A DNA stretch of 64,000 bases from Paramacrobiotus metropolitanus (Eukaryota > Tardigrada > Eutardigrada > Parachela > Macrobiotidae): NCBI RefSeq assembly GCF_019649055.1, contig NW_026570227.1:1054001-1118000 (forward strand), written 5' to 3'. The translations under genes and the position numbers were made by a program. Shown piece after piece: positions 1 to 64,000 of this stretch; the stretch's first letter is position 1, and each line of letters begins with the position of its first letter. The notes beneath the pieces are model-generated. The model was given only the letters and a program-made list of their open reading frames with translations. It was not told the DNA's origin and searched no databases.

Positions 1-44
1 ATTATACTGAATATTTATCCAGTACTTACTCGGAAAACGAGCCA

Positions 45-420
45 TTAACTCTGTAAGTAACAACTGCCGGTTCGAAAGCTGCCAGGTGAATTTTCACATT
101 GGCGATGCCATCCTCGCTGCAGTTTTGCCCCTTTCGGCGTTCCAGAACCGTAGCAGACAGATCGGCCGGTAGCCGGATTTATTTTCTGCCAGATATAATG
201 ACGTGTAAAATTCACCGTGTGGTGCAGCACTAGCAAAGATATTTCCGCTGGGTTGAGCAAAGCCTTTTTCTTCAAATCGCTGCCAGAAAGTTTCGACCGA
301 AGGCGGAGTGACTGCCGGCAACTCGTGGAACGACACATTCCGAGGAATCGTGCAGGGTCGCGCACAATGCCCGGACGAAGGCAGTTCGTCCAATGGCAGA
401 ATGTAGACAATCGATACTAA
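45..420 (-). CDS. Possible downstream exons of a secreted-protein gene, uncertain
   Basis: One minus frame reads through an acceptor-like TTTAG near 420 into a protein-like stretch (LDELPSSGHCARPC, then FWQRFEEKGF, then LLRFWNAERGK). A second frame below about 125 reads CSEDGIANVKIHLAAFEP and stops at a good GTAAGT donor near 31. The two stretches look like one protein separated by a one-base frame change near 115-125, so this is either a pseudogene or an intron I cannot place. It could continue the secreted-protein gene at 770-1386. No family is recognised. Confidence 0.25.
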
Positions 421-623
421 AGGTGACCTTATGGGATAGCGAAGGGTATTGCTGCATGGTTAAATCGAGTTAACATATTCGATTACCCATTGCGGGAAAA
501 AAAGTCCCAGGTTTGTCCCAACTTTACGATCTGAGCACGCCTCGGTGTCATGGAACTTTTCTCTAGCAAACAGAAATGTTTTTCGACAATTAAAATACTA
601 TGGAGACGATATTTAGCTCACGC

Positions 624-681
624 ATGCGGAACAACGCAGAGAATACCGCAGAAATGCGGTATTCTCTGCGTTGTTCCGCAT
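624..681. repeat. Perfect 27-bp inverted repeat with 4-nt loop
   Basis: The arms at 624-650 and 655-681 are exact reverse complements around the loop GAAA. The transcript of either strand would form a very stable hairpin. It lies in the gap between the two minus-strand exon blocks. It may be a small fold-back element or a hairpin RNA source; the sequence does not decide which. Confidence 0.8.
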
Positions 682-769
682 TAAAAAAGTTGATAATTTT
701 CCGTTATAATCGTGTATGAGCATGTGTAAAAGCGATGGCTATCCCGTAATCAGATTTGAAAATACTTTG

Positions 770-1386
770 TCATGTGGTGCAAAAAACACAGAGTAACGTG
801 CCGCTGGTGTCCGGTACGCAAATGCAAAAAACGTCGAGGATTCTTGTATTACACATGAAATTACCAAAGCTGGGCGCCCACGCGTACGCCAGAGCTTCCT
901 CCAGTTCCGAGACGCTGCGATTGGTCTGCGGCAGTGCGATGCGGTGAACACCCATAAATTTCGGAAGCTCCAGGAAGTCTTTGAATTCCAGTATGGTAAA
1001 GGTTTCAGCGCGTGCATAGAACACTAAACTTTTATAGCCGCGCAGGGCTATACTGCTGCTGATGGTAACGTTAAGTAATTCATCGTTTGAGCCATTGGAG
1101 CAGAGGCTCAGCGTCCCGGCAAATGTTTCGTTATCCCCTGCAAAAACGACTGGACATTAGTCAGATTCAGTTGATAATCTCTAAGTACTGTTATTTTACA
1201 AGTACACTTTGAAGTACAATTTGGAGAATACGTACGCGGTTCCCCGCTTAATAGGTGAAGTCTCGTATCACTGTGATATGGATTTCCAAGGGGATTGACA
1301 GCTCTGATGTGGTCTGCAGTTTTGTCGATATCGTCCGAAGTTTGGCCAAAAGCAAACGGTAGAAGAACCAAAATCTTTAGCAACAT
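770..1386 (-). CDS. Small secreted cysteine-containing protein, two exons
   Basis: The ATG at 1386 opens a clear signal peptide (MLLKILVLLPFAFGQ), so the product should enter the secretory pathway. Exon 1 (1386-1200) ends at a GTAAAA donor. A 62-nt intron ends in TTTTTGCAG, and exon 2 (1137-770) carries on in frame to a TGA. The join gives NCTSKCTWDNETFAG. The mature part has several N-glycosylation sequons (NCT, NET, NGS, NVT, NRS) and paired cysteines. A segment around FLELPKFMGVHRIALPQ is spaced like a leucine-rich repeat, but one repeat is not enough to assign the family. The last exon could also splice onward toward the block at 45-420. Confidence 0.5.
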
Positions 1387-2882
1387 GGTGAGTGCGCTAC
1401 CGTCAACAGCAAAGAATAAAGATGAAGAAGTATGTATTTCGACGGAGCAAGGATATTAACCGCTTATATGAAGTAATTTTAACGTACGGACAAAACCAAT
1501 CACAAATATCACGTAATGTCTGGTAAACTGGTTTTTACGTATAAGGAGCTCATACTGTAATTATGCACCCCGCTGCACCGTATCAGGGCAAGACGTAGAA
1601 TACTTTTTAATTGCTCAAGTTAGTACCAACCATAAAAGTATTGTTTAGGTTTTACGATCCAGTTAATTTTCCGGTTATGCTGGCTGCCCACGTAATAATG
1701 CTGAAAGCGCAAGTTAAAAAGCCGTTAATTATAATTTATAGTGTACTGTCTCAATAAGCTCTGCCGGCAGCTGCCAAAAATATTGTCAACGTATCCAGAT
1801 CAATGTGAACTAACTGAGTTTTCGGGAATTTCCCAGTAATTACAGTAACTACTCAGTAATACTCATTAATTCAGTAAGTACTAAGAAGTATTCAGTAATT
1901 CCAGTTAATTTCAGTTACTTATATCGACTTCCTGCACTCAGTAATACCTACTCGTAGTTCACTATTTAGCGTTAGAAATATTTAGTTACGGTCTAGCGAT
2001 TAAAAGCAGCTTGCTACAATTTAGGACACTATTTTCTTTCTGCCGCCGTATTGTTAATTTCTTATTACGCAACCAAGGTTGCCTAGTACAGGTGCGACAA
2101 AAAAAAACCAAGTACGCATGAAAGTCAGCGCGACAGATTAAACGTTAAAACCGTTTTTCGGTGTCAAGGTTAAGAAATGGTTTATCCCGCGTATATATAG
2201 TACACTAAGTACAGTAGTAGATACTTATGTCGGTACATACCGAGAGGTGGGTGCAAACCTATGAAAATGAGAGCAGCCTTTCCTTGCTGTTCACCAAAAT
2301 GTTGTGCGCAACAACATCCTTCTGCCTCCGGAGCGTGACTACTGACTAGCAACCATGCCGTAACGTGATGCTGCTCCGGTAAGTGTGTCTGAAGTGTAGG
2401 TATGCTGGTCCCGCTGTCTTATTGACAATGCGCCCTTTACGTGAGCCGCAACAATCGCTCTTCCAGTAGCACTTCCCAGGAATCCGCTAGATATCCCGAG
2501 ACAACTCTGCAGAAATCTTTCAGTTGTTCCCCAACCGAGAACGCACCTTTGACCATTGTAATATCATTACTGAACCCACTGTTTTCCATATGTAGATTTC
2601 AGCAGAATATTTACTTTCCGCCACACATTATCGTGTAATAAATACAGGCCCAACGGCCAACAGGTAATTTTTTGTTCACACAAGGGATTCATAAAGCGTA
2701 AAACCGGTTTGCAGATTGTAATCTGGAAAAACGGTTTTCTGTTGGGACCACAGTGGACATCTGCTTCATCAACAAAATTTTCCTCACCTGGTTTATCGAT
2801 TTTGCGGTCCAATAGCGAGAAACCAAAAATCTAAATCATGCTGCCTACCGTGTTTGCGCAGCATTCTATGGTTTATTCTGCC
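1387..2882. other. Intergenic stretch without a supported gene
   Basis: Only short open frames without family signatures are seen. At 1810-1925 there is a degenerate CAGTAA/CAGTTA-type simple repeat. A plus-strand open frame at 2441-2638 and a minus-strand one at 2567-2812 have no start context, splice logic or motif that would support them. Confidence 0.5.
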
Positions 2883-2944
2883 ATGGACGCAACGCTAAGC
2901 CGGTCAGTCATCTGCAACGAGCATTTCTCCGGAACCACCCGGCA

Positions 2945-3801
2945 ATGGCACCTCCTCAGATCCTCCTGACAACGGGATTGTTGATCGTCTCGTCCACTGG
3001 TGCCCTGTGCAATCTTATCAATTTTATCATCTTCCTCAGATGGAAAAACAAACAACCTTTCGTCTACCTTCACCTAACGTTTTCCCTGGCGGAATCCATT
3101 TCCTCATTTTTCTCCCCATTGCGAGCATATCCCGCATTATCGAACCGCGGCACCTTAGCCAGCTGCCGTACCAGCTGGGCGTGGCCGACACGTATTTCGG
3201 CGTGATGCTGTACAACGCTCACATCGGCTGTATCAGTGTGGATCGGTGGATGTCGGTGGAGTTTCCCGTCACTTACTGGAATCACATTAGCAACTCGATT
3301 ATTGCGGGGATCTTAATCGCCATCTGGACATACTGCATCGTGTTTAATGCCGCTATGTTCGGAACCTTCGGGCCGTTGGTCGTGGCACCGTGCAATTCCA
3401 CGGCGTACTTTAATTACCGCGCGGCGTGGTTTGCCTTCGCCACAAAATCTCGGCAGAAAATTGTGGAGGATATACCGAGCGTTTCGTCGCCGCTCTCAAG
3501 ATATTGTGCGGATGAGAGTAATGGTAAATTTCAGCGGAATAACAAATCTCAGCCGGTGACCTTTCGGATGGTTATCGCGGGATCGGTTATTGTTATGTCA
3601 GCGGCGCTGTGTCAGTTTTCGATCGCGCTGCTGCGTTGTACGAGAACAGTCAGAACGCGTCATACACCACTCCCAGCACTGTTGGTATTTCACTCCCAGC
3701 ATATTGTACCATTGTGCGCTTACATGGTCTTCTATCCCCAGTTTGTTAAAACGGCTAGTACGCTTGTGGATGACTTGGCAAGACCGATAGGGTTTAAATG
3801 A
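2945..3801 (+). pseudogene. Rhodopsin-family GPCR relic
   Basis: Two frames together show the layout of a class A receptor. The first frame has a TM1-like segment (LLIVSSTGALCNLINFIIFL) and the start of TM2 (LHLTFSLAES). The frame then changes near 3100 to FLIFLPIASISRIIEP, followed by TM3 ending in ISVDRW, a DRY-like motif with Trp in third place. TM4 (IIAGILIAIWTYC), TM6 (FRMVIAGSVIVMSAAL) and a TM7-like stretch ending in VFYPQ follow. TM5 is not recognisable: the region 3430-3560 shows another frame change and no hydrophobic helix. At least two breaks in a single-exon receptor argue for a pseudogene rather than introns, since no matching donor/acceptor pairs were seen. Ligand unknown. Confidence 0.6.
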
Positions 3802-4049
3802 AAGCTCCCTCATTTCTGCGCTGACTGTTGCTGTTAATAAACGTTTCCATTGCCCGATTATATTACTGTAGTTACTTCTGCATTTACTGCATTTTTAGAT
3901 GTATGCTTGATGCAGCTAAAAAACTGCGTACAGGTATGTACAGCTGTCAGCTGATAGCTAGAGTAGTTTTTGCATTCGTGTATTTATCAGGCAAGCAACG
4001 TGGTGTCAGCAGGGCGCAATCGGAGGGAAACCGAGAAACGGCTGAAAAA

Positions 4050-4117
4050 TGCACCGATGGGGGAATCGAACCCAGGCTTGTTAGATCCGCGGAGGCAGTA
4101 CCACTGCACCACGGCGC
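4050..4117 (-). pseudogene. tRNA-like sequence (tRNA pseudogene or SINE head)
   Basis: Reading the minus strand, there is an A-box-like TGGTGCAGTGG and a perfect B-box (GGTTCGATTCC). The 5' GCGCCG can pair with the 3' CGGTGC, but the T-stem has two mismatches and the anticodon arm does not fold properly. This is most likely a decayed tRNA or a tRNA-derived SINE. Confidence 0.45.
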
Positions 4118-5436
4118 AATACGTCGAAATCATTTGAAAGATTTTGTCGCTGTAAGTGAGCCGCTTCTCTCCTCACATTGGTTATGGGAACGGAGGATCT
4201 CCTCCAACGGATAACCATATAAATCCGGCTTGGAAATGCGGATCTGTGCAGGGAAGAAGCAGCAAATTTAGCTCCAGTGTTCTCAGTAATCCGCTCGCCT
4301 GTTATTGCTGTTTGTTCAAAGCTGTGCTTTTCAATTTTAAGTAAAGTTTTGTATGGTTAACCTCATCACCGTGTTTTTCTCTCCATGATCTGTCCAGTTT
4401 CTGTAGTACTTAATTTGTACTTTGCAGTGTGATACTTATTAAATGAAAAAACACTTAACTAGGTAACGTTGTTATCTGTAGAACTACTGAGTAAGTAAAT
4501 AAAAAAAACTGCATAAACTAGCAGATGGTATTATATCTTTATGATAGATAATGCTATACCATATAAATATTGTATATGTTGTATAGGGAGTTTAGCATGC
4601 AGTTTTGTATGCAGTTTAGCATGCTATGGGCAAGTCGGCCAACAGCATGCCATTAGCGGCTACAAGCAGAGCAAAATTCAGCGAATGGCTTGATGAAAAG
4701 ATTGGTGTCACCGTTCATAGCCGGCCCAAACGCACAAAGTATTATACAGCTAACGACCAAAGCGACGCCATGCAACAATTCGAGCTAGCTGCTTTTCTGA
4801 TATTCCTTCACAATGCTGTGCATCCGGTTGGCTTCCGATATTGCCGTAGTTGGCAAGTTACTTCAATACCTGAAGTATAGATAATTACTATTACGTGTCA
4901 TCCTCGGTCTTGCTCCAATCACTGAGTGAATTTTATCATTAGCGCTACTAATGATCATTTCTCATGCAACCTGGCCTTCGGCTAGTTTGGTACTGTTGCT
5001 GTATGAAACTTGCGCGTTGAACGTTGCATTAAAGGGTAGCCAATTAAGATTCTTCCTGTGTCTTCAGCCACGTTCTACTGACTCTGACCTTGACAGCATA
5101 TGATGCAATTATGCGTCAAGGACAGTATACGATGCATATGTACGTGCCATTCGATGTCGTATTAACTTTCATATCGCGGTGTCTACCGCGTCGACAGCCG
5201 TTTTTCCAGCTAGACCACTGCTGCCTGTCAAGAAGGAAACTATCCTACTACTTAAGCACTACTTAAAAGCTATTTAGGCCGAAATCACTTGCTGTAGTAA
5301 TATCAATTACCTGCGACCTAACAGAGAGCTTCTACTGCCTTGTAATTAGGGATTTGTTGTATGAGCTGCCCTTTTCGGTTACTGGGTTCGATCTTTGTGA
5401 AATAAATTTTTCTTAAGTTTCTCTTCGCGCATAATC
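4118..5436. other. Mostly non-coding gap with one unassigned 84-aa frame
   Basis: A plus-strand frame at 4626-4880 starts with ATG (MGKSANSMPLAA) and reads 84 residues, but it has no recognisable domain. Short direct repeats of TTTAGCATGC/TTTTGTATGC lie at 4585-4627. The rest holds nothing I can identify. The last 100 bases should contain the promoter and leader of the IRG gene. Confidence 0.35.
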
Positions 5437-7184
5437 ATGGTGCTAGAAGGATTGACAGCAGGTGATTTTGCCATAGAAGACAACTTAGACAAGGCAGAAG
5501 CTGCACAAGCCTACGAAAAGGGCGGTGCAGCCGAATTGGCCCGCGTCCTGCGGAAGCGCAATGAGAGTTGGAAGACGGTTCCGCTCAATATAGCTGTCAT
5601 CGGCAACAGCGGCGTCGGCAAGTCCAGCTACATTAACCGTAGCCGTGACCTCGGGGCCGAAGACGAAGGTGCTGCCAAGGTCGGCATAACGGAGACCACG
5701 GCAAGCGTCCATTCGTACGTCCACCCTAAAAACCCTTTGCTGCGGTACTGGGACTGCCCGGGTGTGGGTACTACCTATTTTCCACAAACCACGTACCTGG
5801 AAGACATTCAGTTCAAGCGCTACGATTTCTATTTGCTCCTGTCCAGCAGTCGCTTCACGGCCAATGACCAATGGCTGGCAGACCAGATAAAAAAAGCTGG
5901 CAAAAAATTCTTCTACGTGCGGACCAAGTGTGGCATCGACGTATCTAACCAACGCAACGACTATCCTAAATCTTGCACTGGAAAAACGGATGCCCAGATC
6001 CTGCAGCATGTGCGAAATGGTATCATCCGCAACCTTGACCTTGGAACGGCGGAAGACAGTATCATCTTCCTCATCGACAACCATAAACCGAAAGAGTTTG
6101 ACTTCGAGATGCTGCAAGACAAATTACTGGAAGGTTTGCCGCAGTTGAAACGCGAGGCATTCCTTTACTCTCTCAATCCCATGGGCATGCTCAGCAAAAA
6201 AATCCTCCAGAATAAGGTGGATGCACTGCGGAACCGGGTATGGAAAGTAGCGCTGCTATCCGGTGTGGTTGGTCTGGTGCCAATACCGGGTAAGTCTCGG
6301 AATAGTTTGCTGAAAACAGTCAGGTCATGTAACTTAAAATACAACCAGGCCGTTGCAGCGCTGCACTTTAGGCGGTAAATCTAAGGCGATAATTTATATA
6401 CTTAACTGACTTATTGCACGTGCATCATGCCGGTAGCGCGTGATATGCCGGCACGCTACGACTGCGTGTCATAGATTTACAAAGACAGGTTTACAAAAAC
6501 TTCTTCATTGCAAGGTATAACGCTTTGGCTGTGCGCCAGCTACAGTACTTCGATTTAGCGGTATATTAATTTTTTAGATGCAACTGCATATTTATTATTA
6601 TGCATCGGTCTTAACTCTTACGTTACACAAACATATAATAATATGTACCCAGAATTTTCTTAGACATTCCGCAGATATGCCGAGCTACCGTTTCACCGCA
6701 CTGCAATTTCCCCGGGAGAAAATAAAGACAAAATATTTTAGGGGTATCCGCTGGATTCGACATTGGCCTGGTGCTGGCCGAGTGTAAATTCTACCAGGAG
6801 CAGCTTGGACTAGACCCGCAATCACTGGCGTTAACGGCTCAGATGCATGAGGTTGATCTGACCATCTTAATGCAAATGGTGTCCATGTCGGTTCCGACCG
6901 TGATCGGCAAGGATTTCCTGATCGCCCTCGGCAAGGAGCTGGCGGTGGAGACAATTGGCCAGGTGGTGGAGGAGGTACTTAAGTTCATTCCGTTTATCGG
7001 ATCGCTGGTGGGGGCGCCGCTCTCTTTCACACTGACCCGCTTCATGCTGCTCTGCATCCTGGGCAGGATGGAAACCGCCGCCAAGGAGGTTATCGACATT
7101 TGCATCCAGAAAGCTCGCCAACTGGCGCTGGAGGATACCCGCAAAGATTGTGAGGACCTCAGAAATAAGACGCCGGCATCCTAG
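5437..7184 (+). CDS. IRG (immunity-related, p47-type) GTPase, intact two-exon gene
   Basis: The predicted 431-residue protein matches the usual length of IRG GTPases, dynamin-like enzymes that hydrolyse GTP and, in vertebrates, act on membranes and pathogen vacuoles. Exon 1 is 5437-6289, then a 452-nt GTAAGT..TTTTAG intron, and exon 2 is 6742-7184. A short N-terminal helix (ELARVLRKRN) is followed by the G domain: P-loop GNSGVGKSS at about 56-64 (GKS type), G3 DCPGVG at 106-111, and G4 FFYVRTKCGID ending at 168, which is typical IRG wording. After splicing, LVPIPGVSAGFDIGLVLAE and the helical C-terminal domain follow, including a strongly hydrophobic stretch (FIPFIGSLVGAPLSFTLTRF) that may insert in membranes. 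The start is the first ATG, and all G motifs are intact. Two broken relatives lie downstream, so this is the functional member of a local cluster. Confidence 0.85.
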
Positions 7185-8740
7185 ACATGCAGCTAAAATT
7201 AATTTGTTTCTTGACCAGTCGTGCAGCACCATCCAATCATAACCTGCGCCATACCATAGAATTAAACCGATCGGCAACTTTTAATAAGCCTGCTTAATCT
7301 GCTTAAACAGCCAACCTTTTTCGCATGCTGCCGGCCGGTGCAGTTAATAGGCGATTTACTGTTTAATATTCAAATTAATCCTATAATATTATGATTAATC
7401 ATATGCCTAATTCAGTATAACGTGTTTTATTTCACCTGAGGTACAACGTAATTTTGTAATAACTGAAAACATCAACATTTTTTACAACATCAGAATTTCA
7501 TTAAAAATTTTCCGCTTTTCCATCGTCCCCATAACCGACGCCGCGTTGCCGCGCTGAATTCTGCATGGTTAGAGCGTCCTGATCGTTTAATGCATACACG
7601 TACCGCAAATCGCATCCCTCCCCCATTATGCTGCAGTGCCTTGTATGTTAAGAAGCGTATGTTGTTGTAGGTTGTAAAGTGGCAAAGTGCGAATTCTTTT
7701 GTGCACTTACAAGTATGTCTGACACCATGGTCCCTGTAGAACGCTTCGCAGCTGTCAAGCATTCGATATGGCCAGAAAAAAACAGCCTCTTAGATGTTCC
7801 CTGTATTCCGTCGTCTTGCTACATGCGCTATCTACGCTGGTGTTCCAACTCGCTTTTTAGCATTCTTCAGCGCTGCTAATGACCATTAGTTATGCAATTC
7901 AGCTTTCGGCTAGTTTTTTGTTTTCCATTATTGTGCTACTAGTGCATTATTTTTTAGAGCATTATATGCTTGAGTAAAAGGTAACCAATAAATTACACCA
8001 ACTCTGTCATCACGCCGTATCAAGACTGATCGAACTGTCAATGTCATTTCTAGCGTTAATTTTAAATCAGAGTATTATACTTGCACCTCGCACGTCAACA
8101 TTTGTAAGATATGAGCTTTACGGCACACCAGAGTACATAGTGTCGCCAATCAATTCTGCCGATTCGCCATTCGCATAGCATTCTGCATTAATTGCAACTT
8201 GCAGAGCTTACTTACGTATCTGTATTTGAATCCTATAATCCTATTACATAATATTTTAAGTGAGCACGACGAATACTGTACTTAAACGTTCGCATCGTTG
8301 CAAGACACAGCCGCAGACGGACGGCAGCTGTGAAAACCAACCAACCTCCGGAAGTCACGTTTTCTGTTGCTAAGCACGTGTTCTAAGAAGCAACTTTAAA
8401 CATGCCCCGTCCACTTCGCTTTCTGTTAGAAAAGCCGGAGGAATATCTAAAACATACAGAAACAATATTATGTCCTCTACAAGAAACTGTGAACTGCCTT
8501 GAGACCGGTGAACGGTCAATGGCTTTCGTCGCTTGATTTCAAGTTTGCGCCGAAATGATTTTTTTCTTGCTTTCTTATTGAACGCATCGTAAATGTGCCC
8601 GATTGGCACTCACTATTACTCGTGTTCGTAAGACCGCTCATGCAACCTATGAGTGTGCCACCGACCAGTACAGTACAGACTTTGTATTTTGTGTTTGTAC
8701 TACTCGAGAACCAGATGCATAAAGTACGCTGCACGCATAC
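7185..8740. other. Gap without a supported gene
   Basis: Short frames occur on both strands (for example 7490-7762 minus, 8370-8609 minus), but none shows a domain, signal peptide or convincing splice pattern. The DNA is moderately AT-rich and I see nothing else to annotate. Confidence 0.45.
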
Positions 8741-8917
8741 GAGGACATTTGGGTGCTGTGAACATACCCTGCACGATTAGGCTGCGATGAACAGCTGGTT
8801 AGCCGTAGCTCGCAACGCTACTGATATCACAGTCTGAATGCAAACGGCTATAAATTTAGCCGGCTGTTCATCGCAGCCTAATCGTGCAGGGTATGTTCAC
8901 AGCACCCAAATGTCCTC
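8741..8917. repeat. Fold-back repeat with 55-bp perfect arms
   Basis: Positions 8741-8795 and 8863-8917 are exact reverse complements around a 67-nt centre. Similarity continues loosely outside the arms (GCATAC / ATACGT). It is likely a small fold-back MITE or the scar of a snap-back duplication just upstream of the second IRG copy. Confidence 0.8.
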
Positions 8918-8970
8918 ATACGTAAGATACCATATTTCTACTTCTTTGCCGATTACGCAGCAGGGCCGTT

Positions 8971-9049
8971 GATACAACGTATTATGGTTGCCGAACTGAT
9001 AGCCGTGCGCTTTGATACAACGTATTATGGTTGCCGAACTGATAGCCGT
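8971..9049 (+). repeat. Two-copy 43-bp tandem repeat
   Basis: A 36-base block beginning GATACAACGTATTATGG occurs at 8971-9006 and again at 9014-9049, with a 7-base spacer. It lies in the 5' flank of the IRG pseudogene. Confidence 0.8.
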
Positions 9050-9263
9050 TTTACCATCGTTCTAAACAGCTGCTACTTGGCTAGACAGATCACGCTTCTT
9101 TCAGCAGGAATACATTCCGTAGTATTGATACTGAGCCATGAGTTCATAAGTATAACTAGTTAGCCAGTCGCTGCCGTTGTCATCAGTAATCGCTCTTCTG
9201 ACTTTGTGCAGAAATTTTCGCTGTATATATTTTCACTGCTTGACTTTTCTCTGCATATAGACA

Positions 9264-9869
9264 TGACGGAACGTCGGAAGACAGTGCCGCTGAATATTGC
9301 CGTTATCGGTAAAAGTGGTGTCGGCAAGTCTAGCTACGAGTACATTAACAGTATTCGAAATATTTCCACTGACGCCGAAGGAGCTGCTAAAGTCGGTATA
9401 GTCGAGACCACGACACAAGTCCAATCGTACGCCGATCCCAACAACGGAAGCCTTTTGTACTGGGACTGTCCGGGTGTTGGAGCTCCTGGTTTCCCGCGCG
9501 ACAAGTATCTTGAAAAAATTCAGTTAAAACGCTATGATTTTTACTTGCTGCTGTCCAGCAGCCGCTGCACCGACGACGACCACCGAGTGGCTGACGGATG
9601 AGATTCGGAAGCTTGGCAAGGGATTCTTCTACGTGCGCACCAAGTGCGGCAACGACGTTGAAAACCATCGCGCCGCCTTTCCTAAAGCGTCTGCTAACAG
9701 AACCGACGATGAGATACTGCAGCAAGTGCGAGAAAATATTTTCCGAAACATGAAACTGAGTAATGCCGATCAGGATAACGTTTTCCTCATAGACAACTAC
9801 AAACCGTACAAGTTTGACTTTTGCAAGCTGCACGACGCATTACGGACTGTGCCGTGCATAAAACGGTAG
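9264..9869 (+). pseudogene. IRG GTPase pseudogene, frameshifted and truncated
   Basis: From an ATG at 9264 (MTERRKTVPLNIAVIG) the G domain reads P-loop GKSGVGKSS, then an unusual three-residue insertion (YEYINSIRN), then DCPGVG. The frame is lost near 9580 and resumes one base over as EWLTDEIRKLGKGFFYVRTK, running to a stop at 9867-9869. The N-terminal helix before the G domain and the whole C-terminal helical domain present in the gene at 5437-7184 are missing. At the protein level it is close to that gene. One frameshift plus loss of both ends make function unlikely. It sits between 31-bp direct repeats. Confidence 0.75.
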
Positions 9870-9953
9870 GCCTTCCGGTGACCCCTCAGTGATTCAGCCC
9901 CATGGTCGCCCTCTTACTGGAAACTTCTTTGCCGATTACGCAGCAGGGCCGTT

Positions 9954-11996
9954 TACACCAATCATTACTGCCACAAAACCCGTTTGCGCCAGCACGTTTA
10001 CCTGCGACATAAGTTACTTCCAGTCTCGCATATTCTCCATCCGACGCCCTCCGGATCCCAGCCGTTATTTGCACACATCGAATCCGTTCGCTAAAGTTTT
10101 GGGTAGCCTTTTACCAAAGAGTGGATTCTGGCCGTTTTTCCATTCTTTATTTGCGTTATTTTTGTTGTATATGAACGTAAAGTACGAGTACTTTGGTACT
10201 TTATTATCAGCCCTGCAAATTGCAATAATAATTACTGTCGAGGACATTCATTTCGTGTAGCATAATGGTTTATCAACGATTTGCTCTACTTTCGGTCGAA
10301 ATGACGGTAGTTCATGTCACACCTGGTTGTCCGATGGTATTGTTAATCTTGTCTATCTTTTTAATTGGTACGTACAATTGGGTTGCATGGTGAGTAAGGA
10401 CGCAATATCCATACTTCTATAAAGGATAGCAGGCCATTTGCGACATTTGGGCCCAGTAGAAACTAGTTATCGTGTGTTAACCCTCCAGCGGGCGGTACCC
10501 GAAGGAGTGCGAGTTTTCTATTGAAAATCGGGATTTTCCAATGAAAAAATTCAATTAAGAAAGGGAATTTTTTGTGAGCTTGCGCTGACCCTAGGTCAAC
10601 GGTGGTGACTATGTCGTTTGCCAACGCCAATGCCCATGGACGGTCTACAGCATAAAAACGCCTAATTTTGTAATAATTAATCTAATAGGGATAAAGTAAA
10701 AACAATAGCTTCATTAAATAGCTCAAAAAAAGTACTTTAAAATAAGAGTATAGAAGTGGTCAACAATTTGACCACTGGTCAGCAAAACTTTAAAAACTGC
10801 TAAAAAGCGTTTCCTTGCATTTTGACCACTACTACACATACAAAACAATATAGAAAACAAGCGATGCTGACAATATTCCTTCGCCAACTTTCATCACTCT
10901 CTCATACGGCACTTCAAGAAGCAGCCTTTGTGCAATTTAACATTGCACTTGCTGCATTTTATTTTTTAAACACGCCGAGCCGCCTTTACACTGCGTGCAT
11001 CATTCGGACTTGCACGTTTCCTGGTATAGCCGCAGTGGTGGTGGGAATGGGGAAAGCGGCGGGTATAATCCAGCTGCAAAGGCGATTGGCGCCGAACCAA
11101 ATATTAGTGGTCATTCGCACTTTTTCTAACACATTATCGGCCGGATGTAACCTACATAAAGCTATCGCAAAGGTCAACATCACTAAGGTGGTCATTACAG
11201 CTTGCAGCCGCCCGAGACTGGTCAGAACTCAAAATTCGCCTGTTTCTTTAAATCTGCGCTGCTTCGCTTGCCCAAGCGGTATTCGTACTCATATCGAAGG
11301 CAGAGAGCAGCAGAGTGCAGGGTTGTGCAGCCATTTACAGTGCTACGTACACTGGCGGTAGAATTACACTTATTACAGTCAGGACTAACGCATCAGGACC
11401 ACCATTCCGACCGCCCGGGGTGCCGTTCAGCAACCCCATTTTCTGCCAGCTTTCGACAACCAAAACCACATGGCGCATGTTTTGCGTCCGAACCGACAGT
11501 AACTTTATTCCGTTTACGTAATGAAAATAATCTGTCGAAAGTGCACCCGCCCGTGTATTCACAACCCTTCATGGGCAATGGTGTTGGCAGACGACACACG
11601 TTTTTGAGGGACTGTGGTCATCTATGGTTCAACTTTTAGATTCTGTGTAAGACATTTTTGAATAAAGGGTTGCCAGTTGTACCTTGTTGATTTATCTCGG
11701 GTTTAATTACTCATCCACTAATTAGTAATTAGCAAGACCTACGAGAGGTCAGAAAGTTCAAAATTAGCGATTTTCGCGCACCTATTGTTCTTAACAAACT
11801 TAAGACACAAGTTCAAATTGTGTTTTTATTGCTGCTTTAAAGTCCCCTTTTGCTTAATACGTTATGGGACAACGAATAACTGTTGCCGATCGCTGGGAAA
11901 AAAATCAAAAACCTCTTGTCGTTTCCAGACACCAATGCCCGTCAACGGGTTAACTGCTCTTGTAAAACCAGCAATACTGCTAAAAGTTTGTCTATG
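9954..11996. other. Gap with only weak coding candidates
   Basis: Several open frames overlap on both strands without shared signals. On the minus strand, 11335-11599 has a cysteine-containing stretch (KGCEYTGGCTFDR, CGFGCRKLAENG) that could be part of a small secreted peptide, but no splice structure ties it to a start. Around 10500-10570 there are short self-complementary AT-rich runs. Nothing else is recognisable. Confidence 0.35.
10986..11195 (-). CDS. Candidate small secreted peptide
   Basis: A 69-codon minus-strand frame begins with MTTLVMLTFAIALC, which resembles a signal peptide, followed by a polar stretch and a Pro/Thr-rich tail (PIPTTTAAIPG). It is overlapped by a longer plus-strand frame without features. 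There is no homology call. It is weakly supported by the signal-like start only. Confidence 0.25.
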   Translation of the reverse strand: MTTLVMLTFAIALCRLHPADNVLEKVRMTTNIWFGANRLCSWIIPAAFPIPTTTAAIPGNVQVRMMHAV

Positions 11997-12011
11997 CGGA
12001 CAAGTAAGAAC

Positions 12012-12379
12012 ATGGCGGAAGAAGATAATTCGCAAACATTAACAGTGACCAACTTTGGGCCAGAATATATGAAGGAAATTGTGGAAGCGTACCAGGAGGG
12101 CGGAGCAGCCGGGTTCGCCCGCGTCCTGCGCGAGCGCAATGATCGCTGGAAGAAGGTACCGTTGAATATCGCCGTCATCGGCCAGAGCGGAGTGGGTAAG
12201 TCCAAACTTTGGGCCAGAATATATGAAGGAAATTGTGGAAGCGTACCAGGAGGGCGGAGCAGCCGGGTTCGCCCGCGTCCTGCGCGAGCGCAATGATCGC
12301 TGGAAGAAGGTACCGTTGAATATCGCCGTCATCGGCCAGAGCGGAGTGGGTAAGTCCAGCTACATCAACTGCAGTAGGA
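12012..12379 (+). pseudogene. IRG GTPase pseudogene, broken by an internal tandem duplication
   Basis: The ATG at 12012 (MAEEDNSQTLTV) leads through an N-terminal helix (AGFARVLRERNDRW) into the P-loop GQSGVGKS. Immediately after it a 154-bp tandem copy of the preceding sequence begins. Since 154 is not a multiple of three, the frame is lost. The second copy repeats the P-loop and ends with SSYIN, then coding similarity stops at a minisatellite at about 12380. No G3, G4 or C-terminal domain remains. The two 154-bp copies look identical, so the duplication is young. This is the third member of the local IRG cluster. Confidence 0.75.
12051..12358 (+). repeat. 154-bp tandem duplication inside the IRG relic
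   Basis: The sequence from AACTTTGGGCCAG at 12051 is repeated from 12205 with no difference that I can see. It covers the N-terminal helix and P-loop codons. Confidence 0.85.
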
Positions 12380-12765
12380 CATAGAATGTCCAAGTTAGGA
12401 CATTAGTGGTTCTATGGGAATGAACTCATAGACCAGGACACAAGTGGTTCCCTTGGTTCTGAACCAATAGAACCAAACAGTGTTAACAACGCAGCAACCG
12501 AATGAGAAGCGATACCTATAGAACCACAAAGAACCACCACCGAACCAAGCACACATTCACTTGCCGGAACACTGTCACACTACCACTCTACCCCTTGAAC
12601 CAGGTGAACCTACAGAACCACCATTGAACCACCACAGAACCAAGCATTCACAAACTTGCCGGAACACTGTCGCAATTCCGTTCTACCCCGTGAACCAGAT
12701 GAACCTATAGAACCACATAGAACCACCATTGAACCACCGGTGAACCACGTACACAGTCACTTGCA
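12380..12765 (+). repeat. GAACCA-rich minisatellite
   Basis: The stretch is built from GAACCACC / GAACCAA words. It includes two longer diverged units of roughly 95-110 bp, each containing CTTGCCGGAACACTGTC and then a TCTACCCC-GTGAACCAG-like block. It abuts the truncation point of the IRG relic on the left and the TIR element on the right. Confidence 0.75.
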
Positions 12766-12784
12766 GATCCCCTGCCCTTGCAGG

Positions 12785-14368
12785 GCAGGGGATAAAAGGT
12801 GGCAGTGGCACCTGCCACTGGCAACTGCCACCGGCAGTGGCAGTCGCCACTACGCGTTCTGGCAAGCGATAAAGCATGGCAACCTATTAAAATTCCGAAT
12901 CATCTTGAGACAATTTTGCCATCCAACGATAAGTTCTAGGGAGAGCATTTTCGTATTTTCACAGATCGACTCTATAGAACTATGGATGCTATGGACGTAC
13001 ACCCCAGCTGAGTTTTGTTTCCGCGCCTTCCATGCAGTATTAAATGAGTGCTGCAATCGCTATTTAGCAGAAGAAACTGTCGCAGATACTCTCAGAATCA
13101 GTGTCGCTCACGATCGAAGCGCGGTAATGCGACGGTATTGTAAAAGCGTTCCATTCGTGCATGACTGGCGATCTCCAGCAATCGTTTGATTTTGGATGAC
13201 TTGTCATGACACATTCTGAAAGCTAAACTAACTAATCTGTCACGCTTGATGAGCGCGGCTTAAAACGAGCGTTTTGACTAAGGTCCCGTCGGTCCGGTAT
13301 GTGTCATAAAACGACGAAAATACAAAAACTTCGTTGTGTATCGACAGTATCGTTCAGGTTTTCGCATCAGTTGTGAGTAACGCAAGAAACTGATGTGGCA
13401 AAAGTGTTTAAAGCTGTTGGGCTACAGGCTCGCGGCCGTAGGGCTGAGTCTGACTACTAAAAGTCGGAGACAAACTTGTTCGTTTTCATCGTTAACGGGT
13501 TTTATTCATTTTTATCGTTATGTTAGGTTCTTCTTAATTTTAGATTTCTTAGTTTCTTGAATTTCTTAGGCTTTCTAAAAATAAACAAATTTTCATAGAA
13601 TTCTTGAAAAATTCTATGAAAACCTAAAAACCCTAAGAGTTCTGGGAACTCCTTAGAATTCTTAGGGTTTTTAGATTTCGTGCGCTTTTTGCGTTCGAAC
13701 GCAAAAAGCGCAAGAAACTTCAAAAAATTTATAAGTCTTAAAAAGCTAGAAAATGTTTTGTCTGTAGGAGCCAGACTCCATTGGCACGGCGGATGCGGTG
13801 CAAGCTGAACTGCAAGCGGCTTTATCCATTGACGCATGCTGCCGCATTGATGTGCTAAACACCGGCTTAAACTCCTCAAAGGCTTCAGTTACGCCCAACA
13901 GACTGTATGACAGCGAAAAGGTAAAAATGGCCTGCGCTTGATTGTGGAAAACAAAAAGCGCGTATGGTTATGATTCTTTATGTATCTCAGTATCTGTGCT
14001 GTAGTTTGTAGGTACTACAGATGTGGTCGGTGTGCAAAATTTTTTGTTCTGTTTGTTTTCGATTTTTTTTGAACAAATCCTGGGGAACAATCGGTGCGCA
14101 CTCGGTTCGGTATCCCTTGTACTAAGTCGCACTAAGAATGTTTTTTTATAATCAGGGTTCATCATACTTGACGTGGACCATGCACATGAATGCCTTCAAG
14201 AGTTTAAGGGATTTTGAGTTGTTAATACAAGAAAAGTTATGGCTTCCTTCAATATTTTAATTTCTAACAGTTGCCACGTTTAATCGCTTGCCATAACGCG
14301 TAGTGGCAACTGCCACTGCCGGTGGCAGATGCCAGTGGCAGGTGCCACTGCCACCTTTTATCCCCTGC
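12785..14368. mobile_element. 1.6-kb DNA element with about 90-bp terminal inverted repeats
   Basis: The left arm 12785-12873 and right arm 14279-14368 are reverse complements with about five mismatches. Both begin at their outer end with GCAGGGGATAAAAGG and contain internal GGCAGTGGCA/TGCCACTG palindromes. The inside has no transposase that I can recognise; a plus-strand frame reading through the left arm to 13189 has no domain. It is probably a non-autonomous element. The inner region includes a perfect 32-bp palindrome at 13681-13712. I could not define a target duplication. Confidence 0.65.
13681..13712. repeat. 32-bp perfect palindrome
   Basis: The sequence TGCGCTTTTTGCGTTC followed by its exact reverse complement. 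It lies inside the TIR element, next to further imperfect hairpins at 13580-13680. Confidence 0.85.
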
Positions 14369-14999
14369 CGTATGCGGCATCCGTATCATGCGGATGTTCC
14401 GATCCCCGCGAACATGAAATTTTTTGCGCATTTGCCTTGAATTACAAACAGCACTTTGAAGTTATAACTTGCCATAACACAGAAACTCATGCAACAACAC
14501 AACACGTAAGTACCATAAAGATAAAAAATGACGAGTGCGATATGACGAGTACGATATCACGAAGAAAAACTTCCGCGCACCTCTTTCTAAATTTTCCAGC
14601 AACTCCTGGCATAATTTACACTGTCCAGCCAGAGCATTCTTTGCAGCGCCAATTATTGCAGCCAATCATAGCTTCCGTACGCGTCCATCTGGAGGAATGT
14701 CTCCCGCAAAGTTTTTTGGAAGTTTTTGAAGGAGCGTTTTTTTTGGAGGGAAGTTTTTTCCTGAATATAAAAGCGTGCACTGGGGCACGCCGGCGCGCTG
14801 TTGTCGTGACTCGCGCCGTCACCTCCCGTAGGGGGTGCCATTGAGGTTTGTGTTAGAATTTATTTTTATTCCACCTCGCTCAGGAACCGTTAAGTTTCCT
14901 GTTTTCAGCTTAATGTTAGCTTGATTCTTCTGCTGCTGAATTATCTACGTTATTTTAAGTAAGCGAATTTCTCACCAGACTTGAGGCTCTGTTTTGGCC
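14369..14999. other. Gap upstream of family copy A
   Basis: No gene is supported. Unlike the gaps before copies C, E and G, this stretch lacks the conserved ACTGGCCCC..AGTGCGGTTG block and lacks a minus-strand partner gene, so copy A looks like half of a gene-pair unit. Confidence 0.4.
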
Positions 15000-16898
15000 A
15001 TGAGCAGTGAGACTTAAACGGGATAGCGTTCGAGAAAGTGTCGTTGCCTAACACGAAACTGCCTTCGACTCGCAAGGATGGTGATCGTGTTTCTCTAAAC
15101 AATTTACCGTCGAAGGACAATAAAGCTTTGGTTAGGCGTTTTTCTGGTGGATTCGCGGCTGTGCAGACGGTGCAGGTATTTCATATAAAATTCCAGATGT
15201 GCCGTCGCTTGACCAGATTAGTTATGGGTACTTCACGGGTTGATCTGTTCATTGAGCTAAACAGGTACTAAGTTAATGTAATTGGAAGGGTATAATTCGG
15301 GAGGTGTCAATAAATCAGCATTATCCAGACTGTTGCTTACAGGCTGGCAGTGTGGCCGAGGATCTCGTGAAGGCCTTCCTGGGTGCCAACCAGCGCGTGC
15401 TGCGGAAGGTGCAGAGTGTGTCGAACGGGAGGCGGCTGTTGGAGATCTGTGAGGGATACCGAGCGGAAGTCTTCGCCTTGCTCGGCAATAAACTGCCCGA
15501 TTTAGCGGCTTCGAGGACAGCAGCGGCATTGCGGGACGCAGTCACACCCCCTGTTCCTTTACACTCTGGTTTCCATTTTCCTCTGGTAAGTTTTCACCTG
15601 GTATTTTAGGCTTAACGACGCTTATTTTCTGAAATTATCTGGGCATAATAACAAAACTAGTTTCCCCAGTTTTTGTTCGAAATTCGACGCAATGCTTATC
15701 CTCTACGCTTGGAGCCTCGGACTTTCATATATCTAAACAAAAACAAAACATTCAAAAATACGGTAAAAACCTACTAAATAGGTTCTTAAGCTACTCGTAT
15801 TAAAACGGTGTAAAACATAATTCATAAGAATAATACTGCAGAGCCTAAAATTAAGTAACTAGGACCCGTCAGCAGTAATACTATCTGTAGGTGGCAGAAT
15901 TACTATTTCAGTAAGGTTCGGTCTACGATCTTAACTCTTAAGCAACAAATCACATATAAAACTCAGAAATCGGTTTCGATACAACATGATTAGCCAAGAT
16001 GCTGAACCAGCAATTTTCTTGTAATCTGCTGGTGCTGCATTTGTTACCATATACCACGATTTGCGATTAGGTGATCCGACTTGAACAGTTGTGTCTTTTT
16101 TTGCTTTTGGTCTTTTTTGCTCGGATCTTGGTGTCAAGCTCATTCCTCTCCATAGCTGGATTACTATCTTTTTTGCAGGTTGCCATACACCGGAAGTTGG
16201 GAACCGCTAGTAAAATGACGCACGAACAGTAAGTCACCTTTTTTAAGCATTCTTTTTATTCGGCAGTGGCCATCTCTTAGATTAAAAAGCCAGCGCTGGT
16301 ACACACTAATTAAAATGATAGAAGTGGATTCACTTTTTGTATTTCGTTGTGACTGAATAATAAGTTTGCTCTTTGCAGTAGCTGTTCATGTTCTTTTCTG
16401 ATATGGGTGTCATGCGAAACCCCCCAAACATTATTCTCGTTTTCGAAAGATCCCTTCTCCGCATCTCTTCACGCTGAAATTTTTTACGAGCAGCCTTGTT
16501 AATTTTTTTTGGTTCTGATTACGAAGATAACGCTTCTGTTGGTAGTGTAAGCTACAAAGCGAAATGCGACCATGATAATAATGATTGATTACGTTGGTGG
16601 GCATGATCAGGATAAGAAAGCTTACGTTTCTGTCATTATTAACGAGGAATCTGATTCAGCGTTGTAAGAAACGTGAAAGGGTGCTTAAAAAGCGAATGCG
16701 AGGAACGGTGCATGGAAGACACTGATTTCGTTCAGAAATGTCCTCACGCTCTAAATTCAACGTTATAACACTATTGCAATTGATATTGGGTAGACACCGG
16801 GCGTACTTGGAGACGCTAACCGTGGATTCACTGCTGAAGAACACGCGCGCTGTCTTAGACCAGTACGCTGATGAACCTCCGGTGTTTCCCAAAGTCTG

Positions 16899-17036
16899 TG
16901 TCACGAAGTAGGGAATAAACAGTAATATTTATTTGGTACGCGCGCGCTGCTCTACTGACTGAATCGATCAACAATATCTTACAGCATGGCAGTCGTTGCT
17001 AGGTAAAAAGGTCATGCAATACTGCACGGCATCACA
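16899..17036 (-). repeat. 138-bp LTR of the Gypsy fossil
   Basis: On the minus strand it starts TGTGATGCCGTGC and ends TTCGTGACA, i.e. TG..CA ends. It is preceded by a purine-rich tract (17037-17051 region). About 45 bases of the same LTR start are seen at the opposite end of the element (19170-19214), identical over that length. Confidence 0.75.
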
Positions 17037-19214
17037 CCTCCCCCAGTGGGGAAACCCACTCAAAACAACAGTAACTATTTGCCAAAATTCGGATCTTCTA
17101 TTAATCTCGGCGTTAATCGTTGGCCTGCGTTGCTTCTGGCAGTTTTACGCAGCTCTGGTTCCGGTTGTTTCGGGGGTGGTATTGCGCGCTTCTTCGGTGG
17201 TTTACTCGGCGGTAACTTCACGTCGGTGGCGGCCGGTTCGACAGTGAGCTCCGTTTTCGGTGTCACAGCCGGTTGTTCGGTTGTGGCTGTTGCAGGCGGT
17301 TGCTCCGTCTGTTGCCTTGCGTCGGGAACCACACTGTTGCCGCGGGGTATGTTGTTTCCGGTATTCACTGGCAATGCAACCGGTGCGGGCAGTGAGGAAT
17401 CCGCCACCTGTCGCTCATCCGGCTGCAGCCAATATCTCGGTCGGATCTGGTTAAAGGTGTCTGCGCCAGATGGCGCCTTCGACAGACACTTCCCATATCC
17501 GGGTGCCTTCACGTCTGACCAGCCGGCCGCTGGTCCAGTCGACAGTTCGGTTGAGACGGTAATCGCGAACCATTACCAAGTCGCCAGGCGTAAAACTCTT
17601 CCGCTTGGTGCGCTTGTCGAAATTGTGCTGGTATCGTTGGCGGTTTCTCTCCGTATGTGTGAACATAACAGGGGACAACAGGTCGAGCTGAGTACGGAAC
17701 TTTCTACCCAGGAACAACTCCGCTGGCGACTTTCCGGTTCTTGCATGCGGCGCGCCTCGGTATCTCTAGAGGAACTGCCGCAGTGCTTCGGACAGGTTCT
17801 TCCGGTCAGCCATGAGTTTCGCAACTCCGTCCTTGATGGTCTGGACATACCGCTCCGCCTGTCCATTCGATTGTGGGTGTCCCGGTGGTGTCCTGAGATG
17901 CTTTATCCCGTGTTCCGCACAGAAGTTTGCGAACTCCTGTGACGTAAACTGGGTGCCGTTGTCCGTAACGATTTCGGTACAAGCGCCGTACCGACTGAAC
18001 AGGTTGCGCAAAGTTTCCAACACGCCATCGGATGTAGCGTGTTTCATTTGCGCCACTTCCGGCCATTTGGACATGGCATCGACCACCAGCAGCAGCATTG
18101 TGCCGTGGTATGGACCGGCAAAATCCATGTGCAACCTCATCCATGGGCTTTCGGGCACTTCCCACTGCGAGAGCGGTGCTTCGGCCGTTTCCTTAGCGCG
18201 TTCCGAGCAGATCCGGCACTCACGAGACATGTGCTCGATGTCTTTATCCATCTGTGGCCACCAGCAATAGGCGCGTGCCTCGCCTTTCATCTTACCGGCT
18301 CCCATGTGCGCTTCATGCAGGTAGTCCAGTATCTGCCGACGCTGCTTGACCGGAATTACCGTGCGCGATCCCCAGCAAATGCAGTTGTTGGTCAGCACCA
18401 ATTCATTCTCTAGTCGTTTGTAGGGACGCAACCGCTCATCAACCGTGGCCGGCCATCCATGCAGGATGTAACCGTGGACCGTGGACAGATCCTGGTCTTC
18501 GGCGGTTGCTTTGGCAATGGCTTCTGCTTTGACAGGCAAGCGTGACACGTTGTCTTCGTGTACCGCATTTACCACTTTGTCCATTCCCAGCCCGCTCAGT
18601 CCATCCAGTTCGGTCGAATGGAGTGGCAGGCGACTCAGGCCGTCGGCTTGGCCGAAATCCTCGGTGCGCCGGTACTCGATTGAGAAGGAGTAGCCCATGA
18701 GAAGTAGTGCCCATCGCTGGAGTCGGTTGGCTGTCACGACCGGAACTCCTTTATTGCTTCCGAAGACACTCAGCAGCGGCTTGTGGTCCGTGCACAACGT
18801 GAATTCGCGACCAGCAATATACTGGTGAAATTTGCGGCAGCCGAAAACAAGGGCAAGTGCCTCCTTCTCTATTTGCCCGTAGTTCTTCTCAGCTGCGGTG
18901 AGTGTCCTTGATGCGTGCGCAATCGGTCGTTCCGTGCCGTCCGGGAACCGATGACACAGCACGGCGCCCACACCGTACTGCGAGGCGTCCGCTGCCAGGA
19001 CAAGAGGCATTTCTGGATCATAATGCACCAAAAACGTTGCCCGTACTATTTCTTCTTTGATGGCCAGAAACTGTGACTCGCATTCTTTGGACCATGACCA
19101 CTGCACTCCCGCTTTCAGCAGCTGGTGAAATGGACTGCATTTCGTCGAAAGGTCACGCACGTACTTGCGGTCGTTGCTAGGTAAAAAGGTCATGCAATAC
19201 TGCACGGCATCACA
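16899..19214 (-). mobile_element. Gypsy (Ty3-like) LTR retrotransposon, incomplete fossil
   Basis: On the minus strand the order is: end of reverse transcriptase, RNase H (with the usual DHKPL and ADGLSR wording), a zinc-binding HHCC region and an integrase core, then a purine-rich tract and a 138-bp LTR. Gag and the front of pol are absent, so the element is incomplete and broken. Its ends carry matching LTR sequence, identical where both are present, and a perfect 5-bp target duplication (GTCTG) surrounds it. Both points suggest a recent insertion. It lies antisense within exon 4 of family copy A. Confidence 0.85.
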
Positions 19215-19714
19215 GTCTGGCTGGTGGAGTGGTTGCAAGTGCTGCGCATTCTATTCCCGGAACCTGCTGGGTACGTGGTGGTTCTCACACATGGTGACTT
19301 TGATGGACTGGAGCTGGATTACGGAGCCGTCGTGACAGCGGATGCCAATCCCAAGGTGGTGCTGATCGTCAAAGGCTCCCCGGGTCTTTGGAGTGGCTTT
19401 GAAAGGGCCAATGGGCGCCTGCAGGAGTGGAACTTGGGGTATATGTCGCAGCAGATGCGGAACAACGGAGTCGCCTGTTTCCCCGAGCGCATGTTCTGGC
19501 TGTGTTTCCGCGGGGTGCACTGCGGTGTTGGATGGCAGGAGGGACAGACGTTTCCCCAAAGCTTCTGGCCAGGTCACCATGACATTTACCACGATGTGCG
19601 CAGCGACGATTCGGTCAGAAGACTATGTAGCTTTGCACAGCTGGTTGTGGAAGGGCGTATGAGTTTACCCTAGCCTAAATAAAGTTCTGTATTCGAAGTT
19701 AGGAGAAAGTTGTG

Positions 19715-20225
19715 GCTGCCTCGTATCTTTCCGCCTGTGGGCGACGACGCCGGCAGGATCTCTAGTTCACCGGCGCGTGCCTGCTCAACTTCCTCATGAC
19801 ACGCGCTCGTCGCAACCTCATTGTCAAGGCCAGCCCTCACTCTTTTATACTTTACTATATTTTTTTACATTTTCTCCATGTTTTCTTACGCTTTTTTATA
19901 TTTTCTCGTATTTTCTTCTTTTCTTATGTTGATTTTTTTTCCAGCTTCCTGATGTTTTTCTATTGCTTTCTCATAATATGGTTTCGTGTTTTCGGAATAT
20001 CAAAATCGCTAACTCGGAATAGCCAACCAACTATAGTGCCGCATGTTGTTCTTACTGCGGCAATACAGCCGTAGCCCTTACTCGTAAGCTTTTAAGGCCT
20101 GGTCTTTACAGTTTATTGCTGTATAAGTTACCTGTTAATCTAATGCCTGGTGATTTCAACGACATTACCCGGATCGGGAGAAACTATTTTCTTGTTTATG
20201 GTTGTCAATACGAGTAAGACCGTTG
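19715..20225 (+). pseudogene. Relic related to a superfamily 1 helicase C-terminus
   Basis: This stretch matches 50485-50835 at the DNA level in two blocks: a coding-like block ending MTRARRNLIV and a downstream block with TGGTTGTCARTACGAGTA. In the better preserved copy the protein reads WFNDACLFNVPMTRARCNLI. This resembles the last motif of UPF1-like superfamily 1 helicases (N-x-A-x-TRA+..LI). Here the frame is interrupted. It could be part of a larger dispersed repeat carrying a helicase. Identification rests on one short motif. Confidence 0.35.
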
Positions 20226-20430
20226 AGACGCGCAAAACTTCGGTACTTCTACTCCGAAGGGCAGTCGCGGCGTGCAGTATGCAGCATGATAACGAAGCGG
20301 ATCGCACCAGGCGCTGAAAGCCCGGATAAAGCCCTCTTAACTGGCCGGCGATGCAGTTAGAAATCGGGTCCGCATGTTGAAGCCGTACACTGAGTTGAGT
20401 TGGTAACTTGGCACTTAATCGGTAGATCAT

Positions 20431-20570
20431 AAAATGGTCCGTGATTATTTCTTTATCATTTGGAATGTTGGTTGGAAAGATCCTTCGCATCGTTGGTTGA
20501 CGGAGAAATTAAAAAAATTAAGGATGTCCATCAACATGTGCTATGTACGGGATACCAAATCTTTAATACA
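20431..20570 (+). pseudogene. Decayed IRG GTPase scrap
   Basis: One frame reads VRDYFFIIWNVGW, then SHRWLTEKLKKLR, then NMCYVRDTKS. This lines up with the IRG segment between G3 and G4 in the intact gene (KRYDFYLLLSSSR.. WLADQIKKAG.. FFYVRTKCG). Only about 45 codons are recognisable and the G4 motif is damaged. It shows that IRG copies once extended toward the unknown gene family. Confidence 0.4.
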
Positions 20571-20723
20571 CTGTTTTCAACTAACAAACGTCGATGACTC
20601 AAATCGAATCATCAATGAAAAAAAAACAGTTTTCAAAACAGATTATGACATTTGAATCAATGCAAAAAGAGATGAATCAATGAATCATTTATTCGCACAT
20701 GCCTGCTGAGCAACTGGCCAGAT

Positions 20724-22060
20724 ATGATACAGCTTAACGCAGACAATTTTACCTTACTAGGAGCTCCAATGACGTCGTCAGCATATGCGGGATTTTTGAC
20801 TAGTAAAACCGAGCAACTCAAAAAATTCGTACATCGCTTGGAGAAATTGCCTGCTCATTACAGCCTTTTTCTCCTCAAGAACTGCCTTAGCGTCCCGAAA
20901 GTGCTATATGGTTTGCGCACTTCCCGTTGTCATGAACATCCTCAGTTGCTTAGAGAATATGACGATATGCTACGGTTGGGGGTGGAGCGGTTGGTTAATG
21001 TGAAGATATCTGAAGTACAGTGGACTCAGATGTCTCTTCCAGTACGGCGGGGAGGTTGGGGACGCGCCGCACAGAGACACTAGCTGTTTGTGCCTATTTG
21101 GCATCGGTGTACTCTGTGCAGCCTATCGTCTCTGAATTCTACCAGCCGACTGAAGAGTGTCTAACGGAAGCAGCTTTAGAGTCGTGGTTACAACAGACGC
21201 AGTGCGAAACCCCAGCAGATCTTATTCGGAAGTTTCAATACGCGTGGGATACGCCAATGATTGAGCGGGACATTTCCATGTTGATGTCGAGTACAGAAGG
21301 AAACGAACGTAACAGGGCTGTCTTGCTGGCTGCACTAAACAAAGACTCTGGAGCCTGGTTGAATGCGTTGCCCGCTCCATGTCTGGGAACATTCCTTAGA
21401 GACGACGATGTCCGAATCGGTGTCGCATTGCGGTTTGGATTGCCAGTGGTAGTGGCGCACAACTGTATTGCATGCGGTAAGCAAGTGGAAACTAACGGAC
21501 ACCACGGGTTATCCTGCAATAAGTCAACCAAAGGACGATGGGCGCGGCACCAGGAAATGAACAGTATTGCTAAGAATTGTTGTGAAAGTGCCGGTTTTCC
21601 CTGTCAACTGGAACCGACCGGCTTATCGAGTAAGGACGGAAAAAGGCCCGACGGGATTACGCTGATTCCAGTCCGCCAAGGGAAAAAACTGGTGTGGGAC
21701 GTAACCAGTTGGTGCACGGTCGCAGACTCTCATGTCACCGGCAGCTCGAAGAAAACTGGATACGTGGCTCAGCTCGCAGAAAATGCCAAGCGCCGGACAT
21801 ATTCGTTTGTGAAAAATGGAAACTTTTTTTATCCTTTAGTGATTGAGACGTTGGGAGTATTTGGCCCCGCTTTCAGTGAACTGTTGCATTTCATGGGCCG
21901 TAAAATTCGAGACTTAACTGGAGAAGCGCGTTCTACTGCTTTCATTAAGCAGCGCTTTAGTCTCGCCGTTGTAAAAGGAAATGCTACGGCTGTTTTGAGC
22001 ACGTTACCTTTTAACCCAAGAGAAGATAGAGATTTTGGTTGTTTTTTTAATGTTTAAATT
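20724..22060 (+). mobile_element. LINE-type retrotransposon 3' part with nuclease-like C-terminus
   Basis: Two frames joined by a single frameshift near 21060 encode the C-terminal part of a reverse-transcriptase polyprotein. First comes a thumb-like region (FTLLGAPMTSSAY, LRLGVERLVNV, QMSLPVRRGGWG), then a long tail. The tail has a zinc-finger-like CIACGKQVETNGHHGLSC and a restriction-type nuclease-like KRPDGITLIP..KLVWDVT. It ends with QRFSLAVVKGNATAVLSTLP. This tail is familiar from retrotransposon proteins in cnidarian, echinoderm and other invertebrate genomes. The catalytic RT palm (YXDD) is missing, so the copy is 5'-truncated, as is usual for LINEs. Shorter 3' relics of the same family occur at least five more times in this window. 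Confidence 0.7.
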
Positions 22061-22194
22061 TTAACTATGAAGTAGTGTACCGGCGCTTGCAGTCATTGTT
22101 ATGCAAAAACTAAAATTACTGCACTGCAATTACCGAGAATTTAAAAGGTCATCTCCATGCTCCTAAAGCAATTTAGGCGCCTAAATGATATGCT

Positions 22195-22380
22195 ATGCGC
22201 CACAAAATTTCCGGTTTAAGTAAACAAAATACTGAAAATAGCTTTGCGCGCTCAGGAGAGTTTTTACGCCAAAGAACTGGTATTGAGATTCAGCGAGGAA
22301 ATGCAGTTCTCGGTGCATTCAGCGACACGGTAGAGAAGGAAGATGTGTACTTTGCCTTTCATTCAGCGGAACGGAAATGA
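22195..22380 (+). mobile_element. LINE 3'-end scrap
   Basis: The frame contains FLRQRTGIEIQRGNAVLGAF, which corresponds to the very end of the LINE protein (IKQRFSLAVVKGNATAVLST). It lies directly downstream of the longer copy. Confidence 0.45.
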
Positions 22381-23146
22381 TGTTATGGTTTTTGTTAACT
22401 GATATTCTTGTATTACACTGTCCAATACGAACCTCAACAAAAATCAGAGTAAGGAATTTATTGCATGTTTTTACGCAAAGTGCAACTTGTCGACCGTGCC
22501 TGTACATAACCACATGCTACATTTCAGGCTAATAAAAGGCCGGGGCGGCAGTTGGCCATGCTGAAGCGGAAAAAATGAAGAAGTACAGCTTCCTGACAGG
22601 ACGATATGAGTTTTGGTAGTTTTGGTACATCGGCTAAAAAGCTGCTCAAAAAAGTCGAGGAAAGAGGATCGAGTTACAAACCGGCGAGATAAGAAGCCAT
22701 GAGTTTTTAAGGTAGAATATTTCATTAGCAATTCAAAGAGGTAATGCCGCTTCTGTTACTGGTACGGTTTAAAATGTTGATTTCTTCAACCGGAACTGAT
22801 TCCTGATATTGTTAGCACGTTTTTGGAAAAAAAGATTAACACGAAAAAAATACATTTCAGTGACGATGGTTCTCCCGCTCCGCATCACCCATGTGAATTA
22901 AATTTGGTTTATTCCAATGAGCAAACAAACCCTCGAGACACTCATAAGTCTGAACGTCAGAAATGATAACTCAAGACATGAACATAAAAAAGCAAAAAAT
23001 TTTAGCAGTGCAAAACAGTGAGGAATATTACGAAATACTTTCGGCTGTAAAGAGGAGAATCCTCTGTACACACAACAGCCGCCCATCTGCCGCCTACCTG
23101 GTTGGTTCAAGCTCAAGCACAAATATCTTGATCTTCGCCAACAGCG

Positions 23147-23214
23147 GCGATGGCACAGTGGCTGTGCTACGTGGATCACACTCGGTAGCCAGCGGTTCGA
23201 TTCCGCTCAATCGC
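23147..23214 (+). pseudogene. tRNA-like sequence
   Basis: An A-box-like TGGCACAGTGG and a perfect B-box (GGTTCGATTCC) are present. The T-arm AGCGG/CCGCT pairs perfectly and the ends (GCGATGG with CAATCGC) pair at six of seven positions. The D and anticodon arms are three or more bases short and do not give a clear anticodon, so a tRNA-derived SINE or decayed tRNA is more likely than a working tRNA. Confidence 0.4.
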
Positions 23215-23351
23215 ACATTTTTCGGAATTTCCTCAACAGACAGGACTTCATCTGACCGCCCTCCCTCGCTGAGATCACCACGGACAGCCGACTTATGGCT
23301 GCCTCTGTGATACGGCTCCAAGTAAAGGCAAACAAAAACACGTTTTTCCCA

Positions 23352-26300
23352 TTACTGATCGCGACCCCCAGCAGAAGCGACCAGTGTGCAAGAGGGGACG
23401 CCTGGGTCACCCTGCATCATTCTCCATGCAACCAACTGCGCGAAGCCACACAGCTCTCGCAGCGATTCATCGCGGCGCACATCGTGATAAACGTCATCTT
23501 CATGTGGCCAGACGCGTTGGGCAAACGCCTCTCCCTCCTGCCATCCGACACCGCAGTGCACCCCGTGAAAACACAGCCAGAACATGCGCTCGGGAAAACA
23601 GGCCACTCCGTCTTTGCGCATGCGCTTGGACATATCCCACACGTTCAACTCTTCGTGGCGCTCATCAATCCTCTCCATTCCCGGCCACAGGCCCAAGCAC
23701 CCCCTGACGATCAGCACCACTTTGGGATCGTAACCCGTCGTCACGACGGCCCCGTAAAACACCTCGATGTCGAAAAATTCACCTATTCCGTCCACCACGT
23801 CGTAGCCGGCCCACTCCGGGAACAGAATGCTCAGCACCTTCAGGTATTCCACCAACCAGCTGTAGTACCACATCGGCGGATGCACAGCGTAATGGTCCAT
23901 GATCGCGTTCGCGCGCGCCTTCTTCAGCAGTGACGCCACGTCTATGGCCTCCAAGTACTCCCGGTGTCTACGAAACCTTTATTAACCTTACTTCGGTATT
24001 TTTCACATAACTCGGTCCCTTTAAGTATGCTTTTTCGTATTCTGGTCACCCGGTACAAATTCTGGCAAATAAAGATACCAGAAATGAACAGTTTTCTTAG
24101 TAAAACTTCGCTCATTCATGAACGCATAAATCTGAAAAAATTTCCATGAAAAAAACCAAAAGAACAGGAACTTGACCGGGTGCAATGCAAAAGAAACGGT
24201 TTTCTACGTTTATAAATTTCAGAAATTTTATACTCCAACATTTTCCTATTGCTTTGATGACTACAGACCATGACAAACAAATCAAAATGACATTTGTGCG
24301 ATCAACAGTTATTCATGCATGTAGCGCGCCGCATGCGTAATGGTGTAAGACGTAAGTAACCGGCGAACAAAATATGAAACTGTACACTTAAGCCTTAGCG
24401 TGACCGAAATATGAGAAAACTCGAAGTATAACATACACTATTTCAACGAGGATCTTTTTTAAGAAATCACCATAGGAGCCGCATCTCGCACCCCATGCTT
24501 TACTCGAATATTTCCTGAAATATATTTATTACACTCAACTTCTCCCTTTCAGATTAACTGTGAACTGCGAATGCACTGTGACGCTCTAAGTCTTACAAAA
24601 TTAAGGTCGCGTATGAAAGGATCGCATTAGTACTGAAAAAACTTTCGCTTAGTGAAATTCAACTCGTAAATTATGCAAATGAACTTAAATTGTCTTGCGA
24701 AGAACTATCACTATCATGTCATCTAATCTACTACTTGAAACTGCCAATAAAATAACTAAACCGAAGGGAATCGACGAAGTGGAAAGTGGGAACTTATTCA
24801 ACTTACTTTTCGTGCATCGTCTCGTTGTTAATGCCTTCCAGCATCCGGTGTGTAGCAACCTGCAGAAAGGGTATCATCAGACGATGCGGCACAGTTCAGA
24901 ATTTCAGATCACAGGGACATATTTAAAAGAACCTCGGTGTCTGATGTATTAAGGGAAAAAAACAGTATAACGGCAGCCTATAAGGATGTGATCTGGCTCG
25001 ATCATTTGTAAATAGAAGTACAGATAAAATGAACTAACTGCTATCCCGTGCCGCCCAAGTGAGTGCTATCATTTGAAATTATCAAAAGTACCGTAGCGAA
25101 ATCAGGAAAAATTAGATTAAAAAATCAGACTAAACAAGCCATTTCGGTTTTTGTCGAATAAAAACATGAATGCTTACTAATGTAGGACGAATTGGTCTCA
25201 TAACCCCATACCCAGCATTCTGTACGCATGCGGTGCAGTGCACTTGTACTGTGACGACATCGTCACTAGCTAGTCGCACAGCACCGCCATTAGTCACCGG
25301 AAGGCGCGTGCAGGTATGCCGTGTACATTCCTGCGCGGTCATATCATTATTTTACAAGAGGTGTGATCGGATACACGCGCTTTATCCGTCCGCTTATCTG
25401 TACGATCAAACACTGCTCATTATTAATTTATTATTATTATTGTCCCACCAAACTATTCGAAAATTAGTTTTGGGTAATTTAGAAACTTATAATTTCAGTA
25501 ATATTTATTCTTTCAGGGGCGAATTTAAAGAGGGGGCACGGGGGCACGTGCCCCCTCCGGAATTTTCGGAAAAGTGGGTAATTCAAAAAAGTAAAGGGGG
25601 GAGTACTGCACTGAAAGAATTTACCGGCTTTTAAAAAAACTGCATAAACTGCTATTTTTTATTGAATTTCTAGCGATTTTTTCAGTCAAACCGTTTGTTA
25701 GCTTCGCGCTCCGCGCGAAAGTGCCTGAACAGTTCACGGTTTTCCACGAAGCGCACATGAGCAGGGCATACATCTTATTCTTTTATTAATAAACCATGTT
25801 TCTAAAGGAGTTTTATCAGAAACTCGTAATATTTCACTATTTTTATCGAATTTCTAGCGCTCCCAGGTATAAAACCATGCATTGGCTTCGCGCTCCGCGC
25901 GAAAATTTACGGTTTTTCACAACTCTGTACCGTACAGCATACTGCATTGTTGTTGTGCCGTTTAATATCCCCTGCATGCAGAAGAATTTCAATAACGTCT
26001 GTATTTAATTTTAATTAGTTTTACCTAATTTTTATATAATTTCTTGCAATTTCCGCGATGAAATCGTGTGCCGGCTTCGCGTTTCGCGCGAAAATTCACT
26101 GGTTTTCTGAACTCTGTACATAAAATATCGCAATGCTTTTTGCCTTTTGACTTCCGCGAAAAAAATCTCAAATTATTTCTGCTTTTTTTATTGAATTTCT
26201 AGTAATTTCTGCAGTGAAAATGTTCGTCGGCTTCGCGCTTCGCGCCAAAATGTCCATTTATAATGCAATGCTTTACTTGATATCTTGCTGTACCAACAAT

Positions 26301-28439
26301 TTTAATTCAATTCGTACTTTATATAAAGGTTTTTATAAGTTTTGCAGTAAGTTATCTTGCTTTCTTTGGGGTTCTTGGGTTCTCAGTGCCCCTCCCGCCC
26401 AAGCGAGTTAAATTCGCCTATGTTTTCTTTTATCAATAATTTATACTTTCATCGCAAAAAACTCAAACCAAAAAGGTAAAAATTACTTAAAATATAACAT
26501 ATATTATATGTTATATTATATTATTACATAATTATGTAGACTTTAATCTCTCAATATGTATACAGCGAGCTTCGCTCAAGTCGCTTATTGATCGCTGCTA
26601 TTTTGTCCCGTTTGCATGCGAGACTTTTGGCACTTGGTGCGAGGCCGGCATTGTTTCGTTAAAGGAGATTGGGAAAAAATTGTTCATGAGGACGGGCGAG
26701 AGTCGCTCCACTTGTTTTTTGTTTCAGCGTTTAAGCTTAGAGATTATGCGTGGTAATGCTATGAGTGTGTTGTGCACAGTCCCTTCTCATGTAAACTGGG
26801 ACAAATTCTTCATTTGATTGGTATCATTGAGCGAAGCTCGCTGTATACATAATTATGTTAATATTATACAATTATTGTTATATTACTAGATAATACAGTG
26901 TAATAATTATTATTATACAACATATATAATATAATATACTATAATAGTTTTTAATAATTTTTACTTTTTTTGTCTGATTTTATGAGATGAAAATTGAAAA
27001 TGATCGAACTCAGGGGCAGATCACATTAAAGTGATTTTAAAGCCAGATCACATTAAAAATGATCTTTGGCACAACTGCTATGGTTCAATCGCATCATGTA
27101 GCACGGCGAATATACACAAAACAGAGGCTGACTGCGCTGCGCCCACTTATCGGCCAAGATTAAATCAGAAAATAAACGGTCTACACCAACAAAAATCTGG
27201 AAAAAATCGGGGTTTACCACGGACAAATCCAGACCGTGGAATGCCGGAGTAAACAGTGGTGCTGCGTCGCGCATCGCAGCCGTTGTCCACAAATCCGCTA
27301 AATCGGGCAGAAGTTTCTTGCCGAGCAAAAAGGCAAAGATGTCCGCGCGGTACACCTCACACATCTCCAGCAGCTGCTTCCCGTTCGGCAGACGCTGCAC
27401 ATGCTGCAGCATGTGTTGGTTGGCATTCAGGAAGGCCGCCACGAGATCCGCGGCCACACTGCCAGCCTGCCAACAACATTACTGAAATATTATTAAAATA
27501 TTTATTAAAATATTTTACAGTTTAATCTGTTATACAACTTTATATAAACGTATTTATTAGAACAAATTTCCATTTTTTAATTAAATCACTGTAATTAATC
27601 TTACTTACGGCTATTAAAAGATTTTTTAGCACCGGAAAATCGATGCTACAATACTGTAGTTAAATCATTTATTGAAATAAATTCAAAGAACAATATTCTA
27701 ATGGTAATAATAATTACGAGCTCACAAGTGTTCCTTCTCGTCATAATGGAGCGGGATTTTTAAACATTTTAATTTTCCGTAGGCTACTAAGCGAAGCCAT
27801 TGGCAATTATGAAAATTTCTAGCAAAACGGTCAATTTACTCGTATAATTTTGAAATTACCTATACTGTTGTTAGTGTAGTACTACTAATTATACTGCAGT
27901 ACGGAAGATATAGAATTGTAAAATATTTATAAAATAAATAGAATAAATTGCAACTTTGTTTTATTTTCAACTTGTACAAGCAGATACCTTTTGATACTTA
28001 AATTTTAAACTAATTAATTAAATATTAAATAAACCGATAATAGTTACTCTGTAAATGATCGATTCTTCTAGAATAAATAAACCTGCTCTGTAAACGCGGT
28101 TTTAAAATTAAAAAATTTTTTATACGCCAAAGCAACGCAACCAGAATTTAAATCGAACAATTTATTTTTGTAATTTATTGCACAATCAGTCAATAATTAT
28201 TATACATTACTGGATCCCACATACAGCAGCAGAATTAACAATAAAAATTGTCGTGACAATCCGAAATTAGTTTCCATACGGCCATGAAACGGTATCGATC
28301 ATGCAGTCAGTGTCCTATAACGTTGCAATACCTGCAGAACGGCGATTCCACCCGAGAAGCTTCGAGCCACAGCGTTCTCCTCCCAATTCCCAAACTGTGT
28401 CTCACTCAACTCCTGGCTGGGTCTCCGCACGAGCGACAT
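23352..28439 (-). CDS. Unknown four-exon family, copy B
   Basis: The exons, in transcript order, are 28439-28332, 27466-27218, 24859-24807 and 23967-23352. Junctions have GT..AG and the family phases (0, 0, 2). Exon 1 is short (36 codons), keeping MSLVRRPSQELSETQFG and the conserved end FSGGIAVLQ but lacking about 24-27 middle codons. Exon 2 carries AADLVAAFLNANQHMLQHVQ. Exon 3 is the B/D type (HRMLEGINNETMHEK). Exon 4 is the GEFFD subtype and keeps ACFPERMFWLCFHGVHCGVG, but has EVFYGAV where most copies have a DYGAV Asp. Intron 2 has been filled with a hAT-like MITE (25514-26422) and a LINE scrap. No domain is known. It is transcribed divergently from copy C, the two start codons being about 500 bp apart. 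Confidence 0.6.
25514..26422. mobile_element. hAT-like non-autonomous element
   Basis: The left end reads CAGGGGCGAATTTAAAG followed by a GGGGGCACGGGGGCACGTG block, and the right end mirrors it (TTAAATTCGCCTATG). This is the familiar terminus style of hAT elements. The flanking octamers TATTCTTT (25506-25513) and TTTTCTTT (26423-26430) match at 7 of 8 bases, as expected for an 8-bp hAT target duplication. No transposase is inside; the interior is a tandem repeat. It sits in intron 2 of family copy B. Confidence 0.6.
25620..26300 (+). repeat. About 185-bp tandem repeat, four units
   Basis: The core GCTTCGCGCTCCGCGCGAAA (with variants) starts at 25701, 25885, 26074 and 26230, giving spacings of 184, 189 and 156. 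Each core is preceded by an ATTGAATTTCTAG-like stretch. The array fills the inside of the hAT-like element. Confidence 0.75.
26556..26850 (+). mobile_element. LINE 3'-end scrap enclosed by 24-bp perfect inverted repeats
   Basis: Between the repeats a frame reads FVPFACETFGTWCEAG, FMRTGESRSTC and QRLSLEIMRGNAMSVLCTVP. It matches the end of the LINE protein at 20724-22060. The sequences 26556-26579 and 26827-26850 are exact reverse complements, and AT-rich self-complementary runs (TACATAATTATG) continue outside them. Confidence 0.6.
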
Positions 28440-28943
28440 GGCGCTGTTCACTGCAACACACGCATCAAGAATTCAGCGTGGATAATTCCGTCAACATTAA
28501 CTTCCAATAGCGCTTATCCACACAATTCTCACTTACAGAATTAATCTAACTATTCAAAATGGTGCGTTTTCCCTTGACGAGAGACGCAGCACACATAAAC
28601 AGAATTTTCTGCAAGTCAGGAAGCCACAACACGCAGAACTGCAAAAGTGGAAAACAGAAAACTCAAAACTTCAAAAGTGACAAAATACATACAAGTTACA
28701 ACGGTTGACCGTTGACGGATGAGTTCGCGTTCGAAATGGCCCCGCAGTGCGGTTGGCCGGTTGCGCTGCTGCTGGCTGTATTCGGTTATGCGTTGTGCTA
28801 ATCGTATCGTTGTACTAATCGTATTTGAAGCTACACTTAATTTCTAATTGTCTATTGTTCAGTTCACTATCCTGAAAAGGGAACGACAGACAGTGCGAGA
28901 CTCGTTGCCCAAACTGTCTTTGTGTTTGCAGAAAAGCAACAGA
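28440..28943. promoter_or_regulatory. Divergent promoter region between copies B and C
   Basis: The two start codons face away from each other. A block around 28697-28760 (CAACGGTTGAC, then TGGCCCCGCAGTGCGGTTG) recurs in the D/E gap (34744-34808) and the F/G gap (43438-43502). A second block, near the minus-strand gene (CCCTTGACGAGAGACG at about 28572), also recurs in all three. The leader of copy C has a CAG acceptor-like site just before its ATG, so a 5' UTR intron is possible. Confidence 0.5.
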
Positions 28944-31030
28944 ATGTCGATCGCACGGAGTCCCAGCCAGCACTTGAACGAGAAACAGAGTGAAAAACTG
29001 TCGTTCTCCGACACGAACCCGCCTTCTCATCGAACGAATGATGGCCGTGTTTCTCTGGGACACAAGTCCTCCGTGGAGGATAACGCTCTTGCTGGACGTT
29101 TTTCAGGTGGATACGCGGCTCTACAGGTATTTTCCAATGATGGCTGGTTCATCCCGGTTGATTTTACTAAACCGACTTATTGATTTCCTATATAATTTGT
29201 TTATGGGGCTACGCTCAGCTGACGATTTATTACAAAATCAGTTAGGGCACTACTTTTACTCACTTCACACTTGTATCATGCTTCGTCATACGAGTATTGT
29301 GAACTGCATTGGGGTTGTTGGGGGGATTGGGGATTCATGTTTCAAAAACATGAATGGGGATTCATGTTTTTGATTTCAGCAGATTTTCTGTTGCTGATTT
29401 CAGCAAGCAGTTATGGCATATTACGTTATTCGCATAATCTTCCTGTTATTATTATTGCAAGAACGATTTCATCAGACTTTAAATATATAGAGAAGCATTT
29501 TTGAACACAGATCACACTAGAAATATGGAGTTTCTGTTACCCACACAGTTCGGGTGTTGCGGCACTGTTGCTCGCTCCTTGTAAGCAGAACTCAGAAATG
29601 GTCTCCCAGTGAGTTCGCTGTAGCCTGTACCTTTATAAAGTTACTCGAGGACTTAGGCGTATCATTCGTAAAATTCTAATAGCTTACAGTTACCTGTTAC
29701 AGGTTGGCAGTATAGCAGAGGATTTAGTGAAGGCCTTTCTTGATGCCAACAGACGCGTACTGCTGAAGCCGAATGGGAAGCAGCTGCTGGATAAGTGTGA
29801 GGGATACCGCGTGGACGTCTTCGCCTTGCTCGGCAACAGACTCCCCTATTTAGCGGCTTTGTGGGCAGCCGCTTCGATGCGGGAAGCAGAGACATTGCTC
29901 GCTCATATATGTGCAGGTTTTCAGCTTCCTTTGGTAAGCTTTTGTAGCTTGTATCGGTGTGAGGGCGCTTTCTTCTCAAAATTTGTAATTAAGCGTACGC
30001 GCTACATCGGGCAGTTACCGGCTTGAACGGCTCCGTCCAAAAAATTCTAGCATAATCCTTGTTTGAGCGGAACTTGGCATCTTGCAACAAATTTGTAAAG
30101 AATTCGTGCCACACTCGATAACTCTACTTTTGTAGGTTACCATGCACCGGAAGTTGGGAAGCGCCAAAAACATGACGCGCGAACAGTATGTTTTTCGTTT
30201 TTCTTTCGTTTTGTGATCAGCTGTTCGTGTTTCTCTTATCTGACTGCCCATATCACTGTAACACGCTACGATTCTCGTTTTTCGAACGTACCCCATTCTC
30301 CTTCGTCAAGGCCCCTTTACGCTGATTTATTGTAATCATGTTTGTTCATTTTTTCGTTAATAAGATTAACCATACTCTTACTGATTAGTTCCCGTTTCGT
30401 AGTCACCGGGCATACTTGGAGACCTTAAACGTGGAGTCACTGCTGCAGAACACGCGCGCTACCATGAACTGGTACGCTGCAAAAAGCCCGGTTTTCAGCT
30501 ACCACTGGTTGGTGGAATGGTTGAAAGTGCTGCGCATTTTGTTCCCGAGCAATGCCGGGTACGTCGTAATTAGCGGACGCACTGAATTCGAACCGAGAAT
30601 CCAGCTGGATTACGGCGCCGTGCTGACAGCGGATCCCCATCCCAAAGTGGTGCTGATCGTCAAAGGATCCTTGTGCGGTTGGCCTGGCTACCTGAGGACG
30701 GGTGAGCACCAGCAGGAGTGGGACCTGTTTATTCTGTCCAAGAAAATGCGCGACCAGGGAGTGGCGTGTTTCCCTGAACGCATGTTTTGGCTGTGCTTTC
30801 GTGGGGTGCACGGTGGTGTTGGATGGCAGGAGGGAGAGGCGTTTCCCCAGCGCCTCTGGCCTGGTCACTATGACCTTTACCACGATGTGCGCAGGGTGGA
30901 TTCGGTTAGAGTGCTGTGTAGCTTTGTCCAGCTGATTGTGGATAGAATGATGCAGTTAGACGAGCGCGTATTGCGTAGTTTACCCTGTATTGTACGGTCT
31001 AAGCCAAGCTCTTCGGTTCTTTCGATGTAG
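28944..31030 (+). CDS. Unknown four-exon family, copy C (intact)
   Basis: Exons 28944-29126, 29703-29933, 30136-30185 and 30403-31030 join in phases 0, 0 and 2 to a predicted 363-residue protein without signal peptide or membrane segment, so probably intracellular. Exon 1 is polar and serine-rich, ending in GRFSGGYAALQ. Exon 2 is helical (AEDLVKAFLDANRRVLLKPN) and has the four-codon-shorter KPNG form. Exon 3 is VTMHRKLGSAKNMTRE. Exon 4 is the GRTEFE subtype with IQLDYGAVLTADPHPKVVLI, then the most conserved part ACFPERMFWLCFRGVH and WQEGEAFPQRLWPGHYD. The start ATG is shared in position with copy E. I do not recognise the family. It is paired head to head with copy B. Confidence 0.7.
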
Positions 31031-32001
31031 ACTTCATGTTTAGAATTTTTGGAGGTTGTATTCTTAATACCCGTTTTGTATTCTTAGTAACCAGTTTGCT
31101 TATTTATTTTTGATACAAGTACTGCTTTGTGAAACTCACAAATAAGAAGGAAAAGATGCCATTTGACGAGAGGTGGAGTACAAGTACTTTTTGCATTTTG
31201 GCAGCTCCGTGTTCAAGAATCCAATGACACGGCAAGAGTATATTTTATCTTGCATTGTTTATTCAGCCTTTTGAGGAGCAAACCTCTCTGTAGGTCCGAA
31301 GATAAAAAAGTGGTTGAAAGAACTACCGGTAGATATTTACGAGCCCCGGTCAGAACTCAGGAAGTGTTGCTATGCGAAATAACGCCGAAATTATGCCTGA
31401 TATACTAGTACTAACAACACATTTGTTGTTTCGAGACAACTAGCCGAATAAAGTAATCGTATTTGTGGCAACGTATAAGTGTGGAAATTCAGCGCGGAAA
31501 CGCGGCTTCTGTCCTGGGGACGGTCGGGTGTTCCCGAGAGTTAGAAGAGTTATTTTTCTTGTTCTGATTATTGGGTATTTAAAGTTTGAACGTAAATGGC
31601 AACTGGCTTGTACAAGTTGATAATAAAGTTTTATACTTTTAAAAGTAATCGCAAAGTACGGCTGTGTTGTTTTATACTACGCCATCAGTCGCCATGCACT
31701 CTCGCAAGGAGCAACTTACCTACCGTGCCTGCAGTCTTGTACGCACTACACACTATGTCGGTACCGGTTGTATCATGCAAGTGAAGAAGGTGGGGTTTAC
31801 TCATTGACTAATGAGCAGGCAAACTCTTTGGAGGCACTAGCACAAGTCTAATCGTTATATAAAAGCACTGACAACAAAAAGCAGCAACTTTTAGGAGCAC
31901 TAACTGCAAAATATAATTAATAGCGAAGAACGATTACAAAAGACTTTCGGCTCGATATAGAGGCAACAAAAAAAACACCACAGCCGAAACCATTCTCCCC
32001 C
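31031..32001. other. Gap between convergent copies C and D
   Basis: No gene is supported. At 31466-31570 there is another LINE end (VEIQRGNAASVLGTV). The remainder is AT-rich sequence in which I see only the likely 3' ends of the two flanking genes. Confidence 0.5.
31466..31570 (+). mobile_element. LINE 3'-end scrap
   Basis: The frame reads ISVEIQRGNAASVLGTVG, corresponding to the C-terminal LAVVKGNATAVLSTLP of the longer LINE copy. Only about 30 codons are left. Confidence 0.4.
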
Positions 32002-34506
32002 TTACGGATCACGCCCCTCTACAGAATGTACCAGTGCGCGAGAGGGGACGCCACACTGCATCATTCGATCCACAACCAACTGCACAAAGCTGCACAGCAT
32101 TCTGATCGAACTCTCCTTGCGCACGTCTTGGTAAATGCTGTCTTCGTCGGGCCAGAAGCGTTGGGCCAGCGCCTCTCCCTCCTGCCAGCCCACACCACAG
32201 TGCACCCCGCGGAAACACAGCCAGAACATGCGCTCGGGAAAACACGCGGCACCGTCTTTGCGCATCCGCTTGGACATATCCCAAACGTTCAATTCCTGGT
32301 GGTGCTCATCAATCCTTTCTATTCCCCGGCAAAGGCCCATGATCCCTTTGACGATCAGCACCACTTTGGGATTGCAACCCGTCGTCACGACCGCCCCGTA
32401 AACCAGCTCGACGTCAAAAAATTCACCTATTCCGTCCACCACGTCGTAGCCGGCCCACTCCGGGAACAGAATGCTCAGCACTTTCATGTATTCCACCAAC
32501 CAGCTGTAGTTCCACATCGGAGGATGCACAGCGTAATGGTCCATGATAGCGTTCGCGAGCGCCTTTTTCAGCAGTGACGCCACGTCTATGTCCTCCAAAT
32601 ACTCCCGGTGTCTACGAACCAATTTAATGATTTTATATTAAAACGGATGAATGTTGTCTAAACGGTCCGCGGTTACCATGTGTGGCTACGTGTTATGATC
32701 AGCTCAACATGAGGGTGGCATGACTAGCCACATTATCGGAAGCTGCCAATTCTATTAATTTTCTAAACCTGATTTTAATTTCGTTTCTTCTTCCGTTCGA
32801 ACGGGACGACGTCTAAAAAATTAGGCCTGCGATCTGGCCGCACAGTGAACTGGTGTTTCTCGATTCTGTTAATCGTAATTAGTTGGTTCGTGACCCTGCA
32901 TCGTTTTTCAACCTGTACAGTCGTAAGCTCCCTCGGAGTGCTGTACTCTGTATAAGCAATTCGAGATGAGATGCTTTAAAAGCATCGTTTTATTATGATC
33001 TACGTATTTCACCGAGGACGATATCTTGAAAGAAATCACTCTACGCGACGCTTTGTCCCCTTGCTTTTACTGGCATCTTTTAGTATTTTTTGAATATTAA
33101 ACGCAACGCTTTTCCTCTCAGATAAATACAGACGCCGAATGCAGTGTTAGTTAGGGTTTAAGATTATAACACACAAAGAATCGTTCAGCAAATCAACTCG
33201 TTAATAAGGCAAAAACGGGAAAAACTGCTTACTATAATTTACAGTGTCGATTTTTTTTTAACTTAGAATCGAAGAAATAGAAAGTGGGAACTTACTTTTC
33301 GTGTATCGTCATGCGGTTAATGCCTCCCAGCATTCGGTGCGTGTTGACCTGCAAAAGGGGGGTCATAAGACGATGCAACACAGAACTTTAGATCACATGT
33401 ACAAAATTTTTTGTCTTCCTTTCAGCAACAAATTTAAAAAAATGAAAATATATCGTTGAAACCCGATTGGCGAAAAAACATAACAATCAACTGAACTGCC
33501 TTCCCTGATCTGTCTTGACGGCACAAAGAAATTAATACGATATGTGCAACAAGCGTGAAAAACAACGAGCGGTAATGCTTGCTACAACAGAAGCGCTTCA
33601 CGGTTCACACTTAACAAAGTGTGATCGAGCAAACGGCTTTACCGTCAAATTTAATACCTGTACAATCAAACACTGATTAATGTGATTATTAATTAATATA
33701 TCGCATTACCGTAGAAGTAGCCAAACTTGATTAAGGGAGGTGTCTTATTATTGTTACTTTAGAGTAATTTCAGAAAAATAAGCTTCTTAAGCCAACAAAA
33801 TCCGGGAAAAATCAGGGCTTACCAAGGAAAGATCGAGACCGGAGAATATCGAAACGTACACTGGTGCTGCGTCGCGCATCGCAGCCGCTGTCCACAGCGC
33901 CGCTAAATCAGGCAGGAATTTGGTGAGTACGCTGAAGGCGTCCGATCGGTAAAGCTCACAGATATCCAGCAGCTGCTTCCCATTCGGCAGACTCTGCACC
34001 TTCTGCAGCACGTGTTGGTTGGCACTCAGGAAGGCATTTACGAGATTCTCGGCTACACTGCCAGCCTGCCATCAACAATGTCGCAATATTAATTACTTTT
34101 TTGATCAAATTATTAAATAAATACCTCAAAATCAAAACAGATTCTGTCATTTAGCTTGGTATCTATTTATTATAACAATATTTGATTTCATAATTAAAAG
34201 TGAGAAAACCCTTTATTTAATTTTCTAACTGTATTGATTACTGGAAAATGATACCCAGAAATTAATTTCCATTTCTGTCAGTCTGCTATAACAGCAGTAA
34301 TAACGAATTGTAATTACCTGGAGAACGGCGATTCCACCCGAGAACCGTCGCGCCACAGCGTTCTCCTCCTGTTCCACCGACGACGCGTTGCTCAGAGAAT
34401 TACAGCCAGCGTCCTGGCGACGAGAGGGCAGCTTCGTGTCGGATAACGACAGTTTCCCCAACTGTGTCTCGTTCAACTCCTGGCTTGGTCTCCGCATGAG
34501 CGACAT
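32002..34506 (-). CDS. Unknown four-exon family, copy D (intact)
   Basis: The exons, in transcript order, are 34506-34318, 34065-33823, 33348-33296 and 32611-32002, with all GT..AG sites and family phases kept. An upstream in-frame ATG at 34563 would add 19 residues; I prefer MSLMRRPSQELNETQ because the same start is used in copies B and F. Exon 1 ends VARRFSGGIAVLQ. Exon 2 has AENLVNAFLSANQHVLQKVQ. Exon 3 is the B/D type (HRMLGGINRMTIHEK). Exon 4 is the GEFFD subtype with ELVYGAVV in place of the Asp-containing LDYGAV, then ACFPERMFWLCFRGVHCGVG. It is divergent from copy E and convergent with copy C. Function unknown. Confidence 0.68.
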
Positions 34507-35249
34507 GGCGCTGTAACTGTTCACTGCAACACCCACGGTTTTCAGCGTAGTTTCAGCTTCCATCTTCCAATCACACTAAGCAGCTCGATTACCACTTATC
34601 TTACAGAGATTTAATAATCAAAATATAAGCGGTGGTTTCCGTCGACGGGAGACAAAACAATACTGAGTATTTCTATTTTTTTTAAGAACAAATCACAACG
34701 CGCCGAACTGGAGAGTGGAAAAGATTCAAAAGACAAAAGTGTCGAAACTGCATGTTACAACGGCTGACAGACGAGTTTTCCTTGCAACTGGCCCCAGAGT
34801 GCGGTTGTGCTAGATCGTCCCACAGCCTTGTCAACCGCCCTGCAGGACGAGTTGAAATGAAAACTCATTTTTCAACAGTTCAACCGTTGTGCAGTAGTAT
34901 GAAGTTTTCAAAAGTGAGCTTTGTCGCAGGTTTGTCGCATTTGTGGGTAAATCAGTACTTATATGTAGACTAATGTAGTTAGTAGAAACTTCCTCCAGAT
35001 AGAAACTTTTATTCAAGAAAGCTGTGTGCTGTGTGTGACAGTGTGTCCCTTCTCAACGAACACACACCTTAAAGGTAAATAAGTAAGAACGTAGTGGTAA
35101 GCGTTACTCGTGATCTCGTACACTCGTGTTTGGAGCTCCACTTCACGTCGTTTGCTGGATTTACTACGTATCCCGAAAGGTAACGACAGATGAGACGTGA
35201 TTCCAGCCGGAATAAAAAAAAAATCCATGTGTTTGTAGTGAGCAACGAA
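34507..35249. promoter_or_regulatory. Divergent promoter region between copies D and E
   Basis: It contains the shared block at 34744-34808 (CAACGGCTGACAGACGAG, then CTGGCCCCAGAGTGCGGTTG) also found in the B/C and F/G gaps, and the GTCGACGGGAGACAAAAC block close to the minus-strand gene. A GTTTGTAG acceptor-like site precedes the copy E ATG. Confidence 0.5.
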
Positions 35250-37753
35250 ATGTCGATCGAGCGGAGTTCCAACCAGGAATTGAACGAGAAACAGGATGCA
35301 AAACCGCAGTCCGACACGAATCTACCTTTTCGTCATGCGGACGACGACCGTGTTTCTCTGGGAAAGAAGTTCTCCGTGGAGGATAAAGCTCTAGCTAGAC
35401 GCTTTTCAGGTGGATTCGCGGCTCTGCAGGTATTCCCGTGATTTCATTGATGTTTGTCTTTGTTCATTTGCTAACCCGTCTTCTTTATTAATGTATATAA
35501 TTTGTAGTTCAACTTCAGGCCAATCAGTTAATGAATTATCACTACTCACTTATTTTAAGCTCTAGCAGTACGATTAGCAGCTTACCCTGAATTGTGTTCG
35601 CGGTGTTTTGGTACGACTAGACGAAAAAACTTCGCGTTTCTGGTTTTAGCAGATTTAGCAGGTTTTAGCAGTTTTAACAGATTAATGCTGATCTCAGCAA
35701 GCTGCAACTTGCATATTATTATTCCTCGCATAACCTGACTGTCATAACCCGTATTATCTACCCAGAAAAATTTCCTCGGAATCTGAATATGCAAATATAT
35801 ATATACGAAAACACTTAAATATTGTATATGAGATATGGAGTTTCTGCTTCTCACTAGCCATACAGATTTGGGTGTTCCTCGCTCGTTGTAATGGTTTTTA
35901 TTAGCGCAAGCCAGTTTCACTCACACAGAATATGAAGAGAACTCGTTGTAATTAGAAATTGCCTGAGAGTTATTTCCACTAATCGTATACCTCGTTCCAT
36001 TATGGAACTACCCAAAGACGCGTGCTTTTTTTTCTTTTTTTAGCGTGTTTTTTGTCTTCAAATTTGTGTATTGTGGCATTGATTTGACCAATAAAGTCCG
36101 TAAACCCAAAGACTCAAGGGTAAAACTCTTGAGATGCAACTCGTAATAAATTAACACTGTTTACAGGCTGACAGTGTAGTAGAGAACCTCGTGAAGGCAT
36201 TCCTCGGTGTCAACAAACGCGTGCTGTGGAAGCCGAATGGGAAGCAGTTGTTGGCTGTCTGTGAGGGATACGGCCTGGACGTCTTTGCCTTGCGCGGCAA
36301 GAAACTGCCAGATTTGACGGCTTTGTGGGCAGCAGCTTTGATGCGGGAGGCAGCAACATTTCTTGCTCCCATTTGTTCAGGGTTCGATCTTCCCCTGGTA
36401 AGCTCTCGCAGCGTAGGTCTGTGTAGCGGCGCTTTCTGGAAAGTACTTCCGCAAGGGTTCATTTATTCTCTGTACTCGTATACAGTATGTACGAGCTTGT
36501 CCCGTATTTTCTGACGTAAAGGTGCAGAATGCAGATTCACTAGCACGCATTAACCGCGAAGTTTGCGCTAAGGACGATTGCCACTCGTACCTTACGTCTA
36601 CGACAGTCGACAATGACAAACTTACTGTTAATTTAAGGGAATTATAAAGAAGAACGTTGTAGAGTACTGTACTGATATTCGTGCAGTAACTAGACCTCAC
36701 TCGGTAGCTACTTTAGAGTAGGCACGATTCATTTTTCAGGTTACCATGCACCGGAAGCTGGGAAGCGCCAAGAATATGACTCCCGAACAGTAAGTTTGCA
36801 ATTCCTACTTCGTTTTGTCACTTTTGTGCATGCTGTTCGTGTTTCGCCAGTCTGAATAGGTATACGTATTTAGATACGCCTACGCCTAGTATTAGCGTTT
36901 CTGGGCGCATGCGATCTCCTTCGCCGGGCCACCTTTCACGCTGAATTTATATGCGTTTTTGCTCGCTTTTTCGTTCTTAATAACTGTAAAATTAATTTCG
37001 AAAAATTGTAAAGCGTAATACGACCATGGTTTGCCCTCATGATTGATGCCTTTCGTGCGCATCAATCCCAAGGTTCAATAAAAACATGAGATTCAGTGAA
37101 TACGGACTAAATTAGAAAAATGTTTTTTTTCTCCTGATATGATATACAATTACTGGATCTTTCGTAGACACCGGGCGTATTTGGAGACCTTAGACGTGGA
37201 GTCACTGCTGCATAACACGCGTGCTATCCTGGACCGTTACGCTGTTCACGGCCCGTCTTTCGACTACGACTGGTTGGTGGAATACCTGAAGATGTTGAGC
37301 ATTCTGTTCCCGAAATGTGCCGGCTACGACGTGGTGGAGGACCTTGGTGAATTTTTCGACATCGAGCTGGATTACGGGGCCGTTGTGACGTCGGGTTGCA
37401 ATCCCAAAGTGGTGCTGATCATCAAAGGGTTCCTGGGCCGTTGGCGGGGGATGGAGAGGATTGGTGAACACCACCAAGAGCTGCACGTGTGGGACATGTC
37501 TAAGAAAATGCGGGCTGACGGAGTCGCATGTTTCCCTGAGCGCTTGTTCTGGCTGTGTTTCCGTGGGGTGCACTGTGGCTGTGGATGGCAAGAGGGAGAG
37601 GCGCTTTCCCAACGCTTCTGGCCACATGAAGACGATATTTACCACGATGTGCGCAAGGAGGATTCCGTTAAAGTGCTGTGTAACTTTGTACGGTTAGTTC
37701 TGGATAGAATGATGCAGTGTGGCAGGGGCGCAGTTGTCGATTCTGTTAAGTAG
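35250..37753 (+). CDS. Unknown four-exon family, copy E (intact)
   Basis: Exons 35250-35429, 36167-36397, 36740-36789 and 37168-37753 give a predicted 348-residue protein. Residues 1-60 are a polar N-terminus (MSIERSSNQELNEKQ) ending ARRFSGGFAALQ. Residues 61-137 are a helical module (VVENLVKAFLGVNKRVLWKP) of the short KPNG form, like copy C. Residues 138-154 are VTMHRKLGSAKNMTPEQ. Residues 155-348 are the main domain, of the GEFFD subtype but with an intact LDYGAVV and PKVVLIIKG, then ACFPERLFWLCFRGVHCG. Its exons 2-3 side with copy C and exon 4 with B and D, so it is mosaic. There is no signal peptide and no transmembrane segment. Function unknown. Confidence 0.7.
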
Positions 37754-38175
37754 TGGGACAAATAATGAGATTTACGTGTTCGCATGTATTTGTTTTGTAT
37801 TAGTGCGTTCTACGCTGAACAAATGGCGGCGACCTGCAATGACATAATCGAGTTAAAACATGAACTCCCGGCTCTACATCTCACGAAGGAAGAGTCTTTA
37901 CTTCAAGGCTGCATGCAAGTCACAGATGCTTTGTAGAATTGTAGTACTCTGTACATATTTCTCAGCCCTCACTGTTCCGTAATAAAATTATAAAACGGAC
38001 TGTTTTGTGATTTTGTATGTTCCCTAATATTCATGTTTTTATACACAAGTGACACAACGATCACACTTCTGAATGGTTTGAGAGGTTGTCTAAAGCCTGC
38101 TCAGTGATTAAACTGAACTAACCTACACTGGGTGACAGGAAGATGTAAAAGCCACGGCAAAGCGTACTACGCACA

Positions 38176-38862
38176 TTAAGGGATTTGGCCCGGTACATAG
38201 CACCAAGTTCGTGAACATCCAGGGGAAGTTTCGCTGGTGCGCGCTCCCAAACACTTTTTTGCATTGCTTTATGGTATTTTGTAGCCAGAAGAATTGTTTA
38301 TCTAGGTGAGAAAACCATTTGCGCGCGCAACATCCGGTTGCGAAGTTATGAGGGTATCAAAATTCCAAAAAGTTTAAATGCATTCAGGTATACCAAAAGT
38401 CTCATTATGAACCGATCCCTTTCAAATTTTGCGCGTAAATGCACACAACCATGAAGATCGTTTTGACACGGATCCAGACTTCTACGATTTTTTTCAAATT
38501 TTAAAATGAATTTTAAAATTTTTGAAATTCATTTTAAAATTTGAAAAACATGTTAGAACAGTGGATCCGTGTCAAAACGATCTTCATGATTATGTGCATT
38601 TCCGTGCAAAATTCGAAAGGGATCGGTCCATAATGAGACTTTTGGTACACCTGATTGCATTTAAACTTTTTGGAATTTTATTACCCTCATAACTCCGCAA
38701 CCGGATGTTGCGCGCGAAAACGGATTTCACGCCTATGTACACCAAGCATTTGGCTACACAATGTCAAAAAGCAACCCAAAAAAGTGTTTGGAAGTGCGCG
38801 AAAGCGAATATTCTCGTCAATGTGCACGATTTTAGCGCTATGTACCGGGCCAAATCCCTTAA
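38176..38862. mobile_element. Fold-back MITE with TTAA ends
   Basis: The element starts TTAAGGGATTTGGCCCGG and ends with the reverse complement. Imperfect inverted arms cover nearly its whole length and meet at an AT-rich centre near 38515. TTAA at both ends would fit a piggyBac-type target duplication, but the family cannot be fixed without a transposase. Confidence 0.65.
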
Positions 38863-38899
38863 GCACCGTTAATTACTTAAATTAGAAGCCTGCCCCAGT

Positions 38900-39253
38900 T
38901 TACATGACAGTCTGAGGTTGGAGAGCAGCAATTATACTGTACATGTTGTAGTTTCCAGTGGGCCCCGTGCGCGTGAAACTGGGCGTGCCGTCATGCAGCA
39001 GATCCGAGTGCAGTGGCGGAGCATCAGGATGAGCGTAGAACTGCTCCGTAGTCTCCACGACCGTGACTCGCACACCATCTTCGGTGGAAATAGTGCTACT
39101 GTAGTTTGTGCCCGCTCGACTTGCCAACCGATTTAAAAAAAACCGGCAACTAGGTCCCATCGTGTAAGACTGTACCGGCATGAGTACTGCGCGTTTTAAT
39201 ATGTCCAAGGTTAATGAGGAAATGACAAAATGATAAAGGCGGCAAAGAGACAC
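38900..39253 (-). CDS. Unassigned coding fragment
   Basis: The lower part reads like real protein (NYSSTISTEDGVRVTVVETT, then QFYAHPDAPPLHSDLLHDG) and ends in a stop at 38900. The upper part looks less protein-like, so a splice acceptor near 39125 is possible. No domain or partner exons were found. It may be the last exon of a decayed gene. Confidence 0.25.
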   Translation of the reverse strand: MSLCRLYHFVISSLTLDILKRAVLMPVQSYTMGPSCRFFLNRLASRAGTNYSSTISTEDGVRVTVVETTEQFYAHPDAPPLHSDLLHDGTPSFTRTGPTGNYNMYSIIAALQPQTVM

Positions 39254-39919
39254 TTTCTTTCATGCCGTTCTTTTACGTGACGTCGAATTATCTGATAGAA
39301 ATGCAGTTTCACGGATACTTTCTGCAAGGTGAATAAGGGATAAACCTATCCACCCTTAACTATCCACCTTGCTTTCTGTATTTGAACGCCAAGAAACTTT
39401 ATGTATCCGGTAATTATTCAGTATGCACGCAGAAGTTTTTGTGGTAGAACAGTGCATGTTCGACAAAAAATCGGAAGCAAAGAAATCTCCAGTATGGAAG
39501 TTTATCCGTTTATCTGCCTTTGTTTATCCGTGGAGCTTTAGAGAATTTTATAGAACAGACACAATGTTTGGATATAAAATTTTTACGCAGACCAAAAGGT
39601 TAAAATTAATGCAAAATATTTTTTATTTTTGTATTCAAAACTGCGAACAAAATTCTGATAAATAACTCTGATATTTCGTGTTTCCAACTTTTCTGTCATC
39701 GAAGCCGCTCGTAGTACTCTACATATATACTCGTAGTACTGTAGTATAGATGCGAGAAGCGTTCTATCTGCCTTGCCTCTGCAACGAGCCACTGGCCATC
39801 AACGTTTATAGGGAACAAACATGAAAAACATGAACATTAGGGAACATACATAACAGTAACTATAAGGGATAGCTACAAAATAGTGAGGACTATGACAGTA
39901 CAAAACACCCTTACAAGTT

Positions 39920-42900
39920 TCAGCTACAAGTAAGGACAGTCGAAAACACTACAGCTTTTTCACCGTCATCAGCATAATAATTCTGCACCATTCTATCCAC
40001 AACCCCCTTAACAAAGCTGCACAGCATTCTGACCGAATCCTCGCTGCGCACGTCGTAGTAAATGTCATAGTGACCGGGCCAGAAGCGCTGGGGGAACGCC
40101 TCTCCCTCTTGCCATCCAACGCCACAGTGGACCCCACGAAAACACAGCCAGAACATGCGCTCGGGAAAAGAGGCGACTCCGTCAGCCCGCATTTTCTTGG
40201 ACAGATAAAACAGGTCCCACTCCTGCTGGTGCTCACCCGTCCGCTCGCGGCCAGACCACCGGCCCAGGAACCCTTTGACGATCAGCACCACCTTGGGACT
40301 GTAATCCGCTGTCAGTACTGCGCCGTAATCCAGCTCCGCGCCCAATTCAAACTCAGTGCGTCCGCTAAACACGACGTACCCGGCATTTCGCGGGAACAGA
40401 ATACGCAGCACTTCCAACCATTCCACCAACCATTCCTTGTTAGAAACCGGTCTCTCAAGAGCGTACTTGTCCATGGTAGCGCGCGTGTTCTTCAACAGTG
40501 ACTCCACGGTTAAGTTGTCCAAGTACGCACGGTGTCTACGAAACTTTTGTCGCAGAAATCAAACCAAAAAAAGTAGAAAATATTCTATGTTTACCAAAAA
40601 ATTTTCCAGTATCCTGGTAAAGCGTCTCCATTAAATCGTTATAAGTGGAAAACTTACTGTTCGTGCGTCATGATGTTAGCGCTTCCCAACTTCTGGTGCA
40701 GGGCAGCCTGCAAAAGGTGACTGTTTCAAGGCTTACCAGGGAAAAATCAGGACTTACGAGGGAAAAATCAAAAGCAGGGCAGACAGGAGCGGACAGTGGT
40801 GGTGCGTCGCGCACGGCAGCAGCTGTCCACAGCGCCGCTAAATCGGGCAGCAGTGTGCTGGTCAGCACGCCGAAGACGTCAACGCGGTATCCCACACAGG
40901 CATCCAGCAGCTGCTTCCCGTTCGACACACTCTGCACCTTCCGCAGCGCGCGTTCGTCGGCGCCCAGGAAGGCCTTCACCAGACTCTCGGCTACGTTGCC
41001 AGCCTGCACATACCAGTGTGGAGTTATTGATATTCTTTGAATCAACAGATTTCTTTCTGAAAAATCAAGCGAAAACTGACGGTAATACCTCGAACTATCC
41101 TCTGCCCCAGTAAGGTATAACAGTCAAATAAGTCAAACCGTCACTAAATTCCAATAAAATTATGCTTAATGAAAATAATTATAAACTGTTTCTTTCCCAT
41201 GATAAATGGAACGGAGTTTTCAGGATTTCGTATTTCAGGCGCAATCATTTGTAAATCACAGTGAATGAGAATAATTTTAAACAAAATCATTTATTTCTAA
41301 TACTTACTACTATTTCAACTCTCTATAACTAAAAAATTTTTGTGGCACCCTGTAAGAAGTTCTTTTATCTACCAAAAGCAACCAACACAAAGCAAGTACA
41401 GTTAAGACATTCACCAGGGCTCGGTCACCACCTCCCCCCTCAAAAAAATCTCGGTTTTTGTTTGGAGACAGAATAGATATGGGGAACACTTAAAAAAATA
41501 CTTTCATCGGCAATGGTCCGATAGGCGTGGCCAAACACGAATTTAATGGCTGACATTATTGCATGTATTCAGTATTGTCATTGCCGTAATGCTGTGCATA
41601 ATTATGGTGTTACAGATTACGCTGATAAATTTATTTTGCGAGTTGTGGTATCCAATATCCATTACCACTGTAGTTTTACTCCCTGATTGGATTTTGCTTC
41701 CTAAATCACTGTTTTGAAAAAGTAGCATTTTTAACGAATCTCGCCACGTATCAAGCTCTAAAATGCATGGAAATGCAGCACACGGTCTGCTCAGGTTTCA
41801 GTACAGTCGCCATTGGCAAGTTCGCTAACAATTTCAGTTTTTTAAAACAGTGAATTAGGAAGTAAAACAAATCAAGGAGTAAAACTACTGTGCTAATAGA
41901 TAACTCAGAACTCGCAAAATAATATTATCGGTGTAATGTGTAACACCATAATCATGTACAGCAATACGGCAATGGCAATACAGTGAAACTTCTCTACTAC
42001 GTACACCCTCCGTTCCTAGCTTCCTGAACGTTACAAAGAGGTGTACGTTAGGTAGGGGCACTGCCCCTAGGGGCGAATAATAACGCCCCCCCCCCCAGGG
42101 GTGAGTTATAATTCTGTCTGTAGCAACTAGCAAGTGTAGTTGTATATTTGTGTGGCCGGCATATTAAATCTTTTAGCAGCACTGCAATAACTGAGCTTCT
42201 CTGACTTAACGGCGTTAATGATTTCCAGCTTTTCCTCCAAAGAGAAGCTCTGACGCTTACGTTTAGCGTGCATTTTTAAACAGCTACAGTACCGTTACTG
42301 ACAGCTAAAGTTCCCAACTATGCATGAAGTGTTGTTTTTTATCGTTGGGCTGTTTTGCATCGCAAGATCCGGAATTGGACAGACTTAAAACTAGAAACCG
42401 GAAATTTCTTTGGAATTGTTGCTTCTCTTTCTTAGCCGGGTGTACGTAACGCAGGGGTTGAATGTACGTTAAATATGGTCTGCCGTTCCATGATAGGTGT
42501 ACGTTATACTTGTAGAGGGGTGAACGTTATACAGAGAACTGCCCCTATGTTATAATATGCCGGACAGTCCGGTTCCCAGCCGTACGCACATAATAAAGGG
42601 GTGAACGTTATAAAAGGGTGTACGTTAAGAGGGGTTTCACTGTACATGCAATATTGTCAACCATTAAATTCGTGTTTGGTCACGCCCACTGGACCATTGC
42701 CAAAGGAAGTCTTTTTTAAGTGTTCCCCATACCTATTCTGTCTTCAAACAAAAGATGATTTTTCTGAGGGGGTAGGTGGTGACCGAGCCCTGGTTAGTAT
42801 ACTAATTCAGTTAATTCGATCTCAGATAAGTGTCTGTCTGAGCAGTCCATAAATTAATATTATAAACTACTGGCTCATACACATAGAGCAACGAATATTT

Positions 42901-43168
42901 TTTAACGAGTTAAAATTTTCGAGGCCTTCGCAAACTGATTTCCGTCAAGGATCGGTTCACCCTGCTAATTTCGGAATACCTGCAGAACAGCGAATCCACC
43001 CGCGAAACGTCGCGCCACAGCGCTCTCCTCCCGTTCCACGGACGCCACGATGCCCACAGAATTACGGACACTATCCGGTCGACGAGAGGAAACCTTCGTG
43101 TCGGAAAACGACAGTTTCCCAAACTGTTTCTCGCTCAACTCCTGGCTGGGTCTCCGCACGAGCGACAT
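39920..43168 (-). CDS. Unknown four-exon family, copy F
   Basis: The exons, in transcript order, are 43168-42980, 41003-40758, 40707-40658 and 40535-39920, all with GT..AG and family phases. Exon 1 is MSLVRRPSQELSEKQFGKLS to VARRFAGGFAVLQ. Exon 2 is the long KVQS form (AESLVKAFLGADERALRKVQ). Exon 3 is unusual (AALHQKLGSANIMTHEQ). Exon 4 is the GRTEFE subtype (GAELDYGAVLTADYSPKVV), unlike the GEFFD subtype of the other minus-strand copies. Its first intron has been enlarged by a MITE that itself contains a pogo relic. The donor of exon 2 is duplicated, with a second, similar GTAAGC site about 21 bases further on. It is divergent from copy G. Function unknown. Confidence 0.65.
41981..42642. mobile_element. 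pogo-like (Tc1/mariner) internally deleted element
   Basis: The terminal inverted repeats CAGTGAAACTTCTCT and AGAGGGGTTTCACTG continue into ACGTACACCC on both sides. TA dinucleotides flank the element (41979-41980 and 42643-42644). Inside, a minus-strand frame encodes a CENP-B-type N-terminal helix-turn-helix, as in pogo transposases. The DDE domain is missing. Confidence 0.7.
42136..42273 (-). pseudogene. CENP-B N-terminal domain fragment of a pogo transposase
   Basis: From the ATG at 42273 the frame reads MHAKRKRQSFSLEEKLEIIN, then AAKRFNMPATQIYNY. This is the classic start of pogo/Tigger transposases (basic residues, SLEEKLEII, AAKRF). The coding similarity ends after about 46 codons. Confidence 0.7.
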
Positions 43169-44073
43169 GGCGCTCTTCACTGCAACCCACACACACTGTT
43201 TTCACCGCAGTTTCAGTTTCGAATATCCACATGACACTTACCAACTCAATCACCACTTACTGCCTTACAGAAAATTAAATAAGCAACCTATTCACAATGG
43301 TGGGTTTCCGTTGACGAGAGACAAATAGGTAAATCACTGTAAATGTTTCTCGAGGACAACAATTCACAACACGCAGAACTGGAGAGTGGAAAACACTGAA
43401 GTCACTCTGAGAAGTGTGACAAAACTGAAAACGGCGTGTGACAACGGCTGACAGAAGAATACTCGTTTTTACTTTTTTACTGGCCCCATAGTGCGGTTGT
43501 GCTACGTGCTAGATTCCAGCAGCGTTAAAGCACGACAAGACATGTGCGCCTGCCGCCTACCGCGGTGTACTAGGCAACCCCCGCAGTTTCGGTATTTTCA
43601 CGTATGTTTCCTTCGATTTTACTCGATCCGTTGCTTAAGTACTTAAAATTAAATAGTACTTACTTTGTCGAGCGGTTCTGTAACGCTATACTTCAGACGA
43701 GTACTTCTATAACTCAGATGAAAAGATGCGGAAAAATTACAAGATTAGAAACGAAAACTTTGTGGTAATGTAATAAGTAATAACTAGTAACTTGCAAGCG
43801 CTAGTATCTGTACATTACTTGATCGCAGCCGTACATTAACTGCGGCTAGATCAAAACGCTGCTTAACATTCGCCCGATTTCCACTGCCTGGGACACGCAT
43901 AGGGTAGCTTTAACACGCGTACCTCTAAACGCGTTTGAGTGATCTGATTCAAACTGCACTTGCAGTGTATTCCAAAAATCTCGTTTGGCTACATTGAGAT
44001 TTTGCGAAAATCCTTCAGCTTACTTATTTTTTTGACCTGCCTCTGCAGTGTGCATCGATTTGGACAACCCAAA
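43169..44073. promoter_or_regulatory. Divergent promoter region between copy F and the RdRP relic/copy G
   Basis: It carries the same two blocks as the B/C and D/E gaps: CCGTTGACGAGAGACAAA near 43305, and CAACGGCTGACAGAAGAA followed by CTGGCCCCATAGTGCGGTTG near 43438-43502. The similarity on the G side stops soon after this, where the other units would continue into exon 1 of the plus-strand copy. Confidence 0.45.
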
Positions 44074-44830
44074 ATGGGACTACTGAAGGATCTATCGGAG
44101 ACGAGCATCTCCATCGACAATTTCCATGACTCAAAGAATCCAGTGAGAGAGAAAGATCCAGATAATAAAGCCGTAGTGATACGAGTCATGACTGTTATGC
44201 CGCGATGTAAACATCCAGATAATCCTATCAAGGAAATCCAGGTGCTGCGTTTGAACTGCAGTGCGCTGAATTATCCCGCCGTGGAGATGACGCTGAACTG
44301 GTCCTTTGCCGAACTGAACCGCGTCCTCAAGCGCTACCATCCCGACATGCTACTCTCGGTCTGCTTCCAGAATCTCCACTTTAAACCAGCCGAGAGGACG
44401 GAGAACGCGCCAACCCTGAATCGCAACGAAGAAGTCCGCAAGTACATTGAAGAAGTGCTGGAGAACGCTATCCGCGTCAACGGACAAGAATTCAACTTCT
44501 TCGTTTACTCCGAAAGCCAGCTGAAGAAGAGGACATGTTTGCAGCTAGTAAGGAGGAGTGTTGGGCGGAATGGAACAGGTTAGGGGATTTCTCCAAGTTG
44601 ACGAGCGCAGCGAAAGTAGCCAAACGCTTCGGACAGCTCCTCAGCAGTGCGCAACCGGGTTTTCAGCTGCCTTGGAAGGGGAAGGGACACGAGGACGGGT
44701 ATCCCGTGAAGACGACATTGAGGAAACGGCCAGAATTTCACCGACGGATGCGGGTCAGTCTGCATTGATCTTAGTGCGAGTGTTAAGGTCTTGATAGGCA
44801 ATAGCCATTAAAATGACAAAAAAATTTCAA

Positions 44831-45098
44831 GCGCGGGCACATTACATAACAGTGCTATGGCTATTTTACCCCAGTGTGGCAAAATAGCAGAAGGCTATTT
44901 TGCCCCGCACACTGGGGCAAAATCGCCAAAAGCTATTTTGCCACGAAGACTGGGGTAAAATAGCCACTTCGAAAATTTTAAACACTGAAAAAACGACAAA
45001 AATCTCTGTCCAACCGCGGTTAATAGGCAAATTACTCGATACCACCGTAGTATTAAATTTCCAGCGCGGGCACATTACATAACAGTGCTATGGCTATT
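44831..45098 (+). repeat. Direct repeat pair and CTGGGGNAAAATAGCC array
   Basis: A block of about 38 bases (GCGCGGGCACATTACATAAC and onward to GTGCTATGGCTATT) occurs near 44832-44869 and again near 45062-45098. Between them, units like CACTGGGGCAAAATNGCC repeat three times. The arrangement lies inside the gap between the two RdRP blocks. Confidence 0.65.
44870..45080 (-). mobile_element. LINE 3'-end scrap (minus strand)
   Basis: The minus frame reads NTTVVSSNLPINRGWTEIF and corresponds to the C-terminus of the scrap at 53533-53690 (GNCTTVSRTIPFNPR) and of the long LINE copy (GNATAVLSTLPFNPR). DNA similarity to 53490-53600 continues past the coding end. Confidence 0.45.
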
Positions 45099-46315
45099 GG
45101 CTAAACGTTGCTTCATAAAAGCAGTAGAACGAGCGAGCGAGTGTAATTATGATAGTGTCAAAGTTTTAATGTACGAGTATTAAAGGAATTTTTAATTTGT
45201 ACAAGCAGATGCCATTTACACTTTACTTTAGAAAAAACCCACGATCAGATCAGTATTTAAGTGTTAATAAAGTGCAAAAGCGAGTTTTAGTAAATTATAG
45301 TGTCGCTTTATACCAAAATTCAGAAAGGAAATTATGGAAGCGTAGTTAAATTAGAGAAACATTTTATTACCAATTAATCTTGTTCGATTAATGACTGTGC
45401 AGTAATGTAGGAGCTTCAATAACCCAACGAGCGTTTGTAATATTATTCAGTGAGCAAATACGTGTTCAGGTGGATCTCGCCAAGGCTCATGCAAAACGTT
45501 ACCCACGCTTCGAATCTCCGCTTCGACGATCGTTTGCTGGTACTGAGCGTCATCCAGATCCCTTACCGCGGCTTCAAAGGCGCCCTGGCCGTGAACCCGT
45601 CGATCACAACCGACGTGGTGTTCTGGAAGTGGCAGGACAAGTTCCCATGCGAAGACGACTCCTTCTGCGTCGTCCAGCCGTCAGGGGCTTCCCGACCGTA
45701 CATCTACGGCAAACTGAACCAGCAGATTGTCGCGCTGCTCTCGGCTTTGGGCATACCCGACGAAGCGTTGCTGGAAGTCCAAGAAGAGCACTATCAACGT
45801 CTGGAGGACATGTACAAGGACCCCGTGGTGGCTTTCAAGGTGCTGAGCGGTGTAGGCAAGCACGCGGAGGTCAGTGAACTCACCGAGAAAGGATTCAAGT
45901 CGAAAAAGGTTACTGATGCGCTGAACGTGGTTCGCCGTCACATCATGCACAAAAGCGTAAAGGAGAAGAACAACGGGGACAAGACGAAACTGAGCGTCGT
46001 GGTGGAAGAGTCCCGCTTCTTGCTCGCGGTGAACGATCCCAACGAAGCGGAAGACGGGCAGTTGCGGGAGGGGGAAGTGTACTTCGCCCCGAGCATCGAC
46101 GGCGTAGCCACGCCTCTCTTAAGGAAACTGGTACTGGTGCGGAATCCCTGTCTGTTCCCAGGGGACATCCTGCTGTGGCGGGCAACAGGATGTTCCCTGC
46201 TTGAACAGTTCCGCCGAAAAGCCTTCTAGCTTAATCGCTGTTTTGAACGGAACTTAGCGTCTTGTACCAAATTTGTGGAGAATGCGTGCCACCCTCGATA
46301 ACTCTCCCTTTGCAG

Positions 46316-48961
46316 GTTACCATGCACCGCAAGTTGGGAGGCGCTAAAAACATGACGCGCGAACAGTACGTTTCAACTTCATTTTATTATCAGTGTTCGT
46401 GTTTCTCTTATCTGCATGCACGTATCACTGCATCACGCAAACATTTTTTTAGCGTATCCCTTCTCCTTCGTTGAGAACACTTCACGCTAACTTTCTTACA
46501 AGCATTTTTCTTTATTAATGAGCATGATGTATGATCAAGGGGAGCGTTCGTGCATATCAGTCATGAAGGGCAGCAGGAGTTTCAGTGAATGTGTTTAGCG
46601 TTTACAAAACAAGAAAGGGTGTCTATTGTCAATAGAGTAAACTACAGAGGGTTATTCAACCAATGTGGACACTTTTTAAAACATTTCTGCTTAGCCGTCG
46701 CAAGCTCATTTTACTTTTTTAAAAATTTTATTAGGTAGCCACAACATCCAGTCATACTTTAAATTCAACCGAGTCAAGATTTCGTCATCCTGTAGCTCAG
46801 GAAAAAATTAAGTTTGTCCCCCCCATGTTGGCAACAGTTGACCAGTTGAGCTATAGGAAATGGATCCCCTTTATTCAAAAAATAATCTAAAATTTAGGTT
46901 TTGCCATACTCTATTGAAAACCTATCAGGGGTTTCGAACAATCATTTTTCAAAAGGAACTAGTTTTTCGATTGGCAAGCAGCATCGTTGTTTTCTCAGCA
47001 GTGCTCCCGGGATCACATCTCTGGTTCTGGATGACTTCTTCTTCCCTGCCAGGGTTGATCCGGGGAGCGTCTTTCTCGACCAGTGAACATTGTAAATGGT
47101 AGAGAAAGACTTGTTTTACAATTTTATTCTATGGAGGGACGAAAAGGATACCTATAGTTCCGTGCATAAGAATTCGCGCAATGAGCATGGCTCCTGCGGG
47201 TCTCTTCCTGTTTTTGCGTTTTTTCAAACCGTCCTACCACACGAACCCGCAATAATTTGAAATCGTTTTTGCTATAAAAAATATTCGGATCGCCGTTTCT
47301 AACAATTAAAACCATCCAGATTCGAAAAACAGACGATCCTTTTAAGGCCAGATAATCAAAAGCCAAATTTTGACTGGTCAAGGGGTAGAAGTCGGAGTCT
47401 TTTGGTCAACAGCCACTATGGCGAGCATTTTACAATGGATTTTCACCAAAATTTGCAAAAAACATCCAGACTAATTAGTCGTTGTACTGATATGCTTATG
47501 ACAACATTTCTCGTAAAATGAAATTTGTAAGGAATTTTTTTTCGAAGTGTCCACACTTGGCTGAATAACCCTCTGTACTGATGGTTTATGGTGGTGAATG
47601 ACCTTTACTGAATAGTTAACTCAGATGCGACGCTAACCCAATCGTTCTGCTAACGTTGACCTTTATGTAAACTGATTGAAGCTAACACTGCAACAACATC
47701 AAGGCTAAGAAGACATTCTAGAGAACACTTTCTAGACAAGATATTCCAGAGCTGCTAGCCATGCAAGATGACATTAATTCATTTACAAGAAGTTCTTCTC
47801 CCTCAAGCACTTCAGTGATTTCCGATCCAAAGTATGAAAGATGGGAGAACACGCCTTTAACTCAAAAGCACTCATAAACAAACCATGAGTCAACAATTTA
47901 TTGATTGTTTTATGAAAGATTAAAGTATACTTAATGTCATGTATTGTCATGCGTAGGAATCGTATCTTTATTGTATCGCACTGGTCAGGAAAACAACTGA
48001 AAGGAAACTGAGGAATCGTAACTAGAGAACAGGGAAAACACAAGAGAAGTTGCTAAGAAGACAAGGACAAGGGACAGAAATAGGAAAGTATTAGAAGTAC
48101 AATAAACACGTGAACTCAGTATACTACACTTAACACAATACTAATTGGCTGATACTTTTTGGCCACTTCCTTCCGTTGCAAACCACATCACAGTATGACT
48201 GTCCATACAAACTATACTTCAACCAGTCGTACTCGTGACACTATGTAAAATGAAACAGGAAGAGCGGTGTATCTAGTGGTTTCTTTTACAATATAATTAT
48301 TCATTAAATTCCATGTTAAAAGAATTAGCACGATACGCGTTTCATAGACACCGGGCGTACTTGGAAACCTTAACCGTCGAGTCACTGCTGCAGAACACGC
48401 GCGCTACTATGGACCGCTATGCTGTTGAGAGGCCGGTTTTCTAACTACGACTGGTTGGTGGAATGGTTGCTAGTGTTACGCACTCTTTTCCCGAGCAATG
48501 CCGGGTACGTCGTATTTAACGGACGCACTGAATTCGAACTGGGAGCGGAGCTGGATTACGGCGCAGTGCTGACAGCGAATGCCAATCCCAAAGTAGTGCT
48601 GATCGTCAAAGGGCTTCTGGGCCGTTGGTTTGGCCGTGAACGGACGGGAGAGCACCAGCAGGAGTGGAACTTGTTTTTTCTGTCCAAGAAAATGCAGGCT
48701 GACGGGGTGGCCTGTTTTCCCGAGCGCATGTTCTGGCTGTGTTTCCGTGGGGTGCACTGTGGTGTGGGATGGCAGGAGGGAGCGGCGTTCCCCCATTGCT
48801 TCTGGCCTGGTCACTATGAAATTTATCACGATGTACGCAGGGAGAATTCGGTTAGAGCGCTGTGTACCTTTGTGCAGTTAACTGTGGATAGAATGATGCA
48901 GCTGGACAACAGCGGAATGCGTTCCTTACCCTGGATTTCGCAGGCTAAGCAAGACTGTTAG
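46316..48961 (+). pseudogene. Unknown four-exon family, copy G (exons 3 and 4 only)
   Basis: Exon 3 (46316-46365) reads VTMHRKLGGAKNMTRE with an intact acceptor and donor. Exon 4 (48348-48961) begins correctly (HRAYLETLTVESLLQNTRAT) but has a one-base shift near 48440. After this the frame resumes as NYDWLVEWL and stays open to the end (GAELDYGAVLTANANPKVV; ACFPERMFWLCFRGVHCGVG), of the GRTEFE subtype. Exons 1 and 2 are absent; their place is taken by the RdRP relic. The intron between exons 3 and 4 hosts a mariner-type MITE. It is probably non-functional unless a fused transcript is made. Confidence 0.65.
46645..47575. mobile_element. Mariner/Tc1-type MITE, 931 bp
   Basis: The inverted ends CAGAGGGTTATTCAACC / GGCTGAATAACCCTCTG, extending to TGTGGACACTT, are flanked by TA on both sides (46643-46644 and 47576-47577). 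The interior frames on either strand show no DDE transposase signature. It lies in the intron of copy G. Confidence 0.75.
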
Positions 48962-50484
48962 ATTCTCCTAATGTAGTGTAGACATGCTGTGTTATAATGT
49001 TAAGGAACCTAAGAAACCCTTGAGCAACCTCAAAATAACCTACAAAACCTGAGAACAGTTAAAGTAAAACCTGAAAATAGCCTAAAAAACCAAAGAAAAT
49101 TAAGAAAACCGAAGAAAACCTTCCAAGAAACCCAGGATAACCCGCGAAAATTAAGCGCGCCGAATGCGTTTGCGGCGAAGTGTCCGCGACCAGACGTCTT
49201 GCGGCAAAATGTCGCAAAGTCAAAATGTCTCAATACAAACTGTCTAAAACCGAAATGTCCTAACGTCAAAATTTCCCGCGGCGAAAGGTCTTCCGTCGAA
49301 TTGTCTTCGTGGCGAAAGGTCGTGCGTCGAATTTAATCGCGGCGATATATCACACTGCCAAATGTCCGGGTGCGGAATGAAAGTGAATGCGTCTGGGTGC
49401 ACAAAAGCCATAAATTTAATTCTTGTCCTATCTGCGTTTTAGCGCTATTTTCGGATCATTTTGTTTCCCTGAAGGAATACGCTGCTAAATAACTGAATGA
49501 AGTCCTTTGAATAAACCGGCCGTAGACTGGGGATCACAAGAAACGCGGAAGCGAAGCCGAGGCTGTTTCTTGTACAATTATGAATTGCCGGTGTTTCGTA
49601 TACAATTATGGAGCGATTGACCTTGAACAAAATTGAGCAGGTGATATAAATAAGCAAAGCGACGTTTAGAAAAATGTAGCAGTTTATCACATTTAAAAAT
49701 CCCTGCTCTTTCGACTCAAATTATTTGTTTACAATCGGTAGCGTTAGTTGTAAGTTGTTTCACAATTACTCGTACTCGGTAATCACTATCATCGTAATAA
49801 AGATATAATCACTATCGTCGTAATAAAGATATCATGGCATTTTCGTTACGATGTAAGTAACGTTAACTCGTACATTTCTTGCGTTTTATTTGCGTGCATA
49901 TTAAATTATTTGCGTGCATTTTTGTTTGATGCGGCGTCATGGGGGATCGGTTTCTGAAAACATATACACAACGCGACCAAAATATGAAGGAAAAACTGCT
50001 CGCTGTCGTTAACGTGGCTCTTTGGCGTCACTCGTATAACATTCTTGTTCACTAAACGGTGCTAAACGGATCGAAACAAGCGGTTCGCCTTCGCGCTTTT
50101 CAAAACACCGGAATAAATGTGTTTATAAAAGGCCCCTAAAAACCGAGTAATTTTTGTATGTACTCATGCAACAGCCAACTTGATCGGTATCAAATGTCGA
50201 TGTCCAGTTATCTGTTTACAACGCAAAAACTACGAGATGCTTGCATACAGTTAGAAAAGCACTAAGGCCTTCACGAGATCCTGTGCTACACAACCGACAT
50301 GTTAACGTTTGTGTCGATTTAATGGCAATCTTCTGCGTGGGTCGCTGCTTTTCATTTTGATTGACAATTACTGCGCCCAATATTAGTTTTCCAGGTTGGT
50401 CTGTTTTGCGCAAAAGAACTGGAGCGGATGACGAAGTCCAGACAAGAGATAATCGTTACGATCGGATTATCTCGCTCGTACTTT
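48962..50484. other. Repeat-rich gap without a supported gene
   Basis: At 49150-49350 there is a degenerate array of words such as GCGGCAAAATGTC, GGCGAAAGGTC and CAAAATGTCT. At 49773-49833 a 25-base block (AATCACTATCRTCGTAATAA and onward) occurs twice. Short frames have no features. Confidence 0.5.
49150..49350 (+). repeat. Degenerate AAAATGTC/GGCGAA minisatellite
   Basis: Short units of about 12-17 bases built on (G)CGGCGAAATGTC recur with many changes. The array begins soon after the end of copy G. Confidence 0.6.
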
Positions 50485-50835
50485 TCCGTATGTGGGCGAT
50501 ATCGCCGACAACATGCTCTGGTTCAACGATGCATGCCTCTTCAACGTCCCCATGACACGCGCCCGTTGCAACCTGATTGCTACGGTAAACCCAAAGGTGC
50601 TGCGAACCACCGCAGGCATGTGCTGCAGCCGGTGGCGGACACAGTACGGTCTCGCTGACAGAACTAGTGGATCGGCTTACATCTTGGCTTTGTTGCGGGT
50701 ATTCTTTTGTTGGTCCAATCTTTACGAGTTTACTGCGTATAAGTTCATCTTATGTCTGGTAGTTTCAATGATATTATCCGGATCAGGTGATATTAAAATT
50801 ATTCGTGGTTTATGGTTGTCAGTACGAGTATGATT
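50485..50835 (+). pseudogene. Superfamily 1 helicase C-terminal relic, second copy
   Basis: The frame from MGDIADNMLWFNDACLFNVP through MTRARCNLIATVNPKVL has the N-x(3)-TRAR-x-LI pattern of the last motif in UPF1-like helicases. It shares two DNA blocks with 19715-20225. No ATP-binding motifs are present nearby, so it is a fragment, perhaps cargo of a dispersed repeat. Confidence 0.4.
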
Positions 50836-51172
50836 CGACTACGATTTTCTTAAATTTTCACGGAATGAGTTGTAAAAGTACATGGCAGGCGCGTTGCAGA
50901 GAAATTCGAAAAAAGGATAAGTCTCCGCATCTTTCCTCCTTGATTTAAACTGTCGATTTGTAATGTGTCGCTTAGGAAAAGATCCCCGGATGTTTAACGT
51001 TTTCATCCTTCAGAGTACCAAACAAGACAGACAGAGAATAAACAAAAGTCATCAGGATTAGCAGTGCAGCAGGCCATGACCGCTCAAAATCCAATCCAAA
51101 TCCCAGCGACGTTTATTGTTCCGGTACGGAACTAGCAGACTGCAGGAAAAAAATGAGTTATTTCATCGTACA

Positions 51173-51922
51173 CTATTTAATGGAAGATGGTACCTTGTAT
51201 CTTTTCAGCTCGTCTTTCTCAATGTGATGACGGATATTCTGTAACGCAACCAACGCTTCCGTAGAGTGCAGCGATGGAATCCATTTCCCACCGGGAAGTA
51301 TCCGGCTGAACATAAACTGACTTGCAGTGGCCTTTGCCGACATTTTCGTCATTTTAACGCAGGTCCATTCGCAGCCAACAGTGATCATCAAGTAAACGTG
51401 CTTCCCAACGTGGTCGGCGGCAAAGGCAAATTTCCCTTGCTTTTTGGCCTGCTCTTCGGCGTGTTTTTTTAGCTCATTTATTTGCTTATTGTTCACCGAA
51501 TAATTTTTCGCTTCGACAAGCAGCAAAGCTTGGTACTTTTTGCTCGGCTTGCTGGCGTTATGGTCACACTTTAAAAGCGCCAGGTCGGGAATATTAGTAC
51601 GGGCTCGATTAGTAGGGGTCTTATGCCAAGGGTGCGCTATAGCAAATTGATGCTGGATAAAAACATCGCCCATGTTGCCAAACACAAAATGCAGCGTTTC
51701 ATGGAGCACCCCATAAACGTAGCATTCAAGTTTCCGCGGTTGTGCGCCCAGGTTAATCCAAAGGTCCTTGACAAACTTCGGAAATTCGGTTGGTTCTACA
51801 GGCGGCACACAAAGACTTCTAGTTTCCCGGATGGGCCGCGATTCATCGCCCTGCAAAATTTTTAAAGTTAACGTTCTTTCCGGCATCCTGCGTGGTTTTT
51901 GCCGAAAGAAAAATCCGGGCAT
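51173..51922 (-). CDS. Single-exon protein with a PD-(D/E)XK nuclease-like motif
   Basis: An uninterrupted 249-codon gene starts at the ATG at 51922 (MPGFFFRQKPRRMPERTL). Near residues 118-148 it has NIPDLALLKCD and then YQALLLVEAKNY. The PD, then a hydrophobic strand ending (V)EAK, is the pattern of the PD-(D/E)XK fold used by many nucleases and some inactive relatives. A Lys/Gln-rich helix (ELKKHAEEQAKKQGK) follows, then a beta-rich part (KHVYLMITVGCEW) usual in this fold. No second domain, signal peptide or membrane segment is seen. The specific family is unknown and enzymatic activity is inferred from the motif only. Intronless structure in a region of repeats could mean transfer, a retrocopy or transposon cargo. 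Confidence 0.55.
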   Translation of the reverse strand: MPGFFFRQKPRRMPERTLTLKILQGDESRPIRETRSLCVPPVEPTEFPKFVKDLWINLGAQPRKLECYVYGVLHETLHFVFGNMGDVFIQHQFAIAHPWHKTPTNRARTNIPDLALLKCDHNASKPSKKYQALLLVEAKNYSVNNKQINELKKHAEEQAKKQGKFAFAADHVGKHVYLMITVGCEWTCVKMTKMSAKATASQFMFSRILPGGKWIPSLHSTEALVALQNIRHHIEKDELKRYKVPSSIK

Positions 51923-53107
51923 GCAGAGACGTTTCAGTCACCTTGACTTATTACAACAAAGATACTTTAATCGGATTACAGTTAATTAAAGCCTGACAAT
52001 TTGATTGGAGCAAACTGAAGTCCGTAGGTCAGAATTCGATTAGAGCCCCACATCTTGCTTGGAATATGACCTGAGCCTGGACGTTTAAATACGATGGCAA
52101 CTACACACGAAAACTGTGGTCGGAACACAATTTTTGCTGAAACACAGATTCGAATATAATCAAGTGAGCCCGCGTTTCTGATTCAAAACATGTTGCGGTC
52201 GAATAAACAAAAGTACCAATGACCTTTGGGTCGCCGAGTGTCCTTTAGATCGCCATCGATTTTCATCATGATTGCTTTAAAACTTGACATGCTGAATCGA
52301 ACTGAAGTCTCGGGGACCTCGAACTCAGGTTCCCAATGTCGCCACCTCGATTTCTACGGTATAAGCACAGTTTGACGTGGACGTGAACTGACATACTCGG
52401 GGTGACCTCGAACCTGGCTCGCCAAGGTTTGAGGCCGCTATGCACAACCTGCATGAAATTTGCTCATGGACTGCATGATCTAGAAATATAGGAAACGAAT
52501 CAGAAACGGATAAGAAAATTTGTCCGTTTCCGGGATAAATGCTAATTTTGCGTTTCAGGTTTAAGGTCATGTCTGTAGTCAACTGGATGGGCAAATTTTC
52601 CTGTGGATTTTAACTCGGCTAATGTGGACTTTGATTAGTATACAGTCCAACGGTTCGTTCACATATCTTATATCTCCAGTCGTTGATTTTTGCATTGAGT
52701 CACTAATCGCAATTTATTTATTCCGCGCAATTTGCGCGGGGTCTGCTAGTACGGGTCTGCTAGTCTCGTACACGGTACAATGTACAACATACATACTCCT
52801 ATACAACCAGCTACGTGGTACCTGGACGTTTTTTACTTCAGTCTCCTATACTTATTGCTTCGCATCAGTTTCTTGGAACTAGCCTATTACTGTTAACTTT
52901 GTGAAACTGCTATTAAACTTGAGCCTTCAAAACTCTTGTACGGAAATAGATACTGTGATGAATGATACAGGTTGACAGCAGCGAGCTGACTAAATAGGAA
53001 GTACAGCAAGTGATAAACACGCAGTAACGGAGTTGCTAAGTACGAGTACAACAGGAATAATACGTAAAAGAAGATTCACGAGAACCCCACAGTTACTGAC
53101 AGCTTAC
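51923..53107. other. Gap without a supported gene
   Basis: It contains a Helitron-like 3' terminus at 52723-52749 and otherwise no recognisable gene or repeat. Short frames at 52266-52594 lack features. Confidence 0.45.
52723..52749 (+). mobile_element. Helitron-like 3' terminus
   Basis: The hairpin CCGCGC-AATTT-GCGCGG is followed after six bases by CTAG and then T. This is the standard end of Helitrons (a short stem just before CTRR, with insertion before T). The last bases (GGTCTGCTAGT) are repeated immediately downstream. The 5' end and a Rep/helicase were not found. Confidence 0.45.
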
Positions 53108-56100
53108 CACATTTAACACCACTGGCACTATGGCATCCACCTGTGCATGACCATAAACGTCGAGGCGTTCCAAGAAATGTTCGAATTCCGCCCTCAAGGA
53201 AAGTTGCGGATTTTCTGCTTGCTTTCTGGTATTTTTCGGGCGTTTCAACAAAGCTTCTACAACAGCATCGTGAAACGTCTACAAACAAAATTATAAGCAT
53301 TCGGAAAAAGGAGTAAAGTGCTCTTAAAAACTCTGTTACGGCTACATTTTTTACTAGCACCAGTCAGCCATAGTACTAGTAATCTAATGCAACTGAACAG
53401 AGTTGTTAACAACAGTTTGTACCTCGTTATTAAGCTGTAGCTAGTAGCAACAGAATTAACACAAAGTGCAAACGCGGGCAATTTACTTTACAGACAAAAT
53501 TTAAACAATGAAAAAACAACCATAATCTTTGTCTACCGTGGATTAAAAGGTATCGTTCTTGACACGGTCGTACAATTTCCTTCCACAGAAGCCAAACTAT
53601 ACCGCTGCTCAAGAAAGCTGCAGAACGCACTTTCCCATTCAGCCTTCAGCTCCGAATTTTCCGGCCCATAAAATGTTACAATTCGCATAATGCCGACCGA
53701 AAAACACCCAGCGTCACAACCACTATTAAATGGATAAAAAAGCCTTTAAAGAGGTATCGATTTTTCAAAGAAGAATACTTAAGACGCTTCGCGTTTTCTG
53801 CTAGGTGGGCCACGCTGCCAGCCTTTTCGAACTTTTACACCAATAAAATTCCTTTTAAATTCTCAATTCCATCCATGGGCCCGAGTACGGAAGCCGCGTT
53901 GCCCCTTTGAATATTAAATGAGAGGAGTTAGTGTATAAACTCGAGCGAGCGAGCGAAATCCGCCTGTGTGCTGCTAGTCGTGTGTCCTTTTCCTTCGCTA
54001 TAACGGATGCCGGCTTACCCTGAGGGCCGAGAGTTTCAAAGCTGGGTGGGGCAAAAATTGAAAAATGTATCTGCTTCCAAGATACCGGTGCAATCTGGCT
54101 TTCTCGTCTTCGGCATGGACAGCGGCGGATCCGCGTTAGGGGAAGTGGATAACTCATTAACTTTTCTTCATCAACTGAATATTTGCGCGAACAATCGGTT
54201 TTCACAAACTATCGGATTGGATCACAAAAATACGGATTTTGTGGCTAGACATGATCTGCCCAAGGTGTATCGTTGCGGTCAACAGGTCACCACACACAAT
54301 TTACAACTCATCCTTGGTTTGCGACCATTTACGTAGCATCTCGTTAGGATTGCTACATTGTCGCAGTTCTTACTTCTTCCCACCTTTTACTTGGTACAAA
54401 ACCTTTCTTACCGTTCTTTTGGTTTTGCTTCGCTTTTAACTGAAGTAAAATCGGTTCTATTCATGCTCTGCTGTTTCGAACTACCACCTGTTTGTTCACT
54501 AGTCTGAAAATACGTGGAGAATTCCCACTGGATGTAATTGCATCTGACTTGTAGGGATTCAGCTGCTCAGAACCCGGCAACGCTGCTGTTTTATATAATC
54601 TTCGTTCAAAACCGAAATTTAACCGACGTTCAGGCTCTAGATTTTCAAAGTTTTAAACACTCCTGAGTGTTGTAACACAGTAACATTTATTTTGGCAGAC
54701 ATTTACCGTAATGCAAGCCACTTCGCCGATTTTAGGTAAGTAATAAACGATACGGAATTCAAAACTACAACAGATTTGGCACAAAATTTGTTTCAATCCA
54801 GTTTCTAGCCAAAGTACATGTGTGTGGTGAAGTGCAGCAAAATTAAAGCTTCAGTGGTTGATCAAAATTTAAAACACGTGTTATCAAAAAAGCGTTACTT
54901 ACCAGGGCACATTTTCCCCGTCCAAATTCAGAAAATTCTTATTTTTTGTAAAATGGTAGTATACTATCGTAGTATGCCTAAAATAAGATTTTCATCTGCC
55001 ATGGTCAAGGGGGCGTGACCAGACAAGAATTTAAAGTTTGCGTATTATCACATACTATTCAATGCAGTGAGTACAAGTTATTCGTAATTATTTCTGTGTT
55101 ACTTTCTAATGTAGTACCGTAGACTTTGCAGTTGTCAAGTGGATGTAAACGAAGGCCACGTTTTTTGGCACGTGCCATTGCTACCTGAGTGCACATTTTC
55201 GAAAATTTATTATAAAGTACAGAACGAGTATGTCGGTATCTGTTTATTATGTAGTAAAGGAAGTTTTTTGGCACAGTTTACTTCATACAACACTAATCGA
55301 TTTTGGTTTCAAAATTTTTTCGAAAATGAGTACTCAGGCAGCAATGGCACAAACCGCCGCACGTGGGCTTCGTTTACATCCCCACTTGACAGTTGCAAAG
55401 TCCATGGTACTACAGTAAAGTACTACACTAACACAAAAATAATTACGAATAACGTGTACTCACTGCATTGCATAGTATGTGATAATCCGCAAACTTTTAA
55501 TTGTTGTCTGGCCACGCCCCCTTGACCATGGCAGATGAAAATATTTTTTAGGCATACTACGATAGTATGCTACCATTTTACAAAAAATCAGAATTTTCTG
55601 AATTTGGAGGGGGAAAATGTGCCCGGGTTAATAACAGTACATCGTTACCTAATAAAATACGTTGCAGCCAAACCGAAAACCAAACCGAGCCGAGCCGCCA
55701 GTGTGATTATAACCGGGTCGACTGAAACGTACTCAGCCACCAGCGAAAAACGGAAACCAACTACCGGTATTGCAATCTCGTACAAGTAACACTTCCTACC
55801 TGGACAACTGCGTCGAAGATGTAGTCTTCAGCACTATCCAAAACGTCTGATTTCTCGACAAAAAAACGAGCGAGGTGGGTAAGCAACTGCAAAGACATAA
55901 ACCAATCCATTAATACAAATACATAGACTCGATTTCTTTAGAAAACGAGTATGCGCAGAAAAGCTAATCGCAGAAAAGCAGAAAAGCGTAGAAAAGCAGA
56001 AAAGCAGCGAAATAATGCTTAAAGCTATGCTTCGTCAGTGTGCCCAGGTTCTGTACAGCAATCAGAGACTGTGCGCGTGTGTAGTCGGCAGAAATGTTTA

Positions 56101-57092
56101 CGAGTTATTAATGATATAAGATCAGAGAATACAGTGTTATGACCTTTGCACACAGTTTACCGTATGATATATCGTAATTGTTCCGCTGACAACAAGCACA
56201 AATATAAATAGCTACGTATACTTAGTCAAGTCGTGACAAACTGGCGTGAAGGCAGGCTTACGATCCCACGCGGTCTACCTTCTGATTACCTCGTACATTG
56301 CCTGAACCGACGTCAAGCGTTAGTACATCGCATCCGCGTGTGCAATGCTAACGCTTTTGGTTTTTTTTTGAATTTGTTAAATTTGATTAAGCACGTAATG
56401 CCACGCGAAAGCATCCTGTGCAGTGTACAGTGCTGCTGTTGAGTATTAAACCTTCTGGTTGCTTTTTACTTTCGTACAAAACCTCCTACCTGGTTGACAG
56501 CGGGAACGGAATCGCCACCTGCTTCCTTGTCACGAACCTCCGTTGTGTTGACAGAAAGCCTAGCTACAGCGTCAAGGAGCTAAAACGTTAGAAGCCAAAC
56601 CATTAATATAACTCAACGTTAAAATTCATTTTAATTAGTGTTTAAACCTGTGAAAGCATACCGATATGTGCACTGGCTGTTGCCTATTAAAACTTTAACT
56701 CAACGTTAAATTATCTAGCTGTTGCTGTTCATCTACAGAGACGGTAAGCGAAACCACCTATCTCTGTTGCTCAATCGAAACCAGATCCAGCTCGAATGTG
56801 ATATCACCCCTTAAAGCAACAGCGTAACGCTTAACATTTTGTCCAAAGCCATGAAAAAAGGAGAGTAACGCCCCACGTGGAGGGATGTTTGATTAACTAC
56901 CAGGCTGACTAATTACAAGCCTCTCCTGCCCATGTAGAGCATTCCATGCACAGCGCTTATGAGTATGTACTGCACTGTGGGGTGACTGGTTTGCTAAACG
57001 ACGAAGGTGACTTGCGGTGTACGTTTTACCTCTTTATGCTCATCAAGATTCTTCTCTTCTTGAAGAAGGAATTTGGCAAATTCTAGCGCCAT
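53108..57092 (-). CDS. Unknown gene with at least four small phase-0 exons
   Basis: Transcript order: exon 1 57092-57030 starts with ATG (MALEFAKFLLQEEKNLDEHK). Exon 2 is 56579-56490 (LLDAVARLSVNTTEVRDKEA). Exon 3 is 55886-55800 (LLTHLARFFVEKSDVLDSAE). Exon 4 is 53278-53108 (TFHDAVVEALLKRPKNTRK, ending VDAIVPVVLNV). Each is flanked by a good AG acceptor and GTAAR/GTAGG donor, all lengths are multiples of three, and every junction is phase 0. Reading through the last donor gives a stop four codons later, so the gene either ends there or continues beyond it. Exons 2 and 3 start alike (LLxxxAR), hinting at a repeated helical unit. No domain is recognised. The long third intron holds a fold-back MITE and a LINE scrap. 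Confidence 0.5.
53533..53690 (-). mobile_element. LINE 3'-end scrap in an intron
   Basis: The minus frame reads TFYGPENSELKAEWESAF, SFLEQRYSLASVEGNCTTV, TIPFNPR and stop. This aligns with GVFGPAFSELL.. IKQRFSLAVVKGNATAVL.. LPFNPRE of the LINE at 20724-22060. Confidence 0.65.
54902..55627. mobile_element. Fold-back MITE, 726 bp, family Y/Z
   Basis: The two arms, about 270 bp each (from 54902 and ending 55627), are close reverse complements, including the conserved GTCAAGGGGGCGTGRCCAGA. The inner 200 bp (for example GCCATTGCTACCTGAGT and its mirror) also fold back, so almost the whole element is one palindrome. TTA flanks both ends (54899-54901 and 55628-55630), as in PIF/Harbinger insertions. 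The ends match the MITE at 41414-42793. Confidence 0.75.
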
Positions 57093-57339
57093 CGTAGCTA
57101 TTAACGCCGATCAATTTTCTCAGGAAATAACAGCAAAGTATGCGACAATGCGATACGTTTTCAGAGCACCATGGTCAAAAGGTTCAAAATAAAAAAGATA
57201 GTCATAAATGACAGTCGCTTGACAGTTACCAGTAACATTAAGCCGTCTAAGCGTATTTCTTGTGACTCATGCTAAATCGCTGATCCCAAAGTGACTGTCG
57301 GGCTTGGGAGTGCCTCAGTATCGCACACTGAACATTTCC

Positions 57340-57450
57340 GGTAAGTACTGGTACGTATACGTTAGGTACTAGTACGTATACACTTACCACTTACCAGTAC
57401 ATGTACATTTACTAGGGTAGTACGTATACACTTACCAGTACATGTATAAT
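57340..57450 (+). repeat. GTACGTATACACTTACCAGTA minisatellite
   Basis: Units combining AGTACGTATAC, ACTTACC and AGTACATGTA repeat about three times with rearrangement. Confidence 0.7.
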
Positions 57451-58217
57451 ATTGTATGAGTGCTTATTCGGATATTGTGGTAATATGGGAATCCTAGTCA
57501 CTGGTTGGTTTTTCAGTTTTATTAGGCTTGTAGCTTCTATCATATGTACTGGCTGCCTACATAATTATATCAATGGTGTTTCCGTGTTAGCAGACGTTTA
57601 AGGCGTCACATCAAATGCCACCTGTAGTCTGTGTGCAGGTGTCTAGTTCTACTGCCTGCAAAATTTATGGTAGTGAGTGCAGTTTTGCCTACCTACCAGT
57701 GTTGCAGTGCATACAGCCAGATCAGTGAGATCACCATGAAGAAACGAAATTTCTCACGTTGACCCAGGTTCAGTGTCCGGTACACCAAAACCAAATGCCT
57801 ACCGTTGGTGTCAACGGTCGACTATGCAAATAAGTTGTCCCGTACGTATTCCTAAGAGCCAATTGTATCGTCGCAAACAGTGCGCCCCTTAGTAATCTAT
57901 CAGTAGATTTGGTATCTGATGATAAGTGATCATTCTGGCGCCATTGGGCGCCACCCCTGATCCACTGCCCCCAGAAGCAGCCACCCCCAACTGCCCCTAA
58001 AATTAAATTTTAAAAATAATAAAATTGCTACTAAATGTAATCATAAAAATAATACAATAAAATATAAAATCTTAATATCAACTTACAAATAAAATATAAA
58101 AATAATAAGACTTATTATTTTGGCGCTGCGTACATGGTTAGCGGCGATTGTTTCAGCCGCCTCCGGGCTGCTGTTGCTGCAGCACTATGGGCAAGCAAAT
58201 TCTTGCTGTTGATACAA

Positions 58218-58259
58218 CTGCGCCGTATCTGCAGCGCGTACGACTCAGATACGGCGCAG
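58218..58259. repeat. 14-bp stem hairpin
   Basis: CTGCGCCGTATCTG (58218-58231) and its exact reverse complement (58246-58259) are separated by a 14-nt loop. Confidence 0.75.
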
Positions 58260-58819
58260 GTAGGTTGAATTTTACCTGCCCTGCGTCCAGTTGCTAGGCA
58301 CACGGCACTGTTTCGCACTTCGCATTCAGCTTGACGGGTCTTCGTTTCAAATGCTAATGCATTAACGAAGAACCCGTAGGAATCTTTTGAAGGTTTTTGA
58401 TCCCTCCAATGCGGCCGTTCTTTTGTTTCTGGTGCGGTTTCCTCTGCTGACGAAGTATTTACAGTAAGTTATGTTGTTAATTCACATACACCATGTTTTT
58501 CGGTTTTATAGGCACTCAATTTATTTTTATTTTATTTATTTTTATACAATATTTGTTTAATAATGTACTTCGCGATGAAATAATGTACTGCGTGATTTAG
58601 CGTTTAACCAATGTTCATTTGTGTAACCCAATAAATTTTCTGTCATATTTTTATAGCTGCCCAGTGCGCTCTCGGCCTCAGGTGTCTGGATTTTCAGGCC
58701 AACAAATGTTTGGTGGAAGTCTGTGATTATAGGTACGTCATACGCGCCTGTGCGGAGCTTCTCGCCTGTAAATTTATTGGAGCTTTTAATGTTTTAAATT
58801 AAATAATTATAGTTATTGT

Positions 58820-59065
58820 AAAAGAGAAAACAATTTCAAGAATTTCGATAGCAAATAAGTCGTTCTTTATGAGGTCTAAGAGAAAACCGAGCCATTCTAG
58901 TTTGTTGTAAGCAAAGCATACGATTTCTGTTTGAAAACTGGATCCAAACCGTGGATTCAAATCCTATGCTATTTACGAGAAACTTAAATGCGTCGATTTT
59001 TTCTTAGATTTCATAAAGTACGACTTGTTTGCTATCAAAATTCTTGAACTTTTTTCTTTTTCGTT
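58820..59065. repeat. Imperfect inverted repeat, about 80-bp arms
   Basis: TCAAGAATTTCGATAGCAAA (from about 58835) onward through GTCTAAGAGAAAA mirrors 58980-59055 (TTTGCTATCAAAATTCTTGA). It is probably a small fold-back MITE. Confidence 0.6.
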
Positions 59066-59253
59066 TGAGATATTGGTTGATGGTTTTGGTAGAAAAATGC
59101 GCAAGGTGTAAGTGTTAATACCAGCAGGCCGAATGCCAACCACGAATTTGCCTGTTTGAGTACAGAAAAGTGCTTGGGTGCGCGCGTAGTAACAGCTTTT
59201 CGCAGTCCACTGTTTATGCATGGTGATGCAATTTCTTGAATATTTTGAGTAAT

Positions 59254-59757
59254 TTTGTCATGGTGGTAGACGCAGCGCAGGCCTCTGTTGGTTTACTAAA
59301 AACATTATTTTTTAGCCTCGTGTCGACCGCGACGGTTCTGACCTTTCACCGTCACCATCGTTGCTGCGCACCACTACGTCCCATTTCCTGCTGTCCGCTC
59401 CTTCCGCCGCCCTGTGTGTCTCCGACTCCGCCTTCCCTGTCTGCAGCCTCGCCTCGCCATCCTCCACCTCCGTCCACTGACCGCTTCCACCGGTGCAGCT
59501 GCGGCAGGGCTCTCGGGCTAGCAGCAGTCTGCCGGCAGTACTACCGTGCGGGCTTTACGGTCAAGCTGGTGTACTGCCTTGGGGTCGCGGTCGCTTCCAC
59601 CACAACAGCGGGCGGTGCTCTCGGGCTAGCTGCAGTTGTGGGCCAGTACCACCGGGCGGGCTACCAAGTTAAGCTGGTGTACTGTGCAGGAAGCCGGATT
59701 TCATTTACTGGAGCTGCTACATCGGAGAGGTACGTTTTCTCAAGTATTGTAGAATAA
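59254..59757 (+). CDS. Doubtful frame with Pro/Ser-rich stretch and a duplicated 37-residue segment
   Basis: The frame has a hydrophobic start, a low-complexity Pro/Ser/His middle, and two diverged copies of a segment containing ALGLAAV.. QYHRAGYQVKLVYC (59480-59700, DNA repeat of about 110 bp). The repetition and composition could come from a decayed tandem repeat as well as from a gene. The codon-level preservation of the second unit is the only argument for coding. Confidence 0.25.
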   Translation, partial: FVMVVDAAQASVGLLKTLFFSLVSTATVLTFHRHHRCCAPLRPISCCPLLPPPCVSPTPPSLSAASPRHPPPPSTDRFHRCSCGRALGLAAVCRQYYRAGFTVKLVYCLGVAVASTTTAGGALGLAAVVGQYHRAGYQVKLVYCAGSRISFTGAATSERYVFSSIVE

Positions 59758-60203
59758 TTGCTCCTTCAGTTGATAAAGTAATCGGGTTCCATACTGGGGT
59801 TGCTTTGCACTGCGATTATTCGTAAGATTAAGTGTACGAATATTTGATAGCAGGACGGCTTAGTCTATATAACTTGTGTTGCACTTTAAAAGTTTAATAC
59901 AGATTAATTCAGTTTATCTGGCTTAAGTGCACATACGGGCACAACCAATGCATTTATAATAAACAATGAAAAGCGAAAGCTTGTTCGCCTTGAATAATTT
60001 GATAATTTTTGTGATAATTAATAACTGACGAGCGCCACACAGTTTTGAATTTTGTCGTAAAGGGTGGTACTGTCGGTAGACTGCATCTAGGCTCACTGTG
60101 AGCGCAGCTGGGAAGGGGGCGCTCGAAACAGACATAATCTGGGCGTAACTTGATTTGTCAGCGCACATTAAATTAATGCTTTGGGTTGTCAAGTAGGCTG
60201 AAA

Positions 60204-61465
60204 ATGGTTCCGATGACGGGATTCATCTCCAGCCCTTCGCCAGACTGGATAAGAGGGCTTTGTTTACTGAAAGAGAATTTCCGTATCATGGACCGACGCA
60301 AGAATACAACAGGAATTTCCCAGCGGCGAATGTCCCGCGCCCAAAGGCGCAAGCTGAATGCGGACTGGGTGGGCATTTTCATGGAGGCCCGTGTGATTCT
60401 TTGGGGCGACTCCCAGCTGCGCCGGCTCTACTTTTGTATGAACTTGCCGCATCGATTTGATCGCGCTTCCCATTTCAATATCTTTGCGCGGTATGGCTCC
60501 ATCAACGGCCGCATAATTTTCCAGTACACGGAGAGCGGTGCGACATATGGTGAGCTACTGGTGGACCTGATCGACCGAGCTCGTCGAGAGTATCCAGCCG
60601 GACCACCGCCCAGTCACCAGCGAAAGAAGCTGTTTCTGCAGGCGGGGACCAATAACATGGCCCGATTTATTTGGAACGGCGATACCGCGAACACGGACGA
60701 GCCAGCGCGTACCGTCACTGTCTCGCTGGAGGAACATCGCAACCTCCTCCAGCAGTACTTCGCGCCAATCTTTGTCATCCCATGTCCGCCCATTAAGCAG
60801 TCCAAGCTCCCGTTTGATCACCCTCCACGACACGAACCGAGCTGCAGAAGGGCGGTGAATTTGCTGAATGCAGCTCTCCGGACCTTCTGTGCTCGCAATG
60901 CAGAGCGTAATTGGCACTTTCTGGAGGTTGCCCGTGATCTGACCATGTGCGATGATGGGATTCACATCCACGAAGCCGAAGCCGAGTATTTACACGGTGT
61001 TATGGATCATGCCCTGACGGTGGTGTCCGAGGGTAAGTCGATGAATAAAAGTAGTGTGCATGGTACGGATATTAGCGAGTTATTTCAATGAATTAACAAT
61101 AAATTTGACTTTTGCAGCTCGCCGCGCGCATGTACAAGCGGAAGAAGATCGTCTGCGAGAGGAACGGGAACGGGCTGCCAGGAAAGCGGAAAAGGCGGGG
61201 AGGCGGACCGCGAAGCGGAGGCTGAACAGACCAGCAGAGTGGAAGAAGAAGAAGGAGAAGCGGAAGCAGCTGCAGCGTGAGAATCCGGAGGTAAGGGTGG
61301 TTTGGCTTTAATTTCTTAGTTTGCATATTGACATTTTCACTGGTCTTGGGCTCTTTGTAGTTGGCACTGGAGAAAGCCGAGCAAAACCTGAAGAAAGCGG
61401 AACAGCACGTCAGTCGGCAGCGTCAGGAGGTTGAGCGGATAAAAAAGCGCATTAAGATCGGATAA
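60204..61465 (+). CDS. SGNH/GDSL-type hydrolase with C-terminal coiled coil, three exons
   Basis: Exons 60204-61032, 61118-61290 and 61361-61465 join (phase 1, then 0) to a predicted 368-residue protein. The ATG at 60204 is the first in frame. A basic N-terminus (RRMSRAQRRKL) precedes the SGNH fold. Block I is VILWGDSQLRR with the nucleophile Ser at about 70, the Asn block is QAGTNNM at 147-152, and the catalytic Asp/His pair lies in DDGIHIHEAEAEYL (D251, H254). So the esterase/acyl-hydrolase residues are all present. Exons 2-3 encode a highly charged helix (RLREERERAARKAEKAG; LEKAEQNLKKAEQ) likely to form a coiled coil and bind nucleic acid or a partner. No signal peptide, so probably intracellular. 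The substrate is unknown. Similar esterase domains occur in some retroelement ORFs, which is an alternative origin. The JmjC gene follows on the same strand after about 450 bp. Confidence 0.7.
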
Positions 61466-61912
61466 ATGTTTCGGGAATGCTTGCAGGCATTCCGTCGTTG
61501 TTACTGCGCATACTGTTACTGATAAAATGCAATGTTTTGAATCGGGCTAAGTGAAATTGTTCGAATGCTGCGCATGTAATTTGTGAAGTCTACGATGATA
61601 ACCAACATAAATAACACAGGTATTACTTCAGTTTGCATATTATCCTTATACATAGGAAAACACAGAAAGTGTAGATGAAGTTTCCAAAACAACTGCTTAC
61701 TTAAATGCACATTCAGAGCAGCAGATTGGTGACGTGAGTGCGGACTACGCAGTGAAATATGTTGTAAAACAAACAAGAAATTAGAAGAATGCGTCAATGC
61801 AAGGCAACCCAGAGCAAGATCAATCAGATTTTATCAGGTTCACTAGACAGTAGTAAGCTCACCTTTACGTCCGTCACGTTTTAGATAACGCAGCTTTCGG
61901 TTCGCGCTCAAC

Positions 61913-64000
61913 ATGACCAATGCCTCATCCAGACCTGCCGCGCAGCAGCGGGGGCGCCTTTTCAAGATTAAGGAGGTGGTTGCCGATATTCGCAGGAAAA
62001 CATACGGTGCCGACCTTAGTAGAATTACGCATGAGCTCATCCGGAACCACTCATCAGACTGGTTTATCCGAAAGGTGAGGGTTTTTAAAAAGGCACTCAT
62101 TTTCTTCACCAGAAGGCTGTTATATTTTTACGCTTGCATGCTTTTTGATCCTTCGTAGATCGTACCATCATGTCGCGAGACCTGCGACCTAGTTTACAAT
62201 GAGAACGAAGTCTATGATTATCTGGATATTCCCGAGATGCGGAAAAAATTCGCATTCACGAATCAACATTTTTATCCGGTCGTACATAGTCAAACCAAGG
62301 AGCAGGTACCGCAAATGGTGCACATTAGGAGCACTGATAAGAAGAATCATCTCGAAGACCAATCCTGGCGCGACGCGATCAAAGCACAGCAGGCTCAATA
62401 CGCACTGAAGTCAAACGGAAAGCTGGAAATTAAAGATTCCGATGTTGAAAACCAGCTCCCCGCGGCAACAAGGGAGCTTCTAACGGCTGTGTCCTTTTTC
62501 GCATGCAAAGATCTGAAACCAGGGTCAATGAACTGGAAATACGGCCACAACGGACCCGAGGCCCTCCCAGAGGTAACTTGCGGTGTCTGTGCATTTGTTG
62601 AATGTTATACTCAATTTTTTCTATGCGCGGGAACCCATAAATATTTGTATTGTTTGTAGCATCTGCGAATTGATCTTTCTGGATTGGTCTGCCTTATTCG
62701 TCTTATGGGAATGCTCTATCATCTTAAAGGACGCTACGGCATTGATATCCCGGAAGTCTTGCATGCCACTGTGCTCACCTTCTTTGGCTGGCATTGTGAA
62801 GATTACCTGTTGGGCTTCTACAATACTCTACATTGCGGCGTAGTCAAATCATGGTTCGCCACGTCACCGGAACACGCTCCTAGGCTTAACGAAATTATCA
62901 AAAGTATGATATTGCACGTTTTAAATTATCGGGGGCGCATAGCAATAACTGGGCATTTGTTTTCTTGCTAGAATATCATGTCCGAGCTGGGTTAGACGTC
63001 TGCGTTGATCCGGCAACCGGGAGCATTCATAAGAATGTTATTACGCCATTGGTGGACGAAATTCTCGATGAAGGTATCGATCTCTGGTGGGCTGAGCAGG
63101 AGCCAGGAGACACAATCACAGCTTCCCCGGGCGTGCCCCATTTCGGAGGGAACATGGGCGCCAATGTCGCCACAGCTGGGAATATCGCAGATCCTTACTT
63201 ATGGCGTACGAAAGTCGGTGAAACCGATCTTCACAAGCAATGCCCGACTGACAAGGCGCAGCGTGATTCAGGCAAAGGACCTTACGGGTTTAATGAAGAA
63301 GATGCAAAGATGATGAAGCCTGTTTGCCGAGCCGTCAGAGAGGCCATTGACAACTTACCCGAAACCGAAAGATGGAACATCACATGGGATCAGTTGCCGG
63401 ACAAGCTTATCGGACGAAACTTTCTTTCCGAGGAGCTTGCCAGGACTGTTGTTTTTGCGCCGCAGTATTTGGAGAGCAAATTTGTTGGCCACGTTCTCGT
63501 TCCCGCAGCCCGGATTGTTCCGGCCAAATATTGCGGCGTACGACAAATCCTACCGCACCAAGTGAAAACCATCCTTGCAGGATTGAGGAATGTCAAAGCT
63601 AACCGCGTGTCTGCAGGATTTGTTCTTGTGGGTAACGTTGACGCCGAAGGGTTGTCTGTCGAAGAAATTAGACGACAGTTGGAAAACGGCGAAGTTACAG
63701 TAGAAGTTGTTGACGGTAATTGCACTACACCTTCAGTTAGTTAAGGCTGTGTTTTGCATGATATCCCTTATAATTGCAGGAATTCAACGATTAGAAGCGG
63801 GAAAGCAGTTTGGCCACCTCCTATTTCTCGTGGCTGCGTATGCCAACTGCAAGCAATTTGATGTCGATCTCATCTTGCAGCATGAAGCCCAAAAAGAAAA
63901 CCATGTCATCCAGAAGCGCGACGGACACCACATGTTGATGGTTTTTCGTCGTCGGCTAAAAGCTGTGCTGCAACGGAGGTTAGAGGACGATGGCATCCCG
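61913..64000 (+). CDS. JmjC-domain protein (putative 2-oxoglutarate/Fe(II) oxygenase), 3' end outside the window
   Basis: Five exons are visible: 61913-62074, 62159-62572, 62660-62903, 62972-63715 and 63780 to the window end. Introns are 64-87 nt with consensus GT..AG, and the phases agree. The JmjC core reads FFGWHCEDYLLGFYNTLHCG, giving the Fe-binding His237 and Glu239, with Lys255 in VVKSW where 2-oxoglutarate is bound. Then GDTITASPGVPHFGGNMGAN has the third iron ligand, His330. The order and spacing fit histone-lysine demethylases and related hydroxylases (KDM4/5-like cores). The long N-terminal part (55-192) is not recognised, and no zinc finger is seen before the window ends. The part after the core is helical (SEELARTVVF; VLQRRLEDD). 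It is most likely nuclear, but the substrate is inferred from the family only. Confidence 0.7.

What the first reader, a model, noticed from the sequence alone, without database searches (positions are those of the whole stretch)
15000..48961. Unrecognised four-exon gene family in seven local copies
Seven copies share exon number, phases (0, 0, 2), a polar N-terminus ending RRFSGGFAALQ, a helical exon 2, a 16-17-residue exon 3 and a main exon 4 with ACFPERMFWLCFRGVHCGVG. Five have open frames over all exons (one with a shortened exon 1), two are broken. I cannot tie them to any known domain. Local expansion with mixed intact and dead copies is typical of genes under conflict or dosage selection. 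This is the best candidate in the window for an undescribed system.
Basis: partly seen in the sequence, partly recalled or inferred. Interest (0 to 1): 0.8.

Follow-up and report, generated by a model that had tools for sequence, protein, structure and literature searches.

The report
Orphan gene family in head-to-head pairs
Seven related copies of a protein-coding gene that matches no known protein family sit side by side in an animal-like genome, apparently duplicated as back-to-back pairs that have swapped parts; the genes are real, but what the protein does is not known.

Summary
Seven homologous copies (A-G) lie at 15.0-49.0 kb. Five (B-F) give open four-exon frames of 341-366 aa with GT..AG introns in phases 0, 0, 2. 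A lacks a usable start and carries a Gypsy LTR element in exon 4; G lacks exons 1-2 and exon 4 breaks frame. They are constrained genes: 44 of 44 pairwise gaps are in frame, introns have mostly diverged beyond alignment, whole-CDS dN/dS is 0.38-0.67 over 10 pairs, and the block around FPERMFWLCFRGVHCGVGWQE has pN/pS 0.07 with ordinary pS. No match in Pfam, NCBIfam, PADLOC, PHROGs or PDB was significant; no eukaryotic sequence collection could be searched.

New here: B-G form three head-to-head pairs with partly homologous spacers; B, D and F probably have a 5'-UTR intron; E and F are mosaics whose 3' parts come from the other subtype. Copies are old (dS 0.33-0.60), with no average sign of positive selection. 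IRG-type GTPase genes lie upstream and an apparently truncated RdRP gene lies inside the array. An innate-conflict role is my best reading, only inferred. A degenerate PD-(D/E)XK fold was considered and not established (AlphaFold pLDDT 41 and 39).

The parts
15101..19673 (+). copy A (broken): exon-1 remnant 15101-15175, exon 2 15343-15585, exon 3 16179-16228, exon 4 in two parts 16794-16898 and 19215-19673
   Evidence: tblastn; splice sites; no usable start in exon 1; LTR element in exon 4
16899..19214 (-). Gypsy-type LTR element inside exon 4 of copy A; begins TG, ends CA, 5-bp target duplication GTCTG; left LTR 16899-17036, only 48 bp of the right LTR found (19167-19214); pol (RNase H, integrase) 17766-19238 on the - strand
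   Evidence: Pfam; flank and LTR comparison
23352..28439 (-). copy B, intact, 341 aa: exons 28332-28439, 27218-27466, 24807-24859, 23352-23967
28440..28943 (.). spacer of head-to-head pair B-C (504 bp)
28944..31030 (+). copy C, intact, 363 aa: exons 28944-29126, 29703-29933, 30136-30185, 30403-31030
32002..34506 (-). copy D, intact, 364 aa: exons 34318-34506, 33823-34065, 33296-33348, 32002-32611
34507..35249 (.). spacer of head-to-head pair D-E (743 bp), homologous to the F-G spacer (74% over 224 bp)
35250..37753 (+). copy E, intact, 348 aa, mosaic (exon 4 after about 20 codons is D/B-like): exons 35250-35429, 36167-36397, 36740-36789, 37168-37753
39920..43168 (-). copy F, intact, 366 aa, mosaic (exons 3-4 C/G-like, switch at the exon 2/3 junction): exons 42980-43168, 40758-41003, 40658-40707, 39920-40535
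43169..43959 (.). upstream region of F in the damaged pair F-G, homologous to the D-E spacer; ends at the RdRP open frame
46316..48961 (+). copy G (broken): exon 3 46316-46365, exon 4 48348-48961 with a frame break near 48440; exons 1-2 not found; similarity to copy C begins at 46192

Best explanation
A lineage-restricted family of spliced protein-coding genes. Shown: five intact genes under purifying selection, strongest in one block of exon 4 (about columns 115-145 of alignment A1). Shown: two subtypes by exons 1-2 (B, D, F on the - strand; C, E on the + strand) lying head to head as B-C, D-E and F-G, with spacer sequence related between pairs. Inferred: the unit copied was the divergent pair with its promoter region. 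Shown statistically: E and F are mosaics of the two subtypes; inferred cause: gene conversion or unequal crossing-over, perhaps within the pair. Inferred function: an intracellular protein (low-complexity polar N-terminus, helical exon-2 part, alpha/beta exon-4 domain) that acts in cell-autonomous innate conflict, where several variant copies are kept and reshuffled, next to IRG-type GTPase genes. Odds: gene family, pairs and mosaics about 0.9; innate-conflict function about 0.35.
For: Open frames, splice sites; 44 of 44 gaps in frame; dN/dS 0.38-0.67 in 10 of 10 pairs; pN/pS 0.07 in the exon-4 core with pS 0.42. Exon identities: exon 1 of F is 90/85% to B/D but 74/71% to C/E; exon 4 of F is 79/77% to G/C but 70/68% to D/B; exon 4 of E is 81/78% to D/B but 73/71% to C/G. 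Breakpoint tests: 0 of 2000 shuffles for F (two tests) and E (two tests), while controls D and B gave 323 and 345 of 2000 (two further tests, C against E/F and D against F/E, also gave 0 of 2000, as the mosaics predict). Spacers: DE-FG 74% over 224 bp, E 6.5e-15, plus a 26-bp block at 96%; BC-FG 36 bp at 89%, E 7.4e-8. Neighbours: IRG-type GTPase at 5437-6378 (E 1.7e-64) and a fragment at 9206-9601 (E 8.8e-29).
Against: No functional assay, expression, or relatives. No average positive selection. BC-DE spacer similarity is weak (best E 5.8e-4), and spacer homology lies on the side of the - gene, so it may be that gene's own promoter, not a shared one. In exon 2, F is only slightly closer to D (77%) and B (73%) than to A (76%) and C (72%). 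Adjacency to IRG genes may be accidental. The window's organism is not known to me.
Confidence: 0.4

Rival explanations
1. An ordinary lineage-specific protein (stress, structural, reproductive or metabolic) kept in several copies for dosage or tissue-specific use; mosaics are by-products of tandem homology.
For: dN/dS below 1 in 10 of 10 pairs; a strongly conserved core; no positive selection on average.
Against: Copies differ by 25-40% in protein within exon 4 (identity to E 60-73%), more than expected for pure dosage; two of seven copies are dead.
Confidence: 0.35
2. The exon-4 domain is a degenerate PD-(D/E)XK (restriction-endonuclease-like) fold, as in Crinkler-type and fungal FunK1-type proteins, now a binding module.
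For: By eye, the order helix - strand - strand (ELDYGAVVT) - strand (PKVVLIVKG) - helix - hairpin (FWLCFRGVHCGVGW) - helix fits; the first AlphaFold model gives roughly that order. The highest query TM-score among the 50 rows listed is 0.23, with E. coli SduA, a nuclease of that fold by recall; E 2.8, not significant.
Against: Both models are unreliable (pLDDT 40.6 and 38.8) and the second lacks the hairpin strands; 0 matches at E <= 0.001 in three fold searches; no Pfam match; the catalytic Glu position is Ile in 7 of 7, the Asp is present in 5 of 7, the Lys in 6 of 7 (positions by eye); hhalign to the PD-ExK-looking ORF at 51173-51922 gives probability 0.1.
Confidence: 0.15
3. Toxin-antidote or other selfish gene pairs: the two divergent genes of each pair act on each other.
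For: Head-to-head pairs of two subtypes.
Against: Both members encode the same whole protein; exon 4 is exchanged across subtypes; nothing shows killing or rescue.
Confidence: 0.06
4. Exon 4 derives from a retroelement integrase.
For: A 29-residue alignment of copy B with the integrase zinc-binding region of the Gypsy pol in this window; with BLOSUM62, 0, 0, 0 and 1 of 300 shuffles reached the score for E, D, G and B, but 5, 11 and 24 of 300 for F, A and C; z up to 5.5.
Against: Best of seven window proteins tried; the His/Cys zinc ligands are not kept (by eye); Pfam finds integrase domains in the Gypsy ORF and none in exon 4 even at E <= 10; the window profile search gave E 0.59.
Confidence: 0.04

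Closest known systems
Tandem, taxonomically restricted gene families under birth-and-death evolution with gene conversion (general class, recalled)
   Same: Local array, intact and dead copies, in-frame divergence, mosaic copies
   Different: The copied unit appears to be a head-to-head pair; the protein matches no library family
IRG / interferon-inducible GTPases (PF05049), the neighbouring genes
   Same: Also present in more than one copy in the same window
   Different: No sequence relation: PF05049 was not reported for any family protein scanned
PD-(D/E)XK nuclease-like domains (Crinkler, FunK1, Shedu; recalled)
   Same: Possible order of secondary-structure elements
   Different: No profile match; catalytic Glu absent in 7 of 7; fold not established

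Membership tests
Protein-coding spliced gene family | Open frames across several copies, in-frame gaps, dN/dS below 1, canonical splice sites | tested here: met
Protein-coding spliced gene family | Transcripts with these junctions | not testable with these tools
   no RNA data
PD-(D/E)XK nuclease superfamily | Catalytic Asp and Glu-x-Lys | tested here: not met
   By-eye positions in alignment A1: Asp 5 of 7, Glu 0 of 7, Lys 6 of 7; rests on an unproven alignment
PD-(D/E)XK nuclease superfamily | Core fold | tested here: inconclusive
   AlphaFold pLDDT 40.6 and 38.8; no significant fold match
IRG / IIGP GTPases | Match to PF05049 | tested here: not met
   Not among the reported matches of five full-length proteins at E <= 1
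Retroelement integrase zinc-binding domain | Match to PF17921 and HHCC ligands | tested here: not met
   No PF17921 match in exon 4 at E <= 10; ligands not conserved (by eye)

The most novel reading that the evidence does not exclude
An undescribed animal innate-conflict family in which head-to-head pairs of variant genes share a control region and repertoire is renewed by swapping the 3' domain (exon 4) between the two members of a pair: pair B-C keeps two exon-4 types, pair D-E has been made alike in one type and pair F-G in the other.
Probability: 0.2. Interest if true: 0.7.

Novelty: new member of a known kind. Interest (0 to 1): 0.42.

Why it matters
It is a clean, checkable example of an uncharacterised gene family absent from current profile libraries, with old, constrained copies and reciprocal-looking exon exchange between subtypes. 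If expression or population data tied it to infection, it would add a new protein to the known kinds of animal cell-autonomous immunity; if not, it is one more lineage-specific family whose core domain has no known fold.

Tried and rejected
Led nowhere: own-genome search (no genome held); tRNA and Rfam scans, 0 hits each; viral contigs (46 pattern stretches, none confirmed) and prokaryote contigs (107, none confirmed), which hold no eukaryotes by design; plasmids by tblastn with exon 4 (one record, E 3), whose protein had a DUF6927 match and no confirmed relatives in a second prokaryote scan, so chance; both AlphaFold jobs and three fold searches. An attempt to fetch PD-(D/E)XK families for profile-profile comparison stopped for want of a genome handle, so that comparison was not made. 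Phages were searched only with the ORF at 51173-51922 (11 records, best E 0.5), not with exon 4. NCBIfam, PADLOC and PHROGs were searched with exon 4 only (7 members; weak matches with best E 0.021, none, 0.13).

Considered and rejected: chance open frames; a further divergent copy in the window; an integrase origin; a relation of exon 4 to the ORF at 51173-51922 (hhalign probability 0.1; pairwise z at most 1.0 over 7 rows).

Full report
What is there. tblastn with exon queries and profile searches of the window's six frames show seven copies of one gene: A (+), B (-), C (+), D (-), E (+), F (-), G (+). Spliced models of B-F have no internal stop and code for 341, 363, 364, 348 and 366 aa. Their 15 introns begin GT and end AG and range from 50 to 2358 nt. 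A and G are dead: A lacks a usable start and has a 2.3-kb LTR element in exon 4, starting TG, ending CA, with the 5-bp repeat GTCTG on both sides; G has no detectable exons 1-2 and a frame break in exon 4.

Why these are genes. In pairwise DNA alignments of the five coding sequences, cut before the variable C-terminal tail, 44 of 44 gaps are multiples of three. Of 18 intron comparisons (six of the ten pairs, three introns each) 13 gave no match at E <= 1e-3 and five gave only short ones of 19-55 columns. dN/dS (NG86) is 0.38-0.67 in the 10 pairs, with dS 0.33-0.60; by region it spans 0.27-0.89. Within exon 4, over all 21 pairs of seven copies, pN/pS falls to 0.19, 0.07 and 0.26 in the three overlapping windows that cover the FPERMFWLCFRGVHCGVGWQEG block, and is 0.37-0.84 in the other windows of more than one codon, while pS stays ordinary in the block (0.34-0.53). 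So the block is kept by selection on the protein, not by lack of mutation. The dead copies show ordinary pN/pS against the others (0.27-0.62), so they died late.

Arrangement. B-C, D-E and F-G lie head to head. The B, D and F exon-1 sequences are alike (85-90%), as are C and E (82%), against 71-77% between the groups. The D-E and F-G spacers are 74% identical over 224 bp on the side of the - gene, with a further 26-bp block at 96%; B-C shares a 36-bp block with F-G, and an alignment of all three shows a common GGCCCC..AGTGCGGTTG stretch about 280-315 bp from the - gene's ATG. I infer that the divergent pair was the unit of duplication. The homology does not reach the + gene side convincingly (C against E upstream: 23 bp, E 0.025), so a truly shared promoter is not shown.

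5'-UTR intron. All five intact copies have GCAG or GTAG ending 11-17 nt before the ATG; such a four-letter word occurs in 7.2% of random 12-nt stretches of the window. B, D and F also have GTAAG 97-100 nt before the ATG. An additional non-coding first exon in B, D and F is likely; C and E have only the acceptor-like site within the 140 nt looked at, so a longer UTR intron or trans-splicing is possible there.

Mosaics. F is B/D-like in exon 1 (90/85% to B/D; 74/71% to C/E) but C/G-like in exon 4 (77/79%; 68/70% to B/D), and its exon 3 is nearer A, C, G and E (78-84%) than B and D (68%). A maximum chi-square test puts the switch at the exon 2/3 junction; E switches from C-like to D/B-like about 20 codons into exon 4; each was tested against two parent sets with 0 of 2000 shuffles reaching the observed value. 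Controls D (B or C) and B (D or C) gave 323 and 345 of 2000. Tests of C (E or F) and D (F or E) also gave 0 of 2000, expected if E and F are the mosaics, but the test alone does not say which copy is the recombinant; that rests on the identities. F's intron 2 is only 50 nt and its first 19 nt match D's intron 2 (95%), placing the junction in or next to that intron. The nearest exon-4 relative of each mosaic is its pair partner (E-D 81% against E-B 78%; F-G 79% against F-C 77%), which suggests exchange within pairs, though the margins are small.

What the protein may be. Pfam scans of exons, consensus and five full-length proteins gave only sub-threshold matches (best E 0.014). NCBIfam, PADLOC and PHROGs scans of exon 4 gave nothing meaningful; PDB profile searches with exon 4 and exon 2 gave 0, a single-sequence PDB search gave E 1.1 at best. 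AlphaFold with seven sequences failed (pLDDT 40.6 and 38.8) and fold searches on these models gave nothing at E <= 0.001. The element order of exon 4 recalls a PD-(D/E)XK core, but the Glu of the motif is replaced by Ile in all seven and the second model lacks the hairpin; I treat this as a lead only.

Setting. Introns, a Gypsy element, an IRG-type GTPase (5437-6378, E 1.7e-64) and RNA-dependent RNA polymerase exons (43960-44583 and 45450-46229) mark a eukaryote, probably an animal; the species is not known to me. The RdRP frames match profile positions 14-88 and 169-413 of 582 and lie where G's exons 1-2 would be; similarity of G to C resumes at 46192, so the RdRP looks cut off there, though I scanned only the long open frames. 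IRG proteins and RdRPs are linked with cell-autonomous defence and RNA silencing by general knowledge, which is why I favour a conflict role, at about 0.35.

Verdict. A real, constrained, uncharacterised gene family with an interesting pair-and-swap history. The 'conflict' reading is plausible but not shown, and the absence of a known domain is only as strong as the libraries searched, which for eukaryotes means Pfam and PDB.

Noticed in passing
window 5437-7184, 9206-9601, 11883-12296 (+): IRG-type (IIGP) GTPase genes: a long open frame at 5437-6378 (E 1.7e-64), a fragment at 9206-9601 (E 8.8e-29) and a doubtful fragment at 11883-12296 (E 0.0065, below the cut-off) that overlaps an exact 154-bp tandem duplication (12051-12358).
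   Followed up: partly
window 43960-46229 (+): RNA-dependent RNA polymerase (PF05183) exons that appear cut off where copy G begins.
   Followed up: partly
window 51173-51922 (-): 249-aa open frame with an IPDLALL...LLVEAKN stretch that looks like an intact PD-(D/E)XK motif; no Pfam match over a cut-off.
   Followed up: partly
window 21020-22057 (+): 345-aa open frame resembling, by recall, the C-terminal part of a non-LTR retroelement; no Pfam match.
   Followed up: no
window 60186-61091 and 62965-63744 (+): Open frames with weak GDSL-lipase-like (E 0.0036) and JmjC-like (E 0.0002) matches, both below the curated cut-offs.
   Followed up: no
window 38176-38862: Near-perfect palindrome: 343-nt arms, 85% complementary, 1 nt apart, between copies E and F.
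   Followed up: no
window 3007-3801 (+): Open frame with weak rhodopsin-type and nematode Srbc-type receptor matches (E 0.0017 and 0.005, below cut-offs).
   Followed up: no
window 25655-26252: Four dispersed copies of a 69-nt repeat with 156-189-nt spacing, inside intron 2 of copy B.
   Followed up: no
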